Shown piece after piece: positions 1 to 64,000 of a DNA stretch of 64,000 bases. The notes under the pieces were generated by a model. That model did not search any database. It saw nothing but the letters and a program-made list of their open reading frames with translations, and was not told the DNA's origin. The DNA comes from Siphonodentalium dalli (Eukaryota; Mollusca; Scaphopoda; Gadilida; Siphonodentaliidae): contig CP136061.1 in the NCBI GenBank assembly GCA_032622095.1, positions 86,402,324-86,466,323 on the forward strand, in the 5' to 3' direction. Numbering within the stretch: the first letter of the stretch is position 1; each line of letters starts with the position of its first letter. The translations under genes and the position numbers were made by a program.

Positions 1-437
1 ATATAGCCCTGCGTACTTGCTATTGTCGACTTGACACATTGGGATTGGAATAATATGTATGCTAAACATAATAATTCAAGGCCAACTTAGTTGAAATGTC
101 ACGACCTTCTAGTTATACATGTACATGACTAATGTAGTAATGAGGCAATCATATAAATGTTTAATCTAGTAGCATTTTCTCAGACCATGCCATGAACATC
201 TATGTATCTATGCCTGTCAAGAATAATGCCATTCCTCCCGGGCAATTATTAAATTGTTCATATACTATCAGATGCCTATTAACCAATAGGGTCAGCATGT
301 GTCGCATGATTAGTAATTTTAGATAAAATTTTCAACGATCATTAAGTTTTTTGGCAAAGAGACATATATAGAATTAAATTGAAATAGAATTAAATTTCCA
401 TCAATATTGTTAATTTCAGTCTAGGTCTCCGCTATCA
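1..437. other. AT-rich intergenic DNA
   Basis: No reading frame, repeat end or RNA gene could be supported in this stretch. It is AT-rich with short homopolymer runs and is probably intergenic or intronic sequence downstream of the possible terminal exon that follows. Confidence 0.5.
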
Positions 438-737
438 CTATTGTTGACCATCACAATGATTAGACATCTGAGAGTACGATATAAGCTCACAAAAGTCACG
501 AACAAGCATGCAATCTCGAGCTGGGACCACCCTTAATACTTGTTTCTTATCATCTACTTCACAGAAGGGGTCACCCTTAAGTAGTAACCATATAGGAAAT
601 GCACCAAACATATCACTATTGCACAATGACATCAGTTTGTTTGATCTAAAATATTTATCCACTCCAGCCCCAAAACAATAGTCATTTGGCAAATTATCAT
701 TTTTGAAGTGCCTATCATCTACTAAAGTTGGATCCTA
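438..737 (-). CDS. possible terminal exon of an unknown protein
   Basis: The minus strand is open for about 98 codons up to a TAG stop at the low-coordinate end. The frame is closed upstream by a TAG which could be the AG of a splice acceptor at about 738, though the pyrimidine tract is weak. Composition is protein-like, with mixed charged and aromatic residues and no low complexity; the C-terminus ends MSNHCDGQQ. The first ATG in frame lies at 692. I do not recognise a family and no matching upstream exon was found in the next 1 kb. It may be the last exon of a host gene or of a transposon gene, or a chance frame. Confidence 0.3.
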
Positions 738-859
738 CCACAGGCCATAAATTATGTCTCATTGAGTCATTGTGCCCCATCCACTTAACCCGTTTTCATA
801 AAAATGTATTCAGTATTATATGTAAATTTATCCAATAAAGATATTGCTGATTTGTCAAA

Positions 860-1106
860 CATCTGACACACACACAAAAAACAGTTGATTTTAGAATTAT
901 CCATCTTCATCTGCAATTTGGTCAGAAAAAGTATTTTCGTCTGCTGTTTGCTGGGCCACTAAAAAATTTAAATGATAGATTTTAAAAATCGGTATTTGAT
1001 CACTATGAGCTTTGATGTTGTGGGTTCCTCGACTTGAATCAAATATTTTTCACCTCCGAAGTCAAGGAAATAATAATCTGCGAGGGTTAATTTGAATTGA
1101 GTACCT
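860..1106. repeat. half copy of TTAA MITE family 2 (right arm)
   Basis: This stretch matches the right half of the complete element at 54616-55065, including the segments 'gagctttgatg', 'gggttcctcgac' and 'tcaaatattttt', and ends ...TTGAGTACCT followed by TTAA at 1107-1110. No matching left end is visible, so it is a truncated or old copy. Confidence 0.7.
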
Positions 1107-1754
1107 TTAAAATTGCAAAAATTAAATTAAAATAATTTTGCCTTGAAAATTGGTCGCTTGGCCAGATTCAACCTTCACCTGATGATTGCATTTTGAAGAA
1201 ATATAGTAAAATGTGCTATATGGCTAATATCGCTTGACTGGCGCCATGGATATTTGTCTGGAAATTAGAGAAATGTTAGAGGCAATATCTCACTCTGACC
1301 CATGTCTAACTGGGCCCACATTCCTCTATATCTGGTGCTGCAACATATTCTCGTGCAAATAGGTTTATTTGTACCTGAATATTCACATATGTTCATATTT
1401 TTTTTATTCATTTAAATTTGTTTAAATCAAAATTTAGAAAAACTAACGCCATTATACACTCTGCCAGGGCACCCTGAGTCACCACGCCAAATTTCGTTGA
1501 AATCTGGGCACCAACATTAACAAAGACATGTTGGTCTCAACTTTACTCCAGTCTTATATATGTATATATAAACAGTCCCATGAAACATGTATACATTTAT
1601 TGATGGACGTGTCATGGGCTCTTCATACAGGATCGCGTTCATTATTTCGAAGGTTCCATATTCGCTATTCCAAAGGTTCTTATTCAGACATCGAAGGTTC
1701 CCTATTCTGAAGGTTTGCTATTCTGGGCGTATTTAACCAGAAAAGATGGACAAC
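1107..1754. other. intergenic, degenerate GAAGGTTC motif repeats
   Basis: No gene is seen. Around 1645-1725 a short motif close to 'GAAGGTTCC.TATTC' recurs about four times. A related inverted version (GAACCTT..) is found at 2095-2170, so 1560-2290 may hold an old element with inverted ends that can no longer be delimited. Confidence 0.35.
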
Positions 1755-2002
1755 TCTAATACCAAGTAGTTATTATTACCACGATTTTACAGTTATCCAT
1801 CTTTATCTGGAAGACCGCCCATTTGACCTCGTCCTTCTGGCACGATCAGGCCCAGAAACAATAAAAATAGCAAACTGCAAAGATCGATATCTAATTACTC
1901 TGAGCTTTGATGGGTGGGTTCCTCGACACTAATCAAATATTTTTTTCCCCACCGAAACCAAGGAAGGAGTAATTTAGCAGCGTCTTATCGGATTGAGTAC
2001 CT
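1755..2002. repeat. half copy of TTAA MITE family 2 (right arm)
   Basis: Similar to 860-1106 and to the right half of 54616-55065. It ends GGATTGAGTACCT followed by TTAA at 2003-2006. The left arm is absent, as in the neighbouring half copy. Confidence 0.65.
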
Positions 2003-2006
2003 TTAA

Positions 2007-2821
2007 GTTATTTCCTTCATAAAAAGAGTCTTCTGATAAAGAAACCTCTCAAAACTTTAGAATATAGAATGAAACTTCAAAATAAAAGTTATAAAAACCT
2101 TCTGAATATCGAGGAACCTTGGGAATGGCGAAACTTCGGTATAATGAACCTTGTGATTAGCGAACCTTTGGACACAGAGTGACATGTCGCCGTCCTACGG
2201 TCCATACGTACTGGCGTGATCGTATATATCCCAAGTTGGCCAGAAATACAGGCACTCCTATGAAACATACATTTTTCATTTTATAGATGGTCGTACGTGT
2301 TTTTGGGTTGTCCATACGTACTGACGTAATCATATTAGTTTTATTACATATATAATAAATTGGCAAAGTAGCATATAATTTAGCAAAAGAATTTTTTTTT
2401 TTTCATATATCTTCCGTTTATACATTTTCCCAAGGTCGGTGTCGGGGGCGGAGTACACGTTTTATTAACCATTATGAAACCATGCCACTGCGCATGACAG
2501 ACATGTGCTTATTTGTAAACAGGAAATGATTTTAATGAAACAGACAACAATTTTTTTTTGCACAAATGACAAATGTCTTTATTTTAGCTCATGAAGGTGC
2601 GGATTTCGGAACTTTTGGTGGAATCTTGTCTTTATTGTCACCATAATAAGAGAACCAAGCAGAATCTGGCACCAGGAGTCCTTTGTCGCCTGTAAATAGA
2701 AAAGGTATGAGCTTCAGATAGAAAATGATAGTGGGTCACCAGAGTCTCAATACAGATGTATATCATGTATTGTGACTCAACAGGGTCTAGGTGTGTTCTA
2801 TGTCATGGGTTCGACTTTGGA
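2007..2821. other. intergenic, no gene seen
   Basis: Contains T-rich runs at about 2390-2402 and no supportable reading frame. It is bounded on the right by a copy of the dispersed repeat also found at 41630-41837. Confidence 0.4.
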
Positions 2822-3012
2822 GCATTTCTCGAAATATGAATGTCTCATGTCTTAAAACTAAAACAAATTCAAAGTCGATTTTTCTAACTTAGACCAATTC
2901 TAAGTAATGAAACTCAATCAAATGGTTATGTTTATGTTCTAAATTACTACAATACCCAAAATATTTCAACAAAATCTCAAATACAAAAAAGTTTGTTATG
3001 TTGCTATCTATA
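2822..3012. repeat. dispersed repeat, unoccupied copy of 41630-41837
   Basis: About 190 bp almost identical to 41630-41837, starting near 'gtgttctatgtcatgggttc' and ending 'gtttgttatgttgct'. In the second copy a 455-bp inverted-repeat element (41838-42292) follows the shared TGTTGCT; here that element is absent, so this is a paralogous empty site. Confidence 0.75.
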
Positions 3013-3023
3013 ATGGCCAACAA

Positions 3024-3910
3024 CTGTGACACACATTCGCGTGACTTCTGTACAGTAAACGCCAGAGTGAAACTATAGTGCAATGCTTGCAGCTTTATGG
3101 CACTAACTTAATACGCGTGATCAATAAAAATCCGTCGGCAATTGGAAGAGTCAGTTCAGAAACAACAGAAGCAATCGTAATCGTTGTTAACTTTAGGTTA
3201 CACTGGTGTAAATAAGGTTCCGAGTGACATCTAGCAGATGCGGGAGGAATATATAGGAGAGAATAAAATAGACACTGGGCCCTGATTGGTCAATAGCCTT
3301 CTGTGCTTTTCACATAAAAAAAATCATCACACCTCTTCCCTATGATTTCCCATAGGTAAAATAACCATTGGCACAGGAATTAACCCTTTGTAGTGAAGTT
3401 TGAATTTTTTGGTGTGGTCTAAAATATGACTATTTTTTTATGCGGTTCTGACACTAGTTACGAAAACATAAGATTTAAAGGCGAATTCCCTGCTGGACAG
3501 ACATGATTTTTTTTGTGTAAAAAGTTTCCCAAAATGTCAATTTTTCAGATTTAAAGAAAATTTTGGACCCAACATTTATATTGCCAACACTATACGCTAA
3601 AACGTTAGCACTGAGGCCTATGGAAAACAATTACACAGTGTAACCTTAAAACCATTGTGTGTTACCGGCCGGAGTCAGAAAATATTTGGTACTGGTTATT
3701 GGTTACAGTTGTTAAGCGTTCAATGGAATGTGTGTCGGGTCCACGTGGAACCAACCCTCGGGTGTAGGTCAGAAGAACAATTGGTACGCCATTAACTGAA
3801 GACGACCAGTAATCGATGAACCAACACAGAATGCCGACGAAAGATAACTCTATTCCATTCGGACCGAAACCACGTGTTACTAAAGTAATACCAGGTACAA
3901 GTTAACTGTT
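3024..3910. repeat. dispersed repeat R1, copy 1
   Basis: Shares long blocks with 8560-8900 and with 11033-11392 plus 14972-15085. One block runs from 'cgtgacttctgtacagtaaa' to 'cagaagcaatcgtaatcgtt'. Another runs from 'gagtcagaaaatatttggta' through 'aacaattggtacgccatt' to 'accgaaaccacgtgttact'. It carries 'gtaggtcagaagaacaattg' unbroken, the site where copy 3 is split by a LINE. An unrelated segment (about 3190-3620) lies between the two blocks. Confidence 0.7.
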
Positions 3911-5355
3911 CAACATAGTTTATTATTCACATTAGATGTCACAATCATTGTATTAAAGGTAATTTCAACATGTCAGCCAAAGTACGTGGTCAGTTCTGTT
4001 CTGTCATTCTCGGTAGCTGGGAGTGAAATCACATCTTCGGGTGCACTCGAACCGGATAACCGGTACTATTCGAGACCTAATACTGCTACATTCCCCAAGC
4101 TTTGAAAAGAAGATCCCGAGGGAGAGGGTTGAAGAATTCGCCCATCCATCGTCATTAGCCAGTCCAAGTTCCAACAAGACTTCTGTTAAGTCATAGACCT
4201 TCGTAGACTCAGTTGCAGTGTCTTGTTGTCAACGCATTGGATCCTGAACATCGGATGACTGACGAACACTTGTAACTTGGTCGAGGAAGGCACCGTCATA
4301 TGGATGGCTGATGGAGTGGAATTTCTCAGCATCTCGTATCATCCAACAGCCATTTTCTGTCATATCTGGTAATGTCTTCGCCAATGTATCGGTCAAATGA
4401 TTGTCTGGCCAACTTGTTTACACCACACAATGTCTTGGTTCCATGGGGTGACCAATTAAGTTCTTGATCCGGACGCATGTAGTAGTTACAGTAAGTTCCT
4501 TCTGTTGAACCGTATAGAAGTGGTCCGCACTATGTATAATATGGCCACGGTGAATATCTGCTGACATTCACTTCTCGGTCCACTCGACCGATAACCATTG
4601 ACTGGGTTCTGCATGTTATGTTTCGTGGAATATGTACATCAATGCAGAGTGGAAGAGAAACCGGGGCCCGGCATTCTCAGTACAACATGCAAGTGGGGGT
4701 TCGATGTCGGTGTAGTACATCAGCTGGCCTGATATCCATTACCGACAACGCAACCCCAATGTTGGATTCACTCATTGCTGCATTAACTGTGAACATCATT
4801 TAAACGTTGCGAACAAGCATATGATTACGTTCAGTGAGTCATGGAGGTACATTTCCATACTGGAACCCGCATCATTCTGGCGACAAGTAATGGTCTTAAT
4901 AGTTTGCCATGGAGTCTGATCATGGCTGTGGATCTCTTCATTGTAGATAGTAATTATGATCCACGTCTGATTCGGACGCATTTGCCACCAGGGTCACAAG
5001 GCCATTGATCTGGAGAACCTGCTTTACCTCTAAGCCAGGCGTTCTTCATTGGACTCTGGCCCGTGTTCTCCCCATATGTTTCTTATGCCATTGGTATGAA
5101 ACCTGAACTTGGTTTGGAAATACAGGTAGACCTGCTTTCTGGACTGTCCTCAATTGTCCGTGGTATTCTATATACTACATGTAGGTCATTCGGACAGCCG
5201 TATGCATCTGGTGACAATCTCTGGTCAAGATTAGCAAAACGCCGATTTGATTTGGCTATTCATTGTCGAAGAAAGGTGCCTTGTTCATTTGACCCACAGT
5301 TTCATCAGAAGAGTCAAAGAAAACCGGACTTAGAACTGATGACACAACACAGCAT
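3911..5355. other. unassigned, possibly decayed coding sequence (minus strand)
   Basis: Base composition is less AT-rich than the flanks. The minus strand has broken open stretches with protein-like composition, for example about 4430-4230 and 4195-4075. They lie downstream of, and on the same strand as, the decayed gene at 5356-8220. I could not assemble a continuous frame or name a domain. Remnants of the same gene, or chance, are both possible. Confidence 0.3.
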
Positions 5356-5641
5356 CTAAGACCTTAGCGGGTGACTCCAGAACTGTTGGAACAGCGTCTG
5401 AGATGTTAGTGGATAGTTCCAGTTCCTCAGAATCTCAGGAATCGAGACGGGGAGGGTCTCTTTGCATTGAAGAAGACTCGGGAAACCATTATTCTGAGGG
5501 CGGATCTCTCTGCGCCGAAGAAGTTTGTCGGGAATCTTTGCCGACATGGAACTTTGTGACTATATTGTTGTCAGCTACTTCTTCCCCAACTAATTCAATT
5601 GGGCTGCCCGCTACTCTCTTATGGTTGATGGCTATTGTAGA

Positions 5642-6447
5642 TTACTGATTGTCCAGGATGGCCGTTTTGGATGCCATCTTTTCTGATAATTTGCATCGTA
5701 GCAACTTTTTGACAAGTAAGCTAGATTGTTTGGACGGGGACTGGTTGTATATCGCCCTTCTGGATGCTACTTGTCCAGTCGTATTGTCTTCTGATCTCGT
5801 GTTGACCACTTGATTTGAATGTTGATGTGCAGGGACATTATAGGTCTCTCTGGGACACACCCATAATGGTTGGTCATGTGCGGTCATTCTGGATGCCATC
5901 TTCGTTTTCTCATAGCTGGCTCGCCCTTGAATATCCAGTACACTCGCAGGAATAATCATATCTGCTTCTTCATCAGAATTTATCTCCTCGTCCCTTACCA
6001 TTTGAGCTAAAGATGATAATGATAATTTAACCTCAAGATCTCGGGAATCGAGACGGGAAGGATCGCTCTGCATCGAAGACTTGGGAGACATTTCTTCTGA
6101 GGGCGATAATGGAACCTCAAGATCTCGGGAATCAAGACGGGTATGATCTCTCTGCATCGAAGACTTGGGAAACATTTCTTCTGAGGGCGATAATGGAACC
6201 TCAAGATCTCGGGAATCAAGACGGGTATGATCTCTCTGCATCGAAGACTTGGGAAACATTTCTTCTGAGGGCGATAATGGAACCTCAAGATCTCTGGAAT
6301 CGAGACGGGGAGGATCGCTCTGCATCGAAGACTTGGGAGATATTTCTTCTCTGAGGGCGATAATGGAACCTCAAGATCTCGGGAATCGAGACGGGGAGGA
6401 TCTCTCTGTGCCAAAGAAGTTCGTGAAACTTTATTGTTGTTGGCCAC
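5642..6447 (-). CDS. C-terminal repeat segment of the unknown gene
   Basis: Two overlapping frames (6447-6007 and 6325-5642) are joined by a frameshift. The repeat core is RLDSRDLEVPLSPSEEM per 28 residues, about five units. The longer frame continues for 110 codons of Ser/Arg/Gln-rich sequence with KMASKTA-like motifs and ends at a stop at 5642. The reading-frame change coincides with a repeat unit that is 86 rather than 84 bp. Confidence 0.35.
6017..6410. repeat. 84-bp tandem repeat within coding sequence
   Basis: 'gggcgataatggaacctcaa' recurs at 6101, 6185, 6269 and 6355, giving periods of 84, 84 and 86 bp. Partial units lie on both sides, and a related diverged pair is at 5425-5545. The unit equals 28 codons. 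The 2-bp excess in the last interval shifts the frame. Confidence 0.85.
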
Positions 6448-6458
6448 CTCTTCCCTAT

Positions 6459-7031
6459 CTAAATCAATTGGAATGCCCCTCGCTCTCTCTCATACACATG
6501 TGCCGAGTCGGTGGCTATCGTCCACGATTGGGTGTCCATGGCGGCCGTTTTGGATGCCATCTTTTCTGTCAATTGATTTGAAGTTTTGAGTGGAGGAATA
6601 TGAATATGTGCCCCCAGAGCATCTATGCTATCCAATGCTGGTTGGCGACGGGTGGCCATTTTGGATGTCCTATTGGAGTTTCCATATTTGTCTCCAATAT
6701 ATGATGACTGGTCTTGGACGGCCATTTTGGATGTCCTCTTGGAATTTGCATCTTGTGCTCCAAAAGTGGAAAAATTCAGTTCACGTAAGGTGGACGCAAA
6801 GCTATACAGTCTTCGACTTCCAAAATAGCCCTTATTAGCGTAGTCTTCAATCAATTCCCGCACTTCGTTCGCAACCCTGACTGACTCTTGCACCTCGTCT
6901 CGGAAATAACTTATCAGCCCTTGGGGAGTCTTCATGGTGGGATCATCCTCTTCACCTCTAGTATAATTCCTATATATATATTCTGGAACTTCTCGTGGAC
7001 TAGATGGATCACAGAATGGGTCTCTCGCCAT
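6459..7031 (-). CDS. middle open segment of the unknown gene
   Basis: A 190-codon frame. The N-terminal half contains the helical unit ending LIEDYANKGYFG, shared with the segment upstream. The C-terminal half has several degenerate copies of a motif like (N/K)RTSKMA or EKMASKTA with D.Q following, also found three times in the segment at 5642-6000. The motif corresponds to recurring DNA near 'ggccattttggatgtcc' and 'ggatgccatcttttctg', so the internal repeats were generated by duplication. No known domain was identified. Confidence 0.35.
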   Translation of the reverse strand: MARDPFCDPSSPREVPEYIYRNYTRGEEDDPTMKTPQGLISYFRDEVQESVRVANEVRELIEDYANKGYFGSRRLYSFASTLRELNFSTFGAQDANSKRTSKMAVQDQSSYIGDKYGNSNRTSKMATRRQPALDSIDALGAHIHIPPLKTSNQLTEKMASKTAAMDTQSWTIATDSAHVYERERGAFQLI

Positions 7032-7461
7032 GCCTCTTGTGCCTTATCTCCAAGTTTACGAATTCGCTCGAGCTTGGTCTTAGCTTCTTGGAATTTCATC
7101 GGCTGATCATATTCACGCAGATCTTCCCAGAGGTCACACATCTCACTTCTAGTTCCGTAATATTCGTTTAGAATATTTCCATTCTCCGATTCTAGTTCTC
7201 TTAGAAAGGAAACGACATTGCATAGGGCTGGACCGCCAATATTTTGGGCCTGTATATAATCATCCTTAGGGCCCGCACCTCCGAAGACAGTCTAACTCTT
7301 GCGCCTCTTCTCGAAAACCCGTTCTCTGATCTCCAAACTGGATGTCTACTATCTCTTGGACCATTTCGTGTCTCCATTCCTCATTCATTCGCTCAAGTCT
7401 TGGTTTAATGTTCGATTCTCTCTTGCCAGTGGGTTTCAATGTGGGTGATTCGATGGGATTA

Positions 7462-8109
7462 TCACAATGACCAACTGAGGTGCAACGATTGTCCAAACTG
7501 GAAATCTGTTTGTAGAACAACAATATTTTGGAATTTATGTCCCTCCACTGTCTTATTCCTTACTTGAAGATTTTGCATGACTTTGTTCTTTTTGTTCTTG
7601 ACTTCCCGGTAACCCATATGTTTGCCTCTAATCTCCGATAAAATGTCTACAAACTTCGCGTTGGTTTCTCTCCATTCCTTTTGAGCTTTCAACTTCTCAT
7701 GCTGTAGTTTGAAAAAGGTGGATGTAACGTTAATTCCACACAAGCCCCTATCAACATAGTCCTCAATTAAGTTCAGCTCTTTGCTCGCAAGACTGTCTGA
7801 CTCTAGTTCTTCTTCTTGAAACCGCTTGCTCTCATCTCCATACCGGATGTCGATTATTTCGTCCATAAGTTTGAGTTTCAATTCTAGATAGTCACCATTG
7901 GATTTTATCGGTTCTTCTTTTCTTCCATATCCCCATTTCTTTTTTTCTCGTTCTAGAACTGGCTTATCATTTGATTGTATTTTGTCTTCTCTGTGGGGTG
8001 GGTCGCTTGTTATTGGTACCTTAACTGTTTGGTCGTCTCCCTGTAGCGTCGTTTTGCCAGGAGGCTGTTCAAATCCAGGTGGAACTGGCTTGTGCACAGC
8101 ATTGACCAT
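7462..8109 (-). CDS. N-terminal open segment of the unknown gene
   Basis: A 215-codon frame from a true ATG at 8109. It begins with a Pro/Gly-rich stretch (PVPPGFEQPPG). It then becomes strongly charged and probably helical, with Lys/Glu-rich segments and the unit EIIDIRYGDESKRFQEEE followed by LIEDYVDRGLCG. A diverged second copy of that unit is encoded at 7300-7400 (EIVDIQFGDQRTGFREE) and part of a third at 6800-6890 (LIEDYANKGYFG). Function is unknown. The absence of an intact continuation suggests a pseudogene or an unresolved exon structure. Confidence 0.4.
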   Translation of the reverse strand: MVNAVHKPVPPGFEQPPGKTTLQGDDQTVKVPITSDPPHREDKIQSNDKPVLEREKKKWGYGRKEEPIKSNGDYLELKLKLMDEIIDIRYGDESKRFQEEELESDSLASKELNLIEDYVDRGLCGINVTSTFFKLQHEKLKAQKEWRETNAKFVDILSEIRGKHMGYREVKNKKNKVMQNLQVRNKTVEGHKFQNIVVLQTDFQFGQSLHLSWSL

Positions 8110-8230
8110 GGGCTGCTAACGACACCAAGTCGAATACTCCGGACTGTACCGGGGATTGATGGTATATGGCACACCTGGTGAATAATAACCTGGGGCTCGA
8201 GCTGACCATGAGCTAGACCCGTACGGTGGG

Positions 8231-8412
8231 TATGGCGGGTGTCACCGTCTCTATCTATTCATGTTTGGCCTCATCATGGTATAGCGGGTGTCACTGCCTC
8301 TATCTATTCATTGTTCACATCATGGTATGGCGGGTGTCACCGTCTCTATCTATTCATGTTTGGCCTCATCGTGGTATGGCGGGTGTCACTGCCTCTATCT
8401 ATTCATGTTTGA
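8231..8412. repeat. minisatellite, about 48 bp x 4
   Basis: 'tatggcgggtgtcac' with small changes starts at 8231, 8280, 8326 and 8375, each followed by 'ctctatctattcat'. Units alternate between 'caccgtctc' and 'cactgcctc', suggesting duplication of a two-unit block. Confidence 0.85.
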
Positions 8413-8559
8413 CACCATCAGCATACCTTTATTTGTGTATTGTCTTCATGATTCGAGTCAATTTGAGTTTGGGGAGAATCTCTGCATATTAATTTTCATT
8501 TGTGTTTCAGCGTAAATGTGATACAGTTGCACATTGCGACAAATTATTTGTGGTTCACT

Positions 8560-8900
8560 TTCTGCCATGTTGATTTATATATTCCACAAGTGTAAACAAG
8601 ATGACTGGCAACAATGGTTAACTAGTCTGTATGTTGAATGCTTTTAGGTAAAAACACGGTGGCCTACATACACACATTAGCGTGACTTCTGTACAGTAAA
8701 CGCCAGTCTGAAACTATAGTTCAATGATTACAGATTTACGGCACTAACATAATACGCGTCTTCGATAAAAATCCCTCGGCAATTGGACGACTGAGTTCAG
8801 AAACAACAGAAGCAATCGTAATCGTTGTTAACTTAAAACCATTGTGTGTTCCCGGCCGTAGTCAGAAAATATTTGGTACTGTTCAATTTGAATTTGGGGA
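8560..8900. repeat. dispersed repeat R1, copy 2
   Basis: Matches copy 3 from 'tgttgatttatatattccac' through 'ttgaatgcttttaggtaaaa', and copy 1 from 'cgtgacttctgtacagtaaa' on. The text 'gagaatctctgcatattaat' occurs both before this copy (8475) and after it (8900), so it sits inside a small local duplication. Confidence 0.65.
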
Positions 8901-10159
8901 GAATCTCTGCATATTAATTATCATTTGTGTTTCAGCGTAAATGTGATATAGTTGCACAATACGACAACTTATTTATGGTTCAGAGTCAAATATTTGTGTT
9001 TCAGTGCAAATAATTGTGACGTCGGCGAAAATATGTAGAAGCTCTAAAAACCCTTGTTATTTTCACTTTATTGCAAACAGTGGCACTTCAGTGTAAATAC
9101 TTGCACCACTGTTCAAATACGCCGTAACTGTGAAAAGGCCATCCAAAGATTTATTTTGGAGGTCTTTTTGTCTTCAAATTTTAATTATCATAACCATAGA
9201 TACCATTTTATTTCTCCCATTAATGTTGTTAGCATTGAGGATATTAGAGGGTTATTTTTCGGAAAATGCAACACGTGTGGAGTCGACATCCATCATGGCC
9301 GCAAATTAGATACATTTGTCAATAACTAGGATGTTATGATCCCGACAGGGATTTCCAAATCCTACGCTTTATGTCGTACACATGAAACTATCTAAAATGT
9401 ATTATTTAAAGAGATAATCCACTTAATAATCGAACACCCAATTCAAATTATGTAAAATGTATGCCATATTATATACCATTTGAAAGAGTAAGCTCCAAAA
9501 CATTGTATTATCAACTTATACGATGTAATAAACTGTCAACATGTTTTTATTGAGAAACTGGCGTCTATTCTGTGGTCGTGTTTATGCACAAAGTCAGTAA
9601 TTACTAATGCAAGGGGAATAACTCTATATATTTAGATATCGAATTAATCCCCTTTCATTGAAACTATATCTTTAGTTTCAATTTTGTTGCATTCTTGGAA
9701 CCAACGGGGGGAATTATTGTATTATTTCAGCTATTTTCTATTACCTTATGGGCACCTTACGAGACACAGACATTCCAATTGGTGATGAATTATAGTATTT
9801 TAATCATATGTTATGGCATAGATTATTATTAAAACCGTATATCAAGGCATTACAAACCAATAAGCGGTGACTCGAAAATTAAGTGTGCCTTTAAATGTTA
9901 ATAATCGCAGGCCTGATTTTGTTAGATTAATGGAATGACAAAATAATGCACTTATAAAGTAGATATCAAATGTGTATCCTCTTTGTCGCTTACATCATAT
10001 CAACGAGGGCCATCGTCAGAATAAGTTATCTTATGTTGCGCAAATATCTTTGCAGCAGATTACGCTTTCTAAAATCTCACTCTTACAGTCGACGGTCGGT
10101 TGGGCTCCATTTGGGTGCACCAAATCGCACGAATTCCAACGAACATCACGTCGGTACGG
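8901..10159. other. intergenic with an old TTAA MITE end
   Basis: No gene is supported. At about 9340-9422 the sequence resembles a diverged right arm of TTAA MITE family 1: a 'cccgacagggatt' block, then 'ttaaagagataatccac' followed by TTAA. The remainder to the zinc-finger array is AT-rich and unassigned. Confidence 0.4.
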
Positions 10160-10999
10160 TCAATCACCGGAGTGGATTCCTTTATGGCTTTTTAGATTAC
10201 ATGAATGTTTATATTCTTTCCCGCATATATCGCACTTATACGGTCGATCTCCAGTGTGTATCCTCCTGTGTGTAGTCAAATTTCCTGTCGTGGTGAATGA
10301 TTTTTCACAAATATCGCATTGATATGGTCGATCTCCGGAGTGAATGTTCTTATGACGTGTTAAACTGTTTGCTTGTGTGAATGCTTTCTCGCATATATCA
10401 CATTGATATGGTCGATCTCCGGTGTGGATTCTTTTGTGACTCGTCAGGTTAGTTGATTTAGTGAATGCTTTCTCGCATATATCGCACTGATATGGTCTAT
10501 GTCCGGTGTGAATTCTCTTGTGTGAAATCAAATTTCGCGACTCGCTGAATGATTTTTCACAAATATCACATTGATACAGACGGTCGCCTGAGTGGATTCT
10601 CTTATGCCTCATCAGAGAGCCCGATGTAGTAAATGCTTTCTCGCATATATCGCACTGATATGGTCTATCTCCGGAGTGGATTCTTTTATGAATCGTCAGG
10701 TGAGTTGATGTAGTGAATGCTTTCCCGCATATATCACATTGATATGGTCGATCTCCGGTGTGGATTCTCTTATGTGCCGCCAGGTTGCCCGATGTAGTAA
10801 ATGCTTTCTCGCATATATCGCACTGATATGGTCTATCTCCGGAGTGGATCATTTTGTGAGTTGTTAAATTATTTGATTGAACGAATGCTTTCTCGCATAT
10901 ATCTGATATATCGCACCGATAAGGTCGATATCCGACTTGCATTCGCGTGTGCGCGTTCACTGATTCGGGATGTCGAACTTGACAAATCACTTCCCACAA
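10160..10999 (-). CDS. C2H2 zinc-finger array 1 (9 fingers), probably damaged
   Basis: Nine tandem C2H2 fingers of the form CDICEKAF-x5-L-x2-HKRIH with linkers H(T/S)GDRPYQ. The first finger has a three-residue insertion between its cysteines. The open frame starts at a non-ATG codon; the first ATG follows the THTR before finger 1. Upstream in another frame lies a finger remnant broken by two stops. Downstream the frame ends in TGA immediately after the last HSGD, and the next bases still read PYRRDV. The array is therefore a shortened remnant of a longer one. Tandem C2H2 proteins bind DNA in the nucleus; no effector domain is visible. It may be one exon or a pseudogene. Confidence 0.75.
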   Translation of the reverse strand: MWEVICQVRHPESVNAHTRMQVGYRPYRCDISDICEKAFVQSNNLTTHKMIHSGDRPYQCDICEKAFTTSGNLAAHKRIHTGDRPYQCDICGKAFTTSTHLTIHKRIHSGDRPYQCDICEKAFTTSGSLMRHKRIHSGDRLYQCDICEKSFSESRNLISHKRIHTGHRPYQCDICEKAFTKSTNLTSHKRIHTGDRPYQCDICEKAFTQANSLTRHKNIHSGDRPYQCDICEKSFTTTGNLTTHRRIHTGDRPYKCDICGKEYKHSCNLKSHKGIHSGD

Positions 11000-11032
11000 A
11001 CATCACAGTGATTTGGGAGGTCACGAGCTCTT

Positions 11033-11392
11033 CCACTTTCTGTCATGTTGATTTATATATTCCACAATTGTAAACGAGATGTCTGTCCACAATGGTTAAC
11101 TGGTCTTTATATTGAATGCTTTTAGGTAAAAACACGTACATAGGCCTACAGAAACTATAGTTCAATGCTTACAGCTTTACGGCACCAACTTAATACGCGG
11201 CATCGATAAAAATCCCTCGGCACTTGGGAGAGTCAGTGCAGAAACAATCGTAATCGTTAACTTAAAACCGTTCTGCGTTCCCGGCCTGAGTCAGAAAATA
11301 TTTGGTACTGGTTATTGGTTACACTTGTTAAGCGTTAAATGCAACATGTGTCGTGTCCACGTGGAACCAACCCTCTGGTGTAGGTCAGAAGA
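11033..11392. repeat. dispersed repeat R1, copy 3, left part
   Basis: Left portion of an R1 copy, ending 'gtgtaggtcagaag'. The matching continuation 'gaacaattggtacgccatt' is found at 14972. The LINE between them therefore interrupts this copy; copy 1 near 3770 shows the unbroken junction. Confidence 0.75.
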
Positions 11393-11522
11393 CTTGGATA
11401 AATGGCATTCAGCAAATGACACTTGGCACTCTTCTCAAACTGAGAAAAGCCCCATTTGGTCTGCAGGCCATGCTCCAATCCAAAACAAGAAGAAGGAAAC
11501 TTCTTGCCTACCTTGGTCAGAA

Positions 11523-11573
11523 GGTCTCCTCCCCATCACCATTTCTTCTGATGTAGAAACCAACCCTGGCCCA
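11523..11573 (+). other. 2A-like ribosome-skipping peptide in the LINE
   Basis: Codons at 11550-11573 read DVETNPGP, an exact match to the 2A consensus D(V/I)ExNPG|P, preceded by LLPITISS. In known 2A sequences the ribosome fails to join G and P and releases the upstream peptide. 2A-like motifs near the N-terminus are known in several non-LTR elements of marine invertebrates. Here it would separate a short leader from the PHD-endonuclease-RT polyprotein. Confidence 0.8.
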
Positions 11574-11630
11574 GGATCAATTAATGGTCCTACACTTGAA
11601 CAAAATTCAAGTACCTGTACCGATATAGAC

Positions 11631-11800
11631 TACCCTTGTGGTAGCTGCAGCTTAGAAGTAAGTGATGAACAACCTGCACTTGAATGCGATGGATGCTCCC
11701 AGTGGTACCACATCGAGTGTCAAAATGTTAGTACCAACACCTACAATACTTTCCAAAACATGTATAGTCTGTGACGAGGAAAATTTCTCAACGTCCTCAT
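11631..11800 (+). pseudogene. PHD-finger segment of the LINE ORF
   Basis: Follows the 2A motif: C-G-S-C, then LECDGCSQWYHIEC, then after a one-base frame change C-I-V-C. The spacing of the first CxxC, the CDxC, the W.H..C and the last CxxC fits a PHD zinc finger, which is common near the start of CR1-like LINE proteins. The frame breaks at about 11755-11765. Confidence 0.7.
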
Positions 11801-13471
11801 CGTCGCTTGATCCATTTGTCTCTCACAATAGCTTTTCTGCGCTGAGCGACAACGAATCAGAAAAAAACAATTTTGAAACTGTTACATTGCCTATGGTTGA
11901 TATGCTACAACGAAAAACAACCGCTAGAAAACCAAAACTCAGCCGCAGGTCAAACACTTTGAAACTCTTGAATGTAAATTTCCGATCAGTTGTCAATAAG
12001 AAAGAGCAACTCCACACCATCTTAGACTCTCACAAACCAGACATCTTAGTGGGAACCGAAACCTGGCTCAAACCAAAAATATAAGATAGTGAAATCCTCC
12101 CAAAGTCTCTCGGATATACACTATTTAGGAAGGATAGGCTAGGGAAAAGGGGGTGGCGATGTCATGATTATAGTCAAGGACACACTAACAACAGAACAAC
12201 CACATTTCATGGAAAATATGGAATGTTAACTCCTGTGGATCAAGCTACAAATGAGAGCCTGTAAGTCACTGTATGTTGGGGGATACTACCGGCCTGAGGA
12301 AGGTGATCGTGCTAGCCTGGACCATTTCCAGCTATCTCTGGAAAAAGTCATGCAAAGAAATGCTCATATCTGGATTGCAGGTGAGCATTACCCAGTTTCC
12401 ACTGGAGTAAAGAACACATCCCAACTGTCAAACCAGGCTGTTCATATCCCCAGATATACAGAGACTTTCAGGATATTCTTGGGGATTTCTCGCTCACACA
12501 AATGGTTACTGATAACACAAGGAATAACAACATACTTGATCTCATCTTCACTAACAATCTCGAACTAATCAATAGCACAAGCACATATTCCGGCATATCA
12601 GATCATTAGTTTGACTCCTTAGTTGCAAATTTAAACCCAGTCAGGAACAAACAAAAACACAGGATTATTCACCTCTATAATAAAGCAGACTGGGAAAACT
12701 TCAGGCTTTTTACTGCAACAGAACTTTGTTCCATATATCGAAGTCATAGCAAATATGTTGAAGACATTTGGACAATATTGAAAACAACATTAGAGAAAGG
12801 CATCTCAAAATTTGTCCCCACAAAAATGATCACACCAAGGAGATCACTACCATGGATCACATCAGGGATAAAAAGACTTATACATTGGCGCGACAGAGCA
12901 TACCGACAAATGAAAAAGACCTCAAATAACCATCTAAAACAGAAACACCGAAGTCTTAAAATGCTGGTCAAAAAGAAACTGAAACTGGCACATGAAACCT
13001 ATGTTGAAAACATCCTTGAAATTGACAAAAATATCCATGCAGACCACAATGAAAGAAATTACAAGTCAGTCACCAAAAAGCTGTTCTCTTACATTAAAAG
13101 CACACAACAATCTCAAACAATAAACTCCATCAATGACCCAACCACTGGCACTCTGAAAAACTCAAATGCCGAAATAGCCCAGGTGCTAAACAATCAATTT
13201 CAGTCAGTCTTTTCCCCAATAAACCCCCTTACACTGTCACAACATTGCCTGACGACCTTACGGAATAATACACCTGATAACTATATCCAGTCAAATAGCC
13301 ATGGCTATCCGACCACCAAGGAAATTAAAGTAAACGAATCTGGTGTCCTTAAACAACTATCTGACCTCAAAACCAACAAAGCTGCCGGACCAGATAACCT
13401 TAATCCTGCCATTCTGACCCAAATGCGTTACGAAATAGCTCCAGCCCTCACAGTACTCATCCAGAAAACCG

Positions 13472-14293
13472 TTGGCACTGGGACATTATCAAATGACTGG
13501 ACAAAATGTAGTTCCAATATTTAAAAAGGGAGATAAAACCGACCCCTCAAACTACAGGCCAATCACCTTAACATGTATCATGTGTAAGATTGCAGAGCAT
13601 ATAATTGCATCTCATATAAGTACACACTTCAAAACCCATAACATCCTGTATGACTTACAACATGGCTTTCGTGAACGCCGGTCCTGCGAAACACAACTAG
13701 TACAACTTATTGACAAAGTTTTTGATAAAGTCAACCACATAAAGCTACTCTACAAATTAAATGAACCGGCATCTTAAAATGGATTAGATCCTTCATATAT
13801 GGCCGCAGACAAGTAGTTGTTCTGGAAGGGGAAACATCAGCTTCAGTCCCTATCACCTCAGGGGTGCCCCAGGGATATATCCTGGGCCCCTACTGTTTCT
13901 ACTGTATATTAATGACCCCCCCCCCCCTGACGAATTAATATCACAAACCAGACTTTTTGCAGATGACACAGCTATATATATAACCATCAAAAGCCCCTCA
14001 GATCAGCCATATATATAACCATCAAAAGCCACTCAGATCACAACACTCTACAAACCGATCTAATTAAATTGGAGGAATGGGAAAGAAAATGGGACATGTC
14101 GTTCAATCCGGGAAAATGCCAAGTGGCTCGCAAGAAAAACCCAGTTTACCATCAATACATCTTGCATGGGCAAATCTTGCAACATAACAGCACAGCCGGC
14201 TATCTCGGGGTTGACCTAACCACAAACATGTCATTCAACGAACATATAAATAAAATAACATCAAGTGCAAACCAAACTCTTGGATTCCTGTAA
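13472..14293 (+). pseudogene. reverse transcriptase core of the LINE
   Basis: Three frame-shifted pieces carry RT motifs in order: FKKGDKTDPSNYRPITL, HGFRERRSCETQLVQL, GVPQGYILGPLLFLLYIND, LFADDTAIYI (the catalytic ADD) and GYLGVDL. A poly-C run at about 13918-13927 (PPPP in the protein) lies in the segment before the catalytic motif, and a short duplication follows it at 13970-14035. Confidence 0.8.
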
Positions 14294-14971
14294 AGAAATA
14301 TAAAAACAAAAAATGAAGTTATTCGCAAAATAGCATATCAAGCTGTGGTACGGCCTAAATTAGAAATGCAGCAAGCGCATGGTCACCTTACACAGCCACA
14401 AATATTATAGAAATTGAAAAAGTTCAGAACAGGGCTGAACGGTGGATAACAAATCAATATTCAAGATATGCAAGTGTTTCGGCTATGACTTCTGATCTAA
14501 ATTTAAAATCACTGGAGGCCAGAAGAACTATATCACGGCTGTGTCTCTTCCAAAAAACCATCCAAAACCATGTGGAAATTCAAATTCCAACATATCTTGA
14601 AAAGCCCGCAAGAAAAACTCGATTCCACCATCAGGAAACATTCAGACGCATTCATACAGGCCCAAATTACTTCAGATGTTCCTTCTTCCCTGCCACTTCA
14701 ATTCTCTGCAATAATCTAAACCCTGACCTGGTCACACTCTCAGACCCTGACATGTTCAGAAAGGGTGTGTACCAGCATATCAAATAATTGGCTCCAATTA
14801 TCATTCTTTTAACCTAGTGTTTTTATCTCTATTCTGTAACATAAAACCTATAAACCTTATTCTCCTATCTCACTGTCATCTCCTTTCTGAACAAACGCTA
14901 CCTCTATTCTGCACAGACGCGCACTGGATATAATACCCGATAAGGGGGTCTCCAGTAACGATAGATAGAAC

Positions 14972-15085
14972 GAACAATTGGTACGCCATTAAGTGAAGAC
15001 GACCAGTAATCGATGGAACAACACAGAATGCAGACGAAAGATATATGTATTCCCTTCGGACCGAAACCACGTGTTACTACAACAG
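14972..15085. repeat. dispersed repeat R1, copy 3, right part
   Basis: Continues the R1 copy broken by the LINE: 'aacaattggtacgccattaa', then 'gacgaccagtaatcgatgga', ending 'accgaaaccacgtgttact' as in copy 1 near 3890. Confidence 0.75.
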
Positions 15086-15990
15086 AAAGCCAAACGCTAA
15101 ACAAAGATACAAAATAACCTCTTCTGTCCCTCCATTTCTTCGGGAAACACACTCCTTCGTGGGGGCCTGGGACTCGCTTGTCCTTCAACTGTTTGGTTAA
15201 ATAAGCAAATCAAGACAGGACGTCAACGACCTGGGTATCTGGGTTCTTTTTTCAACATTAATCACCACTGTCTAGAAAATCAGTTGTAAAAGTAAAGTTC
15301 TCAGCATACCTACTATGTCATGGCTTCGGGTTGCGACCATTCTGATAGCCATTTCATGGCCGCAATTGTATTATTCTGACCGTGTCCCTATATTCGCTCT
15401 CGTACTCATATTTCACATAAACTGGCATGACTGCGCAATGCACAAGAATAGACTAGACAAAAAAGCAAAATGTGACCAGTTCGTTGAAAACCAGTGTTGG
15501 GGTGGGGTTATATATGTTTTCAAAAAACACACTGCATTATCTAGAATATGAACCCAAGTAGGATATGCACTCAGTCTACCATCTGAAATCATGAATGTCT
15601 GCTAGAAAATAAATAAAACATTTTTCATTTCATATTTGAGTTTTTGGCAGATTTATTTTTTTTAGGAATAAATCACCATAAACTACATAATGTCTGAAAA
15701 GATTAATCAGTTTTGAATATTTTTCAAAACGTGGTTGAATAATATGTACGGGTAATGGTTCTAATGAGATGGAAGGGGGCTATATGAACTCGAAGAAATG
15801 TTTGACTACTTTACGGACACCTCAATTGTTGACCAATCAAATTGATCAGTATGTTTGAGTGTGATATGTCATTTAGATTGAGAGGGGATCGATGGATATA
15901 AATGTTTATTTGCGTTTAAGAGCAAATCATTTGCGATTAAATGTGGATTATCACCCGAATTTTATTGAGTAATTTCGTCAAAACTAAACG
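15086..15990. other. intergenic, no gene seen
   Basis: Short frames only, none with recognisable content. A T-rich stretch lies at 15640-15665. The right limit is the TTAA at 15991-15994 where a MITE has inserted. Confidence 0.4.
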
Positions 15991-15994
15991 TTAA

Positions 15995-17029
15995 AGATGG
16001 ATTATCTCTTTAAATAACAAATTTTAAATAGTTGCGTGGGTATAAAATAATAGATATGAACCGAAGACCCCTGTCCGGAAAAGCTTAATTAATATTGATT
16101 TTATTTCGATTATTAAATCGGGACCGTTTATTTGTCTATTTTTAGAACAAACCATTCGGATGATACCATATTGCGATATATAGCACTGGGCTGTTCCTAT
16201 GGCTACGCACCGAAATTTAAATGTCCCAGATTGATTGTTTGTATTGTTTTGTTCCACATATATAAGCGATGAGTATAATTAACGTTTATTTTTGACAAAA
16301 GTGTACAGTAAAATTTCTGGTCTCTGTTAACAGTAACCACTATTGTTCGTTAGCTGAACAAACATACCTTTTTAGACCAGAAAATATTCGAAATAAAATT
16401 AATATTAAAGGTGGATTATCTCTTTGTAAACATGTAATATACAGTTACCGGGGTATAAAATATTAGATTCGAATCGAAGACTCCTGTCCGGAAATGCTTC
16501 TATCGATTAATATTAATTTTATTTCGAATATTTTCTGGTCTAAAAAGGTGTGTTTGTTCAGCTAACGAACAATATTGGTTACTGTTAACAGAGACCAGAA
16601 ATTATATTGTGCAATTTTGTCACAAATAAACGTTAATTATACTCATTATCGCTTATATCAGTGGAACAAAACAGTACAAACAACCAATCTGTGACATTTG
16701 ACATTCGTTGCGTAGCCATAGGAACAGCCCAGTGCTCTATATCGCAATCCGGTCTCATCCGAATGGTCGGTTCTAAAAATAGTAACATAAATGGGCCCGA
16801 TTTAATATTCGAAATAAAATCAATATTAATTGATAGAAGCTTTTCCGGACATAGGACTTCAGTTCATATCTATTATTTTATACCCACGCAACTATTTAAA
16901 ATTTGTTATTTAAAGAGATAATCCATCTTTAATCGATAGAAGCATTTCCGGACAGGAGTCTTCGATTCAAATCTAATATGTTTACCCCAGTAACGATATA
17001 ACACATGTTTACATAGAGATAATCCACCT
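15995..17029. mobile_element. TTAA MITE family 1, outer copy split by an inner copy
   Basis: Flanked by TTAA at 15991-15994 and 17030-17033. Ends are AGATGGATTATCTCTTT and its complement ...AGATAATCCACCT. The arms are inverted repeats of roughly 130 bp, imperfect, sharing 'gtccggaaa.gcttctatc' and 'attttatttcgaatatt'. The copy is interrupted after 16408 by a second family member (16409-16928). Removing that insert with one TTAA restores a normal element of about 515 bp. Non-autonomous: no transposase. Confidence 0.9.
16409..16928. mobile_element. TTAA MITE family 1, inner copy, inverted
   Basis: A 520-bp complete copy in the opposite orientation, beginning AGGTGGATTATCTCTTTG and ending ...AGATAATCCATCT, flanked by TTAA at 16405-16408 and 16929-16932. 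It sits in the 'aatattaa' of the right arm of the outer copy. Confidence 0.9.
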
Positions 17030-17033
17030 TTAA

Positions 17034-17185
17034 TTGGACTCACTATCGGTTATAACCATGGAACAAAACAATACAATCAATCTGGGACATTGACGTAGCT
17101 ATAGGAACAGCCTAATGCTCTCAATCGATATATGGTATCACCCGAATGGTCTGTTCTAAAAATAAACAAATAAAGTAGGACACCT
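17034..17185. repeat. TTAA MITE family 1, internal fragment
   Basis: Inverted match to the family's central region ('ggaacaaaacaatacaa', 'cccgaatggtctgttctaaa') without ends. It directly adjoins the outer copy, so it is an older, truncated member. Confidence 0.7.
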
Positions 17186-17552
17186 ATCGTAATCAGTGTG
17201 TCCGATGTGTGATGGGCTACACCTTTACCTTACCTTTACCTTCTCTGTACATCCCTCCTGTATCAGGAGAACCGTCCTTATGGGCGGACGTAACCACGTC
17301 TTCTTGAGCACATAGGTTTGATATGTGTATACATGTATATATTCAGTCTGCAATAAGTATAGTTATCTACAAGTAGTGTCAAGTCTAACTTGTGGCTGTC
17401 ACTGGCTGCCGGGGTCCACAGGCGGAGCTCTTAGACCAGTTTTCTTCTTGGACAGGATACGGAGACGAGCATGGTGTAGTTGGTAACACAAACCTCTGGC
17501 GATGGATTCAATTTTCAGCATGCAGTACTTTGGGATATCGAATGCTGAGCAG

Positions 17553-18857
17553 TCAAGTATTAGTTTCAAGAGGTAATGGTTTTGTATATTGGGGTTCAAT
17601 CCAGCTTGGTTCAGAGTTTATTTTATGGCTGTTATGAAGCGGCTTCTTACAGCATGGAGACTCACAGGTTTCAATGAAGTGAAGTATGTCCTCAGGTTCT
17701 TTGTTGCAGAGTTGACAGATGTCAGTAGTAGTAGATTCAAATTTAGCTTTTTGTCTTTGTAAAATATATGTGCCTGTTGACATTTTCATTTTATGTGCTG
17801 CCATAGTTGTGGCGAACGGTTCGGATCCGCAAGCTTCCCAGATTTGGTGTACATGGCCAGGAGTAGTGTCTTGTAGATTCAATTGTGTTAGGGTCGATTT
17901 ATCCATGGCTTCCCGTTTAAGGCTCCCCAACCAGTGTTTTTCTATAGCTGTGTCCACCATGTTCTTCCAGAGACGTTTCGGTGGTGGGAAGGCTACCAGA
18001 TCATGAGTAGATGGCAGGTCATATAGTTCGGTAAGGCGGGTGACTTTTGTGAACCAGCTGTTTGATGTGCCGCCTTTGGTCGCAAGTTGTCTGGCAGCAA
18101 GCTGACATTCCACAGAGCCTTCGTTACGAACAATATTACCATATGTTTTAAGCGTCCTTTTATGGATTTCTCCTTCTATCGGTATAAGACCCAGCATAAG
18201 CAGAGATGCACAGTTAGCTGTTCTTGTTGGAAGATGTTGTAGGCGTTTGGCAGTCTGTGTATAGAAAGTTTCCAATTGTTGCATATCCTTTTTGTTTAGA
18301 TTTATTACGTCTAGGCCGTACAGTAATCGAGGGAGAATGTAGCAGCGTAAGAGGTGTGCCGAAACTTTTGGATTGAGACCATTCATGCCGTGAAAACCAG
18401 CACCTAGGAGGGCATATGAGCATCGTCTAGCTGCGGAAATGCGTTCTTGTGCCACCAGGCTTGTGCCATGCTTAGATGAACCGTCACGTATGATGCCGAG
18501 GTGAGTAGCCTTGGTCACGGTCTGCATTCGGTGGTTGCTTAGAGTCCAAGTATGTCCAGGGTCCCTTCTGCTGATAGACAGGATACACGATTTCTGCTCG
18601 CTGATAAGGTATCGTAGACGGTTGGCATAGTCCATTAGGATGTTAAGCATGACTTGTAGTTCGTTGGGGTCATGTGAAACGAGGGTAACATCATCAGCAA
18701 CAGTAGGTGTACAGCAGAAGACTGAGCCAATTCGCGATCCAAGACTGTTTTCGTCATATTGGGTCAGCAGACCATTAACAAAGACCTTATATGCAGACGG
18801 TGACCATACGCCCCCTTGTCGGACACCTTGGCGTTCCATAAATTGTTGTGATTTCAT
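17553..18857 (-). pseudogene. RT palm/thumb and zinc-knuckle part of the LINE
   Basis: A 434-codon frame with QGVRQGGVWSP, the catalytic TVADDVTLVSHDPNEL, a long helical thumb/connector region, and the terminal CxxC...H...C knuckle. The stop at 17553 is probably the authentic end of the ORF. Upstream the frame is broken at about 18860 relative to the next piece. Confidence 0.8.
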
Positions 18858-18868
18858 TCCATTTCAAT

Positions 18869-19858
18869 TCACAGTGGAGTATAGGTTTGAGTACCAGTCC
18901 TTAAAGAGGAGCCAGTTATCTCCGGATATTCTGCTTTGTAGAGTTCTCTTAGAAGACCGGGGTGCCAGACTACATCAAAGGCTTTTTTAGCATCCATAAA
19001 CGCTATATATAGTGGCTTCTTCTGCTCCTTAGCCTCATTTATTAGCTCAGTTATTATGAGAGCAGCAGCGATCAGTGATTCCCCCTTGGTAAACCCTTTC
19101 TGGAGGGGTGATTGTAGTGTTTTTACTGCATTGTTGTTTCTCAGTAGGTGAAGCTTCTCGACGGTCTTTCCAATTGTGTTGGTTATCGTTATTTTCCTGT
19201 ATGAGTTTGGGTCATCTTTCGGTTTGCCACCTTTCTTATATATAGGACATACTGATCCGCCCTTCATGCAGTCTGGAATCTTGGCTTCTTGAAAGATTCT
19301 GTTGATAATGTTGCAGAGGTATGATATTAAGTTTTCTCCTCCAAACTTCAAGTGTTCCATGGTGATGCCATCTTCATCTGGAGTTTTACCGGATTTGAAA
19401 GATTTAATACATTGCAATAGCTCGTCTGGGTTTGTTGGGTGAATGCTTTCCCGATTTTCCATAAGGGTCTGTCTTAGGAATTCTATGTCTGTTTCCACAA
19501 GTTGTTTGTAAGGTTCGTTAAAGTTGCTTGATTCAAGTGGTGTTGATAGCTCTTCAAAGTAGGAGGCCCAACCATTAGTTATCTCTTCATTGGTTTTGAG
19601 GACATTCAGGAGGGTTGTACCACTGGCTTTAGGGTCACTTTGAGCTCTGATAATGCGATAGAAGGCTTTGACATCTGTGCCCCTTAGTTCCATGATCTCT
19701 ATGAGCTTATTTGATCTAGCACGGGCGTGTTGTTTCCTGATGAGGCTGCGTAGATGTTTTTTCTTCAGCTTGAGGTTGATGCATATGTGATTTTTAATAT
19801 CAGGTCTTCCAGCTCTCTTCCGTTCCCAAAAGGCATGCTTGGCATCCTTAACTGCCAT
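18869..19858 (-). pseudogene. RT fingers part of the LINE
   Basis: A 329-codon frame beginning in a basic linker (KDAKHAFWERKRAGRP). It continues through the RT finger motifs to FMDAKKAFDVVWHPGLLREL, where it goes out of frame relative to the downstream part. Confidence 0.8.
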
Positions 19859-20160
19859 AGTAATGTCAGGTGACCAGATTATTTTCCTTTTAGGTTTACG
19901 GTTTACTGTCCCACTGTTTGTGTGCGGATTCGTTCAGAACTTTTGTAAGAGTTGTGACCAGTACTTCGGTTGTAGCGTCTTCTGTGTTTAAGTCGGCGGT
20001 GTTGGCCAGTGCTTCGGTGATGGCATTGCAGTATAGGTCTTTATTTATTTTGTTCCAGTTGATTCTTTTCCTGCCCTGTATTATTTGGTGGGTATATGAA
20101 TATTCTTGTGTGTGGTCAAGGGTGTGGGTCTTAGGCCCCCAAAATAGAATCAATTTCCTG

Positions 20161-20410
20161 TTTTATTTTAGTTTTCAACGATAAAATTTTATTCTTTTAA
20201 CAAAGTCATCGGTGCATTTGTATCAACTTCACGCACATTCGCGGATCATTTTAAGTCCAGTTATCCCTCTATAACTTTAAAATTTAAAGTGTGGAAAGTA
20301 AAAAAATCTTGAGTTTGTAGTTTTTATTTTATTTTTGGCAGTCATCTTGGATATTGATGACAAATCACCTGTAATGACTATCTTGTGTGTAGTTAAGTAT
20401 CTTGGCCGAG
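20161..20410. other. short intergenic stretch
   Basis: Between the truncated LINE 5' boundary and remnants of zinc-finger sequence. Nothing is supported here. Confidence 0.4.
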
Positions 20411-21049
20411 TAACTGATTTCACATAATCATACGAGCGATCGCCGATATGGATTTATACCTACCAGACATACGAAACTTATTGTTCATCAGTACCCCTGT
20501 TGTAGTAAACGGTTCCTCGCATATATCGCACTGATATGACTAAATCATTGTTGTGAGTTATATTATAGGCAAGCATATCGCACGGCACAATAATTTTTTA
20601 CATATATTTCTTCACATATACACTCTCCTGGCACGGTGGTTGGTTGTTCACATATATCACAATGACAATGTCGATCGCCGTTGTGGATTCTCTTGCGTTT
20701 GGTCAATTTGCCAAATATCGTGAATGATGTCCCACAAATGTCGCAACGATACGGTCGATCTCGGAGAGTGTAGGGGAGATCACTCTATGAATATGAGCGA
20801 TTGTCGGAGTGTTGAAGGGGAGATCACTCTATTGATACGCGGTCGATCGTCGGAATGGTGATGGGGATATCACTCTATCGATACGGTCGATCGCCAGAGT
20901 TAACTCACTTCTGTCTCGTCATGTCGCTTGAATCAGTGATCTATTTCTCGCATATATTGCTCTAATACGGGCGACCATCTTTGTGAATACTATTATACGT
21001 GTAGTTAATCTGGTGATCAAACGAATGATTTTCCACAAATATAACATTG
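20410..21049 (-). pseudogene. decayed zinc fingers downstream of array 2
   Basis: Reads on the minus strand as fragments of C2H2 units, for example 'tcgcatatatcgcactgatatg' like the repeated finger core and 'ggtcgatcgcc' like the linker, but with stops and frame changes. It includes a short minisatellite. The same layout occurs downstream of array 3 (36059-36622). Confidence 0.65.
20766..20905. repeat. 44-bp minisatellite derived from finger linkers
   Basis: Three units at about 20778, 20822 and 20866 around 'ggggagatcactctat..atac', each ending in a complement of the HSGDR linker ('cgatcgtcgga.tg'). Same unit and period as 36130-36360. Confidence 0.75.
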
Positions 21050-22009
21050 CTACTGGAAATTGGCTGTGTGGATTCTCTTGTGTGTCATCAGTTTTCTATA
21101 TGTAATGAATGATTGTTTACATATATCGCAATGATACGGTCGATTACCGGTGTGGATTCTCATGTGTGCGTTCAAATTGTCGGACTCGGTAAATGATTTT
21201 TCACATAAATCGCACTTATACAGTCGCTCTGCGGTGTGAATTTGTGTATGACGTTTTAAATCATTTGATCGAGTGAATGCTTTCCCGCATATATCGCACT
21301 GATATGGTCGATCGCCGGTGTGAATTTGTGTATGACGTTTTAAATCATTTGATCGAGTGAATGCTTTCCCGCATGTATCGCACTGATACGGTCGATTGCC
21401 GGTGTGAACTCTCGTATGTATCGTCAATTTGCTCGATGTAATGAATGAGTGTTCACATATATCGCACTGATACGGTCGGTCGCCGGTGTGAATCCTTTTA
21501 TGACAGTTTAAGTCATGTAATCGAGTGAATGCTTTCTCACACATATTGCACTGATACGGTTGATCGCCGGTGTGAATTTGTGTATGACGTTTTAAATCAT
21601 TTGATCGAGGGAATGCTTTCCCGCATATATCGCACTGATACGGTCGATCACCGGAGTGAATTTTCTTGTGTGTGGTCAAATGTCCTACCACGTTAAAACC
21701 ATTCCCACATATATCGCACTGATACGGTCGACCGCCGGTGTGAACTTTCGTATGTCTCGTCAACTTGCTTGATGTAATGAACGATTTTTCACATATATCA
21801 CACTGATACGGTCGCTCTCCAGTGTGAATTTGTGCATGACGTTTTAAATCATTTGATCGAGTGAATGCTTTCCCGCAGATATCGCACTGATACGGTCGAT
21901 CGCCAGTGTGAACTCTCGTATGTATCGTCAGTTTGCTCGATGTAATGAATGATTTTTCACATATTTCACACGGATATGGATACGATTTAACTCCTTTATG
22001 TGTTGTCAT
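21050..22009 (-). CDS. C2H2 zinc-finger array 2 (11 fingers)
   Basis: A 319-codon frame with 11 tandem C2H2 fingers, linkers HTGDRPYQCDIC. The frame begins MTTHKGVKSYPYPCEIC and ends HTANFQ. Two finger types alternate: ITSSKLTIHTRVH (positions 1, 3, 7) and TRSNDLKRHTQIH (2, 5, 8, 9). Neighbouring fingers share DNA-contact residues, which is a sign of recent internal duplication. Upstream (22010-22330) and downstream (20410-21049) are further damaged fingers, so this is either one exon or the surviving core of a longer gene. It probably binds DNA through its fingers; no KRAB, BTB or other effector is present. Confidence 0.8.
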   Translation of the reverse strand: MTTHKGVKSYPYPCEICEKSFITSSKLTIHTRVHTGDRPYQCDICGKAFTRSNDLKRHAQIHTGERPYQCDICEKSFITSSKLTRHTKVHTGGRPYQCDICGNGFNVVGHLTTHKKIHSGDRPYQCDICGKAFPRSNDLKRHTQIHTGDQPYQCNMCEKAFTRLHDLNCHKRIHTGDRPYQCDICEHSFITSSKLTIHTRVHTGNRPYQCDTCGKAFTRSNDLKRHTQIHTGDRPYQCDICGKAFTRSNDLKRHTQIHTAERLYKCDLCEKSFTESDNLNAHMRIHTGNRPYHCDICKQSFITYRKLMTHKRIHTANFQ

Positions 22010-22330
22010 GTTGCCTGATTATATTAATACTTGTTCGCCTATACAAGTACCGGTATCACACTCAGTATGAATCCGTTTGGTAGTCAAATTGTTCGACCCA
22101 ATGAATGCCTTTCCACAAATATCACATTGGTACGGACAATCATCTGTGTTGGTTGTCTTGTGTGCGGTCAAATCACCCGGCATGGTGAATGATTTCTCAC
22201 AAAAATAACACGGTTGATTTCCAGAGTGAATTCGCCAGATTACCTGATCGCTTGAATGTTTCCCACGTTATATCACACTGGTACTACCGTTCGCCGGGAG
22301 AATCCTCTTGTGTACAGATCAGACAGGATG
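22010..22330 (-). pseudogene. decayed zinc fingers upstream of array 2
   Basis: Minus-strand fragments such as 'ccacaaatatcacattggtac' and 'tttctcacaaaaataacacgg' keep the CxxC and linker outlines of two to four fingers, but the frame is lost. The same remnants lie upstream of array 3 (37763-37960). Confidence 0.6.
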
Positions 22331-23111
22331 CCTTCTGACATGTTTATTGTCTGTTTATTGATTAATTAGGTGATTTCCCAAAAATAGCACAACCGTCCTT
22401 GAACCGTTTATGGCCTGATCACAATGTTTATTCTGATGCATAATCTTCACGCGAATTACTTGTTGAAGGTTGTGTGAATGATTTATCGTGAAGCAACACA
22501 GTGATATACTCTATTGTCTAACGAACAGCAATGTATAATACTACTTGGCGAGAACACAAATCAAGATGAGAGACAGAAATGAAAAGTTGGTCGCAACAAA
22601 CAGGTAACATCATAACACTGTGTAATTATAAGATATTATAATAACCAACACAACCATTACAGATAAACTCAACACAAGGCACCATACAAAGTGAGCCAAG
22701 GATATAACAGCTACAATAATAACATAGGACGTGGGTTCTATGGTCAGGGATATGGGACCAATAATTACAACTCATACTAACTTAAACTACGGCATATAAC
22801 TTCAGTTATTTTGCATTTTCACAATACTTTTGTTGTTGTTCGTAATTTGTGTGTTAATCCCGTTCATGTATAATCATAAGGCCTCTTTTTTATTTTATTT
22901 AGTGGTTTACGGATCCGCCGACCCCTTTAAAATACGTCCGCTCAACAAAAAAAAACCCGATTATAATTTTTTTGTTATTATTTCCTCCGACTATAAAAAA
23001 TAAATCATTTCTCCGACCATCATACTTTTCATATCAGTTTTTGATCGGGCAAACTCATCCCCTGATCTCGGCGAGTCATTCCCGTACAATTAGTACAGTA
23101 TTTAATCGATA
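22331..23111. other. segmental-duplication flank and intergenic DNA
   Basis: 22430-22640 matches 38640-38676 joined to 42338-42565 ('cacgcgaattacttgtt.aag', 'gaaaagttggtcgcaacaaa'). It is therefore the unoccupied version of the site holding the 3.66-kb element. The rest is unassigned. The pogo-type element begins after the TA at 23110-23111. Confidence 0.7.
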
Positions 23112-23580
23112 GGTAAAGTCGGGTACATTCGGACAGTGCGGTACCTTCGGACACTTTAGAATAGTCCGTTGATATCAATAAATTTATTCCCGATTCAATG
23201 AATAAACGCTTTCCATGATGGCGATATTATCTAGCCATCAATTGGCTTAATTATGTTGGAGGTACGGTGCCTATAAGGCTACGAATTATATTGGTCAATA
23301 TGACCGTATGACGTCACGCGTGTTTACACATGATCTTTCTGATTTCCTGATTTCTGATTTCCGCTCGACCTTGACCGACTTTCGTTTGTTATCGCCACAG
23401 TTTTGGGCTCAAGTTTAGACAAAGTGTATCCTTCTGATAAATTACGTTCTATAGAATGTTTTGCATATCGTGTTTATGTTTGAAAATATTGTTTTGTTTG
23501 TGAATTAAAACAAATATTAAGTGTCCGAAGGTACCATCACATATATTTCCTCCCCGGGGTACGTTCGGACAGTATTTTTC
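23112..23580. repeat. left TIR and subterminal GGTACNTTCGGACA motifs
   Basis: Copies of the motif GGTAC.TTCGGACA occur in the TIR itself (23122), at about 23140 and at 23558, with a reverse-complement copy near 23522 (TGTCCGAAGGTACC). Similar copies lie near the right end (28412, 28433, 28450 and in the TIR). Repeated subterminal motifs of this kind are usual binding sites for a transposase; that role is inferred. Confidence 0.7.
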
Positions 23581-24086
23581 CAATTAACCCTTGATATGAA
23601 GCCAAGTTGATATGCACCAACAAGCTTTGAACCACCGATTATTACATTTTAAAAACAATTCCTTCGCATGTCTCGACCGCAGACATGAAAGTTCGTCAAG
23701 GTCATTATATTAAAGAGCGTGTATTGGTTAATTACTGATTGAGTAATTAATTGTGGCTTAGCATCAAGTCCATCATTACTATGTGTTAAAGAGTGTCTAT
23801 TGATTATTGATTGGTTACGGTTTAGCAACGTAATGATAAGAATTAACCCTTGAAATGAGGTGAAAATATACCTGCTTAATTGTTTTTTACCCTACCGAAT
23901 ACAGTTTGCTTTAAGTCGATATTTTTGTAAGATATATATCTAGCATAATATTACAATGTCCTATAATATATGACAGATAATATGTGGTATTATAAAACTA
24001 AATCATTTATGTGGGGCTCTGATTTGGGACCCATTTATAAGTAGAATGTATTCTTGGGTGCATGTATTCCTTAATTAAAAATGTAG

Positions 24087-24387
24087 ATGCACACGGTGAT
24101 CATAAAGGGTGTGTGGGCCGTTGGGATGCACCACCGTGGCCCTAGTGCCTTACGGGTAGGGTGTGGTTACACGCTGAACAGAGAGGAGAACAACAAATAC
24201 GATTCGAACGCAATACGTGTACTAGATGAGGGAACTACGCGGGCGTATATGAGCAGACTCTGCCAGTGCGCTCGCGAAGATATTCGACACGGGCATTATC
24301 GTCGGGGATGTAATGCTCAAACCCAAAGACATGCCGATACTGCGACGACGTTACCCGAGTCAATCGTGTAACATTGGCTTCAAATAA
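24087..24387 (+). pseudogene. HIRAN-like domain ORF, one frameshift
   Basis: ATG at 24087. The first frame gives MHTVIIKGVWAVG, then GYTLNREENNKYDSNAIRVL, matching the HIRAN pattern 'G..l.L.rE..NpyD.nAI.V'. After MSRL the natural reading moves by one base and continues ALAKIFDTGIIVGD to CNIGFK and a stop at 24385-24387, about 100 codons in all. HIRAN domains bind single-stranded DNA ends in helicase-like repair proteins, and short free-standing HIRAN proteins are common in marine invertebrate genomes. It lies inside the pogo-type element upstream of the transposase on the same strand. Less AT-rich than its surroundings, suggesting later acquisition. Whether it is cargo or a nested insertion is open. 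Confidence 0.6.
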
Positions 24388-24610
24388 AGAATGAGAGTGA
24401 TGTCATTGCTGTTCGGGGCCACCTTGTAAACCACAATGTTAATTTTGAAATAAAATAAAATGAACTATATAATAAAGAGCGTTTTTGTGATTATTTGGTT
24501 GTGGGTATGCACTACCATGGTCCATATACACATGTTTACCTGTTGGATTTGATTCTGAAATCGATATTGAAGCATATATTCGGTATTTCACCTTAACAAT
24601 TGTGAAGACA

Positions 24611-24952
24611 ATGTCAATTATACATGAAATATCCAAGAGTGCTGTTGGGGAAAAGAGCCGGGCAAAGCAGATATTAATTTGTCGAGAACTTACCGAACGA
24701 TTTGATAAAGAATGCGACTTCGATAGTGATGAAATTATAGACTTATATCGCTTGATATACGACCTTTCATGTAAATGTTCCGAAATTGAACATGCTGTTG
24801 TAAAGTTGTTCACAGACTTCGACCAAAATGATTTGGTTATCACAGAAATTAACAGATGTATATGTGTGTGTGGGGTAGACCACGAGGAGGACATTAATTG
24901 TGTCACAGATGAAATAAAAATGAATTCACTGTACAAATTTGTTTCTTATTGA
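24611..24952 (+). CDS. hypothetical 113-residue ORF in the pogo-type element
   Basis: First ATG at 24611; open to TGA at 24950-24952. Sequence is acidic and probably mostly helical, with a Cys cluster (CICVCG) near the C-terminus. It lies between the HIRAN-like ORF and the transposase, same strand, about 70 bp before the transposase ATG. The opposite strand is also open for 165 codons, which weakens the case. No family recognised. Confidence 0.3.
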   Translation: MSIIHEISKSAVGEKSRAKQILICRELTERFDKECDFDSDEIIDLYRLIYDLSCKCSEIEHAVVKLFTDFDQNDLVITEINRCICVCGVDHEEDINCVTDEIKMNSLYKFVSY

Positions 24953-25458
24953 ATTGTTTAATTATGTTGTGAAGATTTTGATATCTAATATGATTTTGCC
25001 TTAACTGCTTTCTCAGTACATAATGCCACGTGTGTCAAAGCACATAAATTCAACGTACCCCAACAACAAATGTTGGATGCCGTTGCGGCAGTAAGGGCTG
25101 GCCTGTCCGTACGAAAGGCAGCGAAGAAATTTTCGGTACCCAAGTCTAGCTTAGGGGACAGGTGTAGCGGGGGGGGGGGGGGGTCGAGCCTGAGGTGCGT
25201 CCGGGGAAGGAGACCATCATTCCCCCAGACATAGAGAAAAAAAGGGTTGAGAAAACCATACGCCTGTCTGAAGAAGGTTTTGGCATGTCCAAAACAACAT
25301 TTATGTCCAGGGCAGCCGCTGTCACAAAACAAATGGGGATCCGGAACAACTTTAGGAAGGGGATCACATGAAAGGCGTGGTGGGCGGGCATCCGGAGTAG
25401 ACATCCGGCTGTTAGTATCCGGAAACCAGAGCCGCTGTCCACAACCAGAGCCAGGGGG

Positions 25459-26137
25459 ATGAACCCAACCGTCGTCGGCAAATACTTCGCCGATCTGAAG
25501 ACAGCCGTTGATGGGATTAGTCCAGAATGTATCTGGAATATGGACGAGACCGGCATGTCGATGGAGCATAGTCCAGCAAGGGTGATCGCCCGGAAAGGGG
25601 CCAAAGTTGTTCCTGGCAGGACGGCGAACACCAGGGAATCGATCACAATGCTGCCGTGCATTAGAGCGACAGGGTGCAGGATCCCCCCTTTAATTATCGT
25701 GAAGGGAAAGACGACACGGGCGATCCGTTCGTTTGATACACATGAAGGACCGGGAGGGGCTCTATGGGCTGCGCAGACTAATGCGTGGATGGATGATGCC
25801 ATGGGAGCACAGTGGTTCAACGAGGTCTTCCTGCGACATTGTGGACCTGCGAGACCACAGCTGCTTGTGCTGGACAACCATTCGTCGCATGAGACAATTG
25901 GACTGATTGAGGCCGCCATCGCCAACGATGTGCATGTGCTGACATTCCCACCGCACACCACACATTACCTGTGCCCGCTGGACAGATGTGTGTTTGGGCC
26001 TCTGCAGGTACACTACAATTCGGCATGCTCGGAGTATATGGCAAGTTCCATCACAGCCATGGTGTCAAAGGTGTCCTTCCCGAGGCTGTTGAACGAGGCG
26101 TACGAGAAGGCGTTCACCCGAACGAATATTGTTTCCG
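25459..26137 (+). pseudogene. transposase exon 1, intact catalytic part
   Basis: Open from the methionine after RARG through all three catalytic aspartates. The apparent stop at 26212-26214 lies beyond the proposed donor at 26138 (GTCAGT). Without splicing the frame would run into sequence unlike the family. Confidence 0.8.
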
Positions 26138-26359
26138 GTCAGTTTAAATACATTTTAAGAAATTACACCCCTCCCCTCCCAAATGTGACCATCCCAGACG
26201 TTCATGTACGGTAACATGTTCACAAGAGGTGTGCACTCGAGTGCTAGCATACCCCCACCGTGGCAAATTCAACCCGCATTATCCATAAACTCAACAAAAA
26301 AGATATTTAACTTTAAAGAAAAATTCGGACTAATAATATCGATACGGTGTCACAAGAAG

Positions 26360-26745
26360 CTTGTACAGAAAAAATTATTCAAATCGGTTCATATTTGTTA
26401 AAGTTATTAAGTCAGACAGAATTTTCTAAGTCAAAATAAGTCGAAAATGAAGTGTAATATTACGAAAAACAGTCTGAGCCAATCCCTAGCCGCATCATGT
26501 AGAGAGGGTATTGTGAGAAGCATGTATACCAAAAATAATTGAAATCGGTTCATATTTGTTAAAGTTATTAAGTCGGACATAATTTTCTAAGTCAAAATAA
26601 GTCGAAAAAGAGGCGTATCTTGAAAAAAGTCGGACCGAACCGCAATTAGCATCACGCGGAGAGACCGTCCTAAGGAGATTGCATACAAAAAATTATTGAA
26701 ATCGGTTCATAGTTGTTCGAGTTATGAGGTCGGACGTACTGGCCA
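26360..26745. repeat. tandem repeat (about 160 bp x 3) in the transposase intron
   Basis: 'gaaatcggttcatatttgtt' with small changes recurs at about 26380, 26541 and 26697, each followed by 'aagttattaagtcgg' and 'aagtcaaaataagtcgaaaa'. The tandem block lies inside the intron. Confidence 0.8.
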
Positions 26746-27070
26746 AAGTATACTTGTGGGGTGACTGCACATACCCATGAATACTTGTGGGTGCGATCTT
26801 TTGTTTGAGTAAATTGTGGGGTGCAACCCACAACTGACGATTTTTTAAAGAGCGTATTTTTAAAGATTTGGGTACAAATAGCAAATATTAGAGGGTGCCT
26901 TTCCCATATTAAATTATCATGATTATTGTAATTTATAATTTCATGCCAATAAAGCTATGAAATAAGACATAAATTGTATATAAAATGCATATAATAATAT
27001 ATACATATAACATATTATTATATACATATTAATAATTAGCCTACATATATGCGTATGTATATTGTTTCAG

Positions 27071-27759
27071 GTTTCGAATCTTGTGGGATAGTGGCCTGGT
27101 CACCTTTGTCAATTCCTGCTACAGCATTTTCGCCGTCCATTCCATTTGACGCGAACAGCATTGCTGATGGTCATCCTCTGCAGTGGGTGCTAGGGCACAA
27201 CATTGGACCCGGTGGCGATGCGATGTCGTCTGGTTTATCTCAGAACACTGGACCTGATGGTGCATCTACACAGGCTGACATCTTTGTCCCAGAGATTATT
27301 AATGAACATAGAGATGTTATTGGCACCGTGGATGTGGATGTGGATCCGTTACTCTCAAGTGGTGTACCAATGGAAGAATCGGAACCAATCAGCGACGTCG
27401 TTTTTGCACAGACAGTTACCCCGACATGGAATAGCGTGTGGAACAGCGACTTAGATCCACTCTTCGAAGTTGTATCGCCAGTTGAACAGAAGACACCTGA
27501 GCAAAATAGACGGCGTCTAACCTCACATCGATTGCTAACAAGCTTGGAGGTAGTTACAGAGAAGCGGGAGGAAGAAGAGAGAAAGCTGGCAAAAGAGAAA
27601 GAAAAAGAAGAGAGAAAACGTGTACGGGAGGAGAACAAGAAAGTGAGAGAAGAGAGAAAGCGTATACAGGCGGAGAACAAGAGAGTGAGAAAGTTAAAGA
27701 AGAAGATTCGAGAGGAGAAGCAAGCAGCAGCGGCAGTGGCATCTTCCTTATTACATTAA
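27071..27759 (+). CDS. transposase exon 2 with C-terminal coiled coil
   Basis: Open for 229 codons after the acceptor 'attgtttcag'. It begins with FESCGIVAWSPLSIPATAF, a family-typical block after the catalytic core. An acidic linker follows, then RRRLTSHRLLTSLEVV, and a long Lys/Arg/Glu coiled coil ending in an Ala-rich tail and TAA. Confidence 0.75.
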
Positions 27760-28299
27760 TTTTTAGGAGTTCAGTCATGTAGTTTGATTACTTGCCAATG
27801 TGATATTCATCAAACACCAATTCATGTATTTATTTATTTATTTTGTGCATGTGTGTTAATGCATATCTGAGCCTAATAAAATGAGTATAATGTCCCACCC
27901 TTAGTATGTGTCAAGTGTCATTACTCATAGCTTCATATCAAATTCTTCATCATTGTGTGTAATCACAATGTCAGAATAATACCTATCAATGTTGTATCAG
28001 TAAAATTTCTTAGCATGAGCATGATCTCCATTCACGAGCTTGCCTGCACAAAAATGTGTACATCATTAATAATTCTAATTCAAGTAAACATCTACCAATA
28101 TTTTAGAACAGATCTTATTAATTATTATAAATACTTCACCATTTGTGAAACATTGATAAGTGTTTTCTGGTCAAATGAGGTGTTTCCTGTGGTAAATGAT
28201 TTCTTCGATTCAAAATTCGATGTCAAATGTCGATCACTTGCATCTCAATGGGGTATTTCCCCTCATCAGGTGCCCGCAAACAGATGGGCTGACTTGTAA

Positions 28300-28654
28300 A
28301 ATATTGGGAGGGAGGATGTAAACAAATAAAAACCGCTGTTTCTTGGCTGTTCCATCATTTATAGTACGTGGTGACGATCAGTAAAGGTATATAATTACCT
28401 GTAATAAAACTGTCCGAACGTACCTCCCACCTGTCCGAACGTACCATCCATTGTCCGAACGTACCAGCAATCCGCCAATGCAGTTCATGCGGGGTTGTGT
28501 TCGATATAACAACTAAAAACATCATTATTTATTTACTATGACCAAGCGGAAGCATTGAACTAACAGCGTAAACAGTCACCGTGGGTCCAGTCCGATTGTA
28601 ATTTCAGATTTACAAGCATACGTCACAAGGTGTCCGAATGTACCCGACTTTACC
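28300..28654. repeat. right subterminal motifs and right TIR of the pogo-type element
   Basis: TGTCCGAACGTACC occurs three times at 28411-28466 and once more within the TIR, where it reads TGTCCGAATGTACCCGACTT. These are reverse complements of the left-end motif and lie symmetrically. Confidence 0.75.
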
Positions 28655-28656
28655 TA

Positions 28657-29352
28657 CTGGGTAGCTTTTGTAATAGTCGCGCTCTTCATGGTGACGGCGT
28701 TTCCAAATTTCGTGATATGAGTTATCACTACGACCGTCATGGAGAGCGACACAAAAATCAGTATTAACCTAATATTGATGTAATGCTCGATGCCAACAAG
28801 AAAAAAATGCTTATAAAAATCTTCCACCTAAAAGGTACATGTCCAGTTATACTTTTGTAAAAATCTGCACTTTTAAATCGATTGGAATTTGGAGTTATGT
28901 CCCATGTATTTCATCTTCCAAACCCGGAAGTGTAGCCAATTGTAAACAGGTGTCATCAATTTATCGGACATTTGTCGGCTTTATACATTTATTGGTCACG
29001 AATACCTTCAGTTTTCAAACGCTGGTCGGAGATGTAAACCGGTATACTGCAGATTTATGGTACTATTAAAATTTAAATCCGTTTGTTGATTATTTGGGAG
29101 TCCTGTTAAAAAATTGTTTATAATTATTTTGACCATGGAGTAAACTAGAAGTTTTTGTGAACTTGGGTGCAGCCATGGGGTGAAGGTAATTTGGTGGGGG
29201 GTGAAGTAAAACATACTAATTGGGGTGGGAGTTGAAGGAGCAATGGGGAGGCATCATCACATGATGAACTGTGTCCACACACATGATTTTTGTAAAATTG
29301 TCCTACCTGTTTAAAGGGGCTGACAGGCTTCCTGTGATGTCATTGTTTGATA
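28657..29352. other. intergenic, no gene seen
   Basis: Short frames only. AT-rich, with no repeat ends recognised. Confidence 0.4.
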
Positions 29353-29354
29353 TA

Positions 29355-29750
29355 CTCTCATGTCCCGAATAAACGTACGGGTCGGAATAATCGTACGTGG
29401 TGGAAAATGCTATGATTTCTAATAATCGTAGGGGTCGGAATAATAGTACGGGGTGGAAATGTTTGGGAAACTGGGAGCAGAAATGTGTTTCCATGTTGGG
29501 AAAACGGCCGAAAACACACCAACGTTGACCCGATCACATATATGTTGCGCTGGGATTGAGAAGGGCGGTGTCTTGGCACAGATATACATGTTATTCTTAC
29601 ACGTAATGTACACTTTTATGTGAGCATTCCAATAAATCAGAAATATTTCATTAAATGTAATAATCGTAGGGCCCAAATAAGAATCGTACAGGGTGGACTT
29701 TCACTTTAAAAATAATAATCGTACAGGTACATTTATTTGGGTCACTAGAG
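29355..29750. mobile_element. TA-flanked MITE (CTCTTGAGTG family), diverged copy
   Basis: Flanked by TA at 29353-29354 and 29751-29752. The ends CTCTCATGTCCCGAATAAAC and the complement of GTACATTTATTTGGGTCACTAGAG pair with several mismatches. Internally it carries repeats of 'aataatcgta.gg'. It is a relative of the better preserved 43900-44285. Confidence 0.75.
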
Positions 29751-31182
29751 TAATATATGGATGGAAAGCCGTGACTTTAATACTGTCAGATGCAATATAT
29801 ATGTGGAGCAGTATACTCAACATTAAAAAATTCTCAAATCTTTATTTTTTTGAATTATTCGGAATATTGACACCAAATATTGTTTTTTTCCCAAGTATAA
29901 TGCATTATCTTCATTCTGGAAGCCCCCTGACAGAAGTGCTGACATACATGATTACGGACCTAAAAAAAAAATTGATATTGCCATATTTTTTTTTTTCGTC
30001 CGACCCGACTGAACCAATGGGCAAAAATTCCGTAAACCACTTTATCAAAAAAAAAAAGGCCTAACAATGCATATAAACAGGCATAATAAGACTGATTACT
30101 TATCAGTATGTTCATGGAACGTTGGGGGGTTAATGAATAAGACTCGTAACAAATGATCCAAGATTTATCAGAGAGATATCTAAACATGATATAATTCTTT
30201 TAACAGAGACACATTCAGACTACAAGGATAACATATACATAGACAATTACCATTTTTACCCAATATGTAGAAAAATTTCAAGTAATAATAGGCACTTTGG
30301 CGGATTGGGAATTTTTATCAAGACTAATCTGAAAAGAGGTGTTAAAATTCTACAAAATTATTTTAACTTAGGGAAATATATCTTCCTATGCCTGGCATAT
30401 GCTACACCTGAGCAGGAAACAGGAGATTTAATTCTAGCAAAATTAGAGGAGGATCTTGAGTATTACTCGAAATCTGGAAATATAATTTTATGTGGGGACC
30501 TAAATTCTCGAACAAGTAATAATTACGATTTTATAAAAGATGATTCATCAAGTTGCCTCCCATTACCACATGATTATAAAGAAGATCATAAACAGGATAT
30601 TTTTCAAAGAGTCAGTGGCGATCATATTACAAATTCCAGAGGAAAGCAGCTACTGGATATATATATATTGGCAAAGGTTTAAGAATATTAAATGGGAGAA
30701 TCTTTGGTGATACCACTGGACAATTCACATGTTTTAAGCCGAAAGGCATAAGTGTCGTTGACTATACAATGGTTTCACAAGATTTTCTGTCCCAAGTTTT
30801 ATATTATCGTGTATCTAATTTTGACCCTACAATGTCAGATTGTCATTGTAAAACTGAATTTGTGATATTAGCTTCGCACTTGTATATGGACAATATTCCT
30901 TACAGTTGTGATTCACAATCGTTACCTATGCCTCAGAAGTTTCGCTGGGATAAAACCTCATGTAAAAAAATCCAGGAGGTCTTTAATACCCCTACTATGA
31001 CAAGCAAAGTTACCAATTTTCTGAACGGTAAGAATGACTTATGTAGGGAAGCAATAAATAAGCATACAGAACATTTCACGATATTCTTCTATCAGCAGCA
31101 AATCAAGGTCTCACACTACCAAAACTAAACCGGAAAAAAAGACAAAAGAATAAAAATAAGAAATGGTTTGATTCTGACTTAA

Positions 31183-32224
31183 AGATGGATTATCTCTTTA
31201 AATAACAAATTTTAAATAGTTGCGTGCGTATAAAATAATAGATATGAACTGAAGACCCCTGTCTGGAAAAGCTTCTATCAATTAATATTGATTTTATTTC
31301 GAATATTAAAGATGGATTATCTCTTTAAATAACAAATTTTAAATAGTTGCGTGGGTATAAAATAATAGATATGAACTGAAGACCTATATCCGGAAAAGCT
31401 TCTATCAATTAATATTGGTTTTATTTCGAATATTAAATCGGGCCCATTTATTTTACTATTTTTAGAACCGACCATTCGGATGAGACCGTATTGCGATATA
31501 GAGCACTGGGCTGTTCATACGGCTACGCAACGAATGCCAAATGTCACAGATTGGTTGTTTGTACTGTTTTGTTCCACAGATATAAGCGATAATGAGTATA
31601 ATTAACGTTTATTTGTGACAAAATTGCACAATATAATTTCTGGTCTCTGTTAACAGTAACCACTATTGTTCGTTAGCTGAACAAACACCTTTTTAGACCA
31701 GAAAATATTCGAAATAAAATTAATATTAATCGATAGAAGCATTTCCGGACAGGAGTCTTCGATTCAAATCTAATATTGTATACCCCGGTAACTATATAAT
31801 ACATGTTTACAAAGAGGTAATCCACCTTTAAATCGGGACCGTTTATGTTACTATTTTTAGAACAGACCATTCGGATGATACCATATTGCGATATAGAGCA
31901 CTGGGCTATTCCTATGGCTACGCACCGAAAGTCAAATGTCCTAGATTGATTGCTTGTATTGTTTTGTTCCACAGATATAACCGATAATGAGTAAAATTGG
32001 AGTTTATTTGTGACAAAATTGTACAATAAATTTTCTGGTCTTGGTTAACAGTAACCACTATTGTTCGTTAGCTGAACAAACACGCCTTTTTAGACCAGAA
32101 AATATTCGAAATAAAATTAATATTAATCGATAGAAGCATTTCCGGACAGGGGTCTTCGATTCAAATCTAATATTTTATACCCCGGTAACTATATAATACA
32201 TGTTTACAAAGAGATAATCCACCT
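31183..32224. mobile_element. TTAA MITE family 1, outer copy inserted in the LINE
   Basis: Flanked by TTAA at 31179-31182 and 32225-32228. The LINE codons read ...FDSDL before and K/H-MRRT after one TTAA, so removing the insert restores the LINE frame. The copy is itself split by an inner copy at 31310-31827. Confidence 0.92.
31310..31827. mobile_element. TTAA MITE family 1, inner copy, same orientation
   Basis: Complete 518-bp copy flanked by TTAA at 31306-31309 and 31828-31831, inserted in the 'cgaatattaa' of the outer copy's left arm. On its right the outer copy resumes at 'atcgggaccg', exactly the sequence expected after that TTAA. Confidence 0.92.
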
Positions 32225-32779
32225 TTAAAACATATGCGGAGAACCATAATCATTACAGCAAACCGACTTTCCCAGTCGCCGCTAGACACAACTCTTCGGA
32301 ACAACTACTACAAACAATTTAGATTATATAATAAAATATGTAAAAAAAAGTATAAACAGTACAAACAAAATATAATTAATGAATTAGAAGCACTATCTGT
32401 TGATAACCCAAAAATGTACTGGCAACTAGTCGATGAATTAAAAGAGAATGAATCTGTTAGGGATACAGCAATTGCACATGATACTTGGTACCAGTACTAC
32501 GCAAACCTACATACTAACCCAGAAATATTCTCGCTGCGACTGGCTCAAATTAAAGTGGAACAGGCTACTCTGGAATATAATACCAGAATATTCTGTGAGT
32601 TAGACTAGCATATCTCATTGGGTGAAATACAGCAGGTTATCAGCCGTCTAAAAAAACAATAAAGCAACTGGGTTAGACCGCATATCCAATGAAATGTTAA
32701 AGGCATGTCAATCATTTACACTACCCTGCCCTGAAAAACTTTTCAATAGTATCCTTCTGTCTGGATTTTACCCAAATAT

Positions 32780-34077
32780 ATGGGATATATATGCCCACTG
32801 TTCAAATCAGGGGACCAAACTGTGCCAACAAACTATAGGGGGATTATCATAACTAGTTGTATTGCTAAACTTTTTAATGCAGTTATCAATACAAGGCTTG
32901 ACGATTATCTCAATAAACACAAAATAATACACACAGAACAAGGAGGATTCACGAAGAACGCATACACCTCAGATCACATGTTTGTACTCAAAACTCTGAT
33001 CGAAACATTTGCAGGTAGAAAGTCACAGAAATTATACACTTGTTTTGTTGATCTGAAAAAAGCCTTTGACACTGTTATCCATGCAGGAATTAAACTTAAG
33101 CTACTAAAAACAATATTGGTGGCCTAGTTTATGGGATAATAAAAGATATGTACAGAGACTCAAACATACAAGTTAAAATAAATAATATGTTAACTGAACC
33201 TTTCCAATTTACAATTGGAGTGAAGCAGGGAGTAAATCTTAGCCCTACAATTTTCAAAATCTTTATAAATGATCTAGTAGATGACCTTAAAGGCACGGTA
33301 GATCCAGTTCACCTAGCTGAACAAAGATTAGACTGTCTATTATATGCAGATGATATAGTTCTAACATCTACATCAGCCGCAGGATTACAGAGTAAATTAA
33401 ATGTACTTGCCGAGTACTGTGACAAATGGTGTCTACAAGTTAATAACAGTAAATCAAAAATAATTATATTCAATAAGTCTGGTAAATTATTCTCTGATAA
33501 ATTCACATTTAAATCAGAAAATCTGGATAACGTTCAGATATATAAATACCTTGGGGTATTATTCTCAGCATCTGGCACATTCACCCCTGCTAAGCAAGAG
33601 CTGTATAATAAATCGTTAAAAGCCCTATATAAACTTAACAGAATGATAAATCCATCTGAACCATCAGTATATACTCGACTTCATCTTTTCGAGCATACAG
33701 TTAAACCTATTGTGTTATATGGCAGTGAAATATGGGCCTGTTTTAACACGGATTCAAAAGCATGTAAGAAGGACGATGTACTACACAATATATTTGGAGG
33801 CTTTCCTGCTGAAAAACTAAACGTGAAAGCATGTAAATACACACTTGGGGTTAATAAATTCACATCCAATCTGGCAGTCATCTCCGAACTTGGCCGATTA
33901 CCCATATACTTCCCCATAGTTATATCAATGCTGAATTTTTGGTACAGGCTTGAGAATGACCCCCTATCTCCTTTGATGTGCAATGCATATAAATCTAGTA
34001 AGGATGTTAGTGTTATCAAAGAGATCGAACCAAGTTGGTACAAAAGTATTAAGTTTTTACTTAACCATCTAATGTGA
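32780..34077 (+). pseudogene. reverse transcriptase of the third LINE
   Basis: Two frames (32780-33127 and 33148-34077) separated by one frameshift cover nearly the complete RT: PTNYRGIIITSCIAKLFN, FVDLKKAFDTVIHAGIK, the catalytic LLYADDIVLTST, and a long C-terminal region. This is the best preserved RT in the window. Confidence 0.85.
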
Positions 34078-35160
34078 ATGAATGGGTCATTTCTCAAAAT
34101 AAGATGACTTCAAATAGCTTTGGTAACCTTGTAAAGAGTTTACTTTACAAGTTTTTTTTTATCGAACTGGTCTGAACAAAGAAAAGAGCATACAACTAAA
34201 GGCAAATTGACCACATACTTCAGCATGAAGTCGTGTTTTCAAATGGAGAGTTACCTTACAAGAATTTAAAAATACAAATTCAGGAGAGTAATCACAAAAA
34301 TTAGAATTAGCGCACATAAACTGAAGATAGAAACTGCGAGATACTCAAAACAAACAAAAACGAAAGGAACTAAAAAAAATAACAGAACAGGCTAAAAATC
34401 TAAAATTGGCAAACGAGAAAATATGTTTGAATTGTGACGACAAACAAGTTGAGAATGAGGTTCATTTCACAATGGAATGTAAAAAATACACTGATCTTCG
34501 AAGACAGTTTCTGGATGAAATCTAAACAAAAATATAAACTTTAAAATCCTCAACAATCAGGAGAAATTCATCTGGCTATTCACCTCAGAAAATGAGTGCA
34601 TACTAAAATTACTAGGCCGATATTTGTGTAACTGCTTCTTGGAACGAGACGACAGTAAACCAACGCCAGAATAATATAATCTATCCAATCATGACATCGT
34701 ATATATACCGTAGTATGGTTACAGTTTACTGTCCATAATTATACACTTGCAGATTGTATAATACATACCTCTATGAACCTTTGTATACTATCCATATTCA
34801 TGTCAAGTAGTTACCCTGTCTACTGACTCCTAGCTATTAATAATCTTGCAATTATAGTTGGGACCTGACAACTCTCAACCTTTTGCAATTTGGAAGAAGT
34901 GATCGGAATGTAGACTTACAATATATTATATAGTTGATAAGTACCGTGCACTATTCAATTTCCAACATTTACATATTTAGACTTTTTAGAGTTAACAACC
35001 CTAGACAAATCAGTGTAACTACTTGACTGGATTACTATAACCAAGTTATATAATATGTTTTGTTTGTTTTGTTAAAATATACCACTTTATGTTCTAGTCA
35101 TACCTCTCGGGGTCCATTGTATGTAAATGCATGCATTTGGTTTCAATAAATCTATCTATT

Positions 35161-35480
35161 TATGTAACTATATTAGATTAGATTAGATTACATTTGATGA
35201 CAAGACAATTTACACGTGGAACATTTGAGACAGAAGAGTTTAACACTAATGTATAATGTAAATATCAGTTTTGAATAATAAATGAAGAGTTATGAGGCTG
35301 CAGAAAGGGGTCGAACTGTAAAATAAAATGAATGAGGCGGTCACTGATGAGAATCTATATTTATTCTACATTCAGAGACTATCCATCGACCATCTTCCAG
35401 TTTTAACATCCACGACAAATTTAATGATGATCCGACAAAAGATACGACCTGTAGCCCGTGCTAATAGATTGAATTTTGAA
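35161..35480. other. GATTA microsatellite and intergenic DNA
   Basis: 'tgtaactatattagattaga' at 35163 and the 'ttgatgacaa' that follows also occur at 42561-42597, directly left of the giant element. No gene is seen. Confidence 0.5.
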
Positions 35481-35885
35481 ATTCAAGATAATCATGCAAA
35501 GAGTAAATTCCAAGATAGCCGCTGGCGGTCATGCTTTTTGGCCGTACGACCCCAAAATGAGTCGTTCCCATATACATGTCAATGTCAACAGCCATGAGAA
35601 ATCTCATAAAGATCTGACCAAAGGTACGACCTGTAGCCTGTGCCAAAGGATTTAGTCATGTAAAGAGTAAAATACAAGATGGCTGCTGGCAGCCATGTTT
35701 TTTGGCCGAATGACCCCAAAATGACTCGTTCCCATCTACATGGTCAATGTCAACATTCATGACAAATTTCGTAAAGATCAGACCAATGGTACGAATTGTT
35801 GCCCGCGCCAAAATAAATTGTTGACGGACACACAGACACACACACGCGCGGACGACGGACACCAACCCATGGTAATAACTCAAAG
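35480..35885. repeat. dispersed tandem repeat (about 150-bp unit), copy 1
   Basis: Three degenerate units, each with 'aagat(a/g)gccgctgg', 'ggccg(a/t)a(c/t)gaccccaaaatga', 'cgttcccat.tacatg' and 'acctgtagcc(c/t)gtgc'. It ends in a CA-rich run ('cacacacacgcgcg') and 'caacccatggtaataactca'. The same family lies at 47960-48350 and, inverted, at 55840-56370. Confidence 0.75.
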
Positions 35886-36058
35886 TGAGTTGAGATAATA
35901 ATGGCATGAAACTGAAGTCCAGTTATTTTATGAGCAAGCATATCGTACGAAACAATGAATAGTTTTATACACAGCTATTTCTTCACATATACACTCTCTT
36001 CTCTTGGTAGGGGTGGTTGATATGTTCACATATATCACAATAACACGCTCAATCACTG

Positions 36059-36622
36059 GTGTGGATGCTTTTGTGTGTGGTCATATTGTCCAATAGCGTG
36101 AATGAATTCCCACAAACGTCCCAAAGATACGCTCTATCGTCATGGTGTAGGGCAGATCACTCTATCAATGTGGGCGATCGCCGGAGTGGTGTGGGGGAGA
36201 TCACTCAATCGATACGGTCGAATGTCGGAGTGGTGTGGGGGAGATCACTCTATCGATACGATCCATCGTCGGAGTGGTGTAGGGGAGATCACTCTATCAA
36301 TACAGGCGACCGTCTGAGTGTTGAAGGGGAGATCACTTCATCGATACGGTCGAGAGTGAGCTCGCTTTAATATGTCTCGTCACGTCGATTGATTGAGTGA
36401 TCGATTTATTGCATATACCGCACTGATACGGACGATCATCGAATCTAATCGGGTGGTCGTCAAAGTCCGTTCTCTTGTGTCTCCACAAGCTATACTTGAT
36501 TTAGTGAATGATTTCTCACATATATCGCACAGCTACGGCCGGGCGATCATCTTTATGAATCCTAATAAGTGTAGTTAATTTTTTGATCCAAAAAATGATT
36601 TCCCATTTTCAATATAGCATTG
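36059..36622 (-). pseudogene. decayed zinc fingers downstream of array 3
   Basis: Minus-strand remnants of fingers with lost frames, containing a 44-bp minisatellite at 36130-36360. The arrangement parallels 20410-21049. Confidence 0.65.
36130..36360. repeat. 44-bp minisatellite, five units
   Basis: 'gatcac' occurs at 36155, 36199, 36243, 36287 and 36331, exactly 44 bp apart. Consensus 'gggggagatcactctatcga' then 'tacggtcgatcgtcggagtg'. The second half is the reverse complement of the HSGDRPY linker codons. Confidence 0.9.
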
Positions 36623-37762
36623 TTACTTTTCCACATCGCCGGTGTGGATTCTCTTGTGTATCACCAGTGTGCTTGATGTACTGAATGATTTTTCACATAT
36701 ATCGCACTCATACGGTCGATCTCCGGTGTGGATTCTCCTGTGTGCATTCAAATGGCCCGACTCAGTGAATGATTTTTCACATATATCGCACTTATACGGT
36801 CGATCGCCTGTGTGAATTCTCTTGTGTGCAGTTAAGTTACCCGACTCAGTGAATGATTTTTCACAAATGCCGCACTGATATGGTCGCTCTCCAGTGTGAA
36901 TCTTTTTATGACTTTTTAAATTATTTAATCGACTGAATTCTTTCTTGCATATATCGCACTGATACGGTCGATCGCCGGTGTGAACTCTCGTGTGAGTGGT
37001 CAAATATCCTGCTGCGCTGAAAGCTTTCCCACAAATATCACATTGATATGGTCGATCGCCGGTGTGAACTCTCATATGTGTCGTCAGTTGGCGCGATGTA
37101 ATGAATGATTTTTCACATATATCACACTGATACGGTCGCTCTCCGGTGTGAATTTTTTTATGACCTTTTAAATCATAAGATCGAGTGAATGCTTTCTCGC
37201 ACGTATCGCACTGATACGGTCGTTCACCGGTGTGAATTCTCTTGTGTGCGATCAAATGTCCTGCGGCATTGAAACCTTTCTCACATATATCGCACTGATA
37301 TGGCCGACCGCCGGTGTGAAATCGCGTATGTATCGTCAATTGGCTCGATGTTGTGAATGATTTTTCACATATATCACACTGATACGGTCGCTCACCGGTG
37401 TGAATCCTTTTATGACTTTTTAAATCATATGATCGAGTGAATGCTTTCTCGCATATATCACATTGATACGGTCGATCTCCGGTATGAACTCTCATGTGCG
37501 TGTTCAAATGTCCTGACTCGAAGAAAGCTTTCCCACATATATTGCACTGATACGGTCGATCGCCGGTGTGAAATGTTTTATGTATCATCAATTTGCTCGA
37601 TGTGATGAATGATTGTTCACATATTTCACACTGATACGGTCGATCACTAGACTGAACTCGCTTATGTGTTGTCAGGTTGCCGGATTCCATGAATGCTTTT
37701 CCAAATATATGACATATATCGCACTCATATGACCGACCATGAATCCATTTGTGTGCAGTCAA
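36623..37762 (-). CDS. C2H2 zinc-finger array 3 (13 fingers)
   Basis: A 379-codon frame with 12 canonical C2H2 fingers and one degenerate first finger (insertion between cysteines, last His replaced by Gln). Linkers are HTG(D/E)RPYQCDIC. Paralogous to array 2, sharing finger types such as ITSSKL, (N/S)AAG.L, TRSYDLK and TESGNL. The frame ends IHTGDVEK followed by TAA in the last linker. Remnant fingers on both sides and shared flanks with array 2 mark it as part of a segmental duplication. It probably encodes or encoded a nuclear DNA-binding protein. No effector domain and no clear initiator exon are visible, so it may be a single exon or a remnant. Confidence 0.8.
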   Translation of the reverse strand: MTAHKWIHGRSYECDICHIFGKAFMESGNLTTHKRVQSSDRPYQCEICEQSFITSSKLMIHKTFHTGDRPYQCNICGKAFFESGHLNTHMRVHTGDRPYQCDICEKAFTRSYDLKSHKRIHTGERPYQCDICEKSFTTSSQLTIHTRFHTGGRPYQCDICEKGFNAAGHLIAHKRIHTGERPYQCDTCEKAFTRSYDLKGHKKIHTGERPYQCDICEKSFITSRQLTTHMRVHTGDRPYQCDICGKAFSAAGYLTTHTRVHTGDRPYQCDICKKEFSRLNNLKSHKKIHTGERPYQCGICEKSFTESGNLTAHKRIHTGDRPYKCDICEKSFTESGHLNAHRRIHTGDRPYECDICEKSFSTSSTLVIHKRIHTGDVEK

Positions 37763-37960
37763 AGTGTTTGATCCAATGAATCAATTTCCACAGATATCGC
37801 ATTGGTACGGGCGATCGCGGTTGTTGGTTGTCATGATTTCTCACAAAACTGCAGTTCATTGCCAAGTGAAATTGCCTTTGTTTTGTCAGATTACTTGATC
37901 GCTTAAATCCTTTCCCATGTATATCACACTCGTATAGCTGCTCATCTGTGAGAATAGTTT
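37763..37960 (-). pseudogene. decayed zinc fingers upstream of array 3
   Basis: Fragments like 'ccacagatatcgcattggtacg' and 'cccatgtatatcacactcgta' preserve CxxC outlines on the minus strand, frame lost. Confidence 0.6.
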
Positions 37961-38676
37961 CTCAACTTTAATAAGTGAATAACATTGTAAACAAGAATAT
38001 TCACCACAGTGAGTGATAACTTGTACACATTAGCTCATTATATTAAAATATTGCCAATCGAAGCGAGAAAATCCACAACGGCCACCATTTTAGTAATTAA
38101 AATTATCTCTGATAGGAACCGGAAGCGGAACAAACGGTTGAACTCAATCGAGACGGTGCTCACTATCACCAAATATATTTTGCTTTTATCCAGTAAGCTC
38201 AATATTCTGAAGAGAAATAAAAAAATTTCATCCTTAATACGTGTGATAATTTATCAAAAGACACGATTTACGGAACATTTCGTTCTGGAATTTAATGATG
38301 CCGCCATTTTACATTACCATCTTTTGCAGACGTCACGCATGCGCAAACTGTACAATTTAATACTTTACAATTTCGAGGAAGTATTTGTCTAATAAAACAC
38401 GATGAAATAACTAAATACATTTCCTATTGTATGAAAATCCGAGTTCTGTAACAGAATAAGTTAAGAGCTACCAACGGAACACAGAAATTTCATTCTAGCG
38501 GCCGTATAATTGACGTTATTCGTTGCGCCAGGTGACCGGGCACAAACCCCAGTACTTTATGATCCTTTATAACGACACTGTGCTGAACATAGAAGGATAC
38601 GCACTGCGTTCATGACTGAACTAGTGTATGTCCGGATCACAATGTATATAATCTACACGCGAATTACTTGTTTAAG
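37961..38676. other. flank of array 3, no supported gene
   Basis: One 127-codon plus-strand frame (38009-38392) is rich in Lys, Ile and Thr and looks like chance. The end (38640-38676) matches 22430-22475 and continues at 42338 after the element described next. Confidence 0.45.
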
Positions 38677-38709
38677 GACTTTGCTAACCCAATTTTCCCC
38701 AAATTTAAT

Positions 38710-39595
38710 AGAGTCCAAAATAAAGGTTTATGTTCACTTTTATTAGTAACCACAGTAACCAAACCCATGGATGCAACATTTTAAGAGGATAAATCATGGT
38801 AGATTATGTTAGAAATTCAAAATGTGGAATTTATAGAAGTTTTTAAAATCAATTTTTTCGAACCCAAAATCAACAAACACAAAGTCCATTTCAAAGAAAG
38901 AAATATGGCAATGTGTACTGAACACTGAGGAGAATGATGAACAATAAAGATATACTCACATTTCTTTAGTTTCATTAAGATTTTTTGGCTTGGAAGCAGT
39001 TGTTTACACATGGTAGCTTTCATTGCTCAGAAAAGCTAATTGTGAACTGAATTTGATGGGTTAAGTTAATGTTCACTCAAGCCAGCTAAGATTATGCCAG
39101 CAGGTGCTTGAGCCAGGACAAGATTACAACCTCATTCAGGGTGATTGGCGACCTAGTTTCTGGGTTATGGGGTACCGTACCCAGAGATTGGAGATTACAC
39201 AGTTCATTTGTCAAGAGATTCACAACACACCACTGTCCACAGTTATTAACACTTAAATGTCACCTCACTTCAAGGGATGTCAGGCAAGTTACTCAAATAT
39301 TTGTAAACAATTGGTTCTTATTAATTTTATCAAAGAATGCTTGATAAATATGAATATTATTTTATTGTTCATCATCTTCACAGTGTTCAGTACACATTGC
39401 CATATTTTTTCTTTGATATGGACTTTGTGTTTGTTGATTTTGGGTTCGAAAAAATTGATTTTAAAAACCTCTATAAATTTCACATTTAGTATTTCTAACA
39501 TATTCCACCATGAATTATACTCTTAAAATGTTGCATTCATGGGTTTGGTTACTGTGATTACTAATAAAAGTGAACATACACCTTTATTTTGACTC
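38710..39595. mobile_element. foldback element with about 245-bp arms
   Basis: 38710-38960 is the reverse complement, with few differences, of 39350-39595. Shared text includes 'ccaaaataaaggtttatgtt', 'cccatggatgcaacatttta' and 'aatttttcgaacccaaaatc' with small changes. A spacer of about 390 bp lies between. Adjacent to the left TIR of the 3.66-kb element. No clear target duplication. Confidence 0.8.
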
Positions 39596-40440
39596 CATCT
39601 AGGTACAATACCTCCCCCGAGATGTCGCTCGTAAGCTGACTTCCAGTATTCTAAAAAAGGCATCCCGACCATGGAACCGGAGCGGGGTGTTGCAATCTAT
39701 GGAATCACATGCCACTCGATCTTTATAGATCTTTTTGGATTTCGCGCTAAAACGAAAGCCGAATAAATAAGCTATCATTTAGTGCTCAAATAAATAACCG
39801 GGATCAATTAGAGCCTGATAAAAGAATGTTTTCGAAAATTAGGCGGAAACAGTAATTGGGTTAAACAAAGTTCACGTGGATAAAAAGTAATATTTTAGAG
39901 AGAATAAAAATTATTTACCTGCTGCGCTCTCATCGGCCACGCGTTAGAATACGTGGTAAAATCTAATGGCGAACCAAATTTTATAGTGGCTATAAATAGA
40001 CAAACGAATATGACAAGGGTGATAATTCACTGAATAGTTCTCACTTACGCTTTAGATCAGATCTGAAGCATTGAAGCACGTTTTCGCGAACGGAACGCTT
40101 TTTACGAATCAAAAGCTATAATAAGAATATATTTCACTTGTTTATTTTGTGGTAGGTGAAGCTAAATATTGAATACGTATATTCTGAGTCCCATGGCCTT
40201 GTTCCCATTGTCTCCGACCCAACTTATCAATTGTTGTGATTACCGTTAGATCAGTTTCAGTTTCACACCTAAGTACCTGGTCAAAACAGCTGATCGCTAC
40301 AGGTGTTAGATTATATTTTATTTTGCAATAAACACGTTGAAAGTGTAATTTTACACAAAATAGTATAACATTATGTGAATATAAACTGTATGTATAACAT
40401 AAGTAAAAGTGGTTTATATATATTATACTGTGTGCATTCA

Positions 40441-40583
40441 AGCCTTGAAATCGTGTGCCTGTCATTTGCAGAATCAGGTCCCAAGAGGGTGAATTTGGTG
40501 ATGCTAACACGCTATGCTGATTAGCATCACTAAATTTGCCCTCTGGGGACCTCAGTCTGCAAATGACACACTATTTCAAGGCT
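40441..40583. repeat. hairpin repeat, about 63-bp arms
   Basis: 'agccttgaaatcgtgtgcc' and 'gtcatttgcag' on the left pair with 'ctgcaaatgacacacta' and 'tttcaaggct' on the right. The loop is about 14 bp. A diverged relative lies at 47105-47225. Confidence 0.8.
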
Positions 40584-40589
40584 CGGATG

Positions 40590-41630
40590 TATAATATATG
40601 CAATAATCTCATTGAAAGCTGTGATGTGTAAAGTATTGTAGTGACAGTCACAGGCATTCTAAACAGTTGTGGTAGAGCAAAGGGGTGGGTCTTTAGTGAA
40701 CCATCAGTCCCTATAACACAAACATTTATGGGGCTCTGAGTCTTGGTCAGGCAGGGTCTATAGTAAACTGAGCCTACCTTTAAATTAAAGTCTTCATCAT
40801 GCATTTATTTGATACTGTACTCATGCTAAACGGAACACATTCCATAATTGAGTGATATCATATTATATATTTTTGCAACAATTGAGGACCTTACAATTAG
40901 CCAACATAAACACTACCTCAATAAAACTAAGCCGATTTAATCCCTTCTAATTAATGGGGCCGACTTCGCGTAGGGACGTCTTCAATGGGCCCGACTCCGT
41001 GAGGGGCCGACTTCTCCAGACACGACCCACTTACCTTACTATAAATGGACTTCTTGTACAAAGTGATGGAGAATAGATGCATTAAATTTCTATTTATTAA
41101 GATCTCAATCACTGTTTAGAAGGCCTGTGGTGACAGTACAGATTATTGAAAATCAGTTGGTTGTACTCACTGGACTGTCATACAGTGTATGACTGAATGC
41201 TAACAGGATAACATAATAACAAGCCCAATGCCCATTTATTTCCAATATACGGTGCTCAGAGGGACACAGTTTTTAGTTACCGTAATTATAAGGGAGAGGC
41301 AAGTTATACATTTTGAACTTGATATTCTTGGAGTTCTAAAGAAGTGAAAGGCAATATCAAATCAAGGACATTCGATAAAGTGAGCCGGATTGTCATTCAC
41401 ATAACTTAGCTGCAGCATGCTGTGTCATTCTATAGGCTGCTTTCCAGATACATGTATATATACATTCTGGCAAAATGTTGCAATTTTCTTCCTTTTTTCC
41501 ATGTTGTCCACCACTTGCCGCTCATGGCACATTCATTACTGACAATTAATTCCATCATATTTCAACAGAATATAACCTTAAGTAAGACAAGGACACAATA
41601 TTACCTAACTGAGTGAATCCTGGTGTGTTC
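40590..41630. other. interior of the 3.66-kb element, non-coding
   Basis: Nothing coding. Near 41095-41132 'actgtttagaaggcctgtg' matches one end of the 455-bp element at 41838-42292, a solo fragment. Confidence 0.45.
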
Positions 41631-41837
41631 TGTGTCATGGGTTCGACTTTGGAGCATTTCTCGAAATATGAATTTCTCATGTCTTAAAACTGAAATTTTT
41701 TCAAAGTCAATTTTTTTAACTTAGACCAATTCTAAGTAATGAAACTCAATCAAATGGTTATGTTTATGTTCTAAATTACTACAATACTCAACATATTTCA
41801 ACAAAATCTCAAATACAAAAAAGTTTGTTATGTTGCT

Positions 41838-42292
41838 CACAGGCCTTCTAAACAGTGATTGATAAATAATTAAAATAATTTTTTTATTAATATTTACATA
41901 TAAGAAGACACATGTATGCATTAAGCAGCCATTTTCCTCTCCATGCTACTGGCAACTGGTCATTTTACAGTATGCAAGTCATGTGTCCATTTCAACACTT
42001 AAAAGGAAATAGCTAACTGACCGCAGGAAGTGGTCACTGGGCATGACAACTGTCAACAATTTTAAATTCTTTGTTGATATAACTGGCCAGTACATTGTGT
42101 CCACTCACCACTTCCTGTCAACAATGGGAAGTGTTGAAATGGACACAGGACTTGTACACTGTAAAATGACCAGTTGCCAGTAGCATGGAGAGGAAAATGG
42201 CCGCTTGATGCATACCTGTGTCTTCTTATATGTAAATGTTAATAAAAAAAAATATTTTAATTATTTATCACTCACTGTTTGGAAGGCCTGTG
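41838..42292. mobile_element. 455-bp inverted-repeat element, hAT-like target duplication
   Basis: Begins CACAGGCCTTCTAAACAGTG and ends with its complement. The arms pair over about 165 bp. TGTTGCT flanks both sides (41831-41837, 42293-42299), a 7-bp perfect or 8-bp one-mismatch duplication. The site is unoccupied near 3006-3012. The duplication length suggests hAT, but the ends are not a textbook hAT terminus. Confidence 0.75.
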
Positions 42293-42337
42293 TGTTGCTA
42301 CTCCATCAAATTTGGGGGAAATTGGGTTAGCAAAGTC

Positions 42338-42601
42338 TTTAAGGTTGTGTGAATTATTTCTCGTGAAGCAACATAGTGATATAATCTACACGCGAATTAC
42401 TTGTTTAAGGTTGTGTGAATTATTTCTCGTAAAGCAACACATTGATATAATCGGTGATCTAACGAATAGTAAATTATAATGCTACTTTGCGGGAACAAAA
42501 TCAAGATGAGAAACAGAAATGAAAAGTTGGTCGCAACAAACAGGTAACATCGTAACACTGTGTAACTATATTAGATTAGATTAGATTTGATGACAATTTA
42601 A
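42338..42601. other. segmental-duplication flank and giant-element target
   Basis: Matches 22475-22620 up to 'acactgtgta', then 'actatattagattagattag', 'atttgatgaca' and TTAA at 42598-42601. A tandem duplication of 'ttgtgtgaattatttctcgt' with 'aagcaacaca' is present at 42345-42440. Confidence 0.6.
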
Positions 42602-42650
42602 AGTAACTGGTCCAGATTTTGTGGTTCTGCTTACTGGCAGCTGCCAGTAA
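42602..42650. repeat. left TIR and subterminal palindrome of the giant element
   Basis: The 15-bp TIR is followed at 42631-42650 by the perfect 20-bp palindrome TTACTGGCAGCTGCCAGTAA, whose arms resemble the TIR text AGTAACTGG. It could be a binding site or a hairpin; the role is inferred. Confidence 0.8.
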
Positions 42651-42749
42651 CAAGAGGTGCTAAAAATAGTACGCAGGTGTGCATCTATAAATAGATTCCA
42701 TTTTGGTGTTCCCCCAATTCCAGCGGATAGCACCAGCAGACTTAAAAAC

Positions 42750-43061
42750 ATGGCGTCGAACACAAAGAAAGCGAAGCGTTCACTTGGTTTTTTAAATGAA
42801 CCAGATGAATTAGCGTGCGAATGCACCAACACGTGCAACAGAAAGGGTGATCCAATGAGGAGAGGCATGTGCCCGTGCCTATCAAGCCAGAATTTTTGTA
42901 CCCCAAAGTGTACTTGTGGGTCAAAAAAAATGAAATGCCAGAACCGTCCTGAGAGGACGACATTTGCGTTGACCGATTCGACTGTCGCTGAGCCTGTGTC
43001 CACGGACTACCCATTGGACTACGACTCGGATAGCGACGATAGCGACGATGACCCACACGAG
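42750..43061 (+). CDS. ballast gene exon 1 (CXC-like Cys cluster)
   Basis: First ATG in an open frame that has no other ATG upstream. Encodes MASNTKKAKRSLGF, the nine-Cys cluster and the acidic tail. Ends GAG before donor GTGAGA at 43062. Confidence 0.85.
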
Positions 43062-46000
43062 GTGAGATAATATTTTTCCATAGTAAATAAATTATTGGTT
43101 ATTGTTTTATCTTGACTATTAAAAAAATAGTTCTTGCTTCCACTGAGACTCTGCATTCAATTTTCATCGTCATTGCCGCCCGATGATTGCGGACGCTGAG
43201 AAAAATTATTTAAATATGACAGTCCAAATTCAAGCTGGTCGTCAAATTCACAACCATATGTGATAAAATGGTTATTTATTTTGTGGGAACCATTATTTTG
43301 CCACTGACTTGGGGGGGGGGGGGGTGGTTGGAGCCATTACTGCATCAGGCACTATTCCTTCATTATTTGATAAATATTCTTGAAACTTGAAATTTGTATA
43401 ACTAAATGGCCTGCCCAATATGAATCTTGTGTACTGGTCTCAAGATGTGCCATTAAAGGGACACAAGGTACTTACAATGGGTGTAAAATGTGCAAAAAGT
43501 ATAAAAGTCTGTAAAAAACATCACCAAGAAGAAAATGGGAGAATTAGATTAACTTTGTTCTTATTAGCATTACTGATTCTCCTCCAATAACAATATTTAG
43601 CATTTTGAAACTACTGTTATGTTTACTTTTGTGACAAACAAAATTAGCGATTTGTCAACCCTCTTACTCTTCTTCATCTGTACGCCGTTTTCGGACAACC
43701 TCTATATATATGTAGAGTAAGCATATGTATTTACAGCTACAGTAAAATCAAATCAAAGGAGCATATGGCCAAAGGCCGTATGTTATGAGCATTAGTTCGG
43801 TTTAGAGTTCATCAGTAATGTATTATATCTGTGTAGTAGGTGCAAGGCGATCTGTATGGAATTGTAGATTTCCAACAAATAACCTGGGTATCATTACTAC
43901 TCTTGAGTGCCTAATAAACGTACAGGGTGGAATAATAGTACAGGTTGGAAAATGTCGCATAACTGAGTAATAGTACAGGGCGGAATAAACGTACAGACTG
44001 GAAATATTAGTACCATACATCCCAACAAAACGCACCATCTGACTGGTTTACTGATGCCATGTGACAGAAATAGTTTCGATGGATAGCCAGGTCTGTGAAT
44101 CTACAGTGTGCTGATCACTGTCAACAATCAGAGTTCATTTATCTATGAATAACACAATTTAAGATTGGTGAATTATTTCTGTTGGTTAATTTAATAAACG
44201 TACAGGACCAAATAACGATCGTACAGGTGGGAATTTTACCTCGATTTTAATAATCGTACATGTATGTTTATTAGGCACTCAAGAGTATCATATCAATTGG
44301 ACCATCAACGTTTATTAAATATAGATCGATGATTGGACTTTTATTGGAAATTCTACAATAACAGTAACTACTAATGTTTGTGTAAACACAATGCTTTTGA
44401 CATGCGAAATCTCATTTTGGACATTTGTTAACAACAAAGTCAATTTATTCTTTCATGAACTTGCTGATACTAAGTTGTTATATAGACTTCTATGTTATTT
44501 CACATGAACCCACTTCAATCTTCCATATCTGGAAATAATATTTTAGAAGCAAATGTTTAAAATACTTATAAATTTTCAGCTCTCAGTGGCCTTCTGTGAA
44601 GATGGGGTCGACACATTAGTGGATGTGGACTATTGTCCAGATATGTCAGAAATGAGTCTGCAATCGTTAGCTGAACAGACCGCTACTGCCAGTGTCGGTG
44701 ATCAGGTGAGAACTTATGAGAATTTCATGTTGTATCTACACAACACCTTGATTTATTACTTTCATGACTTGAGCTTTCTGAAATTTTGCAAAAACCCTGT
44801 GCCAATGCATTCTCTTATATATGAGAGCAACATGTATTTATCACATAATTTGGCCATAAAAGCAGTTTCATAATTATCGGTAATAGACACGTTTAATATC
44901 AGCGCGTGCGATGACGTCACGGCGTTCTTCAAATAACTTGCGATCGCTGTAGTTTATGATTGTTGTTTTTGATGAATATTGCGCGTTGCTTCGGGTTTAT
45001 TTGATCATGTGATAAAAGGTATCTCACACTCGTCCTATTTTATACGTAATTTATCAACCTCGTCCTCTAAATTCTATTTGAGCCTCGGTAAACCTCGGCT
45101 CAAATCGAATTTAGTGAACTCGGTTGATAAATTCCGTATAAACTAGAAACTCATGTGAGCTCCTCTATATAAGAGATAAAAGAGAATACATTGTCCTAAC
45201 AATATTGACCTTGATCATGTAACAATGTGCATTCTCTTATATATACATATGCGAGGCTCCATATGAGAGACTCTCATATACATGTATAAGAGAATGCACT
45301 GGCACCGCTCCCATTTTGAAAGGGTTAACAATTTATTCATTGGGGTCAAACTAAAATTTAATGTCAATTTATTATATAACACATTCTTAAAATACAACAT
45401 ATCTTATTCCTGAGGATGTAAGTACATGTAGAGATTTTGTTTTTACATGTATCAACAGATCTGATATTAGTCTGCCCAAATCAATCGCATATCTAAATCC
45501 AAATCATTTCCAATTGATATTTAAGCAATAATTTAAGTTTTTGCATTGAAAATGAACTAGTGACCTTCTTGACGATTACACACTGAGTATTCTGATCGCT
45601 TATTGGTTAAACCATCATCGCACCCATTTTGTCTACTGCAAAATCACTTCGTAAATATTTTTAAATATAGGAAAGAGGTTTTATGTTGCCATAAATGTGA
45701 CAGTATTCCCGATGGTAGTGAATAAATTCAATGAAATCATGTTTTCTTGAGATATTTCTTCTTTTTATTATAAGAAAACATTTGTGAAATATGAGAGTAT
45801 ACTTGTTGGCTTTAAAGATGGATTATCTCTTTAAATAGGTAACTTCCTGGGTATGAAATAAACGTACGAGTTGGAAATCCCTTCTCGGAAACGATTCTAT
45901 CAATTAATATGGGTATTATTTTTATATTATTATTATATTCAATTAATGGGACACTTCTTTGTTCTATAAATAGAACATTTAGATACAGACCTAAAGCTTG

Positions 46001-49000
46001 GTGCTCTGAATGAATGAGAGTCGCAAAATGTCTCCGATTGATTAGAACTATTGTAATATTTAGTGCAAATCAAGTAGACCTGGAGCGTGGCATATTCTTA
46101 TTTCAATGATGAAAATAATGAAATAAAAGACGGTCGTGAATAGAAGCACACTTATTGAATGGCAGAGTTATTTTATACCAAAAAAAATTTATATACACAT
46201 TTCCAGACAGGGGTCTTTGATTCGTATTTATTATTTCATACCCAGGAACTATATAGATCAAGTTGTAGAAGAGATAATCCACCTTAAAACAAGTCAGTTA
46301 AAAATAATATGATACAGTACAGATTAATACATAGGCCATACAAATGTGTTGAAATCACGCACATGAATTCTTGAAATAAAAAAATCTTTTCAGTGCGCAA
46401 CAAGTTCGATCCACATGATCTATACCAGCATTCACCCTAGTGCAGCATTAAAGATGCTACATGTATGCCAGTGCATTCTCATATATATGTGAGTGTCGTA
46501 AAGGGAGCCTCACATATATGAGGGAATGCACTTGCTTACAATGTCAAGGTAAATATTGTTAGGCCAATGCATTCTTTGATATATGCGAGGCTCTATATGG
46601 GAATAAAAGTCTCGTCAATTATGACCTTGATTGTTCTATATAAGTTTCTCAATTCACATGTCAGCCTGCCAATACGCACACGTAGTCATAGATATCCCAG
46701 TGCCGAATATAGAGCATATACAGTAGCAGTACAAATCACTACTAATTGAGGATGCTTGTGCCATCATTTTGATAGATGCTGGCACAGAAAGTCCCAAGAA
46801 CTGACTATTGTCGTGAATGCCAGCTGACTCGAAACCGCTGCATAGCTCAATTGAAAATGCTTTATCTTTAATTTTGAATCTCGATCGTTTCAGATCACAG
46901 TGGATGATCCTATTGTTATTGGCAATGAAGGTCAGGATAGCAGAGTCAACACACCTCAGCAAGGATCTCCTGCATCATCAACAGATAACGGAGAAGTTGC
47001 ATTGCCATTAGAAACTGCAGGACCATCTCAGTTAGACCTTAATGTAAGTTTCATGAGACCACACTGCTTGAACATGAGATGAGTACCACAACATTTTATG
47101 TAATTGCAAGCCTTGACATAGTATGTATGTCATTTGCAGAAAGGTCCACAGAGGGTGAATTTAGTGATGCTATCCCGCACAGCTGGCTAGCATCACATAA
47201 TTCACCCTTGGGGAATCTCTTTATGTCTAGGTGTCATCTTCTGGGAAGTATCTATAGTCTCAAAATAACAATGTTTTTAGTTACTTCTGTTCTGTATCTC
47301 CTAATTTGCAGTGCAATCTCAACAAGTGCCCATTTGTAAAATGATAGATCAGGTTAGATAAAAAAATAATTAATATTATACTAAAATATTTCTAATAATA
47401 CCTCGCAAATTTAAATACAAATAAGGTAGATAGCTTGTACAGAGGGGAAACATTGCCCATTGGTAATTCAAGCTGTAAATTTGTTCTTATAAAATTATTA
47501 ACTTTCAAAGCAACATCATGGTATTATTCAAGCTTCAAATTCTCAGGGTTCCCCCAAAGTTTAAAGGCACTGATGGATTTGGTTGTAGGTTATAATTTAG
47601 AAATAAAATTTACCAAATTTTATGAAAATTTCCTGAAGAAGATACAAACAGTATAGTAAAATGACAGTATGAATATGATATTATCCACAAAACACATTTG
47701 TGTGAGCCGAGCATTTGTTTATATACTGCACATAAATAGTGCGATACTCAACACCATGGCAATTTTGTTTTTGGGAGAGTAATTCACCATGGTCCATTCA
47801 ACACCAAAATATTGAGTGGCGAGGATTATCAAACGCTATATCGTATGTTTTGTAAATGAAAGTGTCAATGACACTGTAGCTCAAATTGGAAAGTGGAATA
47901 ATTTCATGTGTTACAGTCAATGGAGTGATTAGGAATGTGGAAAGTTGAAAGGCCTCATTATGCAAAGAGTAAAATCCAATATAGCCACTGACAGTCATGT
48001 TTTTTTTGCCGCATGACCCCAAAAAGACACGTTCCCATTTACATGTCATTGTTAACATCTATCACAAATGTCATGATGATCCGACAAAAGATACGACCTG
48101 TAGCCTGTGTCAAAGGATTTAGTCATATAAAGAGTAAAATCCAAGATGGCTGCTGGTGGCCATGTTTTTTGGGGCGAATGACCCCAAAATGACTCGTTTC
48201 CATCTACATGTCAATGTCAACAGCCTCATAATGATCTAACCAAAGGTACGACCTGCCGCCCATGCCAAAGTAAATTGTTGACGAGTCACACACAAGGACG
48301 ACAGATACCAATCCATGGCAATAGTTCAAACTTTACAAAGTAAAGTTGAGCTAAAAAAACATGGTGGCAGTTTTAACCAAAGTTCCATAGTGGCGTCTCC
48401 CCGGTGTTGAGTGTTTTGCTTTTCGCACACTCTTTATATACTTTACTGTAACAGAACATTGTTTTTGTTTACTAATGGGGGGTACGATCTACATGTAGCT
48501 GGAAAAAGGTGTGCCCAAAATATGGAATAATGCCCCAATTAGCACACATGAAGACATGCCTTCTTCGTGTATAGTAATATAGATATGTAACTTTACAAAT
48601 TCCTCATCATATGTGATCTGAGCAGTAAAATAATTTTATCAATGTCTATCTAATCTGACGATGTAGTCAGAAACATCATTAGAATGTATTTCTTTGTAGT
48701 CACACCTCATTCAGTTTTCCGCCTTTTAGCCCTCTCTGCTATGAGTGTCTCTTTTTGTGGTCTGGGTACCTTGCTCCTGATAGGGTTAATTCGCTTGGGA
48801 TCTTCTGGTACCCTCTCAAAAGGATCACCCATTCGAACGCCTGATGCTTGTTTTTCGTAGAGAACCTCCAGCAGAAGATTGTCAATGTAGTCATAAGTCT
48901 TGGACACTGGGACTGGTACTGCAGAATGTTGTTGTGTCGCTTTACTAAATGTCATTGTGTACCTTAAAATATAGGAATATATTAAAGTGTTATCTTTCTC

Positions 49001-49509
49001 TCACACAGCTTGTCCAGGAGATGTCAAGAGATGAGTTAATTGGCTTTGCACTTTCTGTGCTCTCAAGCGACCCGTCCCAGGCTCGATACCTCCATCAAGA
49101 CAGGACTCCGACGCCAACACCTGAAGTGCCAACTGAAATAAGGCACAATTTCTGCCGATGTGGACATTGTCGGCTTATGAATCCAGATGAACCATCTACA
49201 TGTTGCCGAAGACAGTTTGGCATCTGCACCACAATAAGTGATAGAATGCAGCATGGAAATTCTATCCTGAACAGAACCCTCTTAACACTAACCATTTGTA
49301 ATAGAAATAATATTCTGTCCATGGAAGATGAGCCATCAAACGCAAATTTGAGATATGCTGCATACACAAACTATGTTTTCTTAAAATGTGGCTACCTTGG
49401 ACCCAGACGGAGAATAGTTATTCCAAGTTGTATTGTTTGGATGATACGAGACCAGTTCCCTTCTCCAGATGGGACTTATACAGGATTTAAACCATCAAGA
49501 TACCACTGA
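42750..49509 (+). CDS. CXC-like / P2X7-ballast domain protein, 4 exons, 362 codons
   Basis: Exons 42750-43061, 44580-44705, 46894-47043 and 49009-49509 are all phase 0, with GT..AG junctions (gtgaga, gtgaga, gtaagt; acceptors tttcag, tttcag, cacag). Residues 1-104 hold nine Cys in a CXC-like pattern (ACECTNTC, MCPC, FCTPKCTC, KC.NR) and an acidic DSDSDDSDDD tail. 105-196 is an acidic/polar linker. Residues 245-362 match the zinc-binding 'ballast' domain of the P2X7 cytosolic tail: FCRCGHC, STCCRRQFGIC, LRYAAYTNY, VIPSCIVWMIRDQFP, GTYTGFKP. No P2X channel or membrane segment is present. It is the second gene of the giant element, starting just inside its left end. Cellular role unknown; zinc and perhaps DNA binding are inferred from the Cys-rich parts. 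Confidence 0.85.
43071..43897. other. ballast gene intron 1, left part
   Basis: Non-coding. Contains a G run of about 13 near 43311 and AT-rich sequence, then a TA-flanked MITE. Confidence 0.5.
43900..44285. mobile_element. TA-flanked MITE (CTCTTGAGTG family)
   Basis: Flanked by TA at 43898-43899 and 44286-44287. The 25-bp TIR CTCTTGAGTGCCTAATAAAC... has one mismatch. Several subterminal repeats like 'aata(a/g)(a/t)cgtacaggg.gga' occur in both halves. 386 bp, in ballast gene intron 1. Confidence 0.85.
44580..44705 (+). CDS. ballast gene exon 2
   Basis: 42 codons between acceptor 'aattttcag' and donor 'gtgaga'. Acidic, beginning LSVAFCEDGVDTLVDVDYCP. In phase with exons 1 and 3. Confidence 0.7.
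44800..44880. repeat. ATGCATTCTCTTATATAT hairpin repeat
   Basis: 'ccaatgcattctcttatata' belongs to a short repeat family with copies at 45225-45300, 46469-46530, 46563-46640 and 52586-52650. Several copies are self-complementary (ending 'tataagagaatgcactggca'). Confidence 0.65.
45022..45160. repeat. imperfect palindrome, about 60-bp arms
   Basis: 'tatacgtaatttatcaacct' and 'tatttgagcctcggt' on the left pair with 'acctcggctcaaat' and 'cggttgataaattccgtata' on the right. In ballast gene intron 2. Confidence 0.8.
45225..45303. repeat. hairpin of the ATGCATTCTCTTATAT family
   Basis: 'gtgcattctcttatatatac' pairs with 'gtataagagaatgcac'. The interior 'gcgaggctccatatgagaga' is shared with copies at 46575 and 52600. 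Confidence 0.75.
45816..46283. mobile_element. TTAA MITE family 1, diverged copy
   Basis: Flanked by TTAA at 45812-45815 and 46284-46287. Ends are AGATGGATTATCTCTTT and ...GAGATAATCCACC. The interior differs widely from other copies, so it is a separate subfamily. 468 bp, in ballast gene intron 2. Confidence 0.85.
46469..46640. repeat. two copies of the ATGCATTCTC hairpin repeat
   Basis: 'ccagtgcattctcatatata' with 'tatatgagggaatgcact' forms one hairpin (46469-46530). 'gccaatgcattctttgatat' with 'atgcgaggctctatatggga' begins a second, partial copy at 46563. Confidence 0.7.
46894..47043 (+). CDS. ballast gene exon 3
   Basis: 50 codons between acceptor 'tcgtttcag' and donor 'gtaagt'. Ser/Pro/Gln-rich linker beginning ITVDDPIVIGNEGQ and ending PSQLDLN. 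Confidence 0.7.
47105..47225. repeat. relative of the 40441 hairpin repeat
   Basis: 'aagccttgacatagtatg', 'gtcatttgcag', 'agagggtgaatttagtgatg' and 'tagcatcacataattcaccc' match both arms of 40441-40583. The outer right arm is lost. Confidence 0.75.
47230..47955. other. ballast gene intron 3, unassigned part
   Basis: AT-rich, no exon or repeat end supported. Confidence 0.4.
47960..48350. repeat. dispersed tandem repeat (about 150-bp unit), copy 2
   Basis: 'ggcgaatgaccccaaaatga', 'cgacctgtagcctgtgtcaa' and 'accaatccatggcaatagtt' recur as in 35480-35885, same orientation. It lies in the shared intronic region, about 360 bp from transposase exon 13. Confidence 0.75.
48707..48944 (-). CDS. transposase exon 13 (C-terminus)
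   Basis: Acceptor 'atgacatttag'. KTYDYIDNLLLEVLYEKQ, VPEDPKRINPIRSKVPRPQK and a basic RAKRRKTE end before the stop at 48707-48709. Located in the last intron of the plus-strand ballast gene. No canonical AATAAA was seen shortly downstream. Confidence 0.85.
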
Positions 49510-52500
49510 GAACATAAGTAATACTACATTGTGGTGTACAAGTTTGCAGTTGAAGTGTGTTGTATATAACATTTTTTAAATATTATAATCTTGTTCTCAT
49601 AATCATCAACCACAAGAGTACAAGACAGAGCGTCGACTATGGCTTGGTTCCACTCTGTTGTACTTGCAGTACCATGTTTTCAACATTTTTTTGATAAAAA
49701 AAATTCACCACAACTGAACTGCGAGTACACCATAGTCCCAAGACATTGTTATTTTTTAATTACTTGGTTTCCAGATTGCCCTACCCAAAAAGATGTCATT
49801 CAAACAATTTTTTTTTATTCCCGCTAAATGTGACTATTAATCGAGCTCTATTAGAAAATAAATTAGAAAAAAATGTTAAAATAAATAATAAAATTTATTG
49901 AACAGCGAAGGCTGTCACTGATGTTTATGGTATGCTACATGAGTGCTAGTAAAAACATTCGGAGACAACTAAATGTACCAGATATTCCAATGGGTATGTT
50001 GAAAATCAATGACAACATGGCGTTAGTTGATATTTTTTATTATCTATCCGTATCTTACTCTATAGACATCTCAAAATAAAAAAATATATATTTGCCTGTG
50101 CATGTGGACATCGTCAAAGCATAGACAATCTGGTTTTGATGAGGAAATTATTAAGCGGCAAATATATTATTTCTCCTTACGTTAATTGTTTTTCCTCCCC
50201 TACTCTTGAATAAAACAATCTGTAACCCAAGTAATAAAATGCCTATTAATGCATCCGGACAATGTTTTGAAGCTCACCTCAATGTTCCATCTTTCGTCTT
50301 CGCTTGTGGTCTCTCAAGATGCCTGTTGTGATCGATTGCTGCTAACTGGTTTCTCATTTTGTAACTGACATAACTGGAATGAAGAATAAAACGTTTTCCA
50401 ATTATATGTATGGCGAATTAGATATTATGGCAATGAACTTTCTGATATTTATTACACACTTGTTCCTAGCTGTTCCATATTTACTAATCCGTATGCAACG
50501 TACGTTCCATACGCATCTCGTTGACGTAAAATGACGTACATGACGTTCACCTCAACCACGAAACTGGAACTATTTAACTAAAAAAATCATGATAGATGAC
50601 AAACACGCCATGTATGAGCCTAAATAAACCTTCTAATCCTGTATTTTTAATGCACGGATTCTAGGATGCGAAGCGTGTAATAAACACAGAACGACACTAT
50701 GTGTAAATGGGTTTGTCGATGGGTTTGTCGTGCTGTCGCGGAAGGATAGAACTCGAGGCGCAAGCGCCTCTCGTTCTATCCTGACGCGACAGCACTCGTG
50801 CCGTATTGACAAATCCATTTACACATCGTGTCGTTCTGTGTATGTATTTTTAATGCACTGACTATAGGACGCGAAGCGTGTAATAAACACAGAACGACAT
50901 GATGTGTAAATGGGTTTGTCGATACGGCACTCGTGCTGTCGCGGAAGGATAGAACTCGAGGCGCTTGCGCCTCTTGTTCTATCCTTCCGCGACAGCATTC
51001 GAGTGCTGTATCGACAAACCCATTTACACATCGTGTCGTTCTGTGTATGTATGTGTTCCATGTCTATGTTTACCAGCTGCTACTTAGTCTCTTTGACCTA
51101 TGGCATATCCAAGTTTACAAGCATGGCCATGATGATATCCACTAAATATTTAAAAATGATATCTTTATATGATGCGGATTCGTTCAGCCCTAAAATATGT
51201 CAGAATATACACAACCATCAGACCAGGTATTTCAACATTGCGAGTGAATTTGGAAATATATAAATACTACTCACTTAAATGCCATCCTCTTGGGGCAATA
51301 CATTAGGATTAGTGAGTGGAAGAGCTCCAAGTGGCTAGTATGCCTGAAACACAATACATAATAATGTGAGAATTAAACCATACATTGCATACAAGGATCA
51401 TACAATGTACAATGTAAGTTTTCGACATAATTCTTTAGCAAAACCCATGTATAACTAGTTTGCATGTAATGTGTTTTTCGTTTAAATATAATAAAACTTT
51501 TGTCTTGAAAATGTTACTCCACATTTTATTTCATCAACTTTGTTGCAAGTTCAGACCCACTCTGGTACTTACTTCCCTATGCTAATACCTTATGAAATTT
51601 ATTTTAGTTATAAACCCTTCCAATACCGTCCACATCACTCAAAATGAGAAACATTGGTTTAGTGATAAAACTATGGGTTTAGGAAATCTTGCCCTATCAT
51701 CATTCCATTTCTCATGGCATGATCCACACTATGAGTCTTGGGATGATGTTAACCTCAGTGATTTCAGAATAGGTCACACTAATACAATGGGAAGGAAACT
51801 AATTATCATATTAACCCTCAGACTATAAATAATTCCCAAAGTTGCAGGCAATAGCATTCCCCTTGAAAAAGAACAGACTATCACGCCTTGGTAGATCCCA
51901 CATGCCTTCAGTTCAAATCAGTACTTAACCCTTCCATGACTGGAGCTTCCTGAATTACATTGGCCTAAATGTAAACAATATTTAATTTGACCCTTTAAAG
52001 GGGTACTGTACGCCATTTTCATTAAATTTCCGGTGACAACAACGATCTAATATCGATAATATATAGAAACATAAGTAATTTGAGTCGAAGATGTATTCTG
52101 TAAACGTTCAGGTTAATAGGTTATCTTAAAATTTAATAATTTAAAAGTTAATAATTTGATATAAATTGAATTTATGACTGGAGCCATAAAATGGCGTCAA
52201 TTAAATTACGAATTACCGTAATCAAAAATAGTAATTGAGGGATACTGGATTTTTAAACCGATCGCACACACGATTGCTTAAAATATTATGATGATACGGG
52301 GAGAACACTCAAGCCACTCACTGACTAGCGACGGTACAATAACTTAAATGATTATATGGGACTAGTATGCATATAATATAACTTTCATTTGATTCATTTG
52401 GTTGAAAACTTTACAAAAATTACTCGACAACGACAATTTGTATTTTTGCATTCCGGTAAATTTGTCATCCGTAACATGACTTCGTACTCAACAGACTTTC

Positions 52501-55500
52501 AAATAATGGAAAAATTGTTACCTTATTCTCCGACTCGGAGACTATAGAAACCAACAACAACATGTGGCGTACAGTACCCCTTTAAGCCAGTGCATTCTCT
52601 TTATATGCGAGGCTCTCTGTGGGAGACTATCATTTTCAATAGAATCCACAGGGTCTTTAATGCTACACCTGCACAACTTTTCTTGTGTTTGTTTATATTA
52701 TGATGGTAAACATAAAGAGCGATCTTTGTTGGTGAATACCTGATATGGAACTAATAAAGAGCGTTTATGCTATTTGTGTGTGATTAGCCAGTGGCATTGT
52801 GCTGTCTTCTGTAACACAATCAGGCTCTTGCTTATGTAAAATATAGTAGGTCTTTATGATAACATGCTGTTTACGTGATGGTCATGGTATATATGAACGG
52901 AACTGTATGCGTTTTAATGTTTTTCTGTTTACGGTGTTTGGAACAAATATGAATATTTTCGACAATTAAGGCTGCACGTGCCTTTAATATCTTTAGCTAC
53001 AGTTTCTCACCTGAAGTTCTTTACATAAGCCATATTGTCCAAGACTGACTTTGCAAACACAATTTCCCTCAATGTCTGAGCTTGTGGCGATCCTTTCTTG
53101 ATCCAAGGCTTGTTGCCACGGTCTTTGGCAGGCAGAGGTATTGCATGACCACATTTCCCTGGGGTAAGTCCTTCCATGTCTACCCATTTGTGCTTATTCT
53201 GGACATGGTGCATTATTTTTGTCCATGAAGCCTACAAGGAAGTAACATACGCTTTATGTTGATAAATACTTGTGATGGGACAGATGACAGCAAGTGCCAA
53301 ACTCTTTCTCTTTGCCAATGAATGGACATCACTTTAAAACAAGTAGTTCTAAACAGGGACACAAGTAAGTAGAGGGTCTTTGTTGAACAATTGGAGGGGG
53401 TGGGGGTGTCCACCTTGTAATTGAAACTGCACACCCCGACCTCAATAGATCATTCCTCATAACCTCTCAACTAGACCAAACTAAATTACAACCGGTGCTT
53501 CTAGCTCTCCAAATGTTGGAAATTTATCAAAACCGTATGATAACACCAGCATAGAAGTGTTATTACATGTAACGTATGAATCTATATCCAAGTACCAAAC
53601 ATTAATTCCCAGCATAGATATATTCATAGCATAGAAAGGGTGGGTGCGGGAGTTTTAAATATCCAATCTCTGACCCTATTTGAACCAAATGTAAAACCCA
53701 ATCCATGAGATGCATTGATGTAGTAATAACAAAGGGTATATTATGGAAGATACTGGCTTGGAGAGACAAGGAGTGATGACTATGGCTCCACCAGCTAAAA
53801 CAGCCCAAAAGAAGTGACATAAGTTCCTGCGTAATTATGGCACAGTGCTAATTCTAGAAAACAAAAACTACCTTCATCACCCTTTCATCCCCTTTGCAGT
53901 GCTCAGCACACCACCACAGGTGTCTCTTGATGGATCCAATCCATAGAAGAAGGTCTTTGTTTGCTTTCAATCTTCCTACCTGTGAAAGCATACATGAATC
54001 ATCTAAGTTGAAGTCAAGAGTAGTGGGCCCAGTATAAATGTCTGTGATGGCCAAGGCTACTACCATACTTTTTAGTTATATTTGAAATAAATGGCATATA
54101 GCCAATTAAAATAACTTTGATGAAAACATGTGTCCAGGAGGTTTCATTCTTCGCTCAACTCTAGAGTATCTCATATCTACTGTGACTTCTGAATTGGACC
54201 ATGTCCAAATATTTTTGAAAAAAATCGCAATCAGATGTCGCACTCATTGAATTTATTATAGGGTATGACGAAAATATTTAGTCTTGCAAACAACAAAATC
54301 CAAATGCCATAATGATATAAAGTTGTCGGGCCTGATTTTTTGTGTACAGCTGTCACACGTGACAGTAAATACATAATTAGCCACCCCCCCCCCCCCCCCC
54401 CTCGTTCAACTAAACATACTATTTTTTATTTATTTTAAAAATTGATTAAAAGTATCGTAGACAATTATTACCAAGAACATAAATTACAGACCTTGATGAT
54501 CTTCTTTGAAATAGTCTTGGCAACATGCCACAAGTCATACTGGTGGAGTATCGGCTTATAAATAGTTTCCTTCTCTGAAATAAAAGAGGAAACCATGTGC
54601 ATAATGCCCGTTTAAAGGTACTCAATCCGATCAGACCCTCATATAATTACTATTTCTTTGGCTTCGGGGGTAAATAAAATAATTGATTCGAGTCGAGGAA
54701 CCTACCAATCAACGCTCAGGGTGATCAGATATCAATATTTTAAGTTTTGTTATCTCTATTTTTTCTGTCCAAGAACACGACGTCAAAAGGATGTTCTCGG
54801 TCAAAATTGCATTATTATTACTACTTGATTTTAGATTTATCCATACTTGTCTGTTTGAATAAGTGTTTTTGTTGTACACATCTCGAGAAAATTACAAATT
54901 GACGAGCATTTATTAGTACACATCTTGAGAATATTGCAAATTTCAAAAATCAATATCTAATAACTCTGAGCTTTGATTGATGGGTTCCTCGACTCGAATC
55001 AAATATTTTTACCCCTGAAGCCAAAGAAATAGTAATTTAGGGGTGCTTAATTGGATTGAGTACCTTTAAAACTCTTTTCTGCCAACAAGTACAAACCCGT
55101 ACAAATTTCAGCATATCAATGAATCCAATGAAGGAAACAGATAATTTGTTCTTCAATTCTGATTATTCATGAATGAGATATCATTGTAGATGCATGTATT
55201 AACAGATAGAAGGAAAACCACTATGAGTCACTGATTGGTGGTATGAATCTTTTGAGAAGTTCTTGATTTGAACTCAATTGGTGTCTGTCAATTTTGAAAG
55301 ACATTTTGTGAATGAGAGAAACTGCACATCACTAAGAAAAGAAAGTTTATCCAAATATTAATGTGCAAGCAAGTGATTACTTACTCATAGTACTTCTAAT
55401 TTGAGTATGTCCATCTGTTACGAGTTCCTTCACCGTTCGCTTACTCATGACCTCTGCCATAGCCAGATCGAATCCCCTTTTCTCCATGGTCACACTGTTG

Positions 55501-58500
55501 TAGTTGGTCTCCCGGCAATCCACCACCTTCAAGCACACTATCTCTTTTGTCTCCGAATTCATTAGACTATATGAACAGTACATTGCTGAGTGACCTGGTG
55601 AATCATTCCGTCCATCACCAGCTAGGATCAATTCAGAATCATCCTTGGTCAAAATTTGCTCTTGCATATTGTTGAAATACTTATTTACAGCAGGAGCAAC
55701 GTATTTGGACTGTATCCTGAAAGAGATAACGCAATTGAATCTAAAAATGCTCCTCAGACCAAAGAAAACAATATTTATATTAATTATTTTGGATTTGCCT
55801 ACCGACCTTATTTAAACCCCCTACTCTAAAGTTTTTAGCTCAACTTTGTAAAGTTTGAGCTATTGCCATGGCTTTGTCGTCCGTGTGTGCGTGTGTATGT
55901 AAGGCGTCAACAATGCAGGCTACATGTCGTACCTTTGGTCGGATCATTATGAAATTTGTCATAGCTGTTGACAACAACATTTAGACCAGAATGATTAATT
56001 TTGGGGTCATTCGGGAAAAAAACATGGCCGCCAATGGCCATCTTGGATTTTAAAATTCAATCCATTAGCACGGGCTACAGGCCGTACTGTTTATCTGATC
56101 ATCATCATGCATGTTAATATTGATATGTAGATGGGAACGAGTAATTTTGGGGTCATTCGGCCCAAAAACATGGCCGCCAGCAGCCATCTTGGATTTTACT
56201 CTTTGTATGACTAATTCTTTAGCACGGGCTACATGTCATACTTTTAGTCTGATCATCATAAAATTTGTCATGAATGTTAATAATGACATGTAGATGGGAA
56301 CGAGTCATTCGGCCAAAAAACATGGCCGCCAGCAGCCATCTGGGATTTTACTCTTTGTATGACTAAATTCTTTAGATTCTTTAAAAATCTATTGAGTAAA
56401 ATACGCACATGAAAAGTCATAACAATATGTCAAAATGAAAACTGAAAATTTCAGCCTACCTACCGACCCTACTTTTTTCCCGATTGTAACCCAAACCAGA
56501 CATTTAATTTTGTTTGGCCTCATACATTTCTTGTCTTTTAAAGATGGATTATCTCTTCCTGCAACAAGTTTTGAATAGTTTCCTGGGTATTAAATAATAG
56601 CTATGAACCGAAGACCCCTCCCGGGAATATTGATCTTATTTCTAATATTTTAGGGGGAGGGGGTATAAGCCACAGTGTCATTGGGGGGGGGGTATATCAA
56701 GCATGTTACTAGCATCTGTGTTTCTGTTAATGAGTGTTCTGCTAATATTCTGATACCCCCATATGCTTTTCATTAAGTAGCGTTCACACAAAGCATAATG
56801 AAAACACATATTACAAAAATGTTTACCTGTAAAAGGTCTGGTGCGATATGAAACCCAATTTAAGAAATTTTGCCATCAGTGCAATTTTCTGGTAATGGTT
56901 TCCAGACGTCAATGCTGCAGCAGGTAGCAGCAAATTTCCTGCTCGCATCCCTTCACACAAGGGTTGTGAATGCCACTCTCTGTTTACATGGCTGGTGTCT
57001 GAAGTGCAGCTCCATGACACACAGAGACAGGTACCCTGCATTCTGTTGTGAAATATAATTTCTGCAGAGCAGGTACGGCATTCTGTTCCAACACATCCCT
57101 TCAGCAACTTGATAAGACATTCTGTGAAGGCGATGCATTTGGCTGCTTTGATGCATCCTTCTTTAGACATTTTAGTCTCAAGGTGGGCTTTTTTTAGTCT
57201 TCTCTTTTTTGCCACCCCTTCTTCAAAATCCCAGCCGGGGTCATCAAACATTATATTTGAGGCATCAAACTCTCTGGAAAAGAAGAACATACAAACTATT
57301 TTCTGTATCCATTGTAAAACGTATTTGTCAATGTGAACCTGGTGATATGCAATTGGAACTACATTTGTTGTACCGGTAGCTCCCATCTAGGGCAATTCTA
57401 AACTTTCATGTAAATTTTAAAAACAATTCCCTAATTTCAGCCATAAGTCTTCAACTCGGGAATGTTATTTTATATGTTTCAGCTTTCATAGAAATATATA
57501 TTACAGTACAATGAAAAATTGTCATGGAAATAATTTTTGTCAGTACATGTATTCAGCTAACCAAAATCTTATGTATACTGGTAGCTTGACAATCAGAGGA
57601 TTTCCCTGATGCAGGGGCTATATGATCCCTGACAGGGGTGCTTTAGAATCCTGTAAGCAACTGGAATGACCAATGTGGATTTTCTAGACCAAATATGAGT
57701 AGATTTGGTTGACTTTGTCAAAGTTATCTCACGATCGGTCATACAATTGCTAGAAATAGACAACTAACTAATGAATTGAATCAGTTGACATTGTTTGTTC
57801 AAGTTAGCTACATGTAATAGTCATAAAATTGATAAATACTTTTGATAATACTTTTGTTTCATAGAAGCTGAACTACTGCATGTAGTGTGCACTTGAATAA
57901 CATAGACCAGGCTTTCAACATACTGCAGATGAAGCATTTCACGAACTATGTCAATATAGACAAATAGACTTTCAAAAGTGTATAACCTTCGGCTGCACTC
58001 ACCCTAGTGAAGGATATGTGGAATCATTCTCATCATCATCATCACTATCTGTGTCTATGCCACGAACATCACCTTCACGTACATATCCTGCAGACCTGTG
58101 AAATGAGTAACATTAAACAAAATATTCCTCAATCTTTTGATGCATTCATGTTGTATGATTACAAATTAGTATCACGGGAATCCAGATACACAAATTTGGA
58201 CTAAATGGGAAGCCTGTATTAAATGAACTGAACCTGTACAGTAGAATAACTTCCAACCACTTCTTGCAAAAATTCCGAAACTAACAAAAGCTATGCTTCC
58301 TAGTAAAATATTGAGTCCTCAAATCTGTATGAATTCTAATTCATGCCTGTTCTTGTTGCTGTGATGCTATTTTATAAAGTGAAAGATTCCACTTCCATAG
58401 AAATTATTTAATAGTGTGAGAAAATGAATTCAGTAACCTTCATAATGACAGTTGGGTTAGACCAATAGTACACTATTAGCTGAGCAATCATCAGATGTGA

Positions 58501-61500
58501 AAGTATTTAATAGTTTGCTAACAAACTCTTAAAGGTACGGTTGGCCTTGGCGGTGGGTATCCTGTGAAAATATTTCCACCCGTCAAAAACCGCCACAAAC
58601 AGAAAGAACAACAAAATGTAGACAGACTTTGTCCGTATACAAATAAGATATATCGCATAAACAGTATGTTATTGTCATATTTTCGACCATTGTTATGTAA
58701 ACAGAAGCCTAAAAAGTAACTTTTCTGGTGTTTGTTGATATTATGATGGTAAACATAAAGAGCGTTCTTTGTGGATTAATTCCTGATATGGAACGAATAA
58801 AGAGCGTTTATGCCATTTGTGTGTGATTAGCCAGCAGCATTGTGTTGTCTTCTGTAACACAATCAGGCTCTTGCTTAGGTAACATATAGTAAATCTTTAT
58901 GATAACATGCTGTTTACGCGATGGTCATGGTATTATATGAACGAAACTGTATGCGTTTTTATGTTTTTTTGTTTACGGTGATTGGAACAAATATGAATAT
59001 TTTCGACAACTAAGGCCTCACGTGCCTTTAAGTCATGGTTCATTAATGTAGACAGGCATATGAGATAATATGACTAACCTTCCAAATGAAGTCTTTTTCC
59101 CGGAGATTGGAGTTGAATGTTGCTGCTGCATTTGAGCATCTCCTACAAGGATTTATATCATAGTCACGTCATAGTCAATGACAATTAGAATTGTAAATTG
59201 GATTTCTTCGATGAAGACGGAAGTGGAAATTATAAATCATGTTCACTGGCATTACAAAAATAGGGACCACATTCAATGGTTTATATACTACAATCAGAAG
59301 TGTCTGAACCACCCATGTGATTGCCAACAGTGTTATCATTCATCTGAGAATATATCAAACTTAAAAATAATTCAAAATATACAGCAACACATTTCAGCCA
59401 AATCTATTGTGTGCAATACATGTATATTAATCATAACTCCCACACATTATGGCTCAGTACATGGAAGTGACGGGAGTGACGGAGTCACAGTATTATTGCA
59501 TTTCATGATTCCATGATAACAATTTACCATTCATCTACATGTACATGTATGTGAAGTAATAAATGGAAATGAAAAATCATACCTTCCTCTGTAAGGCGAA
59601 GATCAAGTGCTTCCAATCCAGCTAAGAAGGATTTCCTGAAAAAGGAATTCAATTCTATAAAGCTGTCACTGAGGTGGCGGTGACAAATGCTGTAGATGTG
59701 TACTCTCAAGTGCCTATCAAATGAGTGTTGACAGACTCGAAACTAATAACCTTATGGGAGAGAATTTCCCACAATTGCAGCAATTATTTGATAGAGACAT
59801 AGAGTGATATTGCCATCAATATTATTAATTGAAGCCAAAAATCCCACCCCTCACTATTAGGCCATCACTATTATTAATTAGGCAGTTTAAGTATCAACGA
59901 TATTAGCTAATTCCAAGCAGCAGCTCTACAAAAAAGGTTGAAAATTACTTGTAACTTGATTTCTAGGTAATGAAATGTTTGTGTTTCTCATACACATACA
60001 GGTACTCAGGGCTGGCGGTATAGAAAATCCAGGGGTGCTATTAATCGCCCTCCTAGATTTGCCTAGGGGTGCTATAGCCCTCCTCAACTGTTAACATTAT
60101 GATTTAAGTCTATTCGCAGAGTAACAGACATGTAATTGGGCATGCTGATGGTTGCTGAGCTGGAGTGCATTTTGAATATTCTATCATTGGAAGAGTGAAG
60201 ACAGGAGTGGGACAATGATATATTGATAATATAAATATTATCTAAACCATTTTGTGAAATATAATAAACTTATTATTAAAGAATTTCGAAATTTAATGAA
60301 ATCAATGTGCATTCCTTGCCATAAAAATAAAGGAAGGTTATTGTCTATAGACATGTTGAAAATCACTCCACAATTTGTGACAAATGGCACAATGTTAACA
60401 CGAAACAGGGTCAATTGGCTCAAGTTGTGAATCACCAGAGTCTGAGCTGGAATAATCATCGGTGTTACTGTCCATATATATGCCAGTCACTTACACTATC
60501 GGCGTCACTATCACTGTCTGAAGAACCAGAACTGGCATTGCTGGTCGCAGCAGACACAGATGAATTGGCTGATACTAGTAACTTTTGTTTCTTACGGGCA
60601 CGCCGGTAACGACCACGTGCCGCGAATGAATGCTATAGCCCATTTCACCAGGTGCGTTAAATCATTTTATAGTATGTATCTGCATATTTTTATATGAATG
60701 GTGAACAAACTCATAATAACATTTATATGTAGAACAGTGGGAGGGTTAAATATTTTTTAAATTCATCCACTCACCTCTTTTTGCTATGTCGTATAGGCGT
60801 TTCTGGGATGTAATCAATTTCAGTTACCATTGGATGTTCTTCTGGCTCACCTTGAAAAGGTATCACTTCCGACATTTCACTGAAACAAGATGAAAACATA
60901 TGAATTTTTTAAGATAGTGTTGGGAAATTAATGTTAGAACATTGAGAATTTGTGGTGACTGTATCAAACTTTCAGGTTGTTCTGACTCATATTTTGCATG
61001 TCAAATTTCTAGCAACATAACAGATATATGTACTACCGGTATGTACATGTATACATGTACAAGAGTGATATCTACTGTATACAAACTATATAAATTTTAA
61101 AACATTTCACCAGTAATGTTGTAAACATATGTGCAGCATGTATAACAAAAGTTCAGTATAAGTGACACAAGTTTAATCTATTGTTCATCAATGGATTATT
61201 AATATCAATAATGTTAACATGGTTGCGTCTGACAGCATAATATTACAGTATTGCTGCTGTCATGTACATACCGGTATACATGTATATCATTGCCATGAAT
61301 CTCTACTCCAGCTACGCATGTGGAGATCGTATTCCACAACTACAAAACCTGGGAACTTTTTCATGTTCTGTCAGGGAAGTTTATAACATTGAAAAAACAG
61401 TGCATGCAAAGTATTTCTTGGAGTTTATACTTATTCCCCTGGGTTCTTGACACAAATTTCCAACAACTGTAGCTCTGATGGAGTTAAAAACATTATGGAC

Positions 61501-63422
61501 CTGTTCGGGTGCGTGAAATTGATAAGTTTGTTCTCAAACACTATGCCAACCTGGGGAATGTAGCATTCGACTAACATCATTAAACATTTCAATGAAATCG
61601 GTCATAAGACTCCATAGAAAACAGTCTGAACTATGCTAATTTGTAAATATTTATATATCGATTCGGGACGCAACTATTGACGATAAACTAACACAAATGA
61701 TTTCGCCATCGAGAGTCATGGCATTTAATTAATATATAAGAATGGTGGTGTGTATTGTCAACTCTGATTAATAATCGTAAAAAATAACTACTTCAGCAAG
61801 ATTATTCTCACTTTCTATTTGATAACCCTACCGGATACCGGAGTGTTTCACATCACTTTAATTCAATTGTGTTCCTGAAAGTCTGGCGCCCATCAGCAGT
61901 TTATTTTCAGTTAATTTTAATAACCATTGGAACGTAAACAATAATCTCTAACAGAAATTATGGCACACACGAAAACTAAATGTCATTCAGATAAAAATTG
62001 CAAAACATGTGTACCCTTTGGCACATTTTTGGTGAGTGACCCCCATCAGACTGATGGGGCAGTGATGGCCGCTAATCAGCTGATGTCACTTGACTTGTCG
62101 ACGATGAACACGTCAATATTTTAGGTGAACCACTGATCAATCTATAATAGCCGATGATGGTGATTGGACTAAACATACCCCACTGGACAAAACAAGTACA
62201 TGTATTTGCCGTTCGGCCATGGTGTCAGAGTTTGTAACTGCAGTTGAGCACTGCGGCCGAACAGCAAGCACACTGCGACCGAAAGGCAACTACACCGCGG
62301 CTGAACGGCATGTACACCGTGGTTAGATTTCTGGTTTGTATCGTCTTTTTTCAGTTTAATGAACGTACACCGCAGCAACTACACCATGGCCGATCGGCAA
62401 GTACACCCCGGCCCAACTGTAGTTAGCCGGTGGAGCCACGGTGTAGTTGCATTTAAGCCGCGGTGGCAATGCTAACCGCACCGCAGTTAAGTGGACACTT
62501 GTTTTGTCCAGCAGGGTATCAATTGGTCTCCATGACAAAAAGGGGGGGGGGCTATACGGTTTTGCATCTGTTCATGTCACAGTTGTTGCCTGTTGGAATT
62601 TTTTGTTAGGGATAGGGCATCATATTCATAGCCATACTTCCGCTGAAGGGGTCACTCTCACCAAAAAAAGTGCTGAAGGGTACACAGGATTTTCAAAATG
62701 TGCTGAAGGGTAGACAGGGTTTGAAATGTCGTTCTAAAGGCATTCAGTTTTCGTATCTGCCATGATTTCTGTTAGAGAATAATTGTTTACCTTCCAATGA
62801 ATATTAAAATGTACTGAAAACAAACTGCAAATGGGCGCCAGACTTTCATAAACACAATTTGAGTAATGGTGTTCGTGCCGATTACAAATCATGTGTACCC
62901 TTCAGCACATTTTCAAACCCTGTGTACCCTTCAGCACTTTTTTTGGTGAGAGTGACCCCTTCAGCCATATGATACTGCCCATGGCATAGGCATAGCCATA
63001 GGCCTCTCTCACTCTCAGTCTCTGTTTTTATGGGGTTTTGTCACAAATTTCCAACATGCATGCCTCGATCGGTCAGTGCCACTGTTTGAAATTGAAAAAT
63101 AACAACATTTAACTTACGATTCACGGTCAGAGTCGATCTCTTTTGAAAGTTTTGCTGATGTCGATGGCAGGTCCCTCTGAGTCTGAATCTTCGACGTCTT
63201 GATCGCATCGGGGGCATTCACGAAATTTGCACAGCTTCTGCTGTGAAGTGCCAGCAAATGCTTCAAAAAATCTGTGTTGGAGCCACCGCACGCGAATCTG
63301 TGGCGCTCCCATTCTTCGTTCAACTCCCCCAGATATATTCTGGTCGAGTTGTATGCACGTTTCCTCCGCGTAGTCGCTATCTTCTTTGCTTCAGCCGAAA
63401 AAAATTTCTTCTTCGGTGCCAT
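48707..63422 (-). CDS. Kolobok-type DDE transposase, 13 exons, 737 codons
   Basis: Exons on the minus strand: 63422-63118, 60879-60775, 59635-59583, 59142-59079, 58095-58003, 57273-56827, 55716-55385, 54574-54492, 53979-53872, 53231-53011, 51343-51275, 50373-50278, 48944-48707. All 12 junctions are GT-AG with matching phases; the sum is 2214 nt, an exact 737 codons plus stop. The N-terminal region has YLGELNEEWERHRFACGG and FLKHLLALH. A Cys-rich block follows in exon 6. The DDE core is LAGDGRNDSPGHSAMY (D390), LVTDGHTQI (D457) and HQYDLWHVAKTISKK (D480). Then come HLWWCAEHC, IMHHVQNKHKW, HLELFHSLI, PKRMAF and LAAIDHNRHLE. These match Kolobok-like proteins known from fish and invertebrates. 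Length is near that family's usual size. No stop or frameshift seen, so it could be functional. Confidence 0.88.
49009..49509 (+). CDS. ballast gene exon 4 (P2X7-type ballast domain)
   Basis: Begins after 'tctctcacacag' with LVQEMSRDELIGFALSVL (a helix), then a Thr/Pro linker and the ballast domain to the TGA at 49507-49509. AATAAA-type signals occur at about 49878-49890. The acceptor is only 64 bp from the last exon of the antisense transposase gene. Confidence 0.9.
   Translation, partial: LVQEMSRDELIGFALSVLSSDPSQARYLHQDRTPTPTPEVPTEIRHNFCRCGHCRLMNPDEPSTCCRRQFGICTTISDRMQHGNSILNRTLLTLTICNRNNILSMEDEPSNANLRYAAYTNYVFLKCGYLGPRRRIVIPSCIVWMIRDQFPSPDGTYTGFKPSRYH
49510..50277. other. 3' region of the ballast gene and antisense intron
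   Basis: Probable 3' UTR of the plus-strand gene, with AATAAA-like hexamers at about 49878-49890. On the minus strand this is the last transposase intron. Confidence 0.5.
50278..50373 (-). CDS. transposase exon 12
   Basis: YVSYKMRNQLAAIDHNRHLE then RPQAKTKDGTL between 'cttcattccag' and 'gtgagc'. The LAAIDHN block is a strong family mark. Confidence 0.85.
50641..51048. repeat. two tandem long hairpins (203-bp unit)
   Basis: Unit starts 'gtatttttaatgcac' at 50641 and 50844. Each unit holds an inverted repeat. The second (50887-51046) pairs 'acacagaacgac' through 'ctcgaggcgc' with its complement over about 80 bp, almost without mismatch. Centres: GAGGCGCAAGCGCCTC and GAGGCGCTTGCGCCTC. GC-rich against an AT-rich background. 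Between transposase exons 12 and 11. Confidence 0.9.
51275..51343 (-). CDS. transposase exon 11
   Basis: 23 residues, HTSHLELFHSLILMYCPKR then MAF, between 'ttgtgtttcag' and 'gtgagt'. In phase with exons 10 and 12. Confidence 0.8.
51999..52581. mobile_element. TTAA MITE family 3, 583 bp, 17-bp perfect TIR
   Basis: TTAA at 51995-51998 and 52582-52585; TIR AGGGGTACTGTACGCCA and exact complement. Interior non-coding. In the intron between transposase exons 10 and 11. Confidence 0.92.
52586..52985. repeat. hairpin-repeat copy and truncated TTAA MITE family 4
   Basis: 52589-52650 is a copy of the ATGCATTCTC repeat. 52686-52983 matches the right 295 bp of the complete element at 58534-59027 ('aataaagagcgtttatgcta', 'acacaatcaggctcttgctta'), ending CACGTGCCT then TTAA at 52984-52987. 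The left arm is missing. Confidence 0.8.
53011..53231 (-). CDS. transposase exon 10
   Basis: ASWTKIMHHVQNKHKW, CGHAIPLPAKDRGNKPWIKK and REIVFAKSVLDNMAYVKNF between 'ttccttgtag' and 'gtgaga'. Its donor is about 28 bp from a nested MITE end. Confidence 0.85.
53240..53865. other. transposase intron between exons 9 and 10
   Basis: No repeat ends or other features identified. Confidence 0.4.
53872..53979 (-). CDS. transposase exon 9
   Basis: 36 codons, phase 0 both ends, with LLLWIGSIKRHLWWCAEHC, a conserved Trp/Cys block after the catalytic core. Donor GTAGTT. Confidence 0.85.
54085..54480. other. transposase intron with poly-C run
   Basis: A run of about 18 C at 54384-54401 following 'cca'. 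Otherwise AT-rich, unassigned. Confidence 0.5.
54492..54574 (-). CDS. transposase exon 8, third acidic motif
   Basis: 28 residues ending KTISKKIIK. HQYDLWHVAK carries the presumed third acidic residue. Acceptor 'ttatttcag', donor 'gtctgt' (less usual). Confidence 0.85.
54616..55065. mobile_element. TTAA MITE family 2, complete, 450 bp
   Basis: TTAA at 54612-54615 and 55066-55069. Ends AGGTACTCAATCC and exact complement; the arms remain inverted repeats for about 115 bp with mismatches ('attactatttctttggcttc', 'gattcgagtcgaggaacc'). In the intron between transposase exons 7 and 8. Half copies lie at 860-1106 and 1755-2002. Confidence 0.92.
55385..55716 (-). CDS. transposase exon 7, first two catalytic Asp
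   Basis: Acceptor 'ctctttcag', donor 'gtaagt'. Contains AGDGRNDSPGHSAMYCSYSL with the first catalytic Asp and LVTDGHTQIRSTM with the second. Confidence 0.9.
55840..56370. repeat. dispersed tandem repeat (about 150-bp unit), copy 3, inverted
   Basis: Three units with 'ggggtcattcgg' at about 56003 and 56149 and a shortened version at 56304. Each is followed by 'acatggccgcca' and 'catcttggattttac', then 'agcacgggctaca'. It begins 'agctcaactttgtaaagttt', the complement of the end of copy 2. Confidence 0.8.
56542..56655. repeat. TTAA MITE family 1, left-arm fragment
   Basis: After TTAA at 56538-56541: AGATGGATTATCTCTTCC, 'atgaaccgaagacccct', 'attgatcttatttctaatatt'. It then breaks off at a G-rich stretch. 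Confidence 0.8.
56827..57273 (-). CDS. transposase exon 6, Cys-rich block
   Basis: 149 codons after 'cttttccag'. Includes CIAFTECLIKLLKGCVGTEC, IIFHNRMQGTCLCVSWSC, AGNLLLPAAALTSGNHYQ and FLKLGFISHQTFYR, all family-typical features before the DDE core. Donor GTAAAC. Confidence 0.85.
57390..57990. other. transposase intron between exons 5 and 6
   Basis: Non-coding; nothing recognised. Confidence 0.4.
58003..58095 (-). CDS. transposase exon 5
   Basis: 30 codons including an acidic run (DTDSDDDDENDS) between 'catttcacag' and 'gtgagt', in phase. Confidence 0.7.
58534..59027. mobile_element. TTAA MITE family 4, 494 bp
   Basis: TTAA at 58530-58533 and 59028-59031. Ends AGGTACGGTTGGCCTT and the complement of AAGGCCTCACGTGCCT, an imperfect TIR. 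Shares about 295 bp with 52686-52983. In the intron between transposase exons 4 and 5. Confidence 0.85.
59079..59142 (-). CDS. transposase exon 4
   Basis: 20 codons (DAQMQQQHSTPISGKKTSFG) between 'ccttgtag' and 'gttagt', in phase with its neighbours. A Gln-rich linker. Confidence 0.65.
59583..59635 (-). CDS. transposase exon 3
   Basis: 17 codons (KSFLAGLEALDLRLTEE) between 'ctttttcag' and 'gtatga'. Phases agree on both sides. Confidence 0.65.
59720..60490. other. transposase intron between exons 2 and 3, left part
   Basis: Non-coding, nothing recognised. At 60497-60600 the minus strand has an open Arg/Lys then Ser/Asp-rich stretch followed by GTAAGT. It cannot be spliced in phase and is left out of the gene model. 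Confidence 0.4.
60775..60879 (-). CDS. transposase exon 2
   Basis: Acceptor 'cttgtttcag', donor 'gtgagt'. Encodes an acidic linker, EMSEVIPFQGEPEEHPMV to RHSKK. Joins exon 3 (59635-59583) in phase; a coding-looking Ser/Asp stretch at 60497-60600 is not needed. Confidence 0.7.
60900..62170. other. transposase intron 1, left part
   Basis: AT-rich with 'acatgtatacatgtac'-type runs near 61040 and 61265. At 61850-62060 there is a partial copy of the inverted-repeat family described at 62615-62975. Confidence 0.45.
62178..62516. mobile_element. TA-flanked MITE with GC-rich internal repeats
   Basis: TA at 62176-62177 and 62517-62518. TIR CCC(C/T)(A/G)CTGGACAAAACAAGT. The interior repeats a GC-rich unit like 'tacaccgcggccgaacggca' about six times in both orientations. 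339 bp, in transposase intron 1. Confidence 0.85.
62615..62975. repeat. inverted-repeat element ('tgctgaagggtacac' family)
   Basis: Left: 'gctgaaggggtcactctcac', 'aagtgctgaagggtacacag', 'aatgtgctgaagggtagaca'. Right: 'tgtacccttcagcacatttt', 'tgtacccttcagcacttttt', 'gtgagagtgaccccttcagc'. A second, partial copy lies at 61850-62060 ('tgtaccctttggcacatttt'). Confidence 0.8.
63118..63422 (-). CDS. transposase exon 1
   Basis: Starts at MAPKKKFFSAEAKK, a basic stretch that may act as nuclear localisation signal. Continues through the N-terminal EEWERHRFACGGSNTDFLK block to a donor GTAAGT. The apparent frame further upstream has no ATG. Confidence 0.85.
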
Positions 63423-63485
63423 GTTTTTAACCTGAAGCACGCGAGGGAATTCCAATTAATGACGTCACGGTTTACTTCTTCTCCA

Positions 63486-63546
63486 TACATAGGAATTTGC
63501 CTTCCTATGTTACCGAACGCACCTCATCGGATCTGGACCAGTTACT
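63486..63546. repeat. right TIR and subterminal hairpin of the giant element
   Basis: The TIR ends TCTGGACCAGTTACT at 63546. About 20 bp inward an inverted repeat ACATAGGAA-(6)-TTCCTATGT lies at 63487-63510. It differs in sequence from the left palindrome. Confidence 0.8.
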
Positions 63547-63550
63547 TTAA

Positions 63551-64000
63551 AGATGGATTATCTCTTTAAATAACAAATTTTAAATAGTTGCGTGGGTATA
63601 AAATAATAGATATGAACTGAAGTCCTATGTCCGGAAAAGCTTCTATCAATTAATATTGATTTTATTTCGAATATTAAATCGGGCCCATTTATGTTACTAA
63701 TTTTAGAACCGACCATTCGGATGAGACCGTATTGCGATATAGGGCACTGGGCTGTTCCTACGGCTACGCAACGAATGCCAAATGTCACATATTGGTTGTT
63801 TGTTCTGTTTTGTTCCACAGATATAAGCGATAATGAGTATAATTAACGTTTATTTGTGACAAAATTGCACAATATAATTTCTGGTCTCTGTTAACAGTAA
63901 CCAATATTGTTCGTTAGCTGAACAAACACACCTTTTTAGACCAGAAAATATTCGAAATAAAATTAATATTAATCGATAGAAGCATTTCCGGACAGGAGTC
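63551..64000. mobile_element. TTAA MITE family 1, cut by the window end
   Basis: Begins AGATGGATTATCTCTTT right after the TTAA (63547-63550) that also closes the giant element. 450 bp are present, up to 'tccggacaggagtc' of the right arm. About 65 bp should follow outside. Confidence 0.9.

Follow-up and report, generated by a model that had tools for sequence, protein, structure and literature searches.

Known two-gene Kolobok elements

The closest described relatives of the element reported here are the Kol0 families of Kolobok transposons, which, according to the passages of Kojima and Bao (2022; PMC9587614) that concern them, encode a transposase and a second protein, KolX, with a ballast fold. 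The same passages describe P2X7 as the product of a fusion with a KolX and derive both the P2X7 ballast and Nanor from KolX; the P2X7 C-terminus and Nanor, both host genes, share the C-terminal domain of KolX and its cysteines (PMC7016195, PMC9587614). Ballast-domain genes across animals are the subject of PMC7016195, the available text of which has no mention of transposons. Since both the pairing of the Kol0 transposase with KolX and the tie to P2X7 are covered by these passages of PMC9587614, the pairing found here is not new. Kol0 resembles the present element in its use of TTAA, its 5'-RR/YY-3' ends, its DDD/E and DxxH motifs and its ballast-bearing KolX, whereas for Kol0 these passages state neither a length nor an intron number nor an interlock of the genes, the present element having 20.9 kb, 15 introns and interlocked genes.

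KolobokP, in the passages on it in PMC9587614, is also a two-gene Kolobok with the second gene on the opposite strand. Long direct repeats at the termini (about 450 or 660 bp), a His-Me nuclease and a length of only ca. 4-4.7 kb distinguish it from the element studied here. For Xenopus tropicalis, the available text of PMC6004289 lists ten full-length Kolobok elements of 6,763-13,907 bp, which share TTAA, AG ends and large size with our element but are shorter, and whose coding spans of ca. 2.3-2.5 kb appear to be unsplit; KolX is not mentioned there. In the available text of PMC6431247 neither Kolobok nor TTAA is mentioned. The open-licence literature searched gave no account of an intron-rich, 20-kb or interlocked Kolobok.

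The element and its ends

The window, i.e. the whole stretch of 64,000 nucleotides of Siphonodentalium dalli DNA that was analysed (C1:86402324-86466323), belongs to a genome of 2.23 Gb in 9 contigs. It harbors an element of 20,945 bp (42602-63546), of which 3,321 bases are coding (Table 1). The perfect 15-bp inverted repeats adjoining TTAA that the original prediction placed at both limits are indeed present: the repeat AGTAACTGGTCCAGA occurs without mismatch at exactly two sites in the window, on opposite strands and each next to TTAA. An exact TTAA-flanked 15-bp inverted pair of any sequence, no more than 40 kb apart, appeared in 1 of 100 first-order Markov simulations, and the real window holds 23 of them, namely the element ends, a nested repeat of 583 bp (51995-52585) and a further 21 that fall within 15991-45834; hairpin repeats are common at 16-46 kb, where most of the 23 fall.

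Table 1. Positions of the element's ends, exons and nested repeats in the window
Feature	Position	Strand	Basis or remark
Left TTAA (target site duplication)	42598-42601	.	
Left terminal inverted repeat AGTAACTGGTCCAGA, 5'-AG end	42602-42616	+	
KolX exon 1, cysteine-rich N-terminus	42750-43061	+	joined frame
KolX exon 2	44580-44705	+	joined frame
KolX exon 3	46894-47043	+	joined frame
Transposase exon 13 with stop; within KolX intron 3 (47044-49008)	48707-48962	-	joined frame
KolX exon 4 with stop, P2RX7_C (ballast) domain; within transposase intron 12 (48963-50277)	49009-49509	+	
Transposase exon 12	50278-50373	-	joined frame
Transposase exon 11, start of the predicted E column of the catalytic triad	51275-51343	-	joined frame, alignment
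Nested TTAA-flanked repeat, 587 bp	51991-52577	.	absent from C7, unmatched in C8
Transposase exon 10	53011-53231	-	joined frame
Transposase exon 9	53872-53979	-	joined frame
Transposase exon 8, DLWH motif	54492-54574	-	joined frame, alignment
Transposase exon 7, GDGRNDSPGH and TDGH motifs	55385-55716	-	joined frame, alignment
Transposase exon 6	56827-57273	-	joined frame
Transposase exon 5	58003-58095	-	joined frame
Nested TTAA-flanked repeat, 499 bp	58529-59027	.	absent from C7 and C8 copies
Transposase exon 4	59079-59142	-	joined frame
Transposase exon 3	59583-59635	-	joined frame
Transposase exon 2	60775-60879	-	joined frame
Transposase exon 1, start codon at 63422	63118-63422	-	joined frame
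Right terminal inverted repeat	63532-63546	-	
Right TTAA (target site duplication)	63547-63550	.	

Exact matches to TTAA plus AGTAACTGGTCCAGA number 10 in the whole genome, and four of them make up two convergent pairs with ca. 20 kb between the members; by our own arithmetic, chance would give 0.02 occurrences of this 19-mer on the two strands of 2.2 Gb. When up to two mismatches were allowed, the reversed control pattern gave more matches than the pattern itself (43 versus 31), so that only exact matches carry weight. Right ends elsewhere in the genome rest on this 19-base pattern. For the six single-ended places, no partner end was found within the 10 kb read from each. An exact match on C5 (L017, 9469462-9469480) is otherwise unlike the element ends and possibly represents a non-autonomous relative.

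Other parts of the window contain a long C2H2 zinc-finger array detected by Pfam scan (10160-11002, minus strand) and two more recognized by eye (21050-22018 and 36623-37780, minus strand), a DDE_1 transposase frame (25372-26214, plus strand, E 6.7e-27) of a different type of DNA transposon, and RVT_1 reverse transcriptase frames that are remains of retroelements (17553-18863 and 18869-19933, minus strand; 33100-34077, plus strand).

The transposase and KolX genes

The minus-strand gene consists of 13 exons with a joined open frame of 743 amino acids, and the plus-strand gene of 4 exons with one of 362 amino acids. All 12 and 3 introns, respectively, are bounded by GT..AG, and their total of 15 is the number originally predicted. 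The start codons, too, lie at the predicted distances: the ATG at 63422 is base 125 counted from the right end, and that at 42750 is base 149 counted from the left end. Because the distance between gene start and the nearer end is 125-150 bp for both genes, the promoters are probably located at or near the inverted repeats. A TATA-like CTATAAATAG (42685-42694, plus strand) may be part of a KolX promoter, and TGACGTCA at 63460-63467 would fit a promoter near the right end; both are putative.

A transposase model of 659 amino acids, ending at exon 12 with a stop that overlaps the splice donor, was dropped, and the tails of transposase relatives located exon 13 within KolX intron 3. The shorter model, without exon 13, served for the Pfam scan and for the alignment of relatives. 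With its residues 200-659, 52 relatives at E≤0.001 were found among 4,088 candidates; the top-ranking one belongs to the hemichordate Ptychodera flava (42% identity, E 5.2e-104), and others are from molluscs, corals and a goby. In the alignment of the transposase with 12 relatives (13 sequences) the GDGRNDSPGH, TD, DLWH and E610 columns show conservation or come close to it. Interpreted along the lines given in the relevant passages of PMC9587614, these columns point to a DDD/E triad with a C/DxxH motif, in which D390, D457, the DLWH at 480-483 and E610 would take part. No match to the transposase was found in the PDB, and of 26 pattern matches of its alignment in viral contigs none was confirmed. 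The piggyBac class, which also uses TTAA, was considered and rejected: the 659-residue model has no Pfam match at E≤1, the Pfam domain carried by relatives is mostly PF20700, and the element ends are AG..CT.

In the plus-strand gene Pfam recognizes a P2RX7_C domain (E 4.8e-27), and comparison with P2X7 structures gave E 1.5e-14 with seven cysteines aligned. Its cysteine-rich N-terminus has no match in Pfam. None of 2,587 candidates from the protein collection proved to be a relative of the whole protein, nor did any of 212 for the domain. A scan of Rfam gave no match. On the basis of the predicted zinc-binding ballast domain of P2X7 type, we identify this gene as KolX, the accessory protein of Kol0. 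The second gene had been called unrelated in the original prediction; its P2RX7_C domain instead makes it the published partner of the Kol0 transposase. KolobokP was rejected as the parent class, as none of 13 direct-repeat families joins the two ends of the element and the second gene has P2RX7_C only and no His-Me finger.

The class proposed at the outset, a Kolobok-type TTAA element, agrees with what was found: TTAA duplications flank the copies on C1 and C7 and TTAA marks the C7 insertion point, the ends AG...CT have the 5'-RR and YY-3' form given for Kolobok in the relevant passages of PMC9587614, and the predicted triad and DxxH motif are in place. We put the probability at roughly 0.9 that the element is a two-gene Kolobok DNA transposon fitting Kol0, this placement being made via KolX. 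The minus-strand gene would then encode the DDD/E transposase and the plus-strand gene the KolX protein with its zinc-binding ballast domain. By analogy with the family, the transposase would bind both ends, excise the 20-kb unit and paste it into TTAA, and KolX may act as a helper, perhaps (speculatively) by binding DNA or the complex through its cysteine-rich N-terminus.

Size and nested repeats

The length of the element results from its 15 introns and from repeats nested in them; the nested repeats account for part of it and the introns for the remainder. TTAA-flanked hairpin repeats that begin with AGATGGATTATCTCT extend from 63547 over ca. 0.5 kb (L002), from 15988 to 16932 and from 31179 to 31757, with pieces at 45811-46293 and 56537-56627; one adjoins the right TTAA of the element and others sit in its introns. 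Size, introns and a second gene had all been predicted to be unusual for a cut-and-paste element. As compared to the ten Xenopus elements this is true of size and introns, whereas a second gene is already part of the published Kol0 plan. The large, many-intron plan also recurs in another family of the same genome (L041, see below).

Copies of the element and its movement as a unit

A second complete copy, inverted, with both genes and the same ends, lies at C7:154652179-154672282 (20,096 bp). It is 98.7% identical to the C1 copy in the window (260 mismatches among the 19,729 columns aligned, plus 32 gaps), with one repeat-rich 1-kb stretch at 92%. The similarity begins and ends exactly at the TTAA-flanked repeats, and the 1.5-kb flanks of the two copies show no significant similarity (best E 0.09). 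Of the two genes on C7, KolX retains an open frame, but the transposase, read exon by exon, has two in-frame stops. Between the copies the transposase differs by 1 synonymous change and 17 in amino-acid-changing codons, so that no protein constraint is visible; for KolX the figures are 6 and 7. A third, damaged copy on C8 (43,076,269-43,120,063) matches window positions 44284-63550 with an exact right end. It retains most exons of both genes, with KolX exon 2 and transposase exon 1 interrupted, and its left end and KolX exon 1 were not found; it was read on both sides of 43,097,000-43,110,563, where transposase exon 3 would fall.

Transposase exon 7 DNA is found at three places in the genome only, the C1, C7 and C8 copies, and KolX exon 4 DNA at the same three plus one weak place in two pieces. 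Only two complete copies (C1 and C7) were found. The left-end DNA has 7 places: C1, C7, four on C3 (75-92% identity) and one on C8. This last one, C8:95167462-95167610 (L019, L025), holds the first 149 bp of the element at 100% identity, followed by unrelated sequence; the match stops 4 bp short of the KolX start codon, and the place is a very recent truncated element end.

Empty sites were sought with the joined C7 flanks as query, for which 40 matches were scored out of 555 first-look candidates. Two of these are the C7 halves themselves, which meet in TTAA, and the other 38 all span the insertion point at 77-89% identity. Four of the repeats were inspected; one has TTAA at the insertion point and three have CTAA. 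They are diverged paralogous copies at loci different from the C7 site, and the C7 copy thus interrupts a repeat at TTAA. The search for further copies holding both genes at the same ends accordingly yielded the complete C7 copy and the partial C8 copy, and that for empty sites paralogous repeats that lack the element. As the original prediction had it, the block moved as one: the complete C7 copy, with the same ends in unrelated flanks, shows that the entire unit, with its ends and introns, moved or was copied from one TTAA site to another.

KolX and transposase pairs in the genome

A search of the genome with PF20478 gave at least 111 matches (150 of 236 candidates scored), grouped into at least 100 loci, and none in 14 control genomes. 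With a 213-residue piece of the transposase at least 108 matches were obtained (150 of 153 scored), in at least 75 loci; all these genome-wide counts are lower bounds. At least 35 of the 75 transposase-core loci have a KolX within 40 kb, convergent in all 35, as compared to a mean of 0.27 and a maximum of 3 pairs in 1000 random placements. The 35 pairs are not independent, because three are copies of the present family and others include several copies of other families. Among the scored matches, 40 of the 75 transposase-core loci have no KolX within 40 kb and 65 of the 100 KolX loci are unpaired.

Stop-free transposase frames of 632 amino acids (C8:189806704) and 531 amino acids (C7:27300417) suggest families with few or no transposase introns. 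A further multi-copy KolX/transposase family has loci that start at C1:53871491, C2:189440570, C5:229369393 and C7:27490229; its KolX is in two pieces 3-4 kb apart and its transposase core is split at another point, so that introns differ between families.

Interlocked 3' ends

In the gene models the two genes converge and are interlocked, the last exon of each sitting in the last intron of the other, with no coding bases in common. The MuDR element of maize likewise has two convergent genes that start near its inverted repeats, one of them accessory; it differs in being ca. 5 kb long, not interlocked and equipped with another accessory protein. Twelve KolX loci were taken with 1.5-kb flanks, L046-L048 being the family of the window element. 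At L043, L044 and L045 the C-terminal transposase exon lies antisense just before the last KolX exon and the penultimate one antisense after it (upstream KolX exons unread). The same arrangement is found at L041, for which a longer sequence was used. L042 has the C-terminal transposase exon only, i.e. half of the interlock; at L049, a shortened relative of L043, the KolX exon lies one transposase intron earlier, and L050-L052 have no transposase within 1.5 kb. In the KolX domain L043-L045 are 94-97% identical and form one family, to which L049 is 87-89% identical; the window family, L041, L042 and L043-L045 are mutually 34-45% identical. The full interlock is thus seen in two further families (L041 and L043-L045) and one side of it in a third (L042).

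L041 (C1:78.526-78.556 Mb) was followed with tblastn, which located KolX exons 1, 2 and 4 (exon 2 weakly, E 0.17; exon 1 with one in-frame stop) and transposase exons 1, 6-9 and 11-13, with limits matching those of the window element. At the junctions inspected, acceptor-like AGs occupy the expected positions or lie close to them, and donors are clear only where the match ends at the exon end. Exact 10-base ends gave no pair; under a relaxed criterion and with another 4 kb of sequence one pair emerged, at 78528250 and 78555441, the sole TTAA pair lying outside both genes in which 10 or more of the 14 end bases match (11/14). L041 is therefore a probable element of 27.2 kb and a second giant family.

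Alternative explanations

Low copy number, with transposase exon 7 at three places, is what a segmental duplication would leave, and the C7 copy could in principle have been produced in this way instead of by transposition. We regard this as scarcely credible, since similarity stops exactly at the TTAA-flanked repeats, the 1.5-kb flanks differ and the C7 copy splits a repeat at TTAA. It is also very improbable that the locus is a domesticated host gene pair, i.e. an old insertion retained for its proteins. Both frames of the window copy are open despite the nested repeats in the introns, and the available text of PMC6004289 reports repeated domestication of Kolobok transposases in Xenopus, but the second copy, 98.7% identical and on another chromosome, has intact ends and an already broken transposase, and the C8 copy is disrupted. 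The Kol0-like transposon remains the preferred reading, and what is new in it is the giant, intron-rich, interlocked form; the two-gene plan was already known.

The simplest explanation of the interlock is that several families inherited it from a common ancestor. It is likely that size and interlock are passive, the introns having swelled by nested repeats and the interlock being merely inherited and functionless: the nested repeats are not the same among copies, and the split points are common to families, as plain descent predicts. The arrangement has been retained between families that are only 34-45% identical in the KolX domain, which argues against pure passivity, although drift is still compatible with it. 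We consider it rather unlikely that the interlock is a maintained device of a giant intron-rich Kol0 branch that prevents the two genes from drifting apart over long periods. As the last exons lie in each other's last introns, any break that separated the transposase from KolX would destroy both genes, and under such a maintained device overlapping convergent pre-mRNAs would let each gene restrain the other; the interlock as a lock or as antisense control is speculative.

Implications

DNA transposons of the TTAA type are pictured as compact, whereas the present one carries 15 spliceosomal introns and moved as a unit of 20 kb. Its interlock provides a concrete model of the way in which two genes of a transposon remain together. 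The P2X7 ballast domain has been traced to KolX in published work; this genome has ca. 100 KolX loci, and at least 35 of these have a transposase core as neighbor, in every case in convergent orientation. The abundance and convergent pairing of KolX make its role in transposition testable.
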